NCBI GenBank assembly: GCA_948144175.1
Contig: CANXME010002486.1
Location: forward strand, 806,001 to 870,000
Length of the DNA: 64,000 bases
Reading direction: 5' to 3'
DNA from: Closterium sp. NIES-65
Taxonomy: Eukaryota > Streptophyta > Zygnematophyceae > Desmidiales > Closteriaceae
Numbering within the stretch: position 1 is the first letter of the stretch; the number at the start of each line of letters is the position of its first letter. The notes below the pieces were generated by a model. It was not told the DNA's origin, did no database searches, and worked only from the letters and a program-made list of their open reading frames with translations. Shown one piece after another: positions 1 to 64,000 of this stretch. Made by a program: the position numbers and the translations under genes.

Positions 1-111
1 AGCAGTCACTGTTGATACCACTATCCTCCCACGCCCACCCCTTACTGCGTGTTCCCCTTCCCTCCTACATTGCCCCTTCTCCCCTCTCCCTCTCCTTCCC
101 ACCCGCTACAG

Positions 112-2311
112 CTTTGTGTATAACGACGAGTTCTCCCCACGAACATCTGTAGCGTCAGTCATGCGCCTGCGAGCAGCAGCGCTCCGGGCTGTAGCAGCCG
201 ACACGCGCGCAGGCGGGCTGCTGGGCACGGCTGTAGCGGCAGTGGGGCCGGGCGCGCAGGCAGGATCAACCGGAATGAGGGCTGCAGCAGTGGATCGGCT
301 ATTGTCTCGCCTCTTCACTCTGCCGTTTGGGATAGGGCGCGGGAATGAAGGTAATGAGATGGATGGGGTGAGCGGGGTGGGGGATGGGGTGGTGGGGGGA
401 GCAGGGTCAGTAGGACAGGAGTTGGGGCTTAGGAACCGGAGTGGGGGGCCGGAGGAAGGGGAGGAGGAGGGGGAGCAGCAGCAGAGAGAGCATGGGAAGC
501 CGAAACTGCAAAGGATGGCTAGCTTTGCGAGGACTGCTGCGGCATCTGCAGCATCAGCAGCTTCATCTGCTGCTTCTGCTGCTGCTCACTCTGCACGCAC
601 CGCACTGCACCACGCCGCACACCTCTCAACCCCGCACCACCATTTTGCCTTCCACAGGCACTGGGGACAGCGAGGGGCGGAAGAAGAGGAGGAAGAGCAG
701 GTGCTAAGGCATGGGCTGCACATGCCACGGCAGTGGAAGGGATTGGGTATTCTTCCCACTCCCACCAAACGTGCCACTGCTGCTGCCGGCACTAGCTCTG
801 CTGCTGCTGCTCCTGCTGCTGCTGGTTCTTCTGGTGTGGCTGTCGCTGCTGCTGCTGCTGCTGATGGTACTGCCGGTGCTAGTTATGCTCTGGCTCCTTC
901 TGGTGCTGTTGCTGCTGCCGGTGGGTCTAGGCTGACCGGATACGCAAGGGAGGATTATGCTTCCCTGATCGAGTATTGCCAGGCTAAGGGGAGTAAGGGC
1001 GCACAGGATTGGCTGAGAGAAAACGTCATGCCACGTCATCAGAAGAAGAAGAAATATCTGTGGGGAAGGTGGGGAGCGAGGAGAGGGTGGAGGGGGAGGG
1101 ATGAGGAGGGGGAGAATGGGGGTGATGGGGAAGCAGAGGGGAGGAGTGGCGTGGGGGAGAGAGGTGTGAGGGACAGTGGAGAGCGGTTAGAGGGAGTGCA
1201 GGAGGTGGAAAGCAAACTGCAGCGGGACTCTGCGTATGCATATATGGGTGGCTCTTCTATTAGGGGATCTAACGTTGGGGCTTCCAAGGCTGGCCCCAAG
1301 CCTATCACCAAACCTAGCGGCAAACCTAACCTCGGGAGGTCAATCTCCGACCTTTCCTTTGTAAGAAGCTCGGTAGGCTTAGGTGGTTTGGCAAGCGAAA
1401 CATCAGCAGAAGCAGCAGCAGCAGCCACAGCAGCAGCAGCAGCAAGAGGAGGAGCAGAGATAGTTGAAGAGATTGGAGCGGTGTTAGCTGAATCAGCTGG
1501 AGCTGACAATACAAGGTTACCACTAGATAACTTATCAGGGGCGGCCGAAGGGACAGGATCTACTGCTCATCCGACTACAGTGCCACCTGCTACAGTGCCT
1601 TCTGCTACAGTGCCGCCTGCTACAGTGCCGCCTGCTACAGTGCCACCTGCGGCAATATCACTACCCATGGAACCAAGCACCTCCATCTTAGGAGCAGAAA
1701 GCAGAATAGGCGACGACAGGCAACGGAGAGTTGCCGGGCCAAACAGCAGCAGCAGCAGCATCAACAGCGGGAGTATTAGCAGAAGCATCAGAAGCAGTGG
1801 CAGGAGTGTCACCAGCAGGAGTGGCAGCAGCAGCAGGCGGCAGTGGGTGAAATCCGCGCATGAGGCGCAAGGGGTGTGGTGGGTTGTGTCTGGAGTGGCA
1901 GGTTTTCTTGTATCCGCCAGCAAGCATGGGCACTGCCGCACCAAGATTGAGCTCCCAGGGCAGCAGCGTTCTGAGGCTCCTAAGCACGTAGATGCTGCTG
2001 CTGCTGCCACTCTTGATGGTGCCAGCAATTCTGCTGCTGCCGCTGCTGCTTCTGGTGAAAGTACCAGCCAGCATGAGCACTGCTGCACCAAAATGGAGCT
2101 CCCAGAGAAGCAGCATTCGGAGGCGCCTGAATATGCAGATGATGCTGTTGGCACTGCCCATGGTCCTGCTGCTGCCACTGCCGATGCTGCTAGTGCAGGT
2201 GGTGGTGCTGCTGCTGCTGGTGCTGGTGGTGGTGGTGGTGCTGCTGCTGGTGCTGGTGGTGCTGCTGCTGCTGCTTCTACCGGTGTTGGTGTGGGTGGTG
2301 GTGGTGGTGGT

Positions 2312-2346
<35 letters not shown>

Positions 2347-3731
2347 TTCTGCTCCTTCTGCTGCTCCTGCTCCTCCTGCCACCACCACTCACTCACGCGC
2401 TCTTCCTCCCCTCCCTCCTGCTACTACTACCCCTCCCTCCCTCCCTGCAGCTCGTGCTGGCAGCAGCGACGCTTCTGGGAGGAGGGATAGTGATGGGAGC
2501 GGATTCAAAGGAAACAACGAGGAAGCATCTGTTGCTTCGTCAGCTAATGCCACCTCTCCTGCTGCTGCCGCCTCTCTCGTTCGTGCTGCCTCTCCTGCTG
2601 ATACTGCCTCTAATGATGCAAGTGCTGGGGAGGGTGACTGCAGGGAAGACAACAGTGCAGCAGAGTCCCAGCAACAGAATCACCATTACCACCACCAGCA
2701 GCAGCAGCAGCAGAATCACAAGGCAGCAGCAGCATCGCCCCACAAGCTCCCTCCCTTGCATCACGGGCGCATGAAACGGTCCCTCTCTCTCCTCTCCCAC
2801 CTCCCCCGCCGCAGCAGCAGCGCCAACGACGTTGCACTTGCTGCAGCCGATGCTGATGGGGGTGGCAGTGGCGGCAGCAGTGGCGGTGGCTGGAGTGGTG
2901 GCCTTCACTGGGGTGGGAGTGGAGGAGGAAGAGGGAACCAAAGGAGCGGTGCTGCTGGTGGTGCTGGTGCGAGGAGGAGTGCGAGTGGCGGTGCTGGTAA
3001 CCGCATGGGGGGGGGTGTTACAGATGTCAGGAGCCCGCCGGCTTGGCTGGTGGAGCAGGAGCAGGAGTTCCCAGGGGAGGTGTATGTGCTCGGCAAGGTT
3101 GTGCATATAGTGAGGGAAGAGGTTCGACCTGCCACGTCAGTAGTGCGGACAGTGAAGGAGGATAAGGCTGCCACATCAGCAGTGCAGACAGTGCGGGAGG
3201 ATAAGGGTGCCACGTCAGCAGCCGGTCCGCCTGATGCTGACGCAGCGCCTGTGAGGATCGATGTGGGCAATGGGAATGACGGTGCGATCTGCATTGATGT
3301 TATAGAAGGTGATATTAACGAAGGTGATCGAAACGGAGGAGCCCGACAAAACGGGAACGAATGGGCGAGAAGCAAGGATGAGGGGCGTGAAGGGGTTGAG
3401 ATGGGTGAGAGGAGTGGGGGGGGGCGAGAGGGGAGAGAGGGGTGAGGGGGATGAGGGGGATGCGGGGGTTGAAGGGGGGGGCAAAGCCAGGGGTTCAGGA
3501 ATGGGCGAGATGCAAGGCGGGATGCAAGGCGGGTCACAGGAGGAGAGGGTGTTGGAGGCAGCGGCAGCCAAGCCGGGGTTGCTGGAATCGTTTCGGTCAC
3601 TGGCAGGCAACCCCTTTGCCTCCTCATGCCACCGCGCTCGCTTCATTCCTCGGGAGTCGCTGCGAGATCTTCTCGTCTCACCCTCCATGTTCCTCGACCA
3701 CCTCCCTTGGAGGTACGCCCTTCTTCTATGA
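112..3731 (+). CDS. Class 3 (diacylglycerol-type) lipase, C-terminal part, with apparent frameshift
   Basis: The window opens in an intron: the acceptor ends at 111 and the exon begins FVYNDEFSPRTSVASVMRLR. This resembles the 'DDxVPRLS..S..RLR' segment after the catalytic core of plant/animal sn1-DAG lipases. Further on, EVYVLGKVVHIVRE (about 3080-3115) and SPSMFLDHLPWR (about 3680-3714) match the late beta-strand and the terminal catalytic-His region (DH) of that family. The Ser and Asp of the triad would lie upstream of the window. Between these islands sits some 950 residues of Ala/Ser/Gly/Gln/Glu low complexity, far longer than usual. The first frame stops at 3445. The family C-terminus is in another frame that overlaps it from 3309 and runs to 3731, so a shift within the G run near 3414-3423 (or a tiny intron) is needed. 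The last exon may instead end at the possible donor near 3714. The role, hydrolysis of acylglycerols at membranes, is inferred from the family. Confidence 0.6.
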
Positions 3732-4511
3732 TCATTTCCTGAAAGTAAGTCGCCTTTTTTGGATTTATCAAATGTTTGATTATTGGTCCTCCTCCCTGTG
3801 TTGTTGATATATGCAGAATGTCACACGCCTTCAAGGATCTACTTCAAGACCATAAAGCTCCTTCATGATCTCATGAACCAAACCCAAACATCAATATATG
3901 ATATGTTGTGGACTGATCCAAATATATATGCACCGTGATTACAGTGTACACTAGTAAGGTGTCGCATCTCCCCGCCGTGATGCTGGAGTATCCTAGAACT
4001 ACTCATCCCATGACGCTGCGCCAGCTCAGCTCGGATTTGCCGCGTGGCCACCAATTTGCGGCTGCCATCGCACTTATGGATTTTGCCCCACCCATTGAGG
4101 ATGCCGCATGCTTTCTATTTTCCTTGTTGCACATCCACTATTTTCCCTATTTTATCCCACTGGAATCCGTGGTAGCGTGCTGAACCTCTTCAAACACTCG
4201 TTTCGAACGGTATGCGTGCCATACCCCTCTCAAAACCTTACGTTGCAAGCAAAGTTGCTACAGACAAACCTTTAGTTGCGGCACTTGGTAACTTTGGATC
4301 TTTCATTCAAGTACCTCGGGATTCGGTAGAAACTTATGAACATAGTTGAAACTTGCGCGTTTTCATACGTGCGAAGATACCTCGAGAACGTCGCGAACCC
4401 GGCTGATACCAGACTATAATCGAGTTGCGTCTTCTCTGGTTTTCTCCGCTTTCGACGCATTCTGTCACCAACGCGTCACCTAAATAGCTCGTGTCAGCAC
4501 ATTCCCCGGCC
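3732..4511. other. Intergenic stretch between the lipase and ABCF4
   Basis: About 780 bases, more AT-rich than the flanking genes. It should hold the lipase 3' UTR and the ABCF4 promoter and 5' UTR. I see no convincing ORF, TATA box or repeat. Short open frames at 3935-4183 and 4272-4460 have no recognisable protein character. Confidence 0.5.
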
Positions 4512-7500
4512 ATGGCTCCCAAGAAAGGCGATTCCGCCGGCGGAACGAGCGGCAAAGGCGGTAAAGCGGGGTCAGGCAAGCCGGCCGCCGCGGACCGAAA
4601 AAAGTTTTCCGTCAGCAGCATAGTGGTGGAGGAGAAAGGTAAAGGCGAAAAGAAACCGTCCGTCGCCTCTTCCGGCGGCGGCGGCGGCGGCGGCGGAGGA
4701 AAGAAATCGCGCGCTCCGCCGAGCAAAAAGCCGCAAGACGATTACCTCGCGGGCGTCGATCTCCCGCCGTCCGATGACGAGGAGGAAGAAATAATGGACG
4801 GCGCAGATGATGGGGAGTTTGTTGAAGACGACGATATTGGCGGATCCAAGGCGGGGAGGGGTCGCGGGCTTGTAACGGGGATGGGTAGCTTGCAGATGTC
4901 GGATAAGCAAGCGAAGAAGAAGAAGGAGAAGGAGCTTATGATTGAGCAAGCCCAGGAAGATGCGCGTAAAGAGGCTCTTAAAGCGGACGACGCTAACGCG
5001 TTTTCCGTCACTCTCGGTTCCCGAGTCGCGGATGACCCTTCGGAAGACGCGGACGGCGCGGCGGGAACTGCGGCCGACGCGAACGTGCGGGATATTAAAG
5101 TGGAGAACTTTTCGGTCTCGGCGCGTGGGAAGGAACTATTCAGGAACGCGTCGCTAACTATCGTCCACGGAAGGCGGTACGGGTTAGTGGGTCCTAACGG
5201 CAAGGGTAAATCGACGGTGATGAAGCTGCTTGCGCGGCGGCAGCTGCCGGTGCCACGTGGCATTGACGTGCTCTTAGTGGAGCAGGAGGTGGTTGGGGAC
5301 GAAAGATCCGCGTTAGAAGCTGTCGTGACTGCAGATCTGAAGCTGGTGAAGTTACGCGAGGAAGAAGCGCGGTTACGAGCGATTTTGGATAAATATTCGC
5401 ATGCGGAAGGGGAAGGGGAGAAGGGGACGAGAGGAGGCGGAGAAGGGGAGGAAAAGGAAAAGCAGGGAGAGAGTAGCGAAACGGCGGAAGAAACGGCGGA
5501 GAGTGGGACGACAGGGAAGGGGAAAGGGAAAGGGAGGAAGAAGGGCGCGCAAGCAGCAGCAGCTGCTGCTGCTGCCGCCGCCGCCGCCGCAGCCGCGACG
5601 GCGGAGGAGGAGGAAGACGAGGCGAGCGCAAGCGAGAAGCTTGCGCACGTGTACGACGAGATGCGGGAGATCGGCGCGGAAGCGGCGGAAGCGCGCGCGT
5701 CGAAGATCCTCGCGGGTTTAGGGTTTACAAAGGAGATGCAGGCGCGGTCGACGAAATCGTTCTCTGGGGGGTGGCGCATGCGAATTTCGCTCGCGCGCGC
5801 GCTTTACGTGCAGCCGACGCTGCTGCTGCTGGATGAGCCTACTAATCACCTGGATCTTAGGGCGGTCTTATGGTTGGAGGAGTATTTGATGAGGTGGAAG
5901 AAGACTTTAATCGTCGTGTCGCACGATCGCGACTTTCTTAACTCGGTCTGCACGGATATTATTCACCTGCACGACGAGAAGCTGTTCTTCTACAAGGTAC
6001 GAGTCCGGCTGTCTCTGAATCATTGTTTCGAGGGAAGCTTCAACGCAGTCTGCACGGATGTTATCCACTTGCACGAGAAGCTGTTTCTGTAGAAGGTAAG
6101 AGCGGCTGTTTATTGTGTCATTGTTTTGAGGGTGATGGTAGTTACCTACCCGATGCTAAGTGGCAAGGAACGCGGATTTCAAGCATTGCCTCCCTCTTGC
6201 TCTGTCTGTCTTTCTAGCTTCTTATTGTCCCTTTTCCGATGAATTTCAATCAATGTACGGGCAGAAGCGACGGGAGAGTACGACATATCACAGATATGTT
6301 TTTTTTTTTCTTTCCCGTTTCTGTTCTCGTTCTCGCATTTCAGGGTAACTTCGAGGGGTTTGAGGAGATGTACGAACAGAAGCGGCGGGAGAACAACAAG
6401 AAGTTTGAGGTGTATGAGAAACAGCTCAAGGCGGCCAAGCGGTCCGGGAACAAGCAGAACCAGGACAAGGTGAGCACCGGTACCAGGTAACCAGGTAACC
6501 AGGTAACCAGGTAATTACAGAGTGACCCAATTCACAGGTACCGGCAACCAGAGTTGGGGTGGGAGAAACAACAACAAGTTTGAGGTGTATGAGAAACAGC
6601 TCAAGGCGGCGAAGCAGTCCGGGAACAAGCAGAACCAGGACAAGGTGAGTGGAGTTGGTAATCATGTAATTCCAAGGGTATAGAGAGCAACAAGAAGTTT
6701 GAGGTGTATGAGAATCAGCTCACGGCGGCAAAACGGTCAGGGAACAGGGAGAACCAAGACAAGGTGAGTGGTGGTAACCGGGTAACTGCAACCGGAGTTG
6801 GCGTGGGAGAACAACAAGTCTGTGAGGTGCATGAGGTGCAGCTCAAAGCAGCCAAGCGGCCAGGCAACAGGCAGAACCAGTAGCAGGTGAGCACTGGTTA
6901 CCAGGTAACTGTAACTTGATGTACAGGTACTAGGGTGGGAGAAGAAGAACAAGTTTGAGGTGTATGAGAAACAGCTCAAGGCAGCCAAGCGACCAGGACA
7001 AGGAGGCTGGTAACCAAGTTACTGAGAGTAACCCAATACACAGGTACTGGCAACCAGGTGTGGGGTGGGAGAAGAACTAGAAGTTAAAGTATGAGAAACA
7101 AGAGGAGAACTGGGTAACCAGGTAACCAGGCTTTTTTGTTGTCAAGCATACCCATTAAACTCTCAAACCATCAGTAGAATCACAGCTGCATACTCAGCTT
7201 GACCCTGATTCCTTCCTAAACCCTCACAACCCGCACACCCCTTGTGGCAATCATAGGTCAAGGACCGGGCCAACTTAAACGCACAGAAAGAGGCCTGAGA
7301 GTGACGTTTGAACCAATTTTCAAACTCAACCCCTCACCATTCCCTCACAATCACCCCACCCCCCGTTACAATCACAGGTGAAGGACCGGGCCAAGTTCAA
7401 CGCACAGAAAGAGGCTCGGAAGGGCGGCAAGAAGAGCGCCAGCTCAGCCGGCGATGCGGACGACGACACGCCAGCCGAAGCCCCCAAGAGATGGCGGGAC

Positions 7501-9134
7501 TACGCCGTCGAATTCCATTTCCCTGAACCCACCGAACTCACACCGCCTCTGCTCCAACTCAAAGAAGTCTCCTTCTCGTATCCCAACCGGCCGGATTTCG
7601 CGCTTTCTGAGGTTGATGTAGGGATAGACATGGGGACGCGGGTTGCGATTGTCGGGCCGAACGGGGCGGGGAAGTCGACGCTGCTGAATTTGCTCGCGGG
7701 GGACCTGCAGCCGACGCAGGGGGAGTCTAGGCAGAGCCAGAAGCTTCGGATCGGGCGGTACTCGCAGCATTTTGTGGACCTTCTGGCGTTTGATGAGACT
7801 CCAGTGGAGTATTTGCTCCGGTTGTACCCGAACCAGGAGGGCCCGAGCCGGCAGGAGGCGGTTCGGAGCAGGCTCGGGAAGTTTGGGCTGCCGAGCCACA
7901 ATCATCTGACGCCGATCGTGAAGCTGAGCGGAGGGCAGAAGGCTCGGGTGGTGTTTACGGCGATCAGCATGGCCCGACCGCACATTCTGCTTCTGGATGA
8001 GCCGACAAACCATCTGGACATGCAGGTGTGTGTTGTTTAGGTATTTAGGTAATTTGTTTGGACAATTACCTATCAGCATGGCCCAGCCGCACATTCTGCT
8101 GCTGGATGAACTGACAAACCATCTGGATATGCAGGTATGTGTTGGTGATTGGTGCACGTAGTTAGGTCATTGTGTTGAGTCAGCGCGTAGGGTGTCACTG
8201 CGATCAGCATGGCCCGGTCGCACATTCTGCTGCTGGATGAACCAACCAACCATCTTGACATGCAGGTATGGTGTTATGCAGGTATATTGTTAATCCACTC
8301 ACTCTCATGTTTCATGCCAGAACCTTGGTGAAAAGTCTCGGTATGGTGTCTGCTGGTATGGAGGCATGCAGGTATGGTGTCTGCTGGTATGGAGGCATGC
8401 AGGTATGGTGTCTGCTGGTATGGAGGCATGCAGGTATGGTGTCTGCTGGTATGGAGGCATGCAGGTATGGTGTCTGCTGGTATGGAGGCATGCAGGTATG
8501 GTGACATGCCACTCACTCATGTTTCGTGCCTGAACCTTGCTGCAAACACACTGGTACTTGTCCGGGTGGTGTTCACTGCGATCAGCATGGCCCGGCCGCA
8601 CATTCTGCTGCTGGATGAACCAATCAAACCATTATCTTGAGATGCAGGTGTGTTTTGGTGATTGGTGCGGGAATCTAGGGCATGTGTTGAGTCAGTTACC
8701 TATTAGCATGTCTCGGCCACAGAGTATCGCCTCGCTGACAAATGCATTATACATGAACCATGCATTGGTGCACCACACCACGAACGAGCGGGGCTTTTGA
8801 GTCGACTCAAAAGTCGACGAGCGGGGCTTACAGTGCTAGTGGGCTTGGTGTCTGTGTCGCATGATTTGTGGCTCGTTCCCCTCAATCTTGCCTCCCCCTT
8901 GTCTCCCCGTTCCCTTGACAGAGTATCGATGCTCTGGCAGATGCATTAGACGAATTCACCGGAGGTGTGGTGCTGGTGTCTCACGATTCGCGCCTCATCT
9001 CGCGCGTGTGTGACGACGAGGAGAGGGCAGAGATCTGGGTCGTGGACGATGGCACGACCAAGAAGTTTCCGGGAAGCTTCGAGGATTACAAGCAGCAGCT
9101 GATCAAGGAGATTATTGCGGAGGTGGAGGACTAG
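4512..9134 (+). CDS. ABCF4: ABC transporter F family protein, ABCF4/GCN4-type (soluble twin ATPase)
   Basis: Exons 4512-5996, 6344-6469, 7378-8025 and 8922-9134, all joined in phase 0, give 823 residues. The start is the ATG in GCCATGG (Kozak-like). Two ATP-binding cassettes without membrane segments are visible. Cassette 1 has Walker [10 protein letters not shown] near residue 227, signature SGGWR near 418 and Walker [14 protein letters not shown] near 438. Cassette 2 has GPNGAGKST near 630, LSGGQKAR near 720 and [13 protein letters not shown] near 740. The linker reads [20 protein letters not shown] and the end is KEIIAEVED. Colinearity with Arabidopsis GCN4 (ABCF4) is close throughout. The extra length is an acidic, Gly and Ala-rich insert between Walker A and the signature of cassette 1. 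ABCF proteins bind ribosomes or translation factors; plant GCN4 is linked to 14-3-3/plasma-membrane ATPase control in stomatal immunity. Introns and 3' flank are full of partial exon copies. Confidence 0.93.
6042..7110 (+). repeat. Ghost copies of ABCF4 exons 1 and 2
   Basis: 6042-6095 copies the end of exon 1 (NxVCTDxIHLH region) including a following gtaag donor, but is short by some bases and has an in-frame TAG. 6241-6278 copies part of exon 2 (MYxQKRRE) upstream of the real exon. Downstream of exon 2 its 3' half recurs at about 6561-6644, 6682-6763, 6801-6886 and 6936-7002, with a weak remnant near 7070-7110. The first two downstream copies still end in caag|gtgag-type donors. Divergence increases with distance, as expected for decaying tandem duplicates. 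Conserved exon 2 itself remains in frame. Confidence 0.85.
7257..7298 (+). repeat. Ghost copy of the 5' end of ABCF4 exon 3
   Basis: Just upstream of real exon 3 (7378) a 42-base near-copy of its start is preceded by 'atcatag', mirroring the true 'atcacag' acceptor. It encodes the same KDRAN-like start but runs into a TGA. It is a 5'-half copy placed upstream, as in the other genes. Confidence 0.85.
8071..8647 (+). repeat. Three ghost copies of the 3' end of ABCF4 exon 3
   Basis: Copies of the Walker B segment ([14 protein letters not shown]..) with the following gcag|gt donor lie at 8071-8134, 8191-8265 and 8563-8647. The second keeps the reading [10 protein letters not shown] and the donor gtatgg; the third has a one-base disruption in the NHL region. 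The copies lie downstream of real exon 3 within intron 3. Confidence 0.88.
8340..8500 (+). repeat. 31-bp minisatellite carrying repeated splice-donor-like ends
   Basis: Five near-perfect copies of a 31-base unit (starts ggtatggtgtctgctggtat, ends ggaggcatgca) occupy 8340-8494 in ABCF4 intron 3. Each unit junction reads catgcag|gtatgg, the same as the donor of the ghost exon copy ending at 8265. The array therefore looks like local amplification of an exon-3 donor fragment and presents six consecutive candidate 5' splice sites. Confidence 0.85.
8785..8829. repeat. 20-bp perfect palindrome between 12-bp direct repeats
   Basis: Direct repeats cgagcggggctt at 8785-8796 and 8818-8829 flank, and partly overlap, the palindrome cttttgagtcgactcaaaag at 8794-8813. 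It lies in ABCF4 intron 3 between a decayed copy of the exon-4 start (8723-8750, preceded by ccacag) and the real exon 4 at 8922. Confidence 0.85.
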
Positions 9135-9230
9135 AATGAGAGGGTTTAGAGAGGGCGAGCGGGTGGGGGTAAGGGAAGTTGGGGTGGAGGGGATGGAGTG
9201 GAGTGCCTTTTGAAACGTCTCAGCAGGCAT

Positions 9231-9387
9231 GCAGCAGCTGATCAAGGAGATCATTGCGGAGGTGGAGGACTAGAATGATGAGAGGGGTGGGGAGCATGGG
9301 GATTAATGCCTCGTAAGTGGCTTTTGAGACGTGTCAGGAGTCAAGCAGCAGCTGATTAAGGAGATCATCGCAGAGGTGGAGGACTAG
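9231..9387 (+). repeat. Two ghost copies of the ABCF4 terminal coding end
   Basis: Beyond the real stop at 9132-9134 the last coding bases ([13 protein letters not shown] and the TAG) recur at about 9231-9273 and 9342-9387, nearly identical and each with the stop codon. They sit in the 3' UTR or just beyond it. Confidence 0.88.
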
Positions 9388-10299
9388 GGTGCGCGCAGCG
9401 TGGAGTGCGAGGATGAGTGGGGGTCGAGGGAAGGAAGTACGTACGGTACAAGCACAGTTGAGTTATGATAAAAGGTAGTTCAGGAGGAGATTAGAAAGGC
9501 CAGCACTGTTGGGAATTGGGCGGTGAAACTCGTACCAAAACATCTTATTCCTTCATCTGGGGGGTGTGGAAGGGGAAGGGGAAGGGGTAGTGGAGGGGGC
9601 TGAGGGGGTGGGTGAAGGGAATTAATTCTGCTGGGAGCAGTGTTTGATTGAGTTGTTTAGCAAGCATGTCTATCAACATCAAGAAATGATATCAGGAAAC
9701 ACTGTATTACCGGTAACACAGCCTCCGTTCACTGTCATTGGAGGGCTTGTTAGATCAATTACAATTAACAACGCGTGTTGTCTGGTTGCTTTGAACGAGG
9801 CAATCAAAGTGTTGCCAAGTAACTGCGATACACATACCGGTAGCACAGCTTTGCCTTATTCCACTAATGAGGGAGAGAGGTACATTTGTCACGCTAAACC
9901 TTCACCTGTCACAACCTGCCATGCTCCCTACTTTTTCTGTTCGGTTCCCAGGGAGCTAACGGAATTGCTCGCTTTACGTTCGAGCAAATGTCGAAACCTC
10001 ATGGCTGACAGAACTTGGGCGCACTATCACATGCCAGGACAACTACCAAGTGTCAGTATCACATGCCCTGCTCATGCGTAGCAAATGAATGGTGCAAGTG
10101 GCACACTGTTAGTAGCACACTGTTAGTCAGAAGCACCAGGACCTTCTGGAACATCATAAGTCCTGGAGCGTTGTTTGTCGCGGAAAAGGCAGCCCCTTCT
10201 GGAAAATACTCGCCGCGCAGGTGCTTAGAACATGCAGCGATCCCGCGTGCGACGGCTGCGACGTGTCTGCGATTTCGTGCGCCTGTTGCATGCGAGCGG
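9388..10299. other. Intergenic stretch after ABCF4
   Basis: About 910 bases between the last ABCF4 ghost and the end of the minus-strand gene. It starts with a G-rich tract (9555-9605), then is mixed sequence. An open frame at 9644-10081 has no recognisable features and I do not call it a gene. Confidence 0.4.
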
Positions 10300-10983
10300 T
10301 TACGAGTGGGCGACCACGTACGACGGCAGCGGACACGAGTCGGATAGTCGCATGACTATGGGGTAGTTCCTCCCCAAACCGGCGTACAGGCCTGCATCAA
10401 GGCCTTCCCGAGCCTGCACCGAACCAAGCATCCGATCCACGATGACCCGCCGACCCTCGGCGTCATTCACCGCGCCGGCTTCCGAACTCAGCGGCAACTC
10501 CGAGGAGGACAGCGCAACGGAACTCCCATTTTTCGGAATTCCATTCTCCAAGCCTGTCCTTTCAGCACCGTTGCCGCGCGTGTTCCGCTGGTCACGCTCG
10601 TTCACCGCTCCGCACTCATTCCCCTCGCATTCGTAAAACTCCAATTCAAGCGCCTCGTCGAAGAAGTCGTCGCCGATGCGATGCTGCCATTCCAGCAGCA
10701 GGCGCGGCGTGCACGGCGAACTGCCGTCGGAGCTGCTATAGGCCTCCAAGATTTTATCCGAATCCGATTGTGGATACGGCGCGATCTGGTCCGATTCCGA
10801 TCGAGGGAACGCGCGGGATGATAGAGGGTACGACTCGACGGAAAAACGTCCCGAGTCGGGGATGTTCGCGACGCGACTGTCCACTGACTTTGAACGCCGG
10901 ATGGCGTGTGAGACTTTCTCGCGAAGCTTCCGAGCTCGCTTGAAGCTGGGAAGATGCGCCGCCTTCGAACCGCTGACGCCCAT
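10300..10983 (-). CDS. Unknown protein with N-terminal myristoylation-type start
   Basis: A single open frame of 227 codons from the ATG at 10981-10983; an in-frame ATG 40 codons upstream is less likely. The start MGVSGSK fits the N-myristoylation pattern MGxxxS/T, and is followed by a basic stretch (FKRARKLREKVSHAIRRSKS), which together would suit membrane attachment. The middle is Ser-rich with SSSDGSSPCTPRLLLEWQHR and an acidic patch DDFFDEALELEFYE; the end is polar. I do not recognise the family. No intron is evident. The balanced charge, non-repetitive composition and good start favour a real gene, but expression evidence would be needed. It could have further exons on the minus strand below 10300. 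Confidence 0.5.
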   Translation of the reverse strand: MGVSGSKAAHLPSFKRARKLREKVSHAIRRSKSVDSRVANIPDSGRFSVESYPLSSRAFPRSESDQIAPYPQSDSDKILEAYSSSDGSSPCTPRLLLEWQHRIGDDFFDEALELEFYECEGNECGAVNERDQRNTRGNGAERTGLENGIPKNGSSVALSSSELPLSSEAGAVNDAEGRRVIVDRMLGSVQAREGLDAGLYAGLGRNYPIVMRLSDSCPLPSYVVAHS

Positions 10984-11600
10984 TTTGAGATGCTTCGAGA
11001 AGTTGCTGGATGTCTTGACGATGCGAGACGTAAACGATATTTTCAGAAAATAAGAAAGCGTCAAACAAAATGGAAGGAATGGGTGAAGCTCGTGCTTAGG
11101 CAAGCTGACTTGGAGGGGAGTCTTTTGCTGATGTTGCCGTACAGGCTATGGCCGCGTACAAAAAATCAACAAGAGAACTTACTCCTGTGAGTGGAGAAGG
11201 AATTCTGATTGAACGAGCTAGCTCTTATTTGAACAAATGCTGGACAGGAGGCGCACTTTGCGGATTATAGGTCTGGTCTGGTCATCAAACTGAAGAGCGC
11301 CTAAAATGCCGCAGAGTGAGGTGCGGAAATTGGACAATCATCTCTCGAGTTGACCTTTTTTGCTGCGCGACGCGATCACACCCACTGTTTCATCGTGATC
11401 ACGACACTAAGTCCTCGTCGTGAGAGGCGCTCCACCGTTCGAAGTGGTGCCAGCTCAGCGGGCGGCGACAATCGCTGCCACTCGTTCACCACTGGGTGTC
11501 TTGTTCCCGGACCGCATACTGTATCGAGGTCAGCGAACAATGGTTGGAGGAATTTGAAATGTACAGAACACGTACACTGAAGCTCATAGGGGAGGAGAAA

Positions 11601-12089
11601 CTGCAGATTTGATGTGGAACCGAACAAGGGCCAGCTGTGAGACATTGAATCTGGGAAGGGTGTTGTGTGGTGCGGTCGGGTGGTCGTCAGGTCACCTAAG
11701 TGGGGCCGAACCGCTAAGTTGAAGGGCAATACATTTCACTTTCACTTTCTGGCGCCGGTAGCGCCCGGTAGTGCTAGGTAGCGCTACCGACCGAGTCAGC
11801 AAGCTGACCGCGGGCAAACAAAATAAATCCCATCGCGACAGCATGCCATTCGGGAGCCTCAACCCTAAAATTTTAGGGTTGAGGCTCCCTCGGATGGCAT
11901 GCCTTCCGAGTGGGTTTTAGTTTTTTTCTTGCCCGCGGTCAGCTTGCTGACTCGATTGCACTGCAGATTTGATGTGGAACCGAACAAGGGCCAGCTGTGA
12001 GACATTGAATCTGGGAAGGGTGTTGTGTGGTGCGGTCGGGTGGTCGTCAGGTCACCAATGTGGGGCCGAACCGCTAAGTTGAAGGGCAA
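11601..12089. repeat. 129-bp direct repeats flanking a foldback element
   Basis: 11601-11729 and 11961-12089 are near-identical 129-base direct repeats exactly 360 bases apart (start ctgcagatttgatgtggaac). Between them lies a 161-base near-palindrome (11793-11953). Short open frames occur in both copies but look incidental. Confidence 0.9.
11793..11953. mobile_element. Foldback/MITE-like hairpin
   Basis: The outer arms are 25-base perfect inverted repeats (gagtcagcaagctgaccgcg.. at 11793-11817 against 11929-11953). The inner arms (11841-11870 against 11871-11902) meet at ccctaaaattttaggg with only small mismatches. The whole can fold into one long hairpin. No coding capacity and no clear short target duplication; the flanking 129-bp repeats take that place. 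Confidence 0.75.
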
Positions 12090-12546
12090 AAAATTTCGCG
12101 CGGGAACATTTTTGCCTCGTCGTCACACAATCACATCCCCTCCATAAATTTCTTGGCTACCATGAGGCGACATTGGCGGCACAGTTAGCCCGGGTATTAC
12201 GGGTGTGACATGGATGCGCGAAGCTCTGTGATTCGAGTTCGAAGACAAATGCACTTTTGACAGTCTGAACGCTGGGCTGGGTTCACGGTGATTACGGAAG
12301 AACACGACAAAGTAACAAGCAGTGGGATGTGCCGTACAGTAGCAACTCCAGCGGCACCCCACTCCACGAACAGTACCCCATTTGTCATGCTTCCGAAGTG
12401 ATCGCGGTCGCGGCACGAAATGCAGTTCTTCCTTCGTCCGCAAACTTCATGTTTCACCACGGTTAAATACGGCTGGTAGGGCGTGTTGGGATCTATTTTG
12501 CAATGCACTTACAGCAGTGAGGTTCCTTCGATGGTAAATTGTTATG

Positions 12547-12877
12547 TGTAAGGAAATTCCCTTTTCCTTACTCCGCATCCCTGCTCAACGCGTACATCAC
12601 TGTAGCACTTCAGTCAGCACCGTTACCACTCGCGACCATCGCATCATTCATCATCCCGCCATTTTCGCACATCGCATCCCGACCTCACGGCTCGGCTGGT
12701 AACCCGCGCTCCAGGCCTACGCTTCGACACTTTCCCAACCTCAGTCCCAGGCTCGTCGCGCGACCATTACCGTTACCACTGTAGTTTCGCTATATATTCT
12801 TCGCTCATGCCTTCGCTCATTGTATTCTTGCTTCGATAGTGCAATTCTCGTTCGTTCACTCAATTGCACTCGTAACA
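12547..12877 (+). repeat. 5' LTR of the gypsy element
   Basis: TG...CA-bounded. It contains a likely promoter TATA motif (ctatatattc, at about 12790-12799). The first 20 bases are tgtaaggaaattcccttttc. It matches the 3' LTR with six substitutions and no gap by my reading. Confidence 0.95.
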
Positions 12878-12879
12878 CT

Positions 12880-12893
12880 TGGTATTCAGAGCC
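12880..12893 (+). other. Primer-binding site of the gypsy element
   Basis: tggtattcagagcc, two bases after the LTR. This is the usual plant initiator-Met tRNA complement (tggtatcagagcc) with one extra T. Confidence 0.7.
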
Positions 12894-13059
12894 TACTATC
12901 TCATCTCGGACCGCGTCCACACCTTCGCTTCCCACTATCTCAATTTTTTGGGGGGGGTAGACGTCTCTCAGCGATACAGCACCGCCGCTCGTAGTGCTCT
13001 CTCGCAAGCACGCACGGCCACGACCGAGGCTCTCGCTGAGCTTGCCCGACACCCCCGCC

Positions 13060-14193
13060 ATGGCCGATTTCACGCTCGCCACATTGACGCAAGAGCAACT
13101 CGATCGTCTCGTGCGTCAACTGAAGGACTCGGCGCTCGAAATCGCGACTCTCACGGCGGAACGTGACTCCGCCCGTCAACAGTCTATGGTGAACATACCG
13201 ACGACATCCCACGCACCAACAAACGCATCTGCACATTCGGACGAGCCGATCATCATCTCGTCCGGCACACCAACACAACACGACAGCACGGGACAACGCT
13301 CAGGCGCAGCCAGTGAGGGCGCCGCCCAGCCGATGCCTGGCATGGGAGGAAACAGGATCGCACCAAGCCCACGGGAGCCCCAAGAAGTCCGTCGGCACGT
13401 GGAATTTGCGGCGACAAGTGGCGAACACTCCAACATGGCACCGATGCCGCTCAATCCGCAACGCCCGCCCTGCTTCGACCCAAGTCAACGCGGCGGTCCG
13501 ACAGTTCAATCGTGGGTCTTCACGATGAACGTTTTCTTCGACGCCAATTACGTCGAGTCGGACGCCGCAAAGATCCGGTATGCGGTTTCACTGCTAAGGG
13601 GCCCCGCCATGGACTGGTGGCGAGTCATCGTGACGTCGCCACGCGCCTACGAGCCACCGTCGCACGAGGAAGGGCCCTCGGGTCCAGCTGTCACCTGGAG
13701 TTCGTTCTGCGAAACCGCCCAATACAGCACGTGGGATGCGTGGTGCGCAGGTCTTCAGGCGCGTTTTGAGCCGATCGCGGCTTCAATTTCGGCGCGTCCG
13801 AAACTGCGCACTTGGCGCCAGCTCGGGTCAGTTCAAGACTATACCAGCGGTTTTCTCGCACTTTGCGAGCAGGTCGGCTACATGCACGAAGCGGAGCGGG
13901 TGGACCATTACGTCGGAGGGCTGAAGCCGGACATCTCGCACGAGATAATGCTGCGCGGACTCTCTAATTTCAACGAGATTCTCGCGCTCGCCGAGAAGAT
14001 CGACATTCTACGCCGACCGAGACCGCGGTCCTATTACGGACATCGTCCTCGGGGACCGACCAAGCACGCCACTGTACATGCCGTCGCAACGAATGCAGTT
14101 GCCGCACCGTTTAAGGGGCGCTGCTTTGCTTGCAACAGGCCGGGCCACCGCAAGAGCGAATGCCCAGAGGAGCTGAGACGCCGAGGAGCATAG
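13060..14193 (+). CDS. Gypsy gag polyprotein
   Basis: 377 codons from the ATG in gccatggccg; the frame is open further upstream but without a better ATG. A central retrotransposon-gag capsid region is visible (about residues 140-310; WDAWCAGLQARFEP, QDYTSGFLALCEQVGY, VDHYVGGLKPDI). Near the C-terminus there is one CCHC zinc knuckle, CFACNRPGHRKSEC. It binds the element RNA and forms the particle. It is intact, and overlaps the pol frame, which begins by 14130 in a different frame, so pol expression would need frameshifting or an equivalent. Confidence 0.9.
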   Translation: MADFTLATLTQEQLDRLVRQLKDSALEIATLTAERDSARQQSMVNIPTTSHAPTNASAHSDEPIIISSGTPTQHDSTGQRSGAASEGAAQPMPGMGGNRIAPSPREPQEVRRHVEFAATSGEHSNMAPMPLNPQRPPCFDPSQRGGPTVQSWVFTMNVFFDANYVESDAAKIRYAVSLLRGPAMDWWRVIVTSPRAYEPPSHEEGPSGPAVTWSSFCETAQYSTWDAWCAGLQARFEPIAASISARPKLRTWRQLGSVQDYTSGFLALCEQVGYMHEAERVDHYVGGLKPDISHEIMLRGLSNFNEILALAEKIDILRRPRPRSYYGHRPRGPTKHATVHAVATNAVAAPFKGRCFACNRPGHRKSECPEELRRRGA

Positions 14194-17008
14194 CAGGGGA
14201 GGGAGTCTCAGAGGCAGGGAAACGCCAGCAGTCAGTAGAAGACGGGCCAACTACTGACGAGACTGCCTGCTCGCCCAACCACACCGACCCTCACCGAGTC
14301 ACAGTACCGATTCACGCCATCGATCGGGCTCGGATGAGTAAGGAGGGTACAGCGACGGATTGCTCAGTACTGATCTACGGGAAAATACAGGGAGCAGCGG
14401 TGAAGATTTTTATTGACGGAGGAGCAAGTCACAGCTTAGTTAATACCGCGACCGCAGGGAAATTACAGTTGACACTTAACCGATGCTTACCTGAGATAGA
14501 TGCACGCTTAGTCGACGGCACGCCACTGGCTATACGGGAAAAGGTGGAGAGAGTAAAAGTCCGCTGCGGAGGGAACTTCGGGTTTACACAGGAAATGCTC
14601 GCAACGACACTGGATGGGCACGACATTTTATTAGGACGTGATTGGCTGCGACGAAATAACCCACGAATTGACTGGACGACGGGTAGCTGCACAGTACGAA
14701 GTAGTGGTAACTGGGTCGTCCTACCTCGCTGGCAGCCACCCGAGTCTTCGACGGTCCAGGTCAACGCCATCACAATGAAACGGGCTGTCGCTGCTGGAGC
14801 TGACGTGTACGCAGTGGATATCGCATTAGTGGAAAAAGAGGAGCAGCCGAGTGATTTGCAGAAACTGTTGGCAGCCGTACCGCCCGAACTATAGGCACTA
14901 CTGAAACGGTTCCCGGGTATCTTTCCGGATGACTTACCGCAAGGGCTGCCACCTCAGCGGGCGCATGACCATAGGATCGAATTAGAACCGGGGGCACAGC
15001 CAACTGTACAGCGCCAATTTCGACTGACACAGCCCGAGCTCGACGAGCTAAGGAAGCAGTTAGATTACCTGTTAGAGAAGCAGTTTATCCGACCGAGCTC
15101 GTCACTGTTCGCCGCACCGATACTGTTCGCACCGAAAAAAGACGGAGGGTTTCGCATGTGCATCGACTACCGAGCGCTTAACAGGGTAACAGTCAAATCA
15201 CGATACCCCATCCCCCGCGCCGACGAACTGATCGACCAGCTGCGAACAGCACGAGTATTTTCGAAAATCGACTTACGGGGAGGTTACCATCAGATTCGGG
15301 TCGAACCATCGGACTGCGCCAAGACAGCATTTAGGACTAGGTACGGGTCATTCGAGTACACAGTGATGCCTTTCGGGCTGACCAACGCGCCTGCAACATT
15401 TCAGATGACCATGAACGCGGCGTTTAGGCCACTTTTAGATAAATGCGTGATAGTTTACCTCGACGATATCCTCGTTTACAATCGGGACAAGCAGCAGCAC
15501 TTAGTAGATCTCGAAGCAGTTTTTAAAGTTTTAGAGGAACATCGGTTACTCACCAAGGGCTCCAAGTGCGAGTTTTTTCGGGACAAACTAGAGTTTTTAG
15601 GAGGCTGGGGTAGAAATCGACCCTAAAAAGCTGGATACCGTAAAAGCGTGGCACCCACCGACGAACATCACGGAACTTCAGAGTTTTTTAGGTTTTGTTA
15701 ATTACGTTCGACGGTGCGTCCCCGACATGGCACGCTTAACAGCCCCGCTCACTGATTTACTGCGTAAGGGGGTCCCTTTTACGTGGGGGGAGAAAGAGCA
15801 TGCTGCCTTCTCTGCCCTGAAAAATGTTCTCTGTTCACCACCCGTCCTACGCATCGCTGACCCACACCTCCCCTTCGAAGTTGTTACCGACGCGAGTGAC
15901 ATCGCCATCGGAGCCGTACTGTTACAGGACTTCGGCAATGGCCTCCAACCCATCGCCTACGAATCACGCAAGCTACATCCACCTGAGCGAAATTATCCGA
16001 TACACGACCGTGAAATGCTCGCGATCGTGCACGCATTCAAAGTGTGGCGCTGCTACTTGACCGGCGCAGACGTGACAGTACAGACAGACCATCGATCACT
16101 ACAGTACCTTCGAGCACAGCCCCACCTCAACCCACGACAGATTCGGTGGCTCGATTTCCTCGAGTAGAATTTCCACTTTACGGTCACATATAAAAAAGGA
16201 GCCTCGAACATCGCCGACGCCCTGACCCGCCCCACTGCCCAGATCCATGCGATACTACTCGCACAAACCAGCCCGCTACTGACAGGACTATTTACCCACG
16301 GATATCAAACAGACCCATTCTTCACAGGAGGAAATTCGCAGCAGTTTGTAGCAGCCAAGGGAGTCTATTACGTAAAAGTTGGAACCGACCGCATCTGGGT
16401 ACCAGGGTACACACTACTACGGGAACTACTGTTACAGGAGGCACACGACGCAGTAACCTCGGGACATTTCGGAGTAGAAAAAACACGGCAGCAGCTGCAG
16501 CGATACTACTACTGGCCGGAAATGTTGACCGACGTGCAACAACACGTGGCATCGTGTCCCACTTGCCAGCTCATGAAGTCAAGCAGGAAGCGGCCGGCGG
16601 GACAATTGCAACTAATCCCACCCCCAGAGCGTGCTTGGCAGCAGGTGACGATGGACTTCGTCACGGGGTTACCGGCTGGGGCGAGTGGGCATGACGCGAT
16701 CCTGGTCGTCGTCGATCGACTAACGAAAATGGCACATTTCGTAGCATGCAGGAAATCAATCACAGCCGAGGAAATAGCCCGACTCTTCATCACCACCGTC
16801 GTTCGAGTGCACGGGATACCAGCGTCGATCATCAGCGACAGGGACACGAAGTTTACTAGCAATTTCTGGCGGAACCTGTGGCAGCAGTTCGGCACGCGAC
16901 TTCAATTCAGTTCATCCTATCACCCCGAAACCGACAGACAGACAGAATGGACAAACCAGACCATGGAGCAGCTGATTCGAGCCACGTGCGACGATCCAAA
17001 CACGTGGG
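14130..17008 (+). pseudogene. Gypsy pol, 5' part: protease, reverse transcriptase, RNase H, integrase (broken)
   Basis: The protease has the active-site segment IDGGASHSL (about 14410-14440; Gly in place of the usual Ser after Asp). RT carries FSKIDLRGGYHQIRV, MPFGLTNAPATFQ and the catalytic VYLDDILVY. RNase H has VVTDASDIAIGAVLL and TDHRSLQYL. Integrase has an HHCC finger ending CPTCQ, then MDFVTGLP, ISDRDTKF and QTEWTNQ as the D,D,E positions. Breaks are TAG at 14892-14894 before the RT, a deletion/frame change at about 15600-15612 right after EFLG, and TAG at 16165-16167 after RNase H. Both stops sit where the family usually has Gln. The frame ends in the middle of integrase at the copia insertion. 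Confidence 0.92.
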
Positions 17009-17140
17009 TGAGAAGAATTGAACGAGAATGAAAATGAGTATGAACGAAGTGAGTACAAATAGGAAACCCTAATTGGGTTGTACCCCCTATGGGATACCCC
17101 ACTATAGCCTACACAAATAAGTAAGCTATATGTTCTGACA
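17009..17140 (-). repeat. 3' LTR of the copia element
   Basis: On the minus strand it runs from TGTCAGAAC to TTCTTCTCA. It is preceded (17141 upward, minus strand) by a purine-rich stretch with ggggg that may serve as the polypurine tract. Confidence 0.93.
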
Positions 17141-17352
17141 CACCCCCATAGGCAAAGTGGGGGAGAACAAGGGGTCACAAGACCAGTCAAGCAAAGCAAA
17201 GCAAAGCTCAGGGTGGATCACAAAGTCACCACGCATTCCGAGCACAAGTTCAAAGGCCAGAAGGCCAGTTCACATGCAAGATCATATATAGAGGTACACA
17301 AGAGTCAAGTAAGCAAGAGCAAGGGTATATATATGCGAAGGTACAAGCAAGG

Positions 17353-20300
17353 TCAAGAGGAGAGCAAGTGAGGCAAGACAGGCACAAGACCCAACTGCGT
17401 GCAGCAACGCTGATGATCACAAGGCGCAAGTGCCTTGGTGAAGACATCAGCAGTGTTGGCCTCAGAGGCCACGTACGCAAGTCGCAACTGTCCACGCTGC
17501 TGTAGCTCACGAGCAAGAAAGTAGCGGAGAGCAATGTGCTTCGTTCTGTGCTCCAGTCGCTGCTCTCGACACAAGGCCAGCATGGCCTTGTTGTCTACGT
17601 ACAGCACTGGAGGAGAACGAGGCTGCTCTCCAAGGTCGGTCAGCAGGTAGGTGAGCCAGCGTAGCTCCTGTGCAGCCATAGCCCCAGCGTAGATCTCAGC
17701 CTCACAACTGGAGCCGAGAACAGAAGACGAGCGGGTAGCCCGCCACGAGACAGAGCCGGAACCAAGGCTGAAGGTGTAACCCTGTGACGACCGCTGCGTA
17801 GCCTGGTCGTCAGCCCAAGAAGCGTCTGCGTGCCCAGTGAGGACCACTGGACTGCGCCCTCCAAGCACTAGCCCCATGCCCGACGTACTGCACAAGTAGC
17901 GCAACACCCTCTTCGCTGCAGCCATGTGCTCTGGTCGGTGTCTCCCAGGAGCAACAAAGCGTGCGAGAATGCTAAGAGGGTATGCGAGGTCAGGTCGTGT
18001 GCAGGTCATCAGGTACATGAGGCAGCCAACAAGCTCTGCAAACGGGCCACTCGACTCTACGGACTCATCCGAAGGCAGAGCTGAGAGCGAGTGGCGAGTA
18101 GGCAGAGGAGTGGCCTGAGGCGAGGAGTACGTGAAGCCGAAGCGCTGAAGGACCTGCTGCACCATGTGTGACTGAGTCAGGGTAATGGTGCGGCGTGCTC
18201 TGTCCCGGGTGATCTGCAAGCCAAGGTAGCTGCGCAGTTCACCCAGGTCAGTGCACGTGTGTCTCTTCTGCAGCTCGGACTTCACGTAGGCGAGTCCAGC
18301 AGTGTCAGCTGTGGCAAAGACCAAGTCGTCGACGTACACGAGGATGTAGAACGGCGGCAGAGAGGTGTCGGTGCGCAGAAACAGCGACGGGTCGGCAGTA
18401 GAAGGAGCAAACCCAAGTGCCGCGAGCGTAGTCCTCAGTGTGTCGTGCCACTCACGTGGCGCCTGGCGGAGACCGTAGACTGGACGCCGGAGACTCCACT
18501 GGGTACCAGGAGGGAAAGACCCAGTGAAGCCAGGTGGGCGACGCAGCCAGATCTCCTCGTGCAGGCTGCCCTGCAAGAAAGCTGTGCTGAAGTCGAGAGA
18601 GTGCAGCTCGTAGTCACGGTGAGCAGCAACGTGCAGCAGAACCCGAAGAGTGGTCATCTTCGGGGTGGGGGAGAAGGTCTGAAAGTAGTCAACCCCCTGC
18701 CGCTGACTGAAGCCACGAGCCACGTAACGCGCCTTGAAGACAGGCGGAGAGCCCGGCGGCCGCTTCACCCTGAAAATCCACATGCCACTGACGATGTTCG
18801 CCCCAGGAGGGGGAACAGCGTCAACGTAGGTGCCTGTGGACTTCCAGGAAGTCATCTCTGCATCCATAGCTGCCTGCCACTGAGAGGAGTAGGGACCCTC
18901 TATCGCCTCCGCGTAAGAGCGCGGAGTCGGGATGTCTGGTGCATCCGGGTCTCCCTCAGGGGCTAGTAGTACAGACGCGAGACGAGGTGAAGCGGCGGCG
19001 AGACACTGGAACTCCTCCTGCCTGTCCTCAAGGACGTCCGTGCCAAGGGCACACTCACCCCCGACGGACGGAGGACAGGCGGACTCAGACTCAGTGACAA
19101 GACGAGCAGCGTAGTCTAGACGACAGCGCGCAGCAAAGTCGACAAGCTCAGTGACAAGGGCAGACGCAGCAGACGACTCGAAGGAAGGGTCAGTGACAGC
19201 AGTAGCAAGGAGACGCGTGACAGTAGGACTGGCAGCACGAAGAGAGTCCGACTCCGGGTCGGCAAGAGCAGGAAGAGAGGAAGCAGGAGGAGAAGGCAAA
19301 GGGGCACGCAGAGGAGTAGTGGACGGACGCAGTGACATCCGGTGCGTGCCAGGGACAGGAGGAGGACGCTGACGCGACCCGCGACCACTAGTGCGCTCAG
19401 TACGAACAGGCGACACGGGACGAGACGCAGGCTCACGACGCTCAGTAAGACCTCCGGTCGGACCAGCGTAGGGAGAAGGAGCAGGCAAAGGGGAGGCAGG
19501 CTGTAGCTGTGGCTGTGACCGGACAGGCTGCGGACCCTCTAAGGGAGGAGGAGGAGGTGTAAGACCAAGAACCTGCTGCAGGAGCGGAACGAAGTACGGT
19601 CGGGGCCGCGCGGCGACGCTAGAAACAGCAGGAACAGCACCAGCAGCCCCGGCAGGAGCACCCACTCCAGCAGCACCTCCAGCAGCACCACCAGAAGCTC
19701 CAGAACCTCCAGCAGCAGCACCAGGAGCACTGTCAGTCGGACCGCCAACGGCAGGCTCAGCGCCAACACCCTCAGCAGTACCAGCTCCAGGAGAACTCTC
19801 AGACCCAGCGGCTCCAGCACCCACAGTACGAGCACCGGCGGGACGCGCGACAGCAGTACCCTCTGCAGCCGAAGAACCACCAGCACCAGCAGCACGCCTC
19901 CAGCGCCTGGCAAACCACTCACGCAGCTCCTGTGGGGAGAGTGGCTCCCGGCGAGACGAAGCACCCCCAGGCACAGCACCCCCAGGCTCAGCACCCCCAG
20001 GCTCAGCACCCCTAGGCACAGCACCCCCAGGCACAGCACCCCCAGGCTCGGCACCTCCAGGCTCAGCACCCCCAGGCACAGCACCCCCAGGCGCAGCACC
20101 CCCAGGCTCAGCACCCCTAGGCACAGCACCCCCAGGCTCGGCACCTCCAGGCTCAGCACCCCCAGGCACAGCACCCCCAGGCTCAGCACCCGCAGCAGCA
20201 CCAGAGTCACCAGTGACCTCGACAGGCTCTACCGCGTCTACCTGGGACACACCTGAAGGGGCAGGACCCTGAGGGGGGAGGGGGACTACCGGGGGGGGAC

Positions 20301-23300
20301 CTGGTACCAAGAAGAGCGGGGGTGGGGGGAGGGACGGAGTGCGGTAGGGGAAGAGGCGGTAGTAGGGTACCGACTCGTCGAACCTGACGTCCTGGGAGGA
20401 CAGAACACGTCGAGAGGTGGGGTGGTAAAACTGCCACCCAGGGGCGTCGGGGGGGAACCCCAGGAAGACGCAGGGAGAAGCACGAGGGGACAGCTTGTCC
20501 GCAGACAGGTCGCGAACAAACGCCCGAGATCCCCAGACCCGGAACGCCGACGCATCGCTAACCTTCCCCGTCCATTGGAGGGCTGGGGAGGTCTCCGGTC
20601 GAGAGACCCTGGGGTGGAGGTTGATCTGGTGCGCAGCGTACCTGACCGCAAACGGCCACAGAAAATGGGGAGCAGCCGCATGCATCATGGACGTACGAGC
20701 GACGTCCATGACCATGCCAATGCGGCGCTCAGCAATCCCATTCTGCTGTGGTGAGTCCGGAAGCGTGAAGGTCTGACGGATGCCTCGCACACGACAGTAG
20801 GCACTCAGGAGGCCAGAGGAGAACTCTCCGCCTCTGTCCGAGTGCAGACGCAAAACAGGGAAGTCAGAGCCAAAGCTCCTCCGAAGCTGGAGACGAGCTG
20901 CGCGGATCCAGTCGATCAACACCTCAGTGACCTCACCCTTGCTGCGCAAGGGGAAGACTGTGGTGTAACGCGAGTAGTCGTCAACCACCAGCAGGAAGTA
21001 GCGCTCCTGACCCTGTCCACGGACGCGGGCTGGGCCCCACACGTCCATGTGAAGCGTCTGCAACGGGGCCTCTGTCGGAGGAAACTGGGAGGAGTGAGGG
21101 GCAGCACGCTGGCGCCCCTCGACACAGGGGACACAGGTAGGGCCAGGGCCCGGAGGAAGGGGAGGGAGAGACCGGGGAAGACCAGACACAAGGACTCGCG
21201 AGGCCATGCCTCTGAGCCGAAGCAGAGAGGGGTGGCCAAGGCGGTGGTGCCAGAGGAGGGTCTCGTGAGACAGACGACGACACGAGCAGGGGGCAGACTC
21301 AGGACCAGACCTGGACGCTGCAGCAAACACCTGACCAGACGAAGGGACCCTACTAGACGTAGCACCTGGAGGAGAAGCAGTGGTCAGTGTGTACAGGCTC
21401 GACCCTGGCCGACGTGTAAACGTAGCCAGGTGGCGACCTGTATCCGCCTCCGTGCAGTGGGTCACCCGCTGACGAGCAGGGGTGAACTGGTGGACACCCG
21501 CATCCTGGAGGTCAGCACCACTCACCAAGTTCGTCGAGAACGAGGGGAGGTAGAGACCAGTCAGGGTGCCAGAGGGGGCCGCCGGACACGGGAGGACAGT
21601 GGAGAAGCGAGACAGGACAGGCCCCCCAGAGGGGTCAGCCAGGGACACCGCAACCGGCCGACTCAGCGGCGTGAGAGTGGTGCGGTCCCTAAAGAAGGAG
21701 CGAGACGCTCCAGAGTCAAGGGTGAAGGTGTGAGAGGCCGAAGCCGACACAGTACCTGAGAGGGCAGACTCACCAGCACCTGAGAGCACAGACGCACTGG
21801 CACCTAGAGCAGCAGCCTCACTAGTACCTGACGCGGCAGTACCAATGCCCGGGTCGGGCGGGAAACACCGGTAACAGTCATCCTCATCACTACCAGTCAC
21901 AGCATACATAGCAGAGAGAATAGCATCAAAATCAAGATCATAAATAGCTACACCAGCCCTAGACAGCTCTCCCAAGCGGGGGATCTCAGCGGCCTCCGGA
22001 AACTGCTGACGCCAGGCGTCGGTCAGGCGGCCAAAGCAGCGGCGGGCTGTGTGGGCGCCTCCACACCTCTCCCCTGCACGGTCACCGGTGCGAAGAACGT
22101 AGGGGCAGGGACCAAGCGCACCACCACGCTGACGCTGCAAGTACCACTCACGGAGCTGCTGAGGGCCGGGGACGGTGCGAGAGCGCTGCTGCTGCTGTGG
22201 CTGCTGCTGCGGCTGCTGCTGCTGCTGCTGCTGCTGGCGCTGACCACCCCCAGAGCTGCTCCGCTGGGACGAGCCACTCCGACCCCCGCCTCCACCGCCA
22301 CCCCCGCCTCCACCGCCACCCCCGTCTCCACCGCCACCTCCCCCACCATGACCGTCGCTCCCACCGCTCCCACCGCCTCCTCCGCTACCACCTCCGCCGC
22401 CACCTCCGCCTCCACCGCCGCCACCAGTACCTCCACTCCCGCCACCACCCCCACCGCCACCCCCACTTCCCCCGCCACCCCCACCGCCTCCTCCACCGCC
22501 CCCTCTAGCTCCACCCGCTCCCTTGCCCCCTTTGCCCTTGCCAGAGCGGCGTCTGCCGCTGGGGGCAGACGCCGCGCCGACCGACTCAAAACCAGTGAGG
22601 TCGGCCGCAGCGGCAGAGGCGACAGAGGGCAGCAGGGGGGAAGGACCACACCCCTCAAAGATGGGGGTGCGAGGGTCACCCCGAGAGGCCCCTACAGCGA
22701 CAATACTCTTCTCAGCCGCTAGCAGGGACTCCTCAAGGAGGTCGACAGTGAGAGTGGTGGGACAGACAGAGAGAAACTGGTCCCTAACGACACGAAGGGA
22801 CTCAGGGAGACGGGTAACGAGAAAGTAGAGAGTGATGTACATGGGAGGAGGGTTCGCAGCGCGGAACTCAGCAGGAAGGGCAGCGCGGTAGCGGGTGTCA
22901 CTAGCACGGAGGTGGGTAACGAGGTCAGCGACAGTGGGAAAGGAAGCGAGGTCAGGGAAGAGAAACGGTAGCATGAGGCGGCTAAGGGCAGCGTAGGAAG
23001 GGGAGGAGTAGCGTGCAACTACAGCGTCGTACAAGGCCTGAGCGGTCTTGCACTGACTAAAGTGGGCACGCTCAGAGGAAGGGAGGTGGCGACGCACAGC
23101 AAGACGTGCAGCAGCATCGCGGGTCGCCCACTTGGAGCGAACGGCAGAGTCAGCATCAGCAGGTGGGGCAGGGACAGCGCCAGAGACAAAGTCAAAGAGA
23201 GAGACCTCATCTATCGCATCACACAGTAAGTACAGCTGCAGGTCTTCAATCCAGACGGCAAAGTCAATGGCCCTCCCCTCAGCGTCAAAAGTAAGAACAT

Positions 23301-23313
23301 TGGGGGTGGCCAT
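17353..23313 (-). CDS. Copia Gag-Pol polyprotein
   Basis: 1986 codons, one uninterrupted frame, from the ATG at 23311-23313 ([10 protein letters not shown]), seven codons inside the longer open frame. Order: Gag (about 1-250, UBN2-like), an extreme Gly-rich linker (about 270-350) and a Gln run, a variant Cys/His finger ([15 protein letters not shown]), protease LDSGAS with the catalytic Asp at 533, integrase with HHCC and catalytic D757, D826 and E862 (spacing DX35E), a Pro/Gly/Glu repeat linker (about 1040-1110), RT with YVDD at about 1660, and RNase H with [16 protein letters not shown] order places it in Pseudoviridae. All catalytic residues are present. It is about 500 residues longer than typical copia polyproteins because of the low-complexity linkers. 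Confidence 0.95.
19965..20190 (-). repeat. 15-bp coding tandem repeat in the copia polyprotein
   Basis: Units of 15 bases encode [10 protein letters not shown] pentapeptides in the linker between integrase and RT. About 14-15 units with small variants. This type of array readily changes copy number and would preserve the frame. Confidence 0.85.
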
Positions 23314-23389
23314 GGCAGCAGCTGAAAGTCTCACCGGGCTGGGAGAGTCGGGTAGGTCAGCAGCAGAGGAACACAGCTCAGGAACAGCG

Positions 23390-24135
23390 GCACGGCTCGG
23401 GCTGCTGGGGCGGCGCGGGCGGCTCGGGCGGCTCGGGCGGCTCGGGCGGCTCGGGCGGCTCGGGCGGCTGGGGCGGCTCGGGCGGCTCGCGCGGCTCGGG
23501 CGGCTCGGGCGGCTCGGGCGGCTCGGGTTGCTGGGGCGGCGCGGGCGGCTCGGGCGGCTCGGGCTGCTGGGCTGTACGGGCGGCTCCTGTGGCGCTGGTG
23601 TCGCGACGGGCGGCTCGCTGGCGGCTCGCGGGCGGCTGCACAGGCGGCTCAGGGACGGCGGCGCGGGCGGCTCAGGGAGCTCACGGGCGGCTGCGACGGG
23701 CGGCTCGCGGGCGTCGGGCGCTAGGGCGTTGGGGCGAGCTGCGTTCGGGCGCTAGGGCGGGCGGCCGTCAGGGCGCTAGGGCGAGTGGCGCACGGGCGCT
23801 AGGGCGGGCGGCCGTCAGGGCGCTAGGGCGAGCGGCGCTCGGGCGCTAGGGCGGGCGGCCGTCAGGGCTCTAGGGCGGGCGGCGCTCGGGCGCTAGGGCG
23901 GGCGGCGCTCGGGCGCTAGGGCGGGCGGCGCTCGGGCGCTAGGGCGGGCGGCGCTCGGGCGCTGGGGCGGGCGGCCGTCAGGGCGCTAGGGCGGGCGGCC
24001 GTCAGGGCGCTAGGGCGGTTGGCGCTCGGGCGCTAGGGCGGGCGGCCGTCAGGGCGCTAGGGCGGGCGGCCGTCAGGGCGCTAGGGCGGCCGGCGTTCGG
24101 GCGCTAGAGCGGGCGGCCGTCAGGGCACTAGGGCG
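23390..24135 (-). repeat. GC-rich minisatellites filling the copia leader
   Basis: Between the polyprotein start and the 5' LTR lie two arrays. About 23390-23580 is built of 9-base cggctcggg units. About 23745-24135 is built of roughly 20-base units related to gggcgctagggcgggcggc with alternating cgtc/gctc ends. Together they take up most of a leader of about 965 bases. Confidence 0.88.
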
Positions 24136-24263
24136 GGCGGCCGTAAGAGGAGGGAGCTGCGGGAGCGCGACGGTAGGGGCGACACGCAGGGTCGCTAAAA
24201 AAAAAAGAACGCGCGCCTCGGGGCGCGCTTCGGTGGGCCCTAGGAACAGTCCCTAGGAGGGGA

Positions 24264-24278
24264 CCTGCTCTGATTCCA
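24264..24278 (-). other. Primer-binding site of the copia element
   Basis: On the minus strand the bases immediately after the 5' LTR read tggaatcagagcagg, close to the initiator-Met tRNA complement used by many plant LTR elements. Confidence 0.75.
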
Positions 24279-24410
24279 TGAGAAGAATTGAACGAGAATG
24301 AAAATGAGTATGAACGAAGTGAGTACAACTAGGAAACCCTAATTGGGTTGTACCCCCTATGGGATACCCCACTATAGCCTACACAAATAAGTAAGCTATA
24401 TGTTCTGACT
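24279..24410 (-). repeat. 5' LTR of the copia element
   Basis: 132 bases, matching the other LTR except for two substitutions. The base at 24410 (T instead of A on the plus strand) alters the canonical TG terminus. Confidence 0.93.
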
Positions 24411-24411
24411 G

Positions 24412-25119
24412 TGGGAGCAGCAGCTGCCCCTCATCGAGTTCTCATACAACAACGCGCCATCTACCACGACCCAACAGTCGCCATTTTACTTGAACTACGG
24501 ACAGGACCCAACAGTACCCATGACACCGAATCCCGACAATCCCGTTCCACGCGCACAACAATTCGCCGAGATTTTGCAAGCAGCACTTACCAGGGCAGCG
24601 GAAGCAATTAAAAAATCAAATATCATCGCTAAACGCAACGCCGATCGCCACCGCAGACCCGTTACTTATCAGCCCGACGACCTCGTTTTACTCGACACTC
24701 AGAACCTCCGCCTGCCCATCACTCCCAAACTCCGCCCTCGATACTGTGGGCCATTTCGAATCAGTCACATGATCACACCTGTCACCGCGCACCTCCTCCT
24801 TCCTGCTGACTGGTACGTCAGCCCCTCGTTCCACGTCAGCCTGCTTCGCCCTTACGTACCATCCACCAGCCAACTCCCACGACATCGACCATCCAGCATG
24901 ACACGACCACCAACCGAACCAGTCATCACCCCCGACAAAATCTTGAGCCACAGAGTTCGCGACCCTCGAGGAGCCCGAAAAGTTGAGTTCCTGATCCGCT
25001 GGAAAGATCGTACACCCACCGAGGACAACTGGGTTCCCCTGGACAAAGTTGACAACCACCCTGTCGTCACCGACTATCTGCGCAGCCGAAACTTCAAAGA
25101 CGTCCACGCGCTTTCGTAA
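24412..25119 (+). pseudogene. Gypsy pol, 3' part: integrase end and chromodomain
   Basis: This resumes the host element's integrase immediately after the copia target duplication in the same frame (WEQQLPLIEFSYNNAPS). It continues through the GPY-like region RYCGPFRI and HVSLLRPY, then to a C-terminal chromodomain: ILSHRVRDPRGARKVEFLIRWK, WVPLDKVDNHPVVTDYL. Chromodomains direct integration towards marked chromatin. This fragment is uninterrupted to its TAA. It is separated from the rest of pol by 7.4 kb and cannot be expressed as part of it. Confidence 0.92.
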
Positions 25120-25146
25120 GGTGGACCTCCTTAGGAGGCGGGGTAG

Positions 25147-25477
25147 TGTAAGGAAATTCCCTTTTCCTTACTACGCATCCCTGCTCAACGCGTACATCAC
25201 TGTAGCACCTCAGTCAGCACCGTTACCACTCGCGACCATCGCATCATTCCTCATCCCGCCATTTTCGCACATCGCATCCCGACCTCACGGCTCGGCTGGT
25301 AACCCGCGCTCCGGGCCTACGCTTCGACACTTTCCCAACCTCAGTCCCAGGCTCGTCGCGCGACCATTACCGTTACCACTGTAGTTTCGCTATATATTCT
25401 TCGCACATGCCTTCGCTCATTGTATTCTTGCTTCAATAGTGCAATTCTCGTTCGTTCACTCAATTGCACTCGTAACA
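25147..25477 (+). repeat. 3' LTR of the gypsy element
   Basis: 331 bases with terminal CA, preceded by a purine-rich tract (aggaggcggggtag) fit for second-strand priming, and followed by TTATG. Confidence 0.95.
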
Positions 25478-26605
25478 TTATGGAACAAATCACTCTTAGC
25501 TCCATCAAACCTCTTCGTATTGTAAAAATAGGAAAAATAGATGATGTCATGCATTCATTACCAACACTTATTTCATAGGTAAATTTTCATTCTTCTGTGA
25601 CTCAATTCCCTCGTCCATGATTATATCCCCTTATTTAATACTGTTCTATGTGCTCACATTGCGTTAAGGGTTTGCCATTTCAGCTGGTTTTTTCTATACT
25701 AACTATTCATATGTCCGAACACAGATGTATTGTGATTGCTAGCTTGTACGTAAAATGGTGCTGCATTTGAAGCATCCTGACAGCATAATTGTACAGCATT
25801 TTCTTGCGTCGGGCGGGCGTGAAAAAAATACCTTCCGCAAGCGAATCGCTTCACAGTTTTTTCAAGGTTTTTCGAACTTTGCCCATCGCACCGCACAACA
25901 TTCGATGAAGCAAAACGTATGCCAAACTGGTTGGTGCGGAGGCAAGATGGCGGAACGAACCTCGAGCCGAGTCGTCAACGTCCATTTATGCACAGCTTGG
26001 ATAGAAATCATGGGTAGTTAGTTTACTTGTGTCCAAGGCACACTAGATTCGTCTATAATACTGGGCGTTAGGTTCACCCGAAAATACGGCGTGTTGGAAC
26101 TGAAATCATCCAGCATTTAGATTCTCCACCGAGAAAACAGGCCCGACAAAACAGAGGTGTTTAGTGACGATACCCATCGAGTGACACAATAGCCATACCT
26201 CCATTCGAGGCGAACCTACAATCAAGGTCAGGTTCGGCTCATGACCCGAACCTGTCTTTTTTCTCGGACCCGCAGTCTGTCAGAACCTGACTTCCTGATC
26301 CCGGACCGGCCCAGACCACATTCTTGTTACCGTTGCCCAGGCATGGCTCTACTGGGCTTCATCGGGATTTGGGTTCAGAATTGCTTGCTGATGGTCGAAT
26401 TTGCTGTTTGTTCCTTTTCTGTGTTCTGTTTCTTCACTCTCACTAGCCTTTGAATGGGAAGCAGAAGCACTTTCAGGATACCCTGATAGAATTTCGGAGT
26501 CGGACCGTAGCGCTGCCTGGGGTTGTGGTGAGGCTAACTCAACATAGTGCACGACCTAAACGCTTCGATAGTCACTGGTCCGACATTTATTTAGTAGCTG
26601 CTGTT
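25478..26605. other. Intergenic stretch upstream of the receptor-like protein
   Basis: 1.1 kb, AT-richer. It should contain the promoter and 5' UTR of the next gene. A short inverted motif with tcaggttcggctc / cgaacctgtc surrounds 26226-26255. I see no convincing gene or TATA box. Confidence 0.4.
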
Positions 26606-29600
26606 ATGATGTCGAGACGTCACATGATGTCGTCTTTGGCGTTTATGCCGCTTCTGCTTCTCATTTCGCTGAGCCTTCTTTCCGCCGCGAGAGCAGCGCC
26701 AGCAGCGGCTAAGCCATGGGGTAAGAACCGTGCAATTCGTTCAGTTTCCAGACGTCTCAGAGCAGCGAGTTCTCAGGTTCGAAGTCACATCTGGTTGTTC
26801 TGTGACGTATCAAAACGATGGCTTCGCACAGCAAAAGCCACTTCTATTCGACGGCTATCACCAGTGACATGTTGGCGAACATTTCACAGTCACTGATCTT
26901 CAAGCAGCCAATTATGGTTTATCTCAGTCGTCAAACCTCCTCATAAAATCTCTTGGCAACTTTAGCTTTCTTAACTCAGCTACAGCTTCAGGATCTTGGT
27001 AACGTCGTACCATTTCTGCTGCATTTCCACGTGTCTCTCATCACTCTCTCTGGCGGATGTCGAACGTCAATCTTGTTGCTGCCCTTCGATAGACTTCAGG
27101 CAACGTTGAACCGTCGATATCGATGACAAACAGCATCCATGGGCTTCCACCGTAACCTTATCCATTCTGCTGCCAGGCTTTCACATCTCCATGCGAAAAA
27201 GATCGCTCTTTCCCCTCTCGCCGTCCGATTGACTCTGGCACGCTGGCATATACTCCACGCCTCTCTGTTGCCCGGGCGTCAACTTACTACTTCCACTGCT
27301 ATATGCGTGGTTACCAGACGACGGGCTTACAAGTAACACGTCTAGCATGCATGCTTCGTCTATCTCACCCTGCATGCAGGTGGGATACGCATTGACAGCG
27401 GCGGCATGAAGAACGTTACGAATAACTTCACCCGGCAGAGGTCGCGCGACACTCGCAGTGGCATGACTGGCACGTCAAATCGATTCTGACACTGTTGCAT
27501 GCCCCTTCTACCTCACTCTGCATGCAGGTGGCATCCGCATCGACAGCGGCGGCATGAAGAACTTCACGGATAACTTCACCCGGCAGTGGTCGCGCGATAC
27601 CGGCTTCACGAGCGGCATGGCTGGCACGCTGAACCTCACGGGCGAGCCGAACGAGTTCAACATGCCCATGTACCAGAAGACCACGCGCTACTACCTGTTC
27701 GCGCTCGAGAACTGCTACGAGATGCCGGTTCCCGCCGGGCACTACCTCATTCGGATGTTCTTCAACCCGGGGCCCCCCAATGAACGCGGAGATCCGGTGA
27801 GCGCTGGCAGACTCGTAAGTGCCTTTTCTGTTCTCTCTCATCCCTTGGGAACGCCTGCGAAATGGTTGCGAAACGTCTGCGGACGACCTTCGAAACTCTC
27901 ACTGACCCGGGCCCACCTCGACGGTGTGCATCTGGTGAATGATGTCGGTCGCGCAAAGAGTTTTTATGTCCTTTCGACCCTTCCCCCTCACCATTGACCC
28001 TCTTTCCCTTCACCCTCCATCCCCTCCTCCCCGTTTTTCCGTCCAATCTCCCCCATCCCCTCCGCCAACCCCTTCCGCTTTCCCTCTCCGCCTCCCCCTC
28101 TCTCCTCCAGACCCGCGAGTTCGCCGTGTCCACGCTCTCCACACAGATCGCCATGATCACGCCGCGAACGCCTGGCGAATTTCGCGAAATGATGGTAACC
28201 TACCCCGGCCCGAACGCGGAGCTGGACGTCTGCTTCGTCGCCAACCCGTCCGCCCTGTCGGCGTTTGTCAACGCCCTCGAGATCCTGCCGGTAAGACAAG
28301 GGAGAGGGTCCTTTTTGGGATGCTGCCGGTAAGGCAAGGGAGAGGCCGAATGGTATTATTCACGGCCGTTGGAGACAAGCGAACTCACCTTTGTCAGCGT
28401 TCGTCAACGCCCTCGAGATCCTGCCGGTAAGTCAAGGGAGAGGCTGAAAAATTGTTTTATTCCACGTCATTACCTGCTCCATCCACGCTGTTAGAGAGAC
28501 AAACTTGCCATTCTTTTCCCTCGCCCTCCACCTTCCTTCCCCCTTTCTTCCTCCCCTCCTTAGATCGACCCAGCCGCGTACATGACGGACCCCAACTACA
28601 TTCTCTTGAACTACGCGCACGTGATTCCGAGTCTCACATGTTGTCGACCCTCTTCCTCCCTTCTTCCGCCCCCTGTCCCCCCCTCCTTTCCCCCAGATCG
28701 ACCCAGAGGCGTATGTGACGGACCCCAACTACATTCTCTTCAACTACGTGCGGCTGCGGACGGGGAAGGGCATGAGCTTCGGGGACGGAGTGAGCCTGCC
28801 GGATAAGGACAAGGGCCACCGCCAGTGGTTCAACATGTCGACGGCCAAGCTGCTCAACGAGCCGGTGACCGTCAGGTTGGTGCGGCATGGGTCTTATGGG
28901 TGCTGAATGGGTCCCGTCTGGTTGGCGTGACTAACCTCACGGTACAGTACGGTTGGGTGACATGCTCCAGTGGTTCAACATGTCGACCGCCAAGCTTCTC
29001 AACGAGCCTGTGACCGTCAGGTTGGTGCTTTGAAGTACCGACAAGTGTGTGAGTGTGCGAGTGTAAAGAGAACATCAGAGTATGCTAAGGTGGATTTTCT
29101 TAAGGTACAGTGCGGTTCGGTGGCATATGACAGTGGTTCAACATGTCCACGGCCAAGCTGCTCAACGAGCCTGTGACCGTCAGGTTGATGCTGAATGGTG
29201 TCCGTCTGGTTGTCGTGACTATCCTCACGGTGTAGTACGGTTGTGGACGTCAGGATGGTGCTTGACTGGACTTCATGTTCCAGGGTGGTGCTAAATTGGT
29301 CTTCTGAATTACAATTCTCTCGGTACAGTACGATTAAGTGGTTTGTGGTTGAACATGCCCACCGCCAGATGCGAGCCTGCCTGCGCCTCCCTTTTGCCTC
29401 CCCTCTTCGCTTTTCCCCGTCGCCTACCCCTTTCGCTGCTTCCTCTCAGCAGCGAGCCTGCCGATCTGCCTATTTCTGTGTCGTGTAATCAGTCGGTTCA
29501 ATCGACTGTGCCTGACATCTCTCTCCCATCCTCCCAACCCATCCTCCCCGCTCTCCCTTCCAACCCCCCCCACCCTCCCCCCCAACCCCCCTTCTCTCCT

Positions 29601-32600
29601 CCTCCCCACTCCTCCAGCTGCGAGCCTACCTGCACCTACCTCTCGGTGCCGCCAGCCACAGCCTTCAAGGGTGCTGACGTGGAGCCGCACTACTTCCCCA
29701 GCATCCTGTACTCGTCAGCCATCACCAATGCGGCTGGAGGCAAGATCACATTCAAGGTCACCATTCCCGACAAGGGCTCCCGGGTGCTCGTCGTGCTGCA
29801 CTTTGCCGAGATTGATCCAAGTGAGTTGAGCGTCTGCTTTTCTTTATCTCGCCACACATCCTGAGCCCTTTACCTGAAACAGGGTAAATCACGTTTAGGG
29901 TTCCCGGGTGCTCATCGTGCTGCACTTTGCTGAAATCAATACAGGTGAGTTTTGCTCTTTGCTCATTGTCTCTCATTACCGCACCATATATCCCGAGCCC
30001 TCCAGCGCTGACGGTACACGTGTCTTCCCTATTTCTGCAACGGAAAGCCCACCTTACACGGTGACAGCATTGATCTGATCAAGTGTAAGGTGGGCTTTCC
30101 GTTGCAATCAAGTGGTTCAAGCCTACCCTCCCTGATGAGTATTTTCCCTTTCTCCCTCCCTGCTCCCTCCCCGCCTACCCTCCCCCCAGCCGTCACTGCT
30201 GCTGGCTCGTGTCTTCTCTATCTTTGTCAACAGGAAGCCCACCCCGGGCGGCGACAGCATTGATCTGATCACACGGTTCAAGCTTGACTGTCCCTCTCTC
30301 CTCTCCCGGCTCTTTCCCTGCTCCTCCCCGCCTACCCCCTCCTTCCAGCCGTCACTGCTGCTGGCGCGCGTGTCTTCTCTATCTTTGTCAATGGGAAGCC
30401 CACCCCGGGCAGCGACAGCATTGATCTGATCACACGGTTCAAGCTTGACTGTCCCTCTCTCCTCTCCCGGCTCTTTCCCTACTCCCCGCCTACCCCCTCC
30501 CTCCAGCCGTCACTGCTGCAGGTGCTCGTGTCTTCTCTATCTTTGTCAATGGGAAACCCACCCCAAATGGAGACAACGTTGACCTGATCAAGTGGGGCAA
30601 GGCTTCCAAGGTGGCGCTCTTCAAGACCGTTGATTGGCAGCTGGGGCCGGACGAATCGACGGTGGAGATTGTGCTGGCGGGTGCTGAGGGCGCATCCAAG
30701 GGCCCCACTGTTGCGGGGTTGGAGGTGTTCCGGCTGGTGTCCAGAGGGCCTCGCACCAACGCGGATGAGTGTGAGTTTGTTTCCGAGTTTTGAGCTAAGA
30801 AGGGAAGGGAGTTCCCTCTCCTAATGAGTGTGAGTTCTAGAGGTCGGAGCTTCGAAGGAGTGGGAGTGTGGGCGTTTCACGAGTAGTTGCAGAGGTCTGA
30901 GTTGCGAATGGAGTGGTAGTTAGGTGCAATTGCGGTGTGCGTGCAAGGCATACTACAGTAAATAATTTGTCTCAAACCCCCTCTTCTCCACCATCCAGTT
31001 CCTCCCGCCTCCTACCTCCCCATCAGCCAGTCAAGCTGATGAGGAAGATCCGCGATGCTCTGGTGGTGCCCCAGATGAGCAACTGGCAGGGCGACCCCTG
31101 TGCGCCCATTGCTGCTGTCGCTTCCCCACATCTCACCCACTCCAACCCACTCTCACCTCTTCTAACCCCCCCAAAACGTCCTCCCCACTCCCTACACCCC
31201 CCCCCTTCAACGCCAGTCAAGCTGATGAGGAAGATCCGCGATGCTCTGGTGGTGCCGGAGATGAGCAACTGGCAGGGCGACCCCTGTGCGCCCATCGCCT
31301 GGCCGGGCGTGGGGTGCCGGCTCACAGAGAAGAACGACTTCAGCATCACGGGCATGTGAGTGTGCTGAGGAATGCATGTACGAGTATGCATGTGGGTGTG
31401 GGTGTGGGTGTGGGTGTGGGTGTGGGTGTGGGTGTGGGTGTGAGTATGCATGTGGGTTGAGGGTGAGGGTGTGAGCCAGGGTGTATGTGTGGGTGTGGGT
31501 GAGATTGTGGATATGAGCGTGACTGTGTGTGTGGGTGAGGGTTGGATCATGGGTTCATGCGGGTCACAGAAGAACGGCTTGAGCAGCACGGGCATGTGAT
31601 TGTGGCGCAGCTTTTACAAGTAATTGTGGGTAGAGGTGCTTTCTTGGGATGAGGGTGTAGTGTACATGTGTCCCTGACAGAGGTTACGAGTAACATTTGC
31701 ACCTCGAAGTTACCAGTACACCATAAAGATCACAGGCTTGTGACATGTTCACACCCCATGAACAGCATCCCATCTTGAACAGCATCATGTTCTACCGCCC
31801 CTCAATTCTGTTTCTCTTTCTCTGACTGCAACCCTTGAAATCGCTCCCTCCCATCCCATCCCAACCTCCTCAGTACGCTGTCAGCAGCAGAACTCTCGGG
31901 TTCGCTGCTCCCTGACATTCACCTGCTCAAGAACCTGCAGTACCTGTGAGCAATGGCTTGGGTCGCTGTGAGGCCTTTGGATAATGCGTTCCTTTTTGTT
32001 GCTCTGTATATTTCTCAAGTACCTGGAGTACCTCGCAATCTTTGTTATACTGTATTGTTTTGCTTCTAGCCAAAATTTCCGTGGCCGTTTTCCGCATGTC
32101 ATGTTAATGTGCATGTGTGCAGGAACCTGAGCAACAATCACATCTCGGGAGGCATTCCGCAGACACTCATCAACCTAGAGCAGCTCACCATGCTGTAAGT
32201 GCGGAGGCAGCTGATGCTGATGCCTAGTGTACATCTGATTTACAAGTAGGAAACACTATGCATTCCGCGGACACTCATCAACCTGGAGCAGCCAATGTTC
32301 TCTAGCTCTCCAACCCCTCCCCTCTCCCCTCCCGTTTCTTAGCACATGCTCACCAGAACCCCCCGTCGTCTGACCTTCTCCCTATCGTCCTTCTCCTGGC
32401 CCTTTCCTCCGTATGTCCTGATCTCCCCGCATCCTCACCACCATACCCCAGGGACCTGTCAGCCAACGATCTCAAGGGCTCAATCCCTCGGGGCTTCAGC
32501 AGCATGCCTGCTCTCAAGATTCTGTGAGTGCCTTGGACAGCTCCTGCGTTCGCGTGTGCCTCGTTGGGGATGCAATTGTCTGTACAACAAGCCAGTTGTT

Positions 32601-34089
32601 GGGGATCCACGTGTCACCATGGGTTACGATTATTGCTACAAATACCGGGCTGTCAGGAGTTTACCTTGCCCTCAACGCGTACTCTTTCTTCCCAATACCC
32701 CTTCATCCCTCACCTCCTTGCCACCTGCTCCTCTCTTCCCTTTCCCCGTCTCTCCTTCTCACTCCGTGCCACTGTTCTTCTTCCCCGGCCCTGTTCTCTC
32801 CTGTCCTCTGCCACTGTTCTCTCCTGTCCTCTGCCAGTGACCTGCACGACAATGAGCTCACAGGAGGTGTGCCTGCCGATCTCTTCCCGCCTCCCCCCGG
32901 CGTCATGATTGAGTGAGCCCCCTTGTTGCCCTATTGCCTCATTTGCCTCTTTCCTTCCTTTCTGCTGTTCATTAGTGCTGTGATGCTTTGTAGTATAAGC
33001 ATTGGCTGTATTGATGCTATCCATTTTGCGAATCACTGGCCACACCTATGACAAAACATAACTTTCCAAACCCCCGCACTTCACTCCCCCACTCCCCCTG
33101 CCAACTTTCCTCTTCCCAATTTCTCTAACACCCCGGATGTGTGTGGCACCACCACGCGGCCAGCCTGTGAGGCACTGGGCAGGACGAGAGTGACCAACAT
33201 CACAACCTTTCCTCCTCATTTCCCCCTTTCTCCCCAGTTCTCCAACAACCCGGATTTGTGCGGCATGACCGTGCGGCCAGCCTGCGAGGCACTGGGCTTG
33301 TCGTGAGTGAGCAACATCACAACCTTACCAATCCCCTTTCCCCTCCTGGACTCCCATCACTACCTACCTCTCCCTCTCCCAGTTTCTCCAACAACCCGGA
33401 TGTGTGTGGCACGACGACCCGTCCAGCCTGTGAGGCGCTGGGCGGGCCGGGAGTGAGCGACATCACGATAGTGCAGCCGACGTCTTCATCAGTCTCATCC
33501 ACCCAGATCGTGTGGATCATCACCGCGTGCATTCTCGGTGTGCTGCTGATCATTGCTGTCGTGGTTGCCATTCGTCTCATCTTCTTCCAACCGCACCTAC
33601 CACTGGAAGATGACGACAATGGTGAGCCGCATCCCCCTCCTCCCTTCCCCACCCCTCCCTCCCACCCTCTCCCACCCCCCCCCCCCCCCCCCCTCCCCCC
33701 TTTCCCCCCCTCTCCCCTCACTTCCCTGCTCCACCCAACCCTCCCCATTCCCCCTCCCTCCTCCCCTCAACCCCGTTCCCTCAACCCAACCCAAACTGCC
33801 GCACCACTATCACCAAAAGCCTGGGGACTTTGCACTGGCTGAAAAGTACTCATTGTTGCCGTTGTAGTTGCCTTTTGCCTCATCTTCTTCCAACTCCTTG
33901 TAGCTTTTCTCGACGGTGGGCGCTCACGTTGCCTTGCTTGTGCTGTAGTATAACACGTTAAACTGATGTCATAACATCTCCACCCCTTTTGCAGGAAATG
34001 GTGGGTTCTATAGCAATGCCCACCGAGGTCACTTCTTGGAAGATGAAGAGCCACCATATGTCGCCACTTTGGACGAGGAAGCACGCTAG
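26606..34089 (+). CDS. Malectin-like/LRR receptor-like protein without kinase (RLP4-type)
   Basis: Thirteen exons: 26606-26720, 27528-27796, 28111-28290, 28697-28875, 29618-29820, 30507-30770, 31217-31355, 31874-31945, 32123-32194, 32452-32523, 32838-32912, 33383-33621, 33995-34089. Phases join to give 657 residues. An N-terminal signal peptide (MPLLLLISLSLLSAARA) leads into a malectin-like domain (about 39-400; GGIRIDSGG, LHFAEID, VFSIFVNGKPTPNGDN, WQLGP), then NWQGDPCAP, LRRs of 24 residues each on separate 72-base exons (LDLSANDLKGSIP), a Cys pair, one membrane helix (about 589-615) and a short acidic tail. There is no kinase domain, matching Arabidopsis RLP4 and related di-glucose-binding LRR proteins. 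It probably binds cell-wall glycans at the plasma membrane with a partner. Exon 13 ends cleanly in TAG. The introns carry some 17 ghost copies. Confidence 0.88.
27380..29490 (+). repeat. Ghost copies of receptor-like protein exons 2-5
   Basis: Exon 2 start at 27380-27476 (preceded by catgcag). Exon 3 end at about 28309-28332 and 28393-28426 with ccg|gtaag donors. Exon 4 start at 28564-28629. Exon 4 end at 28967-29020 and 29131-29183 with gtcag|gttg donors, and a remnant near 29345. Exon 5 start remnants near 29371 and 29449. 5'-half copies precede and 3'-half copies follow the real exon in each case. Confidence 0.85.
29896..30447 (+). repeat. Ghost copies of receptor-like protein exon 5 end and exon 6 start
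   Basis: 29896-29944 copies the exon-5 end (RVLIVLHFAEI) with a gtgag donor. The first half of exon 6 (RVFSIFVNGKPT..GDSIDLI) is copied three times upstream of the real exon, near 30006-30115, 30190-30286 and 30349-30447; the last two keep a ccag acceptor. The first copy contains the 24-bp hairpin described separately. Confidence 0.87.
30036..30106. repeat. 24-bp perfect inverted repeat inside a ghost exon
   Basis: Arms at 30036-30059 and 30083-30106 (tgcaacggaaagcccacctt.. and its complement) around a 23-base loop. The loop and left arm correspond to exon-6 sequence, and the right arm is an inverted copy of the left. It looks like a local template switch in a ghost copy. Confidence 0.9.
31027..31112 (+). 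repeat. Ghost copy of receptor-like protein exon 7
   Basis: This reproduces KLMRKIRDALVVPQMSNWQ and GDPCAPI behind a catcag acceptor, one unit upstream of real exon 7 (31217). The frame is intact up to the break. Confidence 0.9.
31385..31445. repeat. (GTGTGG)n simple repeat
   Basis: About nine hexamer units within intron 7, followed by looser GT-rich sequence up to about 31540. Confidence 0.9.
32257..33896 (+). repeat. Ghost copies of receptor-like protein exons 9 and 12
   Basis: 32257-32293 copies the exon-9 end (IPxTLINLEQ). The exon-12 start (FSNNPDxCG..RPACEALG) is copied at 33122-33210 and 33240-33306 upstream of the real exon at 33383. A remnant of the exon-12 membrane helix lies downstream at about 33850-33896. 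Confidence 0.87.
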
Positions 34090-35295
34090 TTACACCAATG
34101 AATGGCCCCTGGTTTAAGTAAGGGCATGTGCAGTGCTGTCTACCGATGGCGCTGCAATATGGCATTCACATTTACGGAGCAATGCATAAAGTGCTTGTTT
34201 TCCACTTTATCTCTTGAATCACCATTTTACATCGCAATCCAGTAGCATTCATATGGGGTTGCAATACAGTTAGGGCATGTTACCGTAGGTATATACTGCT
34301 TCTTGTTTGATAGATTTTTAGTATTGTATCTTGGTTTGCTTGCGCTGAACATTAGCCCAACCACTTCAATACAGTAACGTGTAGAAAATCACTCAACGCC
34401 GTCAAGCGAAGCAGTGAAAACGTGGATTTGAAATGACTTTCGGAGCCACGGACGTTGGCCGTCGAGTTTTCCTGCAAGCCCACAGTTTCTCACCTTTTGA
34501 TGGTTGGTGTGAATGAACCTAGCTGTCAAGTCGAACAGATCAGACGGTCAACGACTTGGCGGTGTGGTCTGGAGGAAAGTGGAGACGTGGCCGAACCACT
34601 GGGACCAGGGATTATTGTTGGAAGGACGGCTACAATCGGCTGCACCCTGCCCGATGAACAATCTTGGTGCACAATAACGGTCGATGAGAGATCAGCAATC
34701 GAGATCGACGGTGAAGAAGAGTTTCTAAGTTGTTGGTTCATCCTACCCAACGGACTTCCCCTTGTACAGAAAAGGATTCTGATTGGCTGCATACAAGAAA
34801 TGTACGGTAAAGTACGTTTTGAGAGGAGGTTACAACGGTAATGAGCTCTACTCCGAGCTCGCTGGCCTAGTCGGACCAAGGGTTGCTTTGATTCGAAGGG
34901 TACGTCAGGAAGGTGGTTTCTTCTCCCCTCTCCATGATCCCCCCATGCGATCCCATCCCATCCATCCATCCCAACTTTCTTCTCGGAACTCGCAGCCTCC
35001 GGAACCCCCACCACTATCAATCATACAAATACATAAAATCGAGTACCACGAGGAGGTCGATTTTGTCCGTGGTCAGAAGAAGTAAAGTTACACTGCAAGA
35101 GACAAGCCGCTAGATTCGAAGCAGGATTTGTTACCCGTCCTGCAAATTTAGTAAGGCATTCTTCCAGTAATCGTCCGAGAGTGATCATTTGGATAGGCAA
35201 AGGTACTGAACAAACCGTTGACATAATAGCCTCTATTTATTACCGTTTGTTTATTCACCGTTTATTTCAATAAACTTCTGCGTCAGCCTGCCAGA
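34090..35295. other. Intergenic stretch between RLP and NOI-type genes
   Basis: 1.2 kb. It should hold the RLP 3' UTR and the promoter of the next gene. An open frame of 128 codons at 34455-34841 is unremarkable and overlaps an equally long antisense frame, so I make no gene call. Confidence 0.4.
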
Positions 35296-37255
35296 ATGTA
35301 CTCAGATTCCTTCCACCGCTCACCCTCAAGCACCTCGTCCGAAGATCTCACGTCTGAAGCGAGCTATGCGACTTCCTCCAGTCGCAGCTCCGTGAAAGTG
35401 CCTAAGCTGAGGTCCGGAAAGGTCAGTTTCACTGATTCCTCTTTTTTGTTGTTGTTTCTGTTTAACGTCTCTTTATTAACCCTCCAATCCGGAGTCGACT
35501 GTAAGGTAGCTACTGCACGACCTCCTCCAGTCGCAGCTCCGCGAGGGTGCCTACGCGATAGGACGGGGTGGTTAGTCCCTTGGCTTCGCCCTCTGTGTGT
35601 GTGTGTGTGTGTTTTTTTTTTGTCTCCTCAACACTCCTCCCCGCAATTTTTTATATCGGTTGAAAGAGAGCGACGTGGCTTATTCCAGTCGTAGCTCCCT
35701 GAAACCACACAAAGCTACGCTGTTATATCCTGCATGCATTCTATGTTTTCTGTCGCCGCCTATCGTTTTCTATTTTGAATTTTAAAACCTGTATCACTTT
35801 CTGTTCCCATCGTCCCTTCCCTCATCTTAGGCTCCAAGAGTCTTTTAAAACCATACATGCCTTGCCAACAAACCACTTATTGCCCTTCATTTCCTCATCC
35901 GCGTGCCTTTTTTTTTGTTTTTGTTTTTTGTTTTTTTTTTTTGTTTGACTGCCTTAAACATTGTCTTCAGGGTCCTCATCCTTCGGCGGCGCTTCCCATG
36001 TTTGGAACATGGAATTTTCAAGCTTCAAAGAACCCGGAAGAGGCGGCGGCAGCGGCGGCGGCGGCGTCCGCAGCCGCGCGCTTGCGCTGCGCGCCGAGCG
36101 TGCAGACCCATGATCCCGAGAACGACGGGGGCGTGGGAAGCGGCGGCGCGGGCTTCACAACGATGTTTGCGAATAAGGGGAGGGAGAGACGAGCCATGCG
36201 GATTGTGGATGGGAGGATCATGGAGGTCCCCAGCGGGGGTCAGCAGGTATGGAGAGGGGGGGTTGGGGATGGAGAGGCGGGATGGGGATGGCGAGGGCTT
36301 CACAGCGATGTTTGCGAATAAGGGGAGGGAGAGGTGAGCTATGCGAATCGTAGATGGGAGGATCATGGAGGTTCCCAGCGGGGGTCAGCAGGTATGGAGT
36401 TGAAAAAGGGACCAGGATGGGGAGGAGGTATTGGGGGATGCGGGGAATCCTAGGGAGCACAGAGAAAGATCGTAAACACGGTGGGGAGGGGGGGATGGGG
36501 GGAGGGGGGGTGGGGGAAGGGGAGGGGGGGAGGGGTCATCAATTTGGCGCCTGAGCGGCTGAGCCCAGCCACAACATTCAGGCACCCATATTCCTCAGGG
36601 AGCACCACTTTGTGGTGGGAGACATTACGAGGCAGCGGTTTCCCACCACAAAGTGGTGCTCCTTGGGGCTGAGCCCAGCCACAACATTCAGGCACCCATA
36701 TTCCTCTTGATCCCCACTCCCTCCTGTCCCTCACACCTTCCTGGGCACCCCTTTCTCGCCCCCCCTACTCCCCCCGCTCCCCCATGTTCTCTTTCCATTC
36801 TCGCCTCCCGATTTTTCTTCCATGTGTTTTGCCTGCTCCTCCCCTCTGCTCTTATCAGCTCTAAACTCCTCTAATCTTTTGATGCGCCGTTCCTGTTTCT
36901 CCTCTCTCCCGACCTGCACTACAGGCAAGCGTCACCCTCTCCTCCTCCGGATCCTCTGAGTCTCGATCACCCAACCGTCTCCCTCACATACCACCCGATC
37001 ATCCTCTCTACCACCTCTACAACTCCCCGCTCTCCGGCTCCCCAGACCACCTTCGCGAGCCTAACTCCCTGTCTCGGCAGTCGTACCTGCCAGGTCTGGC
37101 GCTTGAGCCAATCGCGTCCGACTCCACTATGCAGTCTGGCGGTTCCTCCCCCTCCCACTCCTCGTTTTCCCAGGATGGTGAAGACATCTCATGGGTTCCA
37201 GCAGCCACTGTAGCAGGTTTGGCAGCAGTGGCAGTACAAGCAGCACCACCAGCAC

Positions 37256-37290
<35 letters not shown>

Positions 37291-39416
37291 CCACCACCAC
37301 CACCACCAGTACCAGCAGCAACAGCAGCAGTACCGTCTTCAAACATCCCCTCTGTAGCAACCTCTGTGGCGCCTCAACAGCCGTCAGCCTCCCCACCGTC
37401 TCTCGCTGAGTTGCAGTCGCTCAGGCTCAGGCTGGCTGCGGGGGAGAATCTTTCCCCTCTGGAAATGCAGCGACTCACTGAGGGGGTTCTTGCTCTCATG
37501 TCTACTCCTCCTGCTGCTGCATCTGCTGCCCCTGCTGCCGTTCCTGCTGCGTCTGCTGCTGCCGTTCCTGCCCCTGCTCCTGCAGTTCCCGCAGCTGCTG
37601 CTTTTTTTCCTGAGCGAAAACCAGCTTTGGCAAACGAGCCTGCGGGCCATGCCCGAGCCAGTCCCCCAGCCTATCACTTAGGCTCGGGTAGTGCGTCTGA
37701 TTCTTCCCCTGAGTCTTCCCCTCCCCGTCGGCCCCTTCGCTACTACTCCCCAGTTCACCATTCCCCACACCGCCATGACTCTGCTGCTAACCCTTCCTTG
37801 ATTTTCGAGGCTCCAGTTTGGGCTCGCGACGCCCCATCGTCCGAAGCTGCGGTCAGGTCCGGTGAAGGTTCGGATGGCCTTGGGGTCACTGTGGCTGCAC
37901 CTGGTAATACTGTACCAGCACATGGCAATGTAGCAGCATCGGTTCCCGAACCTGGTTCCCAGCCTCGCGCCGCTGCTCAACCGTACCAAGCGGCCTCGGC
38001 AGCCCCCATTCCACATTATCCCATCCCGAACCTCCAAGATAAGCACACTCCGGTTGGCAGCCCCATTGACAAACACATGGCCGCTCTCTCCTCTTCTTCC
38101 ACCTCCTCCCCTTCTTTCTCCTCTCCTGCTCCCCCTCCTCCGCCTCCGCCCTACGCTCTCCCGCCTTCCTCCTACAACCACCCCTCCCATGGCCATTCTG
38201 GCAACGGCCCTTCACCCATGGCGCTGTTGCCTTTGGAACCAGAAGAGGACGATGGGGGGTTCACCTGGGAGGGTTGGTCAGTAACAGGTGGGCCAATCAG
38301 GGAGCAGAATGGCGCTGCCTGTCCTGCGGCTGCTGCTGCTGGTGTTGCCAGTGCTGCTGGTGTTGCTGGTGTTGCCAGTGCTGCCAGTGGTGCTGGTGCT
38401 GGTGGGGATTTGAGTGCTGCGGACTGGGGTTATGGCGATTCGGGGCGTGCACTCGATGTTACCTTTGGCCTTGACGGCACTGGCAGCACTGCTTGCACTG
38501 CCATCAGCAGTGTCCCTTCCGCTGCTGCTCCTCAATCTACCTTTGCTATATCTGGTAATGACACCTCTGGTATTGCTGCTGCTGCTTCTGCTGCTGCTCC
38601 TGCTGGTGCTGGTGGTGCCACTACCGCTGCTGCTGCCGCTGCTGTTGGTTCTGTTCCTGTTGCTGCTGTACCCAGTACAGGCTCACCCGCTATCAGATCA
38701 GCGCCTAGGATTCCCTACCAACTGCCTTACAGCGACTGGGACCAAGACACACAGCACTCCAAGGTGCGGTTTCAAGGGGAAATTGCCCACGCTGCTGAAG
38801 CTGCGGGATACACTAAGATGTTCCAGGACAGACAGGCGAGAAAGAAGATGCAGGGAGGGGCAGGGTTCGGGAACCTTGGAATGCCTGTGAGAGATCAACT
38901 TGGGAATACTGGTGCGGAGCGAACTGAGTGGAATGCAGGTGTTGCTGCTGCTCTGGCCGGGGTTAGTCCTCCTCCTCCTCCTCCGGCTCCTCGTGCTGGT
39001 GGTTATGCTGCTGCTGGTTCAGGCGCTGGTGTTGGTGTTGGTGCTGGTGCGGGTGCTGCTGCTGCTGCTCTTCCTCCTCCACCGTATCTTGCCCATCCTT
39101 TTGCTGCCCCTGCTGCAGGAGGGCCAGGGGGGCCACTCGTGAATTATTCTGCGAATCCTGGCATGTACATTCCGCAGCCCCACACTGTGTTGGGATTGAA
39201 TGGCCCTCCGCACGGCGCTCATGCAGCTGATGCTCACGGGACAGAACATGGAAGAGTTGGAATGCGACAAAAGGTGGGTTGTGATGGCATCTTGTGCGTT
39301 GGGTTTTGTTTCTGCGAGCTGATCTTCGAGTTGTGGGAAGGATTCATGCTGACATACCTTCTTTGGCTGCTATTTGTGTGCAGATTGGAGGTTTCTTTGG
39401 GTTTGGAAAGAAATAG
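35296..39416 (+). CDS. Long protein with two NOI/RIN4-like motifs
   Basis: Exons 35296-35421, 35971-36246, 36925-39273 and 39384-39416, all phase 0, give 927 residues. The N-terminus is Ser-rich (SEDLTSEASYATSSSRSS). An NOI-like motif follows: LPMFGTWN (about 50-57) with GFTTMFANKGRERR (about 103-116) after an Ala run. A second motif near the end has LPYSDWD (about 734) and GYTKMFQDRQARKK (about 761). This matches the pattern 'PxFGxWd ... gYTxxFxxxRxeKk' of nitrate-induced/RIN4 proteins. The C-terminus is MRQKIGGFFGFGKK, where RIN4 relatives have a membrane-anchoring Cys cluster; no Cys is present here. About 600 residues of Ala/Ser/Pro/Gly low complexity separate the motifs. A membrane-linked scaffold role is inferred only from the family. 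The gene model is firm; the family assignment is moderate. Confidence 0.6.
35508..35712 (+). repeat. Two ghost copies of NOI-gene exon 1
   Basis: 35508-35556 and 35668-35712 copy the SYATSSSRSSVKVPK part of exon 1 downstream of it, both decayed and without a good donor. Between them is a (GT)n/T tract. Confidence 0.8.
36294..36391 (+). repeat. Ghost copy of NOI-gene exon 2 end
   Basis: Near-identical to the end of exon 2 (GFTAMFANKGRER..MEVPSGGQQ) including its cagcag|gtatgg donor. One substitution makes a TGA codon within it. Confidence 0.9.
36557..36706. repeat. 40-bp direct repeats around a 22-bp inverted repeat
   Basis: Direct repeats at 36557-36596 and 36667-36706 (identical; ggctgagcccagccacaaca..) bracket perfect inverted arms at 36599-36620 and 36641-36662 (ggagcaccactttgtggtgg..) with a 20-base loop. 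Located in intron 2 of the NOI-type gene. Confidence 0.92.
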
Positions 39417-40555
39417 AATGTGTACTATGGTATTTATGCTGCAGTTTGCTGTTTGTCAAGATGGCATTGTTTCAATATGAAATGGCTATTCTAGCACTAA
39501 TGCAAGTTGATTTAAGTTTATCACAGAGAAGTGTAGTTATCACTGGCTTTTGTCGAGCTCTGACACCGTGTTTAGCGGCTGGCAGTCACGTTCTGTCCAT
39601 CCCATGAGCTTCCGCCGATTGGCGGCCTGCTCTCCTCGTACTGACACGGAATCGGCCGCGCTGCGACGACTTGGTCAAGCTTCTTGTCTGGTTCAGCCAA
39701 CAGGTTCGGTAGCAGGTCTGGGTTGACGTATAGCCGTGGGATGACTTTTACCCTCGATGTAATCATCTTTTAGGTTTTCACATGGCTCACCAAACCATTT
39801 CGATTTTCTGGAACGAACCAAACGGGCCGCGAGGATGAAGGTCACATTTCGCTTCTGTCACTGGCACCATCGCTTGAAGCACACTGGTCTGAAGCCCCTC
39901 TCTGGCCCCGTTACGCAGCCGCGAACGCCTTGATTTGCGGCTCCGCGCTCGGCATCTCCGTGCTCCTTCCGCATTCCGCGCGGAGCTATCTGCTCACTTC
40001 CGCCGGCTCCGCTCCGCTGACTGGTGTCAGCGTCACCCGTCGGCCAGTCACTCATTCCCCCTCCCCCCTAATCACCCTGGTTCCGCTATCTTCACACTGA
40101 GACTTCCGCCAGCCCTCCCCACGCGTGGCCAACCCACGCGCCCCGCCAGAACAGACCCTGGGGAATAGATTCCCTTGAACTTGTCTTCTTGGGAGGGAAC
40201 TCTACAAGCAGATCGATCTGTGAAGAAACTGAAGCATCTAGGGGACTGACTGAGGAGTCTGTCAGCTTTTTCTGGATTGTTAGAGCTTTCTGTCATTCGG
40301 TCCCTGGAGTTAACCTATTTTCCCTTCGTCTCTGGTCCAAATCTAGTTCCGTGCTGAGTTATAAATACAACTTGTATATTATTCAGTGTCCTAAGTTCTG
40401 TACACGTCAGACTGCCTGTGTCAGCTCAAAGCTGGATACATTTAGCTGTTGCGACTAACTTCGTTAGTCCTACCGATTAGGTGATTACTGACCTTGACAA
40501 GAAATAGCGTGAGGAAAAAAAAACAGTCGAGTGGTTGGAAAACCACTGGTCGAGC
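39417..40555. other. Intergenic stretch upstream of COBRA
   Basis: 1.1 kb holding the 3' UTR of the NOI-type gene and the COBRA promoter. No gene seen. A TATA motif near its right end is listed separately. Confidence 0.5.
40360..40367 (+). promoter_or_regulatory. Possible TATA box of the COBRA gene
   Basis: tataaata, about 195 bases before the COBRA ATG. This would leave a 5' UTR of about 160 bases. Confidence 0.45.
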
Positions 40556-43500
40556 ATGAGGTTCTCCGCGCATCGCGGTTGCTGCACGCTATTCGCAGCT
40601 CTCGCGGTTGCCGCATGCCTATTGGCCACCGGCGTTCCGTCAGCCGAAGCGTACGATCCGCTAGATCCAACGGGCAACATCACGATCGTGTGGGATGTAA
40701 CGAGCTGGGCAGGCGACGGTTACATCGCGTGGGTGAAAATGTACAACTACCAGCACTACCGCAAGATTGATCCACCTGGCTGGGCGCTGACGTGGAATTG
40801 GACGCACGGCGAATACATCTGGGACTTGACGGTAAGCAGTGCTGAGAAGTCTCAGATTACATTGCGAGGGTTAATATGCGGTGAGCAGCAGCGGCGACGC
40901 GCTCAGCAGCAGCAGCAGCAGCGACCCGTTCGCTTGAGGCGATTTTTGCGAGGCCTTTAAGACTCAATTATGTAATGGGTTCGACGACGAGCAGCAGCAA
41001 CAGCGCGCGGTCGGTATTAACGTGGTTCAAGTGGTTTCTGCTCGCGTGGTCGGTTATTCCTGTGCTGGAGTGATGGCTTGAAGTGTGGATGGCCAGACGG
41101 TTGTAGGGGTAACTGCTACGCGTTATATTCCTTTTCGTACTGTCTTGCCCTCTCCTATCCCCGCTCTCCCGTCTCTTTCCCATCTTCCTCCTCCGTCCTC
41201 TCCATTGGCTTATTCCTCCTTTGCCTCTCTCCCTCTCCTTCTTGGCTCACTGTTCTTCCTCACCTCCCATGCTCACTCGTCACACTGAGGAATTTCTTGT
41301 AACTCACTCCTCCCTTTCACCTTCTCCGCTCGTGCGCTGCAGGGAGCCGTGGCGACGAAGCAAGGCGATTGTTCTAAGCTGCAATTCCCCGGGGGCAAGA
41401 TCCCGCACAGGTGCGTCACTGATTTATTGTCAAAGGAATGTTAATTGTAATCATTGTTTTCTAGTCGCCTCGTTGCTGGAGGACCTGATGCGGGCTTAGA
41501 AGCGGTGATGGGTTTGATGCCGGCGGACCCCCCTACCTCTTCCTTCTCTCCGCTTATCCGCTCCCCCCACTCCCCCCTAAACTCCCCCCCCACACCAACC
41601 CCTCCGCCACCCCATCCCCCGCCCTGCATGCGGTTCCTGGTGGTGATGGACCTCATGCCCGCGGACCCTCTCAATCCCTTCCCCGTCCCCTGTTATCCGC
41701 TCCCCCGCCCCCCCGCCTCCCCCCACGCAGCTGCATGCAGTACCCGGTGGTGATGGATTTAATGCCTGCAGACCCCCTCAAGCCGGACGCGCCGGGAGTG
41801 CTGAAGAACTGCTGCAAGGCGGGGTACCTCGGAGCCAACAAGACCGACCCCGGGCACTCGCTCGCAGCGTTCATGGTGAGCCGCGGTGCTGGTGGCGCGG
41901 TGCTGGTGGCTTCCCCTCCCGCCTTCCCGCACTCATCCCCCACTCCCACCAACCCCGACCCCTCACTACTGCATCAACTCCTACTCCTTCCGAGTCAACT
42001 TTACCCTCTATACCGACCTTATCTAACTCACCTCTCTGTCCCCCCTCCTTCTCTCATGCTCCCTTCCCTCCTCCCCCGATCCTCCTCCCCATTTTCCAAC
42101 CCCTCCCCTCCCCTGCCATTTCTCTCCTAATCTGCATATCAACGTGGTTAATGCCACGAGCACTGTGTGCAACATCGTCCCTCGAAGCAATTTCAGCCTC
42201 CACTCCCCTCTTCTCCCCTCCCTTCGTTCCTTGCACTTCTCTTTCCCTCCTTCACTTTCCCTCCCGTCCCGCAGATCAACGTCGGTAATGCCACGAGCAC
42301 GGTGTGGAACTTCGTGCCTCCGGGCAATTTCAGCCTGGGCGTGGACGGATACAAGTGCACAGACCCATTCCAAGTCAACTCCACCATCTATACCGACCCT
42401 ACCACTCGCCGGGAAACCCAGGCCCAAGTGACCTACCACATCGTGTGCACCTACAGCTCGATTCAGAAGCGAGACCCACCGAAATGCTGCGTGTCGTTAT
42501 CATCGTTTTACAACGACACGATAATACCGTGCGCGAGCTGCGCGTGCGCATGTGGGAACTACTCGGCGAGCTCGATTGTGTGCGTGCCGACGGGCGGCAA
42601 GGTGCCGTATCTGATGTCGACGCCGAGTGGGGATGGGCTGGAGTTGAAGACTGATCAAACGGCCATGGAATGCAGTCCGGACGGGTGCCCCATCAGCATT
42701 CACTACCACTTCAAGGTGAGGCGAGAGGAGGGGGAAAAAGGGGGAGGGGAAGCGAGGGAATGGGGGAGAGGAGGAAACAGGGAGTAGGGGTGTGTGTGTG
42801 TGTGTGTGTGGATAAGTGAGTGCATTCTGGCTGGGTGCCCCATCAGCATTCCTGGAGAGCAGGACTGGGAGAATTAGGGAGAGGGAGGCAAGGAGCTGGG
42901 GAGGCAAGGAGTTGGGGAGAGGGAGATACAGGGAGTGGGGGTGTGTGAGTGGGATGGATGCCCCATCAGCATCCAGTACCACTTCAAGGTGAGGAGAGGG
43001 GAAGAGAGTGAGAGGATGAGAGGAGAGGAAGAGGGGAGGGGTGTTGAACAAGTGCGAGTAAAGCTGGGAGGTGATGCTGGGGCAGGGGTGTGTGAACAGG
43101 TGGAGTGCATGGGGCGGGTCCCATGCCCAACCTGTTAGGAGTTTGCCAGTGTTACAACTTACGAGATGCCTGTTCCTTTACCTGCCTTGTCCCCTTTATG
43201 CCCTGCTGTCATGGTGCAGCAAAATTACGAGGGCTTCTGGAGAGCCAAGATCACCATCATTAATAGGAGCCTGTGGGACAACCACACCAACTGGAATGTT
43301 GTTGTTGAGGTATGTGTTAGTGGTGGAGATGGGTAGTGAAATGGGTCGGTGGGTGGTGCAATGGGAAAAGCACTCTGCCATTGAGTCAAGCAGACTGAAC
43401 ATTTTGCTGCTGACCTGTCTTGCTGCCATGTATTTCTCACTAATACATCTTATGTCTGGCTGTCCCGTTTGCCTGTCTCTGTCTGTCCCCCACAACATCC

Positions 43501-44120
43501 GAACATGGGCAATCTGACGGACGTGTTCAGTTGGAAGGCGGAGAACATCTTGCCCTATGGTGTCAACAACACGGCCATCATCTGGGGCATGAAGCAGTAC
43601 CTCACTTTGTCCCTCTGTTTCCCTTCTGTCTGTCCCCCACAGCACCCAAACATGGGCAATCTGACGGACGTGTTTAGTTGGAAGGCGGAGAATATCCTGC
43701 CGTACGGAGTGAACAACACGGCCATCTTCTTTGGCATGAAGCAGTACAACGATGTGCTCATGCCAGCTGGCAAGGGCGGCAACGTGCAGTCGGAAATGCT
43801 CTTTGCCAAGACGTCAGAGTTCACGCTCGAAGACGGATGGGTCTTCCCTAGGGTGAGTTGCAGGAAGGCATGTCTATTACGTTGGGATTTAAGAAACCTT
43901 CCTTTTACCTTGAGGGTTGAGGGGGCTGGAGTTGGGTTTGCAGTTGATGATCTAATGTGTTGGTTTGCAATTGCAGAAAATTGTTTTCAATGGCGAGGAG
44001 TGCGTGATGCCGGAGGACATTCCAGCATTGCCTGTGAAGCCTGCACAAAGACAATCCTCGTTGTTGGCTGCCATCTTCGCTGGAGCTGCTGGTTTCCTAG
44101 CCTTGATCATGCTCGCATGA
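40556..44120 (+). CDS. COBRA family GPI-anchored protein
   Basis: Exons 40556-40831, 41343-41410, 41731-41875, 42275-42715, 43220-43309, 43643-43852 and 43977-44120 give 457 residues, the usual length of short-type COBRA proteins. Signal peptide 1 to about 32 (LFAALAVAACLLATGVPSAEA). Family landmarks: YDPLDPTGNITIVWDV at the mature start, GDCSKL, the CCVS motif (residues 234-237), SFYNDTIIPC followed by the Cys-rich CASCACACG, the M-P-A-D-P-L segment and NWNVVVE. The C-terminus ends in a hydrophobic tail (SLLAAIFAGAAGFLALIMLA) after Ser-rich residues, consistent with GPI anchoring. COBRA proteins sit on the outer plasma membrane and guide oriented cellulose microfibril deposition. Introns contain at least seven decayed exon copies. 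Confidence 0.95.
41467..42205 (+). repeat. Ghost copies of COBRA exons 3 and 4 (5' parts)
   Basis: The exon-3 start (VVMDLMPADPL) is copied at about 41467-41527 and 41620-41677, upstream of the real exon at 41731. An exon-4 internal piece (FxVNxTxYTDP) lies at about 41990-42030 and the exon-4 start (INVxNATSTVxN) at 42133-42205, upstream of the real exon at 42275. Confidence 0.85.
42822..42995 (+). repeat. Two ghost copies of the COBRA exon 4 end
   Basis: The DGCPISI..YHFK end of exon 4 recurs at 42822-42852 (short) and 42955-42989 with tcaag|gtgag. Both lie downstream of the real exon end at 42715. Confidence 0.87.
43484..43604 (+). repeat. Ghost copy of COBRA exon 6 start
   Basis: About 120 bases almost identical to the real exon-6 start (NMGNLTDVFSWKAENILPYG), one unit upstream. 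The preceding 'cccccacaac' has lost the AG of the true acceptor 'cccccacag', which would stop its use as an exon. Confidence 0.92.
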
Positions 44121-45635
44121 GCGTAGTTTTTATTTGCTACAGATAGGTTACGGTTAGTTGCTTGAAGCTTCTTTGGTCAAACTCCAAAGGTGAAGATAGA
44201 ATGCTGTTGTGTTGAGATTCAGATTATGTAGACGCGCGTCACTTGTACTGGTGAATTTGTACTAGTGAATTTTCCTTGACGGAGACTGACAGGTTAGGCT
44301 TGTCGCACATTGTCGCAAGCGAGTACGAAACGAATGTGAGCCACACGTTTGAAGTGGCGTCGACCATTCGTCCGAATTCGATGACGTCCCCAGTCGCTTC
44401 TTGCTGCCAGGAGTGAATTTCGAGGTCAGCTCTTGCCACCTCCTCGCTGCCAGGAGCTGATGCTCTTGCCACAGCACCCAAAACGCCATTTGTTGAAGCT
44501 GTTGTCACGACGAACTGATGTTGTTCGCGAACACAGCGTAACAGCCACTTTGCTTTCGCCGTGGCCAGTGTCACACCCCCTCCCCCATTCCCCCACAGCT
44601 CTTTCATCCTGCCGTCCTGTACTAGAGACGTGGATCCACTCATCATCCAGCGACAACCACACTGCACCACACCGTAACGAACAGCATTGCAAAAAATCGT
44701 GTGTAACCCATCTTGAAGTCCGAGCACTTACAAACGGAATGCACCACCTTCGCCCAACTCTGGACACCAAGGACAATGTTTTGTGAACTCCAGTGCAGTC
44801 AGAGACGGTGGTAGCGATCGAGTGTCTGATTCTACACTCGTGATGATATACGAGTAAGGATTCTGTGATTGCTTTGGCTGTATCTATGAAGCTGAGCCAC
44901 GTCAGCTTGTAATCTCACGCTGAATCCTGCGATCGCGGGTCCAGCTTGACAAGGTCGGCTCTTTAGGGATTTGAACTAGCGCCTCGCTCAGTGATCGTGT
45001 TTTGAATCTTCTTTTCAGTGATCTTGTTTTGAAACTTCTTTCTTTCTTGTTGCTACTTCTGGCAATAACTCGCGGTAATTCACGGTCAAATTCAAAGCGT
45101 ACCATTCTTACACGTGACTCCTGATGCATATCTTCGTCGCACTTGACACGTAATTATTCGTGCAGGTCTTGGGTCACCATTTCGCCAAGATTACCGATCT
45201 GACATTCAGTTGACAGTCCAACATTGCACGGAAACTCGACCTCTGCTCAACGGCTAGTCATCCGTCAAACGCTCGACGGAACCGGCTGCGTGGCTTCAAG
45301 CCAGGCAGGGCCTCGAACAAAAATTTCGTTTCGCGTCCGCTGCGTGGCTAGCTCGTTTTGCGTCCGCTGCGTGTCTGGTTCGTTCTGGCATCCGATGGAT
45401 CCGGAGCTTCTTCCACGTGTCCAGCCACTGCCGGAGGAAGAGGAGCAGCAGGATCGACGGAGCGACAGGCACAGCTTCTATGGTCCGTGCTTAGAAATTT
45501 CTCAGCCATTTCGTTTTTCAGTTGACTTAAGAATCGCCAGGGAGCAGCAAATGTAGCCTTTGTGGGCTTTCCTGCTGCATTTGCTATCTCATCTCATCAC
45601 GTTCAGTTCCGCTTCAGCTGATTGTTTCTGTTCGC

Positions 45636-45643
45636 TATATAAG
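45636..45643 (+). promoter_or_regulatory. Possible TATA box for the GGT gene
   Basis: tatataag, about 670 bases before the first certain coding exon. If this is the promoter, the candidate first coding exon at 45395 is excluded and the translation start must lie between 45670 and 46312. Confidence 0.4.
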
Positions 45644-45956
45644 CGCTGCGGTTGACGTTACGGAGTGCATCCTAGCCAGGCTGGCTGTCCTTACTTTATC
45701 TTACCGCATCTTTATTGAAGAACTGTTTTTAGACGTCTCAAAACACTTCTTCAATCACGTTACGAAGTGCATCCTAGCCAGGCTGGCTGTCCTTACTTTA
45801 TCTTGCCGCATCTTTCGTTCTCAGCGCTCCTGTTGGCATTGCTAGCTGTAGCCTTTGCACACCGACCAGGCTGCCTCTCCAGAAAGAACCGGCTGGATTT
45901 CATGGTTTTGAACCTCGTTTTGTCTATCTTCAGGTCTATGCAACCTGACCGAACTG

Positions 45957-46280
45957 AAGTTTGATCGTTCTCCTCCATTCCAACCTTTGTGTTTCAGGAT
46001 TGCTCTTGACGCTGCTTGCTCTGGGTCTCTGCACCCTTACCGGAGTCGCGCTCCAGAGCGGTTGGTCTACCAGCTCGCTCCACCTTGTCGACAAAATACT
46101 GACTCAACTGAAAGTTCATTTGTCCTTCCATCCATTCCTTTTGTGTTTCAGGGTTGCTCTTGACGCTGCTTGCTCCTCTGGGTCTCTGCACCCTGACCGG
46201 AGTCGCTCTCCAGAGCGGTTGGTCTCCTGGGTCGCTCCACCTTGTTGACAAAATACTGACCCAACTGAAAGTTCATTTGT
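45957..46280 (+). repeat. Two tandem ghost copies of the GGT exon 2 start
   Basis: Two copies, about 155 bases apart, of the segment 'ttcag|g.ttgctcttgacgctgct..' through a following intron-like stretch lie directly upstream of the real exon at 46312, which is the third copy. Each encodes LALGLCTLTGVALQSGWS. The first two run into stops in the LVDKILT region. Confidence 0.88.
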
Positions 46281-46311
46281 CCTCTCCCCCATTCCAACCT
46301 TTGTGTTTCAG

Positions 46312-49300
46312 GGCTGCTTTTGACGCTGCTCGCTCTGGGTCTCTGCACCCTGACTGGAGTCGCTCTCCAGAGCGGCTGGTCTCCCGGGTCGCTCCGCCTT
46401 GTCGACGAAATACTGACCGAATCCAAGCCTCTCTGGCAGGCTCGGCTACTGTCCAGCTGGCAGGCTCGGGTGAGCAGTTCGGCAGTGGAAGGTCTGGCAG
46501 CGACAGCATCAGCAGCAGAAGCAGCATCGGCAGCAGAAGCAGAACCTGCAAAATTAGCAGCAGCAGCAGCAGCAGCAGCAGCAGTGGTGGAGGCAGATCA
46601 TGCAGCAGTAGCTTCAGAGGACCCCCGATGTTCCGAGATCGGAAAGAAGATTCTGAAATCTGGCGGGAACGCGGCGGATGCAGGCATCGCCACGGTGCTG
46701 TGCATGGGCGTGGTGAATCCCATGGCGAGCGGCATTGGTGGCGGTGCGTTCATTCTCATCCGCGCCCCCAACGGGTCTGCTGAGTTCATTGACTGCCGAG
46801 AGACTGCTCCTGCTGCTGCTCACCAGGTACAGGGGCGTTTTTTCCCTCGTATTTAGGATGGTTTGGGTACGTGGGCTGGTTGGGTTCATAGGGATGATTG
46901 GGGTGGTTGGGGCAGTAGGGACGATTCGGGTGATTGGAGTGACCAGCATTGCTACAGTGCTGTGCATGGGCGTGGTGAACCCCATGGCGAGCGGCATTGG
47001 TGGCGGTGCGTTCATTCTCATCCGCTTGGCCAACGGCTCTGCTGAGTTCATTGACTGCCGGGAGACTGCCCCTGCCGCTGCCCACTAGGTACTGAGGCTT
47101 CGCACTTGGTACTTGGTGCTTGGATTGATAGGGATGATCGGGGTTGTTGGGGCAGTAGTGAGGGTTGAGTGCAGTGGATGCAGGCATTGCTACAGTGCTG
47201 TGCATGGGCGTGGTGAACCCCATGGCGAGCGGCATTGGTGGCGGTGCGTTCATTCTTATTCGATCAGCCAACGGCTCCGCAGAGTTTATTGACTGCCGAG
47301 AGACCGCCCCTGCCGCTGCTCACCAGGTGAGTGGGGTGATTGGGGTGACCTCTGAGTCAGGGGTACTTGGGGGTGCTTTGGGGTACACTTGTCGGTTCTT
47401 GGGGTGACGTGGGGGTGCGTTCATCCTCATCCGCTCGGCCAACGGCTCTGCGGAGTTCTTTGACTGCCAAGAGACCGCCCCTGCCGCAGCTCACCAGGTG
47501 ACTAGGTTGACCTCTGATTCAGGGGTACTTGGGGGTAGGTGGATGGGTGTACTCGTGGTGTGGTTGCTCGGGGTGGCCCTGCGGTGCGGTACGCTCATTC
47601 TCATCCGCAGCTCACCAGGTGACTAGGTTGACCTCCGATTCAGGGGTACTTGGGGGTAGGTGGGCGTACTCGTGGTTTGGTTGCTTGGGATGATTTTTTA
47701 GGCGCCTCAGAAATTGCTTGGGGTGGCCTGCGGTGCGTTTATTCTCATCCACGCGCCCGACAGCACTGCAGAGTTTATTGACAGCCGAGAGACGGCTACT
47801 GCCGCTGCTCGCCAGGTACTTGAAGTGGTACATGGGGATACACGGGAGTACTGAGGGTTACTCAAGGGTGCATGGGGTGCGTTCATCCTCATCCTCTCGC
47901 CCGACAGCACTGCAGAGTTTATAGACAGCCGAGAGACGGCTACTGTCGCTGCTCGCCAGGTACTTTACTTGAAGTGGTACATGGGGATACACGGGGTGCT
48001 TGGGTTAACTTTGAGGGTCACGTAGGCAATGCCGCTGCAGGGTATTTTTGAGAATTCTCAAAAATACATTGCCGCAGTGCTGTGCATGGGCGAGGTGAAC
48101 CCCTCAACCCTCTTCTTCTTCTTCTCCCTTCACCATTTTCTTCCCACAGGACATGTTTGAGGGGCATGAGGAGGATATCAGAAAGGGAGACCTTTTGGTG
48201 GGAGTTCTGACGTGTGTTAACGCACTACTTTTCTTCTTCACCTTCATTCTTCCCACAGGACATGTTTGAGGGGCACGAGGAGGATATTAGAAAGGGAGGA
48301 CTCTCAGTGGGAGTACCTGGGGAGATCGCAGGGCTTTACCTGGCGTGGCAGCGGCACGGCAGGCTGACGTGGCGCGACCTCGTGACGCCAGCCGCTGACA
48401 TGGCAGAGAGTGGCTTCCACGTGGCAGCTTACCTGGCAAACTCCATAGCTGCCAGCAACGCAACCATCCTCTCAGACCCTGGACTCAGTGCCGTTTTTGC
48501 TCCTGGAGGGAAGCTTCTGAGAAAGGGAGACACCTGCTACCGCCCCGCCCTAGCAGCCACTCTTAAAGCCATAGCAGCGACAGGCCCAGATGCGTTGCAC
48601 CGAGGGGAGCGGGCGAGAGCTCTAGTAAAAGAAATCCAGGCAATGGGAGGGATACTGACTGAGAAGGATTTGGAGGATTTCCAGGCGCAAGTGAGGGAGG
48701 TGCTTGTGGGGAAGGCGTTTGGGCTGGATTTCCTGATGGCTCCCCCGCCATCGTCAGGAGGGGCGGTGATTCTACAGGTGTTGAAGATTCTCCAGGGGTA
48801 TGAGCTTCCTCTGGCGTCAGCAGGAGTGTTGGGGTTGCATCGGGTGGTGGAGAGCTTGAAGCATGCGTTTGCGCTGCGCATGCACCTGGGGGATCCTGCC
48901 TTTGTCAACGTTACTGATGTCATCCAAGGTACTTTTGATTTCCAAGTTAGAGATCGATTCAATATCACCATGCTCATTCTGTGTTCAGTGACCCTCCACA
49001 TCCTTTTTCCAGTCTCACCTTGGCTCGTGTATTGGTAAATCGTTTCCTTGTTCCCCTCTGCATCTCCTTTTCGTTATCCCCTCTGCATCTCCCTCTTTCC
49101 GCATATCCCTCTCCCTGCATTTTTCACTCCCTGCATCCCCCTTTCCATGCATCCTCTTCTCACTCCATCTTCTTATCCCTGCATCCAGACATGCTTTCAG
49201 ACGAGTTTGCCGCCCGGCTTCGATCCGCCATCCACGACAACATCACCTTCCCGCCCGAACACTACGGCCACCCCGAGGACGAGTCAGAAGAGGACAAAAA

Positions 49301-50980
49301 ACGCCACCCGCACCGCCACCAACTATACGCCCAGCTAGACGACCACGGCACGTCACACACATGTGTGGTGGATCAGGATAGAATGGCAGTCTCTATAACA
49401 TCTACAGTAAACGGCCCCTGGGGAGCGGGCAGGATGGCATCCCAATCAGGGATAGTTCTCAACAATGAAATGGCGGATTTTTCGCTGCCCTACCGGCCGG
49501 GCAGGATCCCGATGCCGTTTGAGCCGCCGCCCGCCCCAGCTAATTTTATCCGGGCAGGAAAGAGACCGTTGTCGTCCATGGCTCCGGCTATTGTGCTACA
49601 GGACGGGCAGCTGAAAGCTGTGGTTGGTGGGGCTGGAGGAACAGTGATTATTTCGGCTGTTCTGCAAGTGATCCTGCACTTCTTTTGCCAGGGTTATTCA
49701 CCCTTCAAGGCCATTGACGCCCCTCGTATCCACCACCAGGTGAGTAGCCATGGCATGCTTTGGACCCTGCTTCCACATCAACACATAGATGGAAGTAAGG
49801 CCTCCGCAGCCCACCTGTCCTCTTTTGACAGCTCATGGCATGCTTTGGACCCTGCTTCCACATCAACACATAGATGGATATGCGCATACACATGCACATC
49901 CGGTATGTCCCTCCAACGATGAAAAAGGCTCATAAATACCTCCCATACCCCACATTCCCCTTTGCTTCCCCTCCAGCTGCTACCCAAAAGCGTTGGTCCA
50001 CAACGGGGGTCACACTCTCAAAGATGGCGAGCGCATCTCACTTCCCAGTCAGTGAATCACTCAGCTGATAAATACTTCCCATATCCCCCCCCTTCCTCCT
50101 CCAGCCTCCCCCCAACACGCTCTTCAACTAGGCGGGTCACGCTCTCGATGATGAAAAGCGTCCATGTGCCCCTCCTCTCCCCCTTCCTCCTCCAGCCCCT
50201 GCCCAACACGCCCTTCTACGAGGGGGGCCACGTTCTCGACGACAGAGAGTGCATCTCAGTGCGCAATCTATAAGTCAGCTTACAGTTGATTTCCATATCC
50301 CATGTGCCCCTCCTCTCCCCCCCCCCCACCAGTTGCTCCCCAACACGCTGTTCTACGAGGCGGGCCACGCTCTCGACGACGGAGAGCGCATCTCAGTGCC
50401 CAACGCAACCCTCGCTGCCCCATCTCATTCCCTTCCCGTTTTCCACATGCCCCTCCTTCCTCCCTATCACCAGCTGTTCCCCAACACGTTGTTCTACGAG
50501 GCAGGTCATGCTCTCGACGATGGAGAGCGCATCTCATCTCAGTGGTCAATACGTCCCATACCCCACCACACTCCCCCTTTCTCCCCCCAGCTGCTCCCCA
50601 ACACGGTGTTCTACGAGGCGGGCCACGCCCTCGATGATGGCGAGCGCATCTCAGTGCCCAACGCAACCCTCGCTGCCCTGACCCGCCGCAACCACACCAC
50701 CTTCCCCATTCAATTCGGGGGCTTCGTTCAGTTTATCGTGCAAGACCTGGACGGCCCTGCAGTAAGTGTTGCTCTGCAGAAGCTTGACGGTCCTCCCAGT
50801 GCCGAGCAAAGGCTCGACTCTGCTGCAGCAGTGCCATCTCATGGACCCGGCAGGAAACTCATATCAGACCAGAAAGCAGCCAAGCTTGCGATGGCTGAGC
50901 CAAACTTTCCGCCTCCGCTGTTTGGGCAGCTCACTGCAGTGAGTGATCCGCGCAAGGATGGTGGTCCTGCTGGGTACTGA
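46312..50980 (+). CDS. GGT4: Gamma-glutamyltransferase (plant vacuolar GGT4-type)
   Basis: Exons 46312-46826, 48259-48928, 49189-49739 and 50591-50980, in consistent phase. The N-terminus is unsettled: the first exon is phase-compatible with 45395-45482 (MDPELLPRVQPLPEEEEQQD), giving 737 residues, but a TATA motif at 45636 argues otherwise. A hydrophobic stretch (LLLTLLALGLCTLTGVAL) would be a signal anchor. Then Ala runs, and the large-subunit core GGNAADAGIATVLCMGVVNP, SGIGGGAFILI, DCRETAP, PGEIAGLYLAW, PPPSSGGA, LGDPAFVNV. The autocleavage/catalytic Thr lies in DDHGTSH (about residue 479 of the long model), followed by GIVLNNEMADFS and RPLSSMAPAIVL of the small subunit; the end is VSDPRKDGGPAGY. 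It is closest to Arabidopsis GGT4, which degrades glutathione conjugates in the vacuole. Exons 2 and 5 sit in arrays of their own copies. Confidence 0.9.
46951..47962 (+). repeat. Array of six ghost copies of the GGT exon 2 end
   Basis: Copies at about 46951-47092, 47185-47325, 47409-47498, 47577-47619, 47715-47816 and 47868-47959, spaced 100-230 bases. The first two reproduce ATVLCMGVVNPMASG through RETAPAAAH. The second keeps a clean caccag|gtgag donor and an open frame, so it could act as an alternative exon only with an upstream acceptor. The first has TAG where the real exon has CAG. Later copies are truncated. Confidence 0.9.
48042..48067. repeat. 26-bp perfect palindrome
   Basis: gtatttttgagaattctcaa.. 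reads the same on both strands from 48042 to 48067. It lies at the end of the exon-2 ghost array, next to a partial further copy (cagtgctgtgcatgggcg). Confidence 0.92.
48150..48208 (+). repeat. Ghost copy of GGT exon 3 start
   Basis: DMFEGHEEDIRKG behind ttcccacag, one unit upstream of the real exon 3 (48259). Frame is lost after about 17 codons. Confidence 0.9.
49747..49876. repeat. Direct repeat in GGT intron 4
   Basis: ggcatgctttggaccctgct and following bases occur at 49751-49793 and 49838-49876, nearly identical; not exon-derived. Confidence 0.85.
49972..50545 (+). repeat. Array of five ghost copies of GGT exon 5 start
   Basis: Copies at about 49975-50040, 50101-50163, 50192-50272, 50331-50428 and 50471-50540, then the real exon at 50591. 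Each has a cag-type acceptor and the reading LLPNTxFYEAGHxLDDGER. The copy at 50331 is intact for about 30 codons. The two furthest upstream are the most decayed. Confidence 0.92.
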
Positions 50981-51729
50981 CGGCTTAGGGTCTCGATCTC
51001 TGTGAGATGTATTGAGGCGCCTCTATAAGCGTCGGTTGGGCGGCTCACTGTGGTGAGCAGAGCAACCCGCCCGCGTAAGGATGGTGGTCCTGCAGGGTAC
51101 TACGGTACTGACTGGTGAGGACAAGATGAAACATTGTGGGGCTTAAAATTTGTCTCTCGCTGGGCGGCTCACTGCAGTGAGTGACCTGCGCAAAGATGGA
51201 AGCGCCTCTGGATATTGGGGCGTACTGTGTACTGGATACTCTATAGAAGGAAGTACGGTATTGAACAGGTAATTCTTGCGCAGTTCAGCGATAGTCGTGT
51301 ACTCAAGCTTTCATAGTTTTACGATAGACGGCTTTTTGTACAGCTGAAGGCGAAACGTGCTATAGCCTGAGACCAGACCAGCCTGTTCGCAACCGTTTCG
51401 CCAGCACATTCAGTTACCAAAATTGACGATGAATACACGGTACGCTAATGCCAGTTCACTGTTTGCTATGTAATCTACCATAAAGTCCAAAAAATGCGTC
51501 TACAGCAGAAGAAATAGCAATTTCTAGGTTAGATGGTCCAGAAGTCTATTGTTATCAACGATACACCTGATACGAACCGTGCACTTGACATTATATATAG
51601 ACATTCACCCGTTTTCCCCATAACTCGCATGGCTGCAGCCATATATTTGCCAGTGTATGGTAAATGTGATTTTCGTTACAGAACACTAAACCACCCACTT
51701 GTTACTACCGCAGGTATGTATGTATGTGT
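50981..51729. other. Convergent intergenic stretch between GGT and YIP genes
   Basis: It holds two decayed copies of the GGT terminal coding end (about 51042-51100 and 51162-51215, from GQLTAVSDPRKDGG onward), then AT-richer sequence with no gene seen. Both 3' UTRs must lie here. Confidence 0.75.
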
Positions 51730-54700
51730 TCAGAACAACACAAGGAGTGCAAAGCAAAAGTAGGTAACGATGCACATGAAGGCAATGAGTGCTCGCACGT
51801 CGTCCGCTTGTGGGACAATCGCCACGAGGAGAGACGCTGCTGTCCGCGTGCACCATACTATGGCCACCGCTGCTGCCACTGCTGTTAACACCCCCCTGTT
51901 ACAAGCATGAAAAGGGACACAATGGTAGAAAAGTAACCAGTGTGTTACTACCTATACGTGTGTTGTGTTACACACCTGCAGGGGAAGAAGATGGAGACAG
52001 CGGAGTAGAGCACCATGGGCAGCAGCCCATGAATGTCTGCTCCTAGTTGACATTTTACATACCTACTGATGTGTCACACACCTGCGGTGCGAGGGAAGAA
52101 GATTGAGACGGCGGAGTAGAGCAGAGCACCATGGGCAGCAGGCCATTAACATGTTACCTTCACTTGAATGAATCATTGATCATGTGTTCTATACTTCCTG
52201 ATGTGTTACACACCTGCGGGGGAGTCGACTCGAGAGTCAGATTGATCATGTGTTTTATACTTACTGATGTGTGACACACTTGCGGGGGAAGAAGATGGAG
52301 ATGGCGGAGTAGAGCACCATGGACAGCAGCCCAAAGTCACCACTATTAATGTCTTGCAACTCTACACATGTGTCACGTACCTTCGAGGGAAGAAGATGGA
52401 GATGGCGGAGTAGAGCACCATGGACAGCAGCCCAAAGTCACCACCATTAATGTCTTGCAACTCTACACATGTGTCACGTACCTTCGAGGGAAGAAGATGG
52501 AGATGGCGGAGTAGAGCACCATGGGCAACAGCCCATAGCCAAAGATGGAGCAGCAGCGGTACAGGTCCAGGCCTGCCTGCACTGATCTGAGTGAGGGAGA
52601 AAAGTGGGAGAGTGTGGGGGCGAGAGTGGGGGAGAGAGTGGGGGAGGAGTTGGGGGAGAGAGTGCGGGAGAGAGTGGGAGAGGAGTTGGGGGAGAGTGGG
52701 AAGGAGACTAGGAAACAGCAGCGGAACAGCTCCCAATCACCGCATCTCTCGCTCCCACTCACCGCATCTCTCACTCCCACTCACTGCCCACCTCAACCCC
52801 ACTCACTGCCCACCTCAACCCCACTCACTGCCCACCTCACCCCCACTCACTGCCCACCTCAACCCCACTCACTGCCCACCTCAACCCCACTCACTGCCCA
52901 CCTCAACCCCACTCACTGCCCACCTCAACCCCACTCACTGCCCACCTCAACCCCACTCACTGCCCACCTCAACCCCACTCACTGCCCACCTCAACCCCAC
53001 TCACTGCCCACCTCAACCCCACTCACTGCCCACCTCAACCCCACTCACTGCCCACCTCACCCCCACTCACTGCCCACCTCAACCCCACTCACTGCCCACC
53101 TCATCCCCACTCACTGCCCACCTCATCCCCACTCACTGCCCACCTCACCCCCACTCAGTACGCACCTCGCTCCCACGAGAAGGTTGAAAACGGTGTAGAT
53201 GAAAGTTGATGCCACCACAGACCACCCGAGCACCACCCCAAAGTGCACCTTGGCATGCTGCCACGCACGACAGAATGGACGACATGGGAAAATAGAGGGT
53301 TATGGATAATCATTGAGTTGACTCAAAAATAGAGGTGTAAGGATAATCATCTCGGTTTCCACTAGGGCCGACATGGCAGAATTTCTCAACAAGTCGTACC
53401 ATGTGCTGGCAGAGGCCAAAGAGTACACAGAAGATGAGCGGGCCGGACAGGTCTAACTTGCTGCCCTGTACGGCTGAAGCTGTTAAGTGATGCTCTATCA
53501 CACCATGAGACGATTCGACGACACAAAACGTACCATGAGCTGGCAGAGGCCGAAGAGCACACAGAAGATGAGCGGGCCGGACAGGTCCCCATCGTCGTAG
53601 AGATCGATGTTGATTCGGATGGGGTTCAGAGCTGAGGCGGTCTTTCTGAGGATCTGAGGAATGTTGATTCCCAGCTCTGTTGGGGAGAGGAAAGATGTGA
53701 GGTGAAAGGGGAGTGGAGGTTAAGGGATAGCGAGAGGGGTTTGCCAAGTAATTTACATGGGTCACCACCACATCGTCGTAGAGGTCAATGTTGATGCGGA
53801 TGGGGTTCAGCGCCGAGGCGGTCTTCCTCAGGATCTGAGGGATGTTGATTCCGAGCTCTATTGTTGGAAAGACGCGGATCAAGGGACAGATAGGGAGAAA
53901 GGTGGGCGGTCAAATCTGATTCACATGAGGTCTCTATCGCATCGTCGTAGAGATCAATGTTGTGCGGATGGGGTTCAGCGCAGTCACGGTCTTTCTCAAA
54001 ATCTGAGGGATGTTTACTCCCAGCTTTGTTGGGGATGAGAAGTAGGTGAGGTGAAGGGAGGAGGTGAAGGGCGAGAGAGGGGGGTTTGCCATACCGCTGT
54101 CTGCCTGCTGAGCCGCGATGAGTGGACTCAATCGTCGCATCACCTTATAACGAGCTACCTTCCACCAGAGGCAGCTCGGGTTCAAACGAGCTTGCCCGCC
54201 AGACCCGTCGTACTGCTAAAGCCGCATCACCTTATAACGAGTTATTACCTTCCAGCAGAGGCAGCTCGTCTTCAAACGAGTTCTGGCCGAACAGCCCGCC
54301 AGACCCGTCGTACTGCGACTGGCCTCCGAAGCGAGGGCCCGCCTGCGGGGGAGGCGCCAAGGCACCTGCGAGACACGGGAAACGATAAACGAAAAACGAT
54401 AAACAAAAACGAGTTGTGACAAAACGTATTGTGACGATAACGGACGTGGGAGCCAGCGCACCTGCGAGAAACGGGATGCAAGATTCGAGAAGCTAAGAAC
54501 AAATCGTGACAAACGTGCTGTAACAGCGACGAGTGTGGGTAAGGGTAATGAGTGTACGAACCCCACCAGCTCCTGGGCTTTCGGTCATTGCCTTACTAAC
54601 CATATCGCCGCCACAACTAGCTCCACCCCTTTATAATCACAAAATTTCCACTTATACACTCACTGGGCTTGCTCATATCGAAAGACATAAACGCCATGTT

Positions 54701-54928
54701 GCCGCCTGGTGGACCACCAGCTGCCGGGCCAAATCCCGAACCTGGACCCGAACCTAGGCCTGGGCCGAAGCCTGGGCCCGAACCTAGCCCTGGACCTGGA
54801 CCCATTCCTGGCTGCGGCGGGAACGACATGGGCTGCTGCTGATGGGTTCCTTGTGGCCTTCGATGCTGCGGGAAGGTGAGATTCGGATTCGTATCGAAGG
54901 AGAGAGAGACATCGTCTTGAGGTCCCAT
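51730..54928 (-). CDS. YIP1/YIPF5-family Golgi membrane protein
   Basis: Six exons in transcript order: 54928-54664, 54365-54249, 53676-53534, 53257-53166, 52586-52482, 51895-51730; phases join to 295 residues. The N-terminal half is soluble and rich in Gly/Pro/Gln (a GPGLGSGPG-type run), with MAFMSFDMSKPS and the acidic FEDELPLLEELGINIPQI that precedes the Yip1 domain in plant homologues. Hydrophobic segments follow: GPLIFCVLFGLCQLM, FGVVLGWSVVASTFIYTVFN, FGYGLLPMVLYSAISIFF, AVAAAVAIVWCTRTAAS and CIVTYFCFALLVLF, with DLSGP and GYxLLPM as family landmarks. The protein ends just after the last helix, as in YIPF5/YIP4. It should act in ER-Golgi vesicle traffic with Rab/YPT GTPases. Introns contain about eight ghost copies and a 22-bp minisatellite. 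Confidence 0.88.
51975..52440 (-). repeat. Four ghost copies of the YIP exon 5 end
   Basis: On the minus strand the segment LLxMVLYSAxSIFFP with a following gtacgtgac- or gtgtgtaac-like donor recurs at about 52374-52440, 52266-52335, 52081-52145 and 51975-52031, downstream of the real exon (52586-52482). The spacing is about 100-190 bases. A gagtcgactc palindrome (52222-52231) lies between two copies. Confidence 0.88.
52175..52290. repeat. About 47-bp direct repeats with gagtcgactc at the junction
   Basis: attgatcatgtgttctatac.. at 52175-52221 is repeated at 52241-52288 (a few substitutions). The palindrome gagtcgactc (52222-52231) lies exactly between them. Confidence 0.85.
52790..53155. 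repeat. 22-bp minisatellite in YIP intron 4
   Basis: About 16-17 tandem copies of actcactgcccacctcaacc(cc) in nearly perfect register, with a few Ts and Cs substituted near the right end. Confidence 0.95.
53289..53350. repeat. 25-bp direct repeats around a gagttgactc core
   Basis: aaaatagaggg..ggataatcat at 53289-53313 recurs at 53326-53350. Between them is tgagttgactca (53314-53325), a near-palindrome of the same kind as in ABCF4 intron 3 and the YIP ghost array. Confidence 0.85.
53392..54030 (-). repeat. Ghost copies of YIP exon 3
   Basis: 3'-half copy (GPLIFCVLFGLCQHM with gtac donor) at 53392-53455, downstream in transcription. 5'-half copies (ELGINIPQILRKTASALNP) at 53762-53860 and 53936-54030, upstream in transcription. 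The real exon is 53676-53534. Confidence 0.88.
54140..54213 (-). repeat. Ghost copy of YIP exon 2 end
   Basis: On the minus strand, a decayed copy of the region encoding QYDGSGG..FEDELPLL with a ggtagct donor, downstream of the real exon (54365-54249). Confidence 0.82.
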
Positions 54929-55784
54929 CGTGAAAGACGATGCTTGTTTTGAGCGGTCGCTGGAGACCAGTAGGGATCGGAATTCGCGTGTGAGTCCTCT
55001 TCCTTAGGGTAGATCTGCTGAAGGGAAGGGTAGAGGCGACTGCTCCGCGAATCACGCTGCTACAAATTGGTTGGCGTAATTTTAGTGACACTCCGTCGCT
55101 TGGCAGAAATAAGAGACTGAGGCGTTCAGAATAACTTTTTTAGGTTGAAACCCTATTCAACCCTTTAGTCAAGTCAATCAAACGCTTTGAAAACTACTCA
55201 ACCGCAATGGAGTGAACTGCGAGCAACGGTCAACTGGTGGCGGATTTTGTGGTGTCAAATCTGAAATGGTGGCGGGATGATTGAGGACGATTCATACTTG
55301 CTGGACTCAGTGAAGTGTACCTGTGAATACTTCAAACAAAACCGATACATATGATACAGGGAACGGAATTAACGCACACGATACAGAGAGCAGAACCGAG
55401 ACACCTGATACAGAGTATCAGCTGTTGGTGTATCAATTTCGGCGAAGCTGTTTCTGGTTCGTGGAACAGTCGAGAAGCACGCGTCGCTGGGCGACAACGT
55501 TCTCGTCGCAGAAGTTTATCCTCCAAACCATCGCGCGACAGCTTGCATGTCTGCTGCGAGGAAGTTGCGAATGGCAAGTCATCGAGCGCCTAGGAGCTTC
55601 TTCTGCTGCTCGAATTTCCCAGTAATGCGTCGGTGTTTTCCTCGCATACCTGAAGCTTATATAATGTCGCCATTCGGCTTCAAGATTATCAGGAATTTCA
55701 AGAAGTGCTCGGATATCCCCAGTTTTCCTGTTTCACAGGGAATTCAAATTCAAGCCTTGTGACGCACCCTGATAAGCTCAGATC
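54929..55784. other. Divergent promoter region between YIP and NmrA-like genes
   Basis: 856 bases between two outward-facing ATGs. A near-tandem cluster of 'gatacag(a/g)ga' occurs at 55355-55411. No ORF of note. Confidence 0.5.
55658..55665 (+). promoter_or_regulatory. Possible TATA box of the NmrA-like gene
   Basis: tatataat, about 127 bases before the ATG at 55785. Confidence 0.5.
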
Positions 55785-57379
55785 ATGGCGCCAAAAACCA
55801 TCCTTATCACCGCGGCTAGTGGAGCGATAGGCAAGGCAACAATCAAGGTATGCTTCCCTTTCCCGCGTCGCCGTCTTATTTTGAAAGTAAGGCGTTCTAA
55901 GTCTCTCTATTTGCATTCCCGGCTTGCCCATTCGTCACCCGTCGCCGCGCCGTGATGTGTTTCTTTGTTGCTCTGTTAATCTCCTTTTGTTCCAGGCGCT
56001 CGGCAAGACACCTGACAGCTTCATCGTGAAAGCAGGCGTTCGCGACCCCACAAAATCCGCCGACCTCGCCGCACTCGCGCCCAACGCTTCTCCGGTCGCC
56101 GCTGACCCGCTGAAAGCGGCGGAAATCGCGGCAGCGCTTCAGGGAGTGGACTACGTGTTCGTGATCGCTCCTGGTCACGCCGACCGTCAGAAGATTTCTA
56201 TCGCCGCCATTGACGCTGCCAAGGCTGCAGGCGCGAAGGTGAGATGATAATGCTGACTGTGTTGCTACTATCAGCTGCTTTGAGCCAGTTTGTTTTTTGC
56301 AGTTGTCATTAAACGATACTGCCTTATTCTTTGCTCAACTTCCCCCTCCCCTCCACATCCCCCCCTCAACTTTCCCTCCCCACCTTCCCTTCCCCACTCC
56401 TCTCCCCCCCTCCCCCCTCCCCCCCCCCCCTTTTCCCCCCCAGTTCATCCTAGTCCTCTCAGTCTCCACTGCTGAACTCACCGACACGATTTTCGGCGGG
56501 CAGTTTGCGCCTGTGGAGGCACACACCAAGGCATCAGGCGTGCCGTTCACCGTCATCCGCCTGCCGCTGTTCATGGAGAATAACTACGGGTTTGCTGAAA
56601 GCATCAAGGATGCGAGCGCCATCTATTCGTCGTACGAGCCCGACAAGCCGTTCACTGCGGTTTCTGTGGACGGTACGTGGTTTAAGTGCATGCAGTATGC
56701 GGTTTTAGTGCATGCAGTATGTGGTTTTAGTGCATGCAGTATGTGGTTTCAGTGCATGCAGTATGTGGTTTCAGTGCATGCAGTATGTGATACTAGTGCA
56801 TGCATACTGATGTGCATCAATGTGCATTTAGGTGCAGCAAGGTACATCAAGGTGCAACAAGGTGTGTGCATCTCTGTCTGACTATGTTTTCTTCCTGCAC
56901 CCTTTTTTTCTCGTGCAGATGTGGGGGAAGCTGCAGCAAAAATCTTTGCTGATCCTGAGGCTCATAAGGGCAAGACTTACAACCTGACTGGGCCGTCCGC
57001 AACAGCCACTGATATTGCACAGGCCTTTTCCAATGCCCTTGGGAAAACAGTCTCATACAACTTCGTAAGCCCCTTCACCCAGCACCAAAGCACCAGTGCT
57101 GATACTGCAGCTCTGCTATCCTACTGAAGTTACCTAACATGTACGATGATGTTCTCCTCGCTGCTGCAGGTTCCTTACGAGGCGAGCAAGGATTGGTTGA
57201 CTCACAGTGGTTTTCCGGAGTGGCAAGCGGATGGGGTGATTGAGCTCTTTAAATCCATCAATGCAGGGGCTGTACAAACTAATGACCCTGCTAATGGGAA
57301 GACTCTTGAGAAAATTTTGGGACGTCCCCCAAGTTCAGTGAAGGCTTGGGTAGACACACATGCCGCAGCTTTCAAGTAG
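55785..57379 (+). CDS. NmrA-like NAD(P)-binding protein
   Basis: Exons 55785-55847, 55996-56238, 56444-56672, 56919-57064 and 57170-57379; phases join to 296 residues. The N-terminus is a Rossmann strand and glycine loop, TILITAASGAIGKATIK (GxxGxxG-type, residues about 5-21). Then VKAGVRDP, AEIAAALQGVDYVFVIAP, a central VIRLPLFMENNYG, and HKGKTYNLTGPSATATDIAQ. This is the atypical short-chain dehydrogenase NmrA/QOR2 pattern with no YxxxK catalytic pair seen. It is likely a cytosolic redox sensor or quinone/NADPH-binding protein; the substrate is unknown. A tandem paralogue, now broken, follows at 59157. Intron 3 carries a short tandem repeat of about 23-bp agtgcatgcagtatgtggtt units (56685-56800). 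Confidence 0.85.
56685..56800. repeat. Short tandem repeat in NmrA-like intron 3
   Basis: Five copies of a 22-24-base unit based on agtgcatgcagtatgtggtt, then gtgcatcaa-type drift to about 56860. Confidence 0.9.
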
Positions 57380-58000
57380 AAGAAGCATACATGGAGCAGC
57401 TATAGCAAAAAAAAAAAAGAAAAAAAGTACGGGATGGGTTGAGTATATGATGCTGACGACAAGTGAGCTTAGGAAGCTCGCTGTCCCTACTACTGATCTT
57501 CAGATCCTTCTGTATCATTTGGCGAAATGGATAGATATTGGAGCATCTGTTAAGACGAGATACGTGTGATTTTAAGAGCAAAGATATACCTGACCAGTAT
57601 ATAGATGTCAATGCATGTTTTAGAGTCAAAGGTGAGTTGCACCAAGATGAAATAAATCTGTTGAGCAATGATAGGGTGACTGTACTGTGTATGCATACAT
57701 CGCCAGCTGTAAGGCAGCTGTATTCCGCAAACGGAGGCGTGATTGGCGAAGAAAAGGATTTGAGCGAAACCAGCGAAGGTTACCGCACAGATCTGATGCC
57801 CCCTGCGAATGTCGCGATGATTTTATAGTCGGAAACCGGGGTCATTTTCCTCGCAGAGAAATATCGCCCGCTTCGTGGAGTTTCGCATTCGTTTCTGGTC
57901 CCCTCATATTTCGATTTCTGGCTTATTGGTGATAGCCTGAGCCAAGTGTTTCGCCACTTCCCCTGAGCAGCTTTGTCCCTTTTTGGAAGGTCCCCCTGAA

Positions 58001-58029
58001 ATGACGTCATAATGTATTGATGACGTCAT
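58001..58029. promoter_or_regulatory. Paired TGACGTCA (bZIP/CRE-type) boxes
   Basis: Two perfect TGACGTCA palindromes at 58002-58009 and 58021-58028, 11 bases apart, on an AT spacer. They match TGA/as-1-class bZIP targets. They are about 1.13 kb upstream of the broken paralogue, so the regulated gene is unclear. Confidence 0.5.
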
Positions 58030-58532
58030 CCGGAACCGTCGGCGAAAAACCTTCTGCACTTTCCTTTGCCACCCCGCCAGATGGCTGCAGAACAATGGCG
58101 GTGTTCGCCAGCACCTTTGAGATTGGAAGAAAATGGAAGGCATTGGACTGGCAATGGCATCAGGAAGCGGGGTCGGAGCCCTCCGAAAAGGTTTGGGCGA
58201 AATGCCACCCGCGAGCTTTCCAGCCCCGACATGAGAAACTTCACAACCGCATATTGAACCCCACACCCCACCTTCCTCCGACAGCCAATTACATCGCCTA
58301 TCCACGGCGGTCCACGTGAAATGGTGGATTGCCACGGGATGGCATGAGACGGGACGTTTGCCTGGGGAGGAAGTCGCGTCCCCATTTCCGAATGCCATGT
58401 TTCCTTCCGAAAATTGAGAAAAATGAGAGCGTTCGCCAGGCGCCGCAGATTGCTTTAGGCTCGGACGACATCCTAGCTTCGGCACGAATTTTACGGGCTG
58501 ACCAGGCTGACGGCGCTTAACGAACCCTAACT

Positions 58533-58573
58533 GACGGGATCAGGAAGGCGTGACTGACCTTCCTGATCCCGTC
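58533..58573. repeat. 16-bp perfect stem-loop
   Basis: gacgggatcaggaagg at 58533-58548 pairs with 58558-58573 around a 9-base loop and is followed by gtttttg. It looks like a foldback scar; a bacterial-type terminator is not expected here. Confidence 0.85.
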
Positions 58574-59326
58574 GTTTTTGTTTTCAAAAGTGCTGGCGAA
58601 CACCGCCAATGTCAGTGAGAGAGAGACAGACCAGAGAGTGCTAAGGTGCTGGAGTTCACCGACCTGGTCAAGCATTGCCGTTTAGAGCATACGTTTTTGC
58701 CGTCGGATCTGAGAGCAATCGACGGCGGATAGGAACATGTCTACCTGGCTTTTGAGACCCGACCCCAATGCGAGCCTAAACCGGTTTAGGGTGGTAGAGG
58801 TTCCACGCACACGCGCTATGGGTTGCTATTAGCATACGCGAATGGACTTGGATGGTCTTCTTAGAATCAACTGCCACGTCACAGATCTGAGTCCAGGTTG
58901 TCGTGATGTGATTAGAGTTATGTCATGTGCGCAAGGTACGCATTTGCGAATACACATTCAAAGTTATGTAGAGCCATGCATGCGGCGAACTTGGGTCAGA
59001 AAAAAAGAAAAACCGCGACCCGGATCCGTGAATGCGCTCCATATAAGTGTCGTCACTCCACTTTGACGACCGGACCCACTTTGTCTGTCACTCTGACGTG
59101 ACAGATTCTCAGAATTCCGTTCGAGCTATTTCTCCCGTCGAGTTTGATCTAGAACCATGGCGGTTAACACCGTTCTTATCACTGGAGCTAGTGGTTTGGT
59201 TGGCAAGGCGACGTTGAAGGTAGGAGAGCTTGTTGTCGTCATCTTTAGTTACCTTATTCGCCATCACCTCTGTTACCTCATTGTGAGGGACCTCAAAATC
59301 GCCTCTTTTTGAGGTGCCTAAAAAAT

Positions 59327-59420
59327 AAAGGTAGGAGAGCTTCTTGACGTCATCCGTTGTTACCCCATTCAACGACATTCAAGGTAGGAGAGCTTCTCGT
59401 CATCCTTAGTTTCCCCATTC
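59327..59420 (+). repeat. Repeated exon-1 donor region in the NmrA paralogue
   Basis: The donor and intron start (aaggtaggagagctt..gtcatc) of exon 1 at 59217 recurs at about 59327 and 59381, with a short hairpin (acctcaaaa..tttttgaggt) near 59290-59314. Confidence 0.8.
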
Positions 59421-59765
59421 AAAGAGACACTTGAATTCCCTTCACGGTTTGTGAGGCGTTCACACTGACCCGCATTCCTATCGTGTTCTGCATGCGCGGT
59501 TGATTTTCCTTCCCTTAAGGCTCTCGGACAGTCACCCGAACGCTTCACCGTAAAGGCTGGCGTTCGAAACCCCTCCAAATCCGCTGCTGATCTCACTGAG
59601 ATTGCTCCGAACGTCTCAGTGCTCGCTGCGGACCCACTGAAAGCAGCGGAAATTGCAGCAGCACTTCAGGGAGTGGACTACGTGTTCGTGATTGCTCCGA
59701 GCCATTCTGACTGCCAGAAGATCGCCATTGCCGCCATTGACGCTGCAAAGGCTGCATGCGCTAAG

Positions 59766-59900
59766 GTGGGCTGCTCATTACCATCACAACACCGTCAAGG
59801 TGAGCTGCTCGTTACTGTCACAACACCGTCAAGGTGAGCTGCTCGTTACTATCACAACACCGTCAAGGTGCTCGTTACTGTCACTTACCGCCAAGGTGAA
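59766..59900 (+). repeat. 33-bp tandem repeat after paralogue exon 2
   Basis: Three to four copies of a unit containing gtcaaggtgagctgctcgtt, each with an 'aag|gtgag' donor-like junction like the exon-2 end. Confidence 0.85.
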
Positions 59901-60963
59901 GGTGACCCACTCGCGTTGTGGCTGTTAGCTTTCTTCAAGAGACACCACTGGGTATTCTGCATCCGATACTCACCTTTTCCCTCCCATCATCTCCCCCTCC
60001 TCCCCTTTCGTCCACGCGTTGCTTACGTTTCCCACGACTCCATCGTTTCGTTCTCCTCACGTCGCAGTTCATCCTTCTCCTCTCAGTAGCCACTGCCGAA
60101 CTGCCCGACTTAATCTTCTCTCGGCAATTCCGGCCTGTGGAGGCACACGTGGAGGCGTCTAGCGTGCCGTACACCGTCATTCGTCTGCCATCCTTTATGG
60201 AGAATAACTACGATTTCGCAAAGACGATTAAAGAGTATAAAGCGTTTTATTCGTCGTACGAGCCAGACAAGCTATTCAGCCAGGTGTGGACGGTACGTGG
60301 TGTCACTGACAATCCGAGTGCAGCAATGCCAATGCAGGTGCACCAATGCCAATGCAGGTGCACAAACGCCAATCCCATTGCACCATGCAGATCCAGGTGC
60401 GCAGCTGTGTTAGTATTGTGTCTCCAGGAGTTTCCAGGGTAAAATTTGTGTTTGCAGGTGCAAGAATGTGCCGTCCATTTTGGTGAAAACACACGCATTT
60501 TGTTGCAAAAATGTGCGTTCTGACGGAAGAATGTGCATTCTGGTGAAAAAATGTGCATTTGCAATGTGTATACATGTGACCATGCATCCAGTTGGTGCAT
60601 ACTTATTCTTCTGTGCCATACTTGTGTTTGGCAGATGTTGGGGAGGTAGCAGCAAAAATATTAGCTGATCCTAAGGCTCATAAGGGCAAGACCTACACCC
60701 TGACTGGGCCCTCCTCAACTGCGACTGATATTGCAGAGGATTTTTCCAGAGCTCTTGGTAAAAGAATCTCCTACGAATTTGTAAGTACTTATCCAGTAGC
60801 AAGCTTGTTGTGGTTACTCTGTTTTACAAGCTGGTAGGTTTTAATCAACTCATTCCTTTTTTCCTACCCTGCCCTTGAGAATATTTTAGGACGTCCCCCA
60901 ATTTCCATGAAGGCTTGGGTAGATGCACATGTTGATGCCTTCAAAGCCCAAAAAAAGAAGTGA

Positions 60964-62647
60964 TGGTGAGTACTTGAGCATGGAGATGGTTGGGTGCCCA
61001 AAAATGTATGCGGTTTTTGGTATTTGAGAATGTGCAAAGGACTGAATGGCTAGAGAGTGGCAGATGTATACTAGGCGTGGTGATATATGTTTCTGTTGTG
61101 ATGCATTTTAGCATTCAGCCTTGTGAAGGTGTCAATTCGCTCAAACCAGCAGAACCATACTTCACCTTATGAGATATTTGAAGAGAGTTATGCCGCAAAA
61201 ACGAAGTGCGAGCTATGCCTGGCAGACTTCAAGTTGTGAGCTTGCTGAGGTGTCTCAGCCACACCCTAACCAGACCAACTTGCCCAGCGTCCAAAATTAG
61301 CGTCTCAAAGGCTGACAGGTCGGCGAAGCAAATTCCGCTGAGTCATTCTCGAGATCCCATTCGTCCAGATGCTCGCGTCGCACATTAGTCGAATTTCGAG
61401 TTCGGCTCGGTGACGCCAAGGCCATTCGTATGAGTTCTCGAGGGTGTTGGATAGGTTTGGTTTGCCCCACCTCCTTCCAGAAGAAACAAGAAAGGGAGAG
61501 TATATCCCAACTCCATAGTTTCAAAAATATCTCAAATTTAGTCTTAATTCGACAAAAAAAGTACAGCTTTCTGGAAGTCTGCTCACGCGAGGCCCAGATT
61601 ATGTTCAAAACTGGTCCTGCGGGGAAAACTTTTCGACACGTGTCCTATTTCTTATTAGCAATTTCTGACGGGGGCAAAAAACATAGAGCCCCTTGGGGAA
61701 CCAAGACACACGTTCGGGAGGGACCAGCCCTAAACACGGGGAGCCGCTTGGTGTTTAGGGCTGATCCCTCCCGCAAATGTGCCCTAGTTCCCGAGGGGTT
61801 TTATCGTTTTTTGCCCCGTCGAAATTTTTTCAAAGCGAAATTGGACACGTGTCGAAAATTTCGCCCCGCAGGACCAGTTTTGAAAATACTTTGGGCCTCG
61901 CGTGAGCTAAATTCTAGAAAGTAGTACTTTTCGAGTGAGCCCGTGGCTAAATTTGAGAGAAATCTGAAATTATGGGCCTGAAATATAGTTTCCCAACAAG
62001 AAACCAGGTTCGTTTGATGCCAAATCAGCCATAGTGCTTCAGCGAAGAAGCTTTCGTCGTTAACTCGCTTCATAAGGACCCTGGTTACCGGATTTTGATA
62101 ATGTTTTGGTGGATGATGGCCTTCGAAGCTCGCAAACTTTTCTTGGGATTTCATGTCCACCTCGAAATTTGATTGGTTTGGTTCGGTTTGGGTTATCCCG
62201 CGTCACTACACTTTCTGCTCCCCTTGTTGCCAGCATCATCACTCCCTTTCCTGTTCCTTGGGTTTCCCTCTCTCCCTTGCTTGCTGCTCTGCTACGCCTT
62301 GGGGTTGTGTTTCAAGTAGGAGAAAGATAGAATAATTCAACCTCTTTCCACGCAGTGGCTACTGCAACGGAGTCTTGCATTAGTGACGCTTATCTCGTGT
62401 GCTCTGTTTAATTCAAAGCTCTCATCTCTTGGCTGTAGCTCGACAGGTATAGGAACGTGGATTTAGATCAGTCATCGACGCGGATTCATATTGGAAATTA
62501 CAAGAATAGTTGTAACAGGAATTGCTGGGTAGTTAAATCAGGGGTCTGGGGTTTAATAACAGAGTTCGTCGATTTCTCCTCACCCGTTCTTTCCTGCTGA
62601 TAGAAAGGAATTCCGGAGCTGGTTTAGGTTAGGAGTAAGGTCCTCTC
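60964..62647. other. Intergenic stretch with a large foldback element
   Basis: 1.7 kb. The middle is a long imperfect inverted repeat (listed separately). 62100-62647 should contain the promoter and 5' UTR of the last gene. No other gene seen. Confidence 0.5.
61485..62003. mobile_element. Long imperfect inverted repeat (foldback/MITE-like)
   Basis: Left arm about 61485-61737 and right arm about 61751-62003 around a 13-base loop. The inner 22 bases (gggagggaccagccctaaac.. / gtgtttagggctgatccctc..) are near-perfect. Further out, gacacgtgtc, gaccagttttgaa and gcctcgcgtgagc are shared in inverse order, with increasing divergence to the ends. No coding capacity seen. Terminal motifs and a target duplication are not clear. 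Confidence 0.8.
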
Positions 62648-64000
62648 ATGTCTACCGAAGCTGACAAACCCGCTCCCGTCGAGGGAGATGCTGCTAAGGT
62701 CCCTGCACCTTCCACTGCCGAACCTGGAAAAGCTCCCGAGCCTGAAAAGCCCGTTGAAGCTGAAAAGGCTTCCGAACCTAAAAAGGCTTCTGACGCCGAC
62801 GCGTCAGCCGACAATGCGGACAAGGGGGACGGCTGGCAGACGGTGACATCACGCGAGAGACGAGATGGCAACAGGGGGCATTGGAGGGGACGAGGCCGCG
62901 GAGGCAGAGATTCGCACCACCATCACGGCGGGAATCGCAATGCAGGTGGTTACAGACGTTCGCACGGCCATGGAGGAGGACCCGGGGGACCCGGAGGCTC
63001 CGGCGACAAATCGAGCGGTGGGGGTAGAGGCGGTGTTGCCGGCAAAGGCGGCGCTGTCGCCGCCGCCAAATCCGGCGGCGCTGCTGGTGCTGCTGCTGCG
63101 GCAGCTCCCCCTGCTGGAGCTGCTTCGGCGGACGGCAACGCCGCTGCCGGAGCGGCCGGAGCTTCCAGCGCAGCGGAAGGCGCAGGGAAGGCCGGGGATG
63201 GCGGAGATAGCGGAAGCGCGACGGCCGGCGCGGCGGGTCAGAAAACCGGAAGTGATTCCAACGAGGGGAAAGGCGCAAGCGGGGGGGGCGCAGGGGGGAA
63301 TGCGCATGGGCACGGGCACGGACATGCGCACGGACATGGACATGGGCATGGGCATGGGCATGGGCATGGCGCGTCTGGTAAGGGCTCGGTTTGGCAGGTC
63401 AAAGGGAAGCCTGGAAAAGGGGTATGGGCGCAGGTGGTTAAGAGTGAGCCAGGCAAGGCCCGAACGCACCCCGGGCCTGATGAGGGGCTAGCTTCGCTCG
63501 TGCGAGGTTCGGACGCAGCTGGAGACGCGCCGGCGAGTGCCGAGCCTGCGAAGCAGGCTGGGGGAAAGGCTGGTGGGGCGGATACGAAAGCGGGGTCGGA
63601 ATCAGCGAAGCAGGGTGGGGGGAGGGGTGGTAATGCAGGCTCGGGGGGGCAGAAGGGTGGTGGAGGGAGGGGGGAAGGGGGAGGGAAGGGAGGCAAGGGC
63701 GGCAAGGCATGGCATAAGGATAAGGACAAAAAGGAGGAGAAGAAGGAGGAGAAGAGAGACGAGAAGGAGGATTCTGAGAAGAACAAGGAGAAGGAGAAGG
63801 GGAGTGAGGACAAGGAGAGTGCTAGTGGCGGTGCGAAAGACGGCGGGGAGGGTAAGGGTTCCAAAGGAGGGGGACATGGAAAGAAGGACGGGAAGTCGGA
63901 TCAGAAGGAGCAGAAGGATCAGAAAGAGGGGAAAGAGCCTAAGGAGCACAAGCCGCCGAAGCAGGCATGGCGCAAGCACAACAGGGACGGCGAGAAGGGC
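62648..64000 (+). CDS. Gly/His/Lys-rich RGG protein, N-terminal part (possibly RNA-binding)
   Basis: Open from the ATG at 62648 to the window edge, 451 codons, with no stop or obvious intron. It starts MSTEADKPAPVEGDAAK with a Pro/Glu/Lys stretch, then GDGWQTVTSRERRDGNRG and an RGG-type patch (WRGRGRGGRDSHHHH), a Gly/Ala-rich region, a (HG)n run of about ten units at 63300-63370, then VWQVKGKPGKGVWAQVVK, and highly charged Lys/Glu repeats before WHKDKDKK and QAWRKHNRD. The composition suggests an RNA-binding or LARP1-like protein, whose La module would lie to the right. No folded domain is in view, so the function is a guess. The long open frame with consistent GC-rich codon use supports a real gene. 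Confidence 0.65.
   Translation, partial: MSTEADKPAPVEGDAAKVPAPSTAEPGKAPEPEKPVEAEKASEPKKASDADASADNADKGDGWQTVTSRERRDGNRGHWRGRGRGGRDSHHHHGGNRNAGGYRRSHGHGGGPGGPGGSGDKSSGGGRGGVAGKGGAVAAAKSGGAAGAAAAAAPPAGAASADGNAAAGAAGASSAAEGAGKAGDGGDSGSATAGAAGQKTGSDSNEGKGASGGGAGGNAHGHGHGHAHGHGHGHGHGHGHGASGKGSVWQVKGKPGKGVWAQVVKSEPGKARTHPGPDEGLASLVRGSDAAGDAPASAEPAKQAGGKAGGADTKAGSESAKQGGGRGGNAGSGGQKGGGGRGEGGGKGGKGGKAWHKDKDKKEEKKEEKRDEKEDSEKNKEKEKGSEDKESASGGAKDGGEGKGSKGGGHGKKDGKSDQKEQKDQKEGKEPKEHKPPKQAWRKHNRDGEKG

Follow-up and report, generated by a model that had tools for sequence, protein, structure and literature searches.

In the introns of Closterium sp. NIES-65, a haploid desmid (green alga), we found decaying partial copies of exons, hereafter ghosts, beside the exons from which they derive. 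Across ten modelled genes with 51 introns and 102 junctions, 48 junctions bore partial copies of an exon that extended to the splice site (86 copies), and ghost bases accounted for 10,893 of the 32,536 intron bases. The ghosts were probably produced by local tandem duplication at a high rate, filtered by selection on splicing and by the better detectability of exon copies. They look like decaying junk, by which intron length was roughly doubled. A literature search, conducted mostly at the title and abstract level, returned no earlier description of this pattern.

Gene models and repeat detection

Genes in the window (the whole analysed stretch of 64,000 nucleotides) were modelled by spliced alignment, for which the guides were either proteins from other Closterium strains or reading frames joined by hand. 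The seven window genes with GT-AG models comprised 45 exons and 38 introns. A stretch of exon 4 of the gamma-glutamyltranspeptidase (GGT) gene was missing from one guide protein and was merged by hand, and the last exon of gene N2 is uncertain. Self-BLAST for local direct repeats (E ≤ 0.01, at least 30 bp, low complexity removed) yielded 133 pairs in the window. At E ≤ 0.1 there were 142 pairs, compared with none in each of five block-shuffled controls. By base count, repeats occupied 49.5% of introns, 19.4% of exons, 8.4% of intergenic DNA and 9.5% of a Ty3 element; 12 of the 51 introns were without any repeat family. Base-level marking gave 86 ghost intervals of at least 15 bp in the window. 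Since 19 of these were units of a 22-bp minisatellite, the 60–70 exon copies with splice sites counted in a preliminary description of this DNA were a fair estimate of a real feature. A stricter count, in which a copy had to reach the splice site and contain at least 20 bp of exon, gave 46 copies at 25 junctions.

Ghosts in the window genes

All features lie on the plus strand, except those of the YIP-like gene. The model of the ABCF1-like gene (4512–9131; exons 4512–5996, 6344–6469, 7378–8025 and 8922–9131) matched ABCF proteins among PDB sequences. It was accompanied by a ghost of the 3′ part of exon 1 with donor (6042–6095), an array of the 3′ part of exon 2 with donors (6567–7100; copies at 6567–6645, 6681–6764, 6802–6887 and 6933–7005 and a fragment at 7063–7100), a ghost of the 5′ part of exon 3 with acceptor (7257–7294) and ghosts of the 3′ part of exon 3 with donor (8066–8647; 8066–8134, 8191–8265 and 8563–8647). 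Past the stop of the last modelled exon, its 3′ end recurred twice (9228–9384; 9228–9270 and 9342–9384).

The 13 exons of a malectin/LRR gene (26627–34086; 26627–26720, 27528–27796, 28111–28290, 28697–28875, 29618–29820, 30507–30770, 31217–31355, 31874–31945, 32123–32194, 32452–32523, 32838–32912, 33383–33621 and 33995–34086) were placed by spliced alignment to protein P0122, with which P0125 concurred for the first 12 exons. Acceptor-side ghosts were present at exon 2 (27380–27474), exon 4 (28564–28618), exon 6 (30007–30432; 30007–30085, 30190–30271 and 30349–30432; unit 158 bp), exon 7 (31031–31112) and exon 12 (33117–33320; 33117–33203 and 33235–33320, of which only the first entered the splice-site-reaching count). 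Donor-side ghosts were present at exon 3 (28392–28426), exon 4 (28967–29183; 28967–29020 and 29130–29183), exon 5 (29897–29944) and exon 7 (31560–31595). Downstream of exon 9, its 3′ part recurred (32260–32292) with no recognisable splice site. The COBRA-like gene (40556–44120; seven exons, 40556–40831, 41343–41410, 41731–41875, 42275–42715, 43220–43309, 43643–43852 and 43977–44120) had acceptor-side ghosts at exon 3 (41624–41677), exon 4 (42138–42199, AG lost) and exon 6 (43496–43600), and donor-side ghosts at exon 4 (42818–42988; 42818–42862 and 42952–42988).

In the GGT gene (45395–50980; exons 45395–45482, 46312–46826, 48259–48928, 49189–49739 and 50591–50980), exon 2 was flanked by acceptor-side ghosts (45998–46264; 45998–46107 and 46152–46264; unit 154 bp) and donor-side ghosts (46946–47963; 46946–47090, 47176–47328, 47409–47499, 47730–47819 and 47876–47963, with an extra fragment at 48067–48103). 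Exon 3 had one acceptor-side ghost (48150–48205) and exon 5 an array of five (49935–50536; junctions at 49977, 50105, 50196, 50333 and 50474). The modelled gene on the minus strand at 51733–54928, which we take to be YIP-like (exons 54664–54928, 54249–54365, 53534–53676, 53162–53257, 52482–52576 and 51733–51895), had donor-side ghosts at exon 2 (54159–54216), exon 3 (53400–53453) and exon 5 (51976–52443; 52381–52443, 52280–52341, approximately 52090–52146 and 51976–52030; unit 101 bp), and acceptor-side ghosts at exon 3 (53768–54025; 53768–53857 and 53937–54025). Two further genes are presumably NmrA-like. Gene N1 (55785–57376; exons 55785–55847, 55996–56238, 56444–56672, 56919–57064 and 57170–57376) had one short donor-side duplication near 56742–56804, and gene N2 (59157–60951) had donor-proximal duplications at 59328–59420 and 59831–59899.

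Orientation and decay

The preliminary description had placed copies of the 5′ half of an exon upstream and copies of the 3′ half downstream, irrespective of the direction of transcription. All 88 end-anchored pairs obeyed this rule (48 left-end copies lay to the left, 40 right-end copies to the right), including those of the minus-strand YIP-like gene. Outside this set there were five internal pieces and one pair touching both exon ends. The copies were thus not whole-exon duplications with both splice sites, as a single exon end was involved in 88 of the 94 classified pairs. Tandem exon duplication and mutually exclusive exons also place an exon copy in tandem beside the original, but according to the passages on them (PMC9013439, PMC9741552) such exons are whole, have both splice sites and are used in transcripts, whereas ghosts are partial, one-sided and decaying. 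No inverted exon copies occurred within 1.5 kb in the 164 kb examined, which contained 36 other inverted pairs (each possibly counted twice). With no inverted copies and no violations of the rule, random templated insertion was unsupported as a general origin.

The direction rule had also been put forward as evidence against ordinary tandem duplication, an argument that fails because any tandem duplication crossing a junction must produce it: only the copy that stays joined to the exon remains functional. The other would become a ghost on the intron side, and further events at the same junction would move older, more decayed ghosts outward. Decay with distance, likewise described before, was confirmed, as the nearer copy was more similar to the exon in 45 pairs and less similar in 13; individual ghosts had gained a stop or lost the AG.

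Segmental copy and neutrality of ghosts

A second genomic copy of the region (contig C1566) was 98.9% identical, with matching ghost arrays and a few copy-number differences. According to the genome description (PMC10407611), the NIES-65 assembly was built with Canu from noisy PacBio reads, which might suggest that the copies are assembly artefacts. We consider this extremely improbable, given that ghosts differed from their source exons by several to 30 percent, that the matching arrays on the separate contig carried approximately 1% SNPs and that the GGT exon-3 ghost was also present in a predicted protein of strain NIES-64.

SNP rates between the segmental copies were 1.2–1.6% in ghosts, 1.3% in intergenic DNA and 1.7% at third codon positions. 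Sorted by the codon position of the source exon, ghost SNPs numbered 20 of 1702, 18 of 1706 and 35 of 1700 for the first, second and third positions, respectively. Together, the rates and the codon-position pattern gave no sign of coding constraint on the ghost copies; ghosts evolve neutrally. It is therefore highly improbable that ghosts are functional, as alternative exons or decoy splice sites under selection, and this reading was rejected. In its favour, G was retained at +1 in 44 of 44 donor ghosts and T at +2 in approximately 93%, and published gene models contain ghosts. Against it, besides the neutral variation rate and the lack of second-position constraint, are the stops and lost AGs and the retention of the acceptor G in only 81% of ghosts. 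With acceptors included, conservation of the splice dinucleotides did not clearly exceed that of the neighbouring exon bases.

The two genomic copies differed by whole units of 134, 196, 158 and 154 bp, which were self-repeating over 0.98 to 1.57 unit lengths. The 134-bp difference spanned 72 bp of a real lipase exon; in the 158-bp and 154-bp arrays (malectin/LRR exon 6 and GGT exon 2), the segmental copy had one extra unit. No founder event, from one unit to two, was found among the copy differences between the genomic copies, all of which lay within existing arrays. A more regular array was observed in a CCT gene on contigs C1794 and C43, where a 66-bp seed recurred in 12 near-identical copies (0–2 mismatches) at a spacing of 124 bp (one 122 bp), the last copy being the real exon. 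Minisatellite arrays expand by whole units. The CCT array resembles them in this respect, but most ghost arrays consist of one to five diverged units on a conserved exon.

Extent of the copies into introns

In 27 of 30 well-preserved ghosts (exon part at least 88% identical), ungapped similarity extended at most 20 bp into the intron, and for 20 of the 30 no significant similarity was detected deeper in the intron. The mean donor profile of 25 well-preserved ghosts fell from 0.94 in the exon to 0.3–0.4 beyond +16. Non-repeat introns of the two genomic copies differed by only 0.6%, so that loss of the intron parts ahead of the exon parts is not expected from neutral decay alone. Our first reading, that well-preserved ghosts consist of the exon end and splice site only, was softened by gapped alignment against controls from other genes, in which the intron part proved homologous for 30 of the 44 donor ghosts and 21 of the 42 acceptor ghosts (51 of 86). 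Head-to-tail full-length units were present in the copy-number differences and in the CCT array, although intron similarity was often lost within 20 bp.

We regard it as improbable that ghosts were founded as, or are refreshed from, the exon edge and splice site only, through gene conversion or template switching. The sharp drop in similarity past the junction is what such copying would leave; moreover, the first ghost of the CCT array had only approximately 10 bp of intron in common with the repeated unit, and the unit spacer had no significant match upstream. The intron homology in the gapped test and the arrays that repeat full units including intron argue against it. In addition, none of the six ghosts in which at least three SNPs could be scored had same-direction SNP runs, a result that also led us to reject gene conversion within the period separating the segmental copies.

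Junction share and random placement

Among 62 repeat families, 53 were junction-linked and nine purely intronic. The share expected under random placement, obtained by enumeration, was 18–75%, varying with intron length, size limits and detectability. The observed share exceeded every computed expectation (p = 0.03 and p = 4e-4 under the most lenient settings), with an odds excess at junctions of 3.1 to 27 under stricter size limits. The earlier statement that such consistent straddling of junctions is not expected of random duplication was nevertheless too strong. Introns free of repeats are short (median 205 bp, for a unit of approximately 137 bp), so that junctions would often be crossed by chance. 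Copying of intronic sequence had been proposed to discriminate between preserved exons and preferred sites; it does occur (8 to 12 of 28 families were purely intronic when detected by intron sequence only), yet the junction share remained above expectation.

Because the real exon is nearly unchanging, copies derived from it can be recognised for a longer time, and the link to junctions is inflated as a result. In the detection-neutral count the junction excess was borderline. With repeat-free lengths, 16 of 28 families gave p = 0.18–0.5, 20 of 28 gave p = 0.007–0.06 and 20 of 25 gave p = 0.0007–0.009; with present intron lengths, p was at most 6e-4. The preference for junctions, one of two options offered in the preliminary description, thus agreed with the overall share and was not secure once detection was neutralised.

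A preference of duplication for splice junctions, mediated for example by R-loops, nicks linked to transcription or stalled forks, is possible but rather unlikely. Besides the junction share, all four whole-unit differences at modelled genes sat in junction arrays. Junctions also took a central position in the unit (mean exon share 0.46, sd 0.15 in the 44 of 51 rows used, compared with an sd of 0.23 in a uniform null without detection limit), but this position may stem from limits at both ends, as short exon parts go undetected and intron-poor units should fail in splicing. With exons and ghosts masked, own-sequence repeats covered 18.7% of the introns and 4.1% of the intergenic DNA of the window, but 13.1% of intergenic DNA once flanks were included. 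Only tentatively, then, can recurrent junction-targeted copying be envisaged that puts approximately 60 bp of exon edge with the splice site into the intron, seeds arrays that expand by whole units and drives intron growth in this lineage.

Proposed origin and related systems

In the preferred reading, filtered local tandem duplication, segments would be duplicated frequently and in direct orientation, with offsets mostly of 110–160 bp, giving rise to ghosts. Arrays would gain and lose whole units, and ghosts would then drift neutrally. Selection would purge most duplications within exons and those leaving too little intron at the splice site; a role of splicing selection in this filtering seems plausible. 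Junctions would be struck as often as random placement predicts or no more than moderately above that level, and the frequency of duplication at junctions is only partly accounted for. Fill-in of staggered breaks or replication slippage may be the cause at the DNA level. In plants, Schiml and colleagues reportedly described fill-in at staggered breaks as a source of small tandem duplications. For plants as well as animals, small duplications arranged directly and head to tail have been ascribed to break repair (PMC8355091); the ghosts share their direct orientation, and a link to splice junctions is absent from the passages concerned. In a potato RdRp gene, a tandem duplication across an intron–exon boundary carries the polypyrimidine tract, the 3′ splice site and the exon start (PMC4974935). 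The likeness lies in the junction-crossing duplication; as presented in the relevant passages, however, the potato case is a single one, described as the source of a new intron, whereas dozens of junctions are affected in Closterium. Segmental copy-number variation of genes and large segments is known from the Closterium psl complex (PMC10407611); the passages concerned treat the same strain and a duplication-rich genome and do not mention partial exon copies.

Evidence for generality across gene families was mixed. Read by eye, the matches contained three distinct ghost pairs, each also in a segmental copy, in a search for the CCT family (93 matches), two in a search for the kinesin family (135 matches) and none in an adaptin profile search (41 matches). 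Should the pattern prove general in the genome, small tandem duplications would be preserved there as a large natural archive, with conserved exons as the reference for reading their age, breakpoints and fate. Such an archive would also make testable from where introns gain sequence and whether breakpoints are tied to transcription or splicing. On the practical side, ghost exons have already entered predicted proteins of Closterium.

Ghost exons and the direction rule

Partial exon copies that reach a splice site ("ghosts") lay beside the real exons, as the preliminary description had reported. Across ten genes (seven in the window plus the flanking kinase, LARP1 and lipase genes), 86 such copies (44 donor-side, 42 acceptor-side) were found at 48 of 102 junctions, with one to five per affected junction. 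Local direct repeats covered half of the intron bases in the seven window genes and were absent from shuffled controls. At least one repeat family was present in 39 of 51 introns; the other 12 had none. Exon sequence was included in 53 of the 62 families (26 from the genomic left exon, 27 from the right). All 88 end-anchored pairs, on both strands, had copies of the 5' part with the acceptor upstream or of the 3' part with the donor downstream. Similarity fell away from the exon in 45 pairs, against 13 with the opposite trend, confirming decay with distance.

The direction rule had been taken to argue against ordinary tandem duplication. This was not borne out: the rule is the geometry of tandem duplication, obligatory on both strands and in all genes. 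Were an intron-to-exon segment duplicated, the exon would continue from the second copy, leaving the first as an upstream ghost that carries the acceptor and the 5' part; duplication across the exon 3' end would leave a ghost downstream, with the donor. What needs explanation is the frequency of junction involvement, not the direction rule.

Frequency of junction involvement

The expected junction share was computed by enumerating placements of duplications. The median offset between copies was 137–139 bp, and the median intron length was 470 bp at present and 205 bp without repeats; a mean of 485–554 bp is given for four strains (PMC10407611). The expected share was 28–30% with present introns and 48–60% with repeat-free lengths, the latter rising to 65–75% if exon-derived copies were also taken to be twice as detectable. 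Under tighter size limits, which required 35 bp or more of exon and 40 bp or more of intron, the lowest expectation was 18%, and repeat-free lengths with a two- to two-and-a-half-fold detection advantage gave 52–66%. The observed share of 85% exceeded every expectation computed, yet with expectations of up to 75% the view that random duplication would not be expected to straddle junctions so consistently overstates the case.

Exons and ghosts were also masked and intron sequence alone was counted, to offset the exon detection advantage. Intron-only families, predicted to be equally copied under random duplication, did occur: 12 families continued neither exon nor ghost, versus 16 that did. Four of the 12 resembled parts of ghost units by eye, and three sat in the long lipase intron. 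Against the 47–55% expected with repeat-free lengths, p ranged from 0.5 to 0.0007 depending on family assignments; with present lengths it was 6e-4 or less. In our judgement, chance, selection and detectability account for most of the pattern. A remaining few-fold preference for junctions may exist but is not secure, and junction targeting is a possible, testable reading.

Gene models and neutrality of ghosts

GT–AG models of the gamma-glutamyltranspeptidase (GGT), COBRA-like and malectin/LRR genes were obtained by spliced protein-to-DNA alignment with a purpose-written aligner, guided by proteins of other Closterium strains. Models of the ABCF, YIP-like and two NmrA-like genes came from hand-joined reading frames, as did the rougher ones of the flanking kinase, LARP1 (two pieces) and lipase. 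ABCF had a PDB sequence match; the names YIP, NmrA, lipase, LARP1 and Raf-like kinase are presumed from motifs. A spurious 6-bp lipase exon was left out of the counts, and unmodelled exons probably lie within the long lipase intron.

The NIES-65 genome comprises 874 Mb in 2,400 contigs, assembled from PacBio reads with Canu; its description reports sampling in the haploid phase and extensive copy-number variation (PMC10407611). A second copy of the neighbourhood, on contig C1566, differed at 1,351 of 118,959 aligned bases (SNPs) and by 65 indels of at least 15 bp, and is read as a segmental duplicate because the strain is haploid. SNPs fell 9, 2 and 60 times on codon positions 1, 2 and 3 of the window models (3,511 sites each); the models are therefore sound.

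Ghost exon parts had SNP rates of 1.2–1.6%, close to the 1.7% at third codon positions and the 1.3% of intergenic DNA and far above first (0.26%) and second (0.06%) positions, which speaks against living, selected ghosts. By source codon position the ghost rates were 1.18, 1.06 and 2.06%; the third-position excess probably reflects mutability, since ghost CpG sites were roughly four times as variable as the remaining sites. Ghost-versus-exon differences of 8.7, 5.9 and 22.3% at codon positions 1, 2 and 3 would be consistent with neutral ghosts next to constrained exons, provided that third-position sites mutate more readily. Window introns outside repeats differed by 0.6% between the segmental copies, half the ghost and intergenic rates; their rate was lower at CpG and other sites alike.

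Growth of arrays and loss of intron similarity

In modelled genes, the two segmental copies differed by a whole unit (134–196 bp) at four places, all in junction arrays; one difference spanned 72 bp of real exon. Outside this neighbourhood, a CCT gene carried twelve copies spaced 124 bp apart (one 122), with a 66-bp seed showing 0–2 mismatches, the last copy being the real exon; the array was present in both segmental copies of that gene. Ghost arrays thus expand by whole units. Among the differences between the segmental copies, none was a founder event, from one unit to two. Other tandem length changes were seen in the long lipase intron (96 bp), in LARP1 (46 bp) and, beyond the modelled genes, near -13 kb (multiples of 27 bp); microsatellites also differed in length. 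Two 101-bp indel calls of opposite sign in YIP cancel, and at 8.0–9.7 kb in the ABCF region the copies were too different for clean reading. No inverted exon copy was found in 164 kb, where 36 other inverted pairs were listed.

In well-preserved ghosts similarity often ended no more than 20 bp from the junction, even though the distance to the next copy left tens of intron bases inside the unit. The mean profile of 25 such donor ghosts dropped from 0.94 in the exon to 0.3–0.4 beyond +16. Gap-tolerant comparison, with other genes as control, found the intron part to be homologous in 30 of the 44 donor and 21 of the 42 acceptor ghosts, so indels account for part of the loss. Neutral decay alone should not remove intron parts before exon parts, given the 0.6% divergence of introns outside repeats. 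This leaves renewal of the exon parts, founder copies that in some cases comprised just the exon edge, or frequent large indels in introns. The CCT array gives a similar picture: its first ghost had about 10 bp of intron in common with the repeated unit, and an upstream search with the spacer gave no significant match. The junction also lay closer to the middle of ghost units than expected under a uniform null that omitted the detection limit.

Ghosts elsewhere and other observations

Family searches, which can pick up no ghosts but well-preserved ones and were assessed by eye, gave ghost pairs elsewhere in the genome for CCT and kinesin, all obeying the direction rule, and none for adaptin at this sensitivity. 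Ghosts behave as would neutral remnants left by recurring local tandem duplication, which has roughly doubled intron length in the genes studied. The public NIES-65 protein models P0001 (GGT) and P0123 (malectin/LRR) contain ghost exon pieces; ghosts may therefore inflate the annotation of this genome.

Kinesin-motor pieces also formed adjacent inverted pairs on opposite strands (G000:C511:712945-713361, C1725:169179-169595, C1052:556971-557362). A Ty3-type retroelement (window 12546-25477; 332-bp LTRs 98.2% identical) was missing from the segmental copy, where its flanks are contiguous; TTATG at both ends is likely a 5-bp target duplication. A 22-bp minisatellite abutting a YIP exon (window 52732-53176) was 1,867 bp longer in the segmental copy. 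Indels at window 11600-12097 and 36557-36706 and flank positions 74412 and 75320 showed repeat-spacer-repeat in one copy versus a single repeat in the other, and may be deletions between direct repeats instead of new duplications. Segmental-copy insertions of 95 bp (window 48077) and 40 bp (flank position 72024) carried palindromic motifs of the kind TTTGAGACGTCTCAAA, resembling a small inverted-repeat element.
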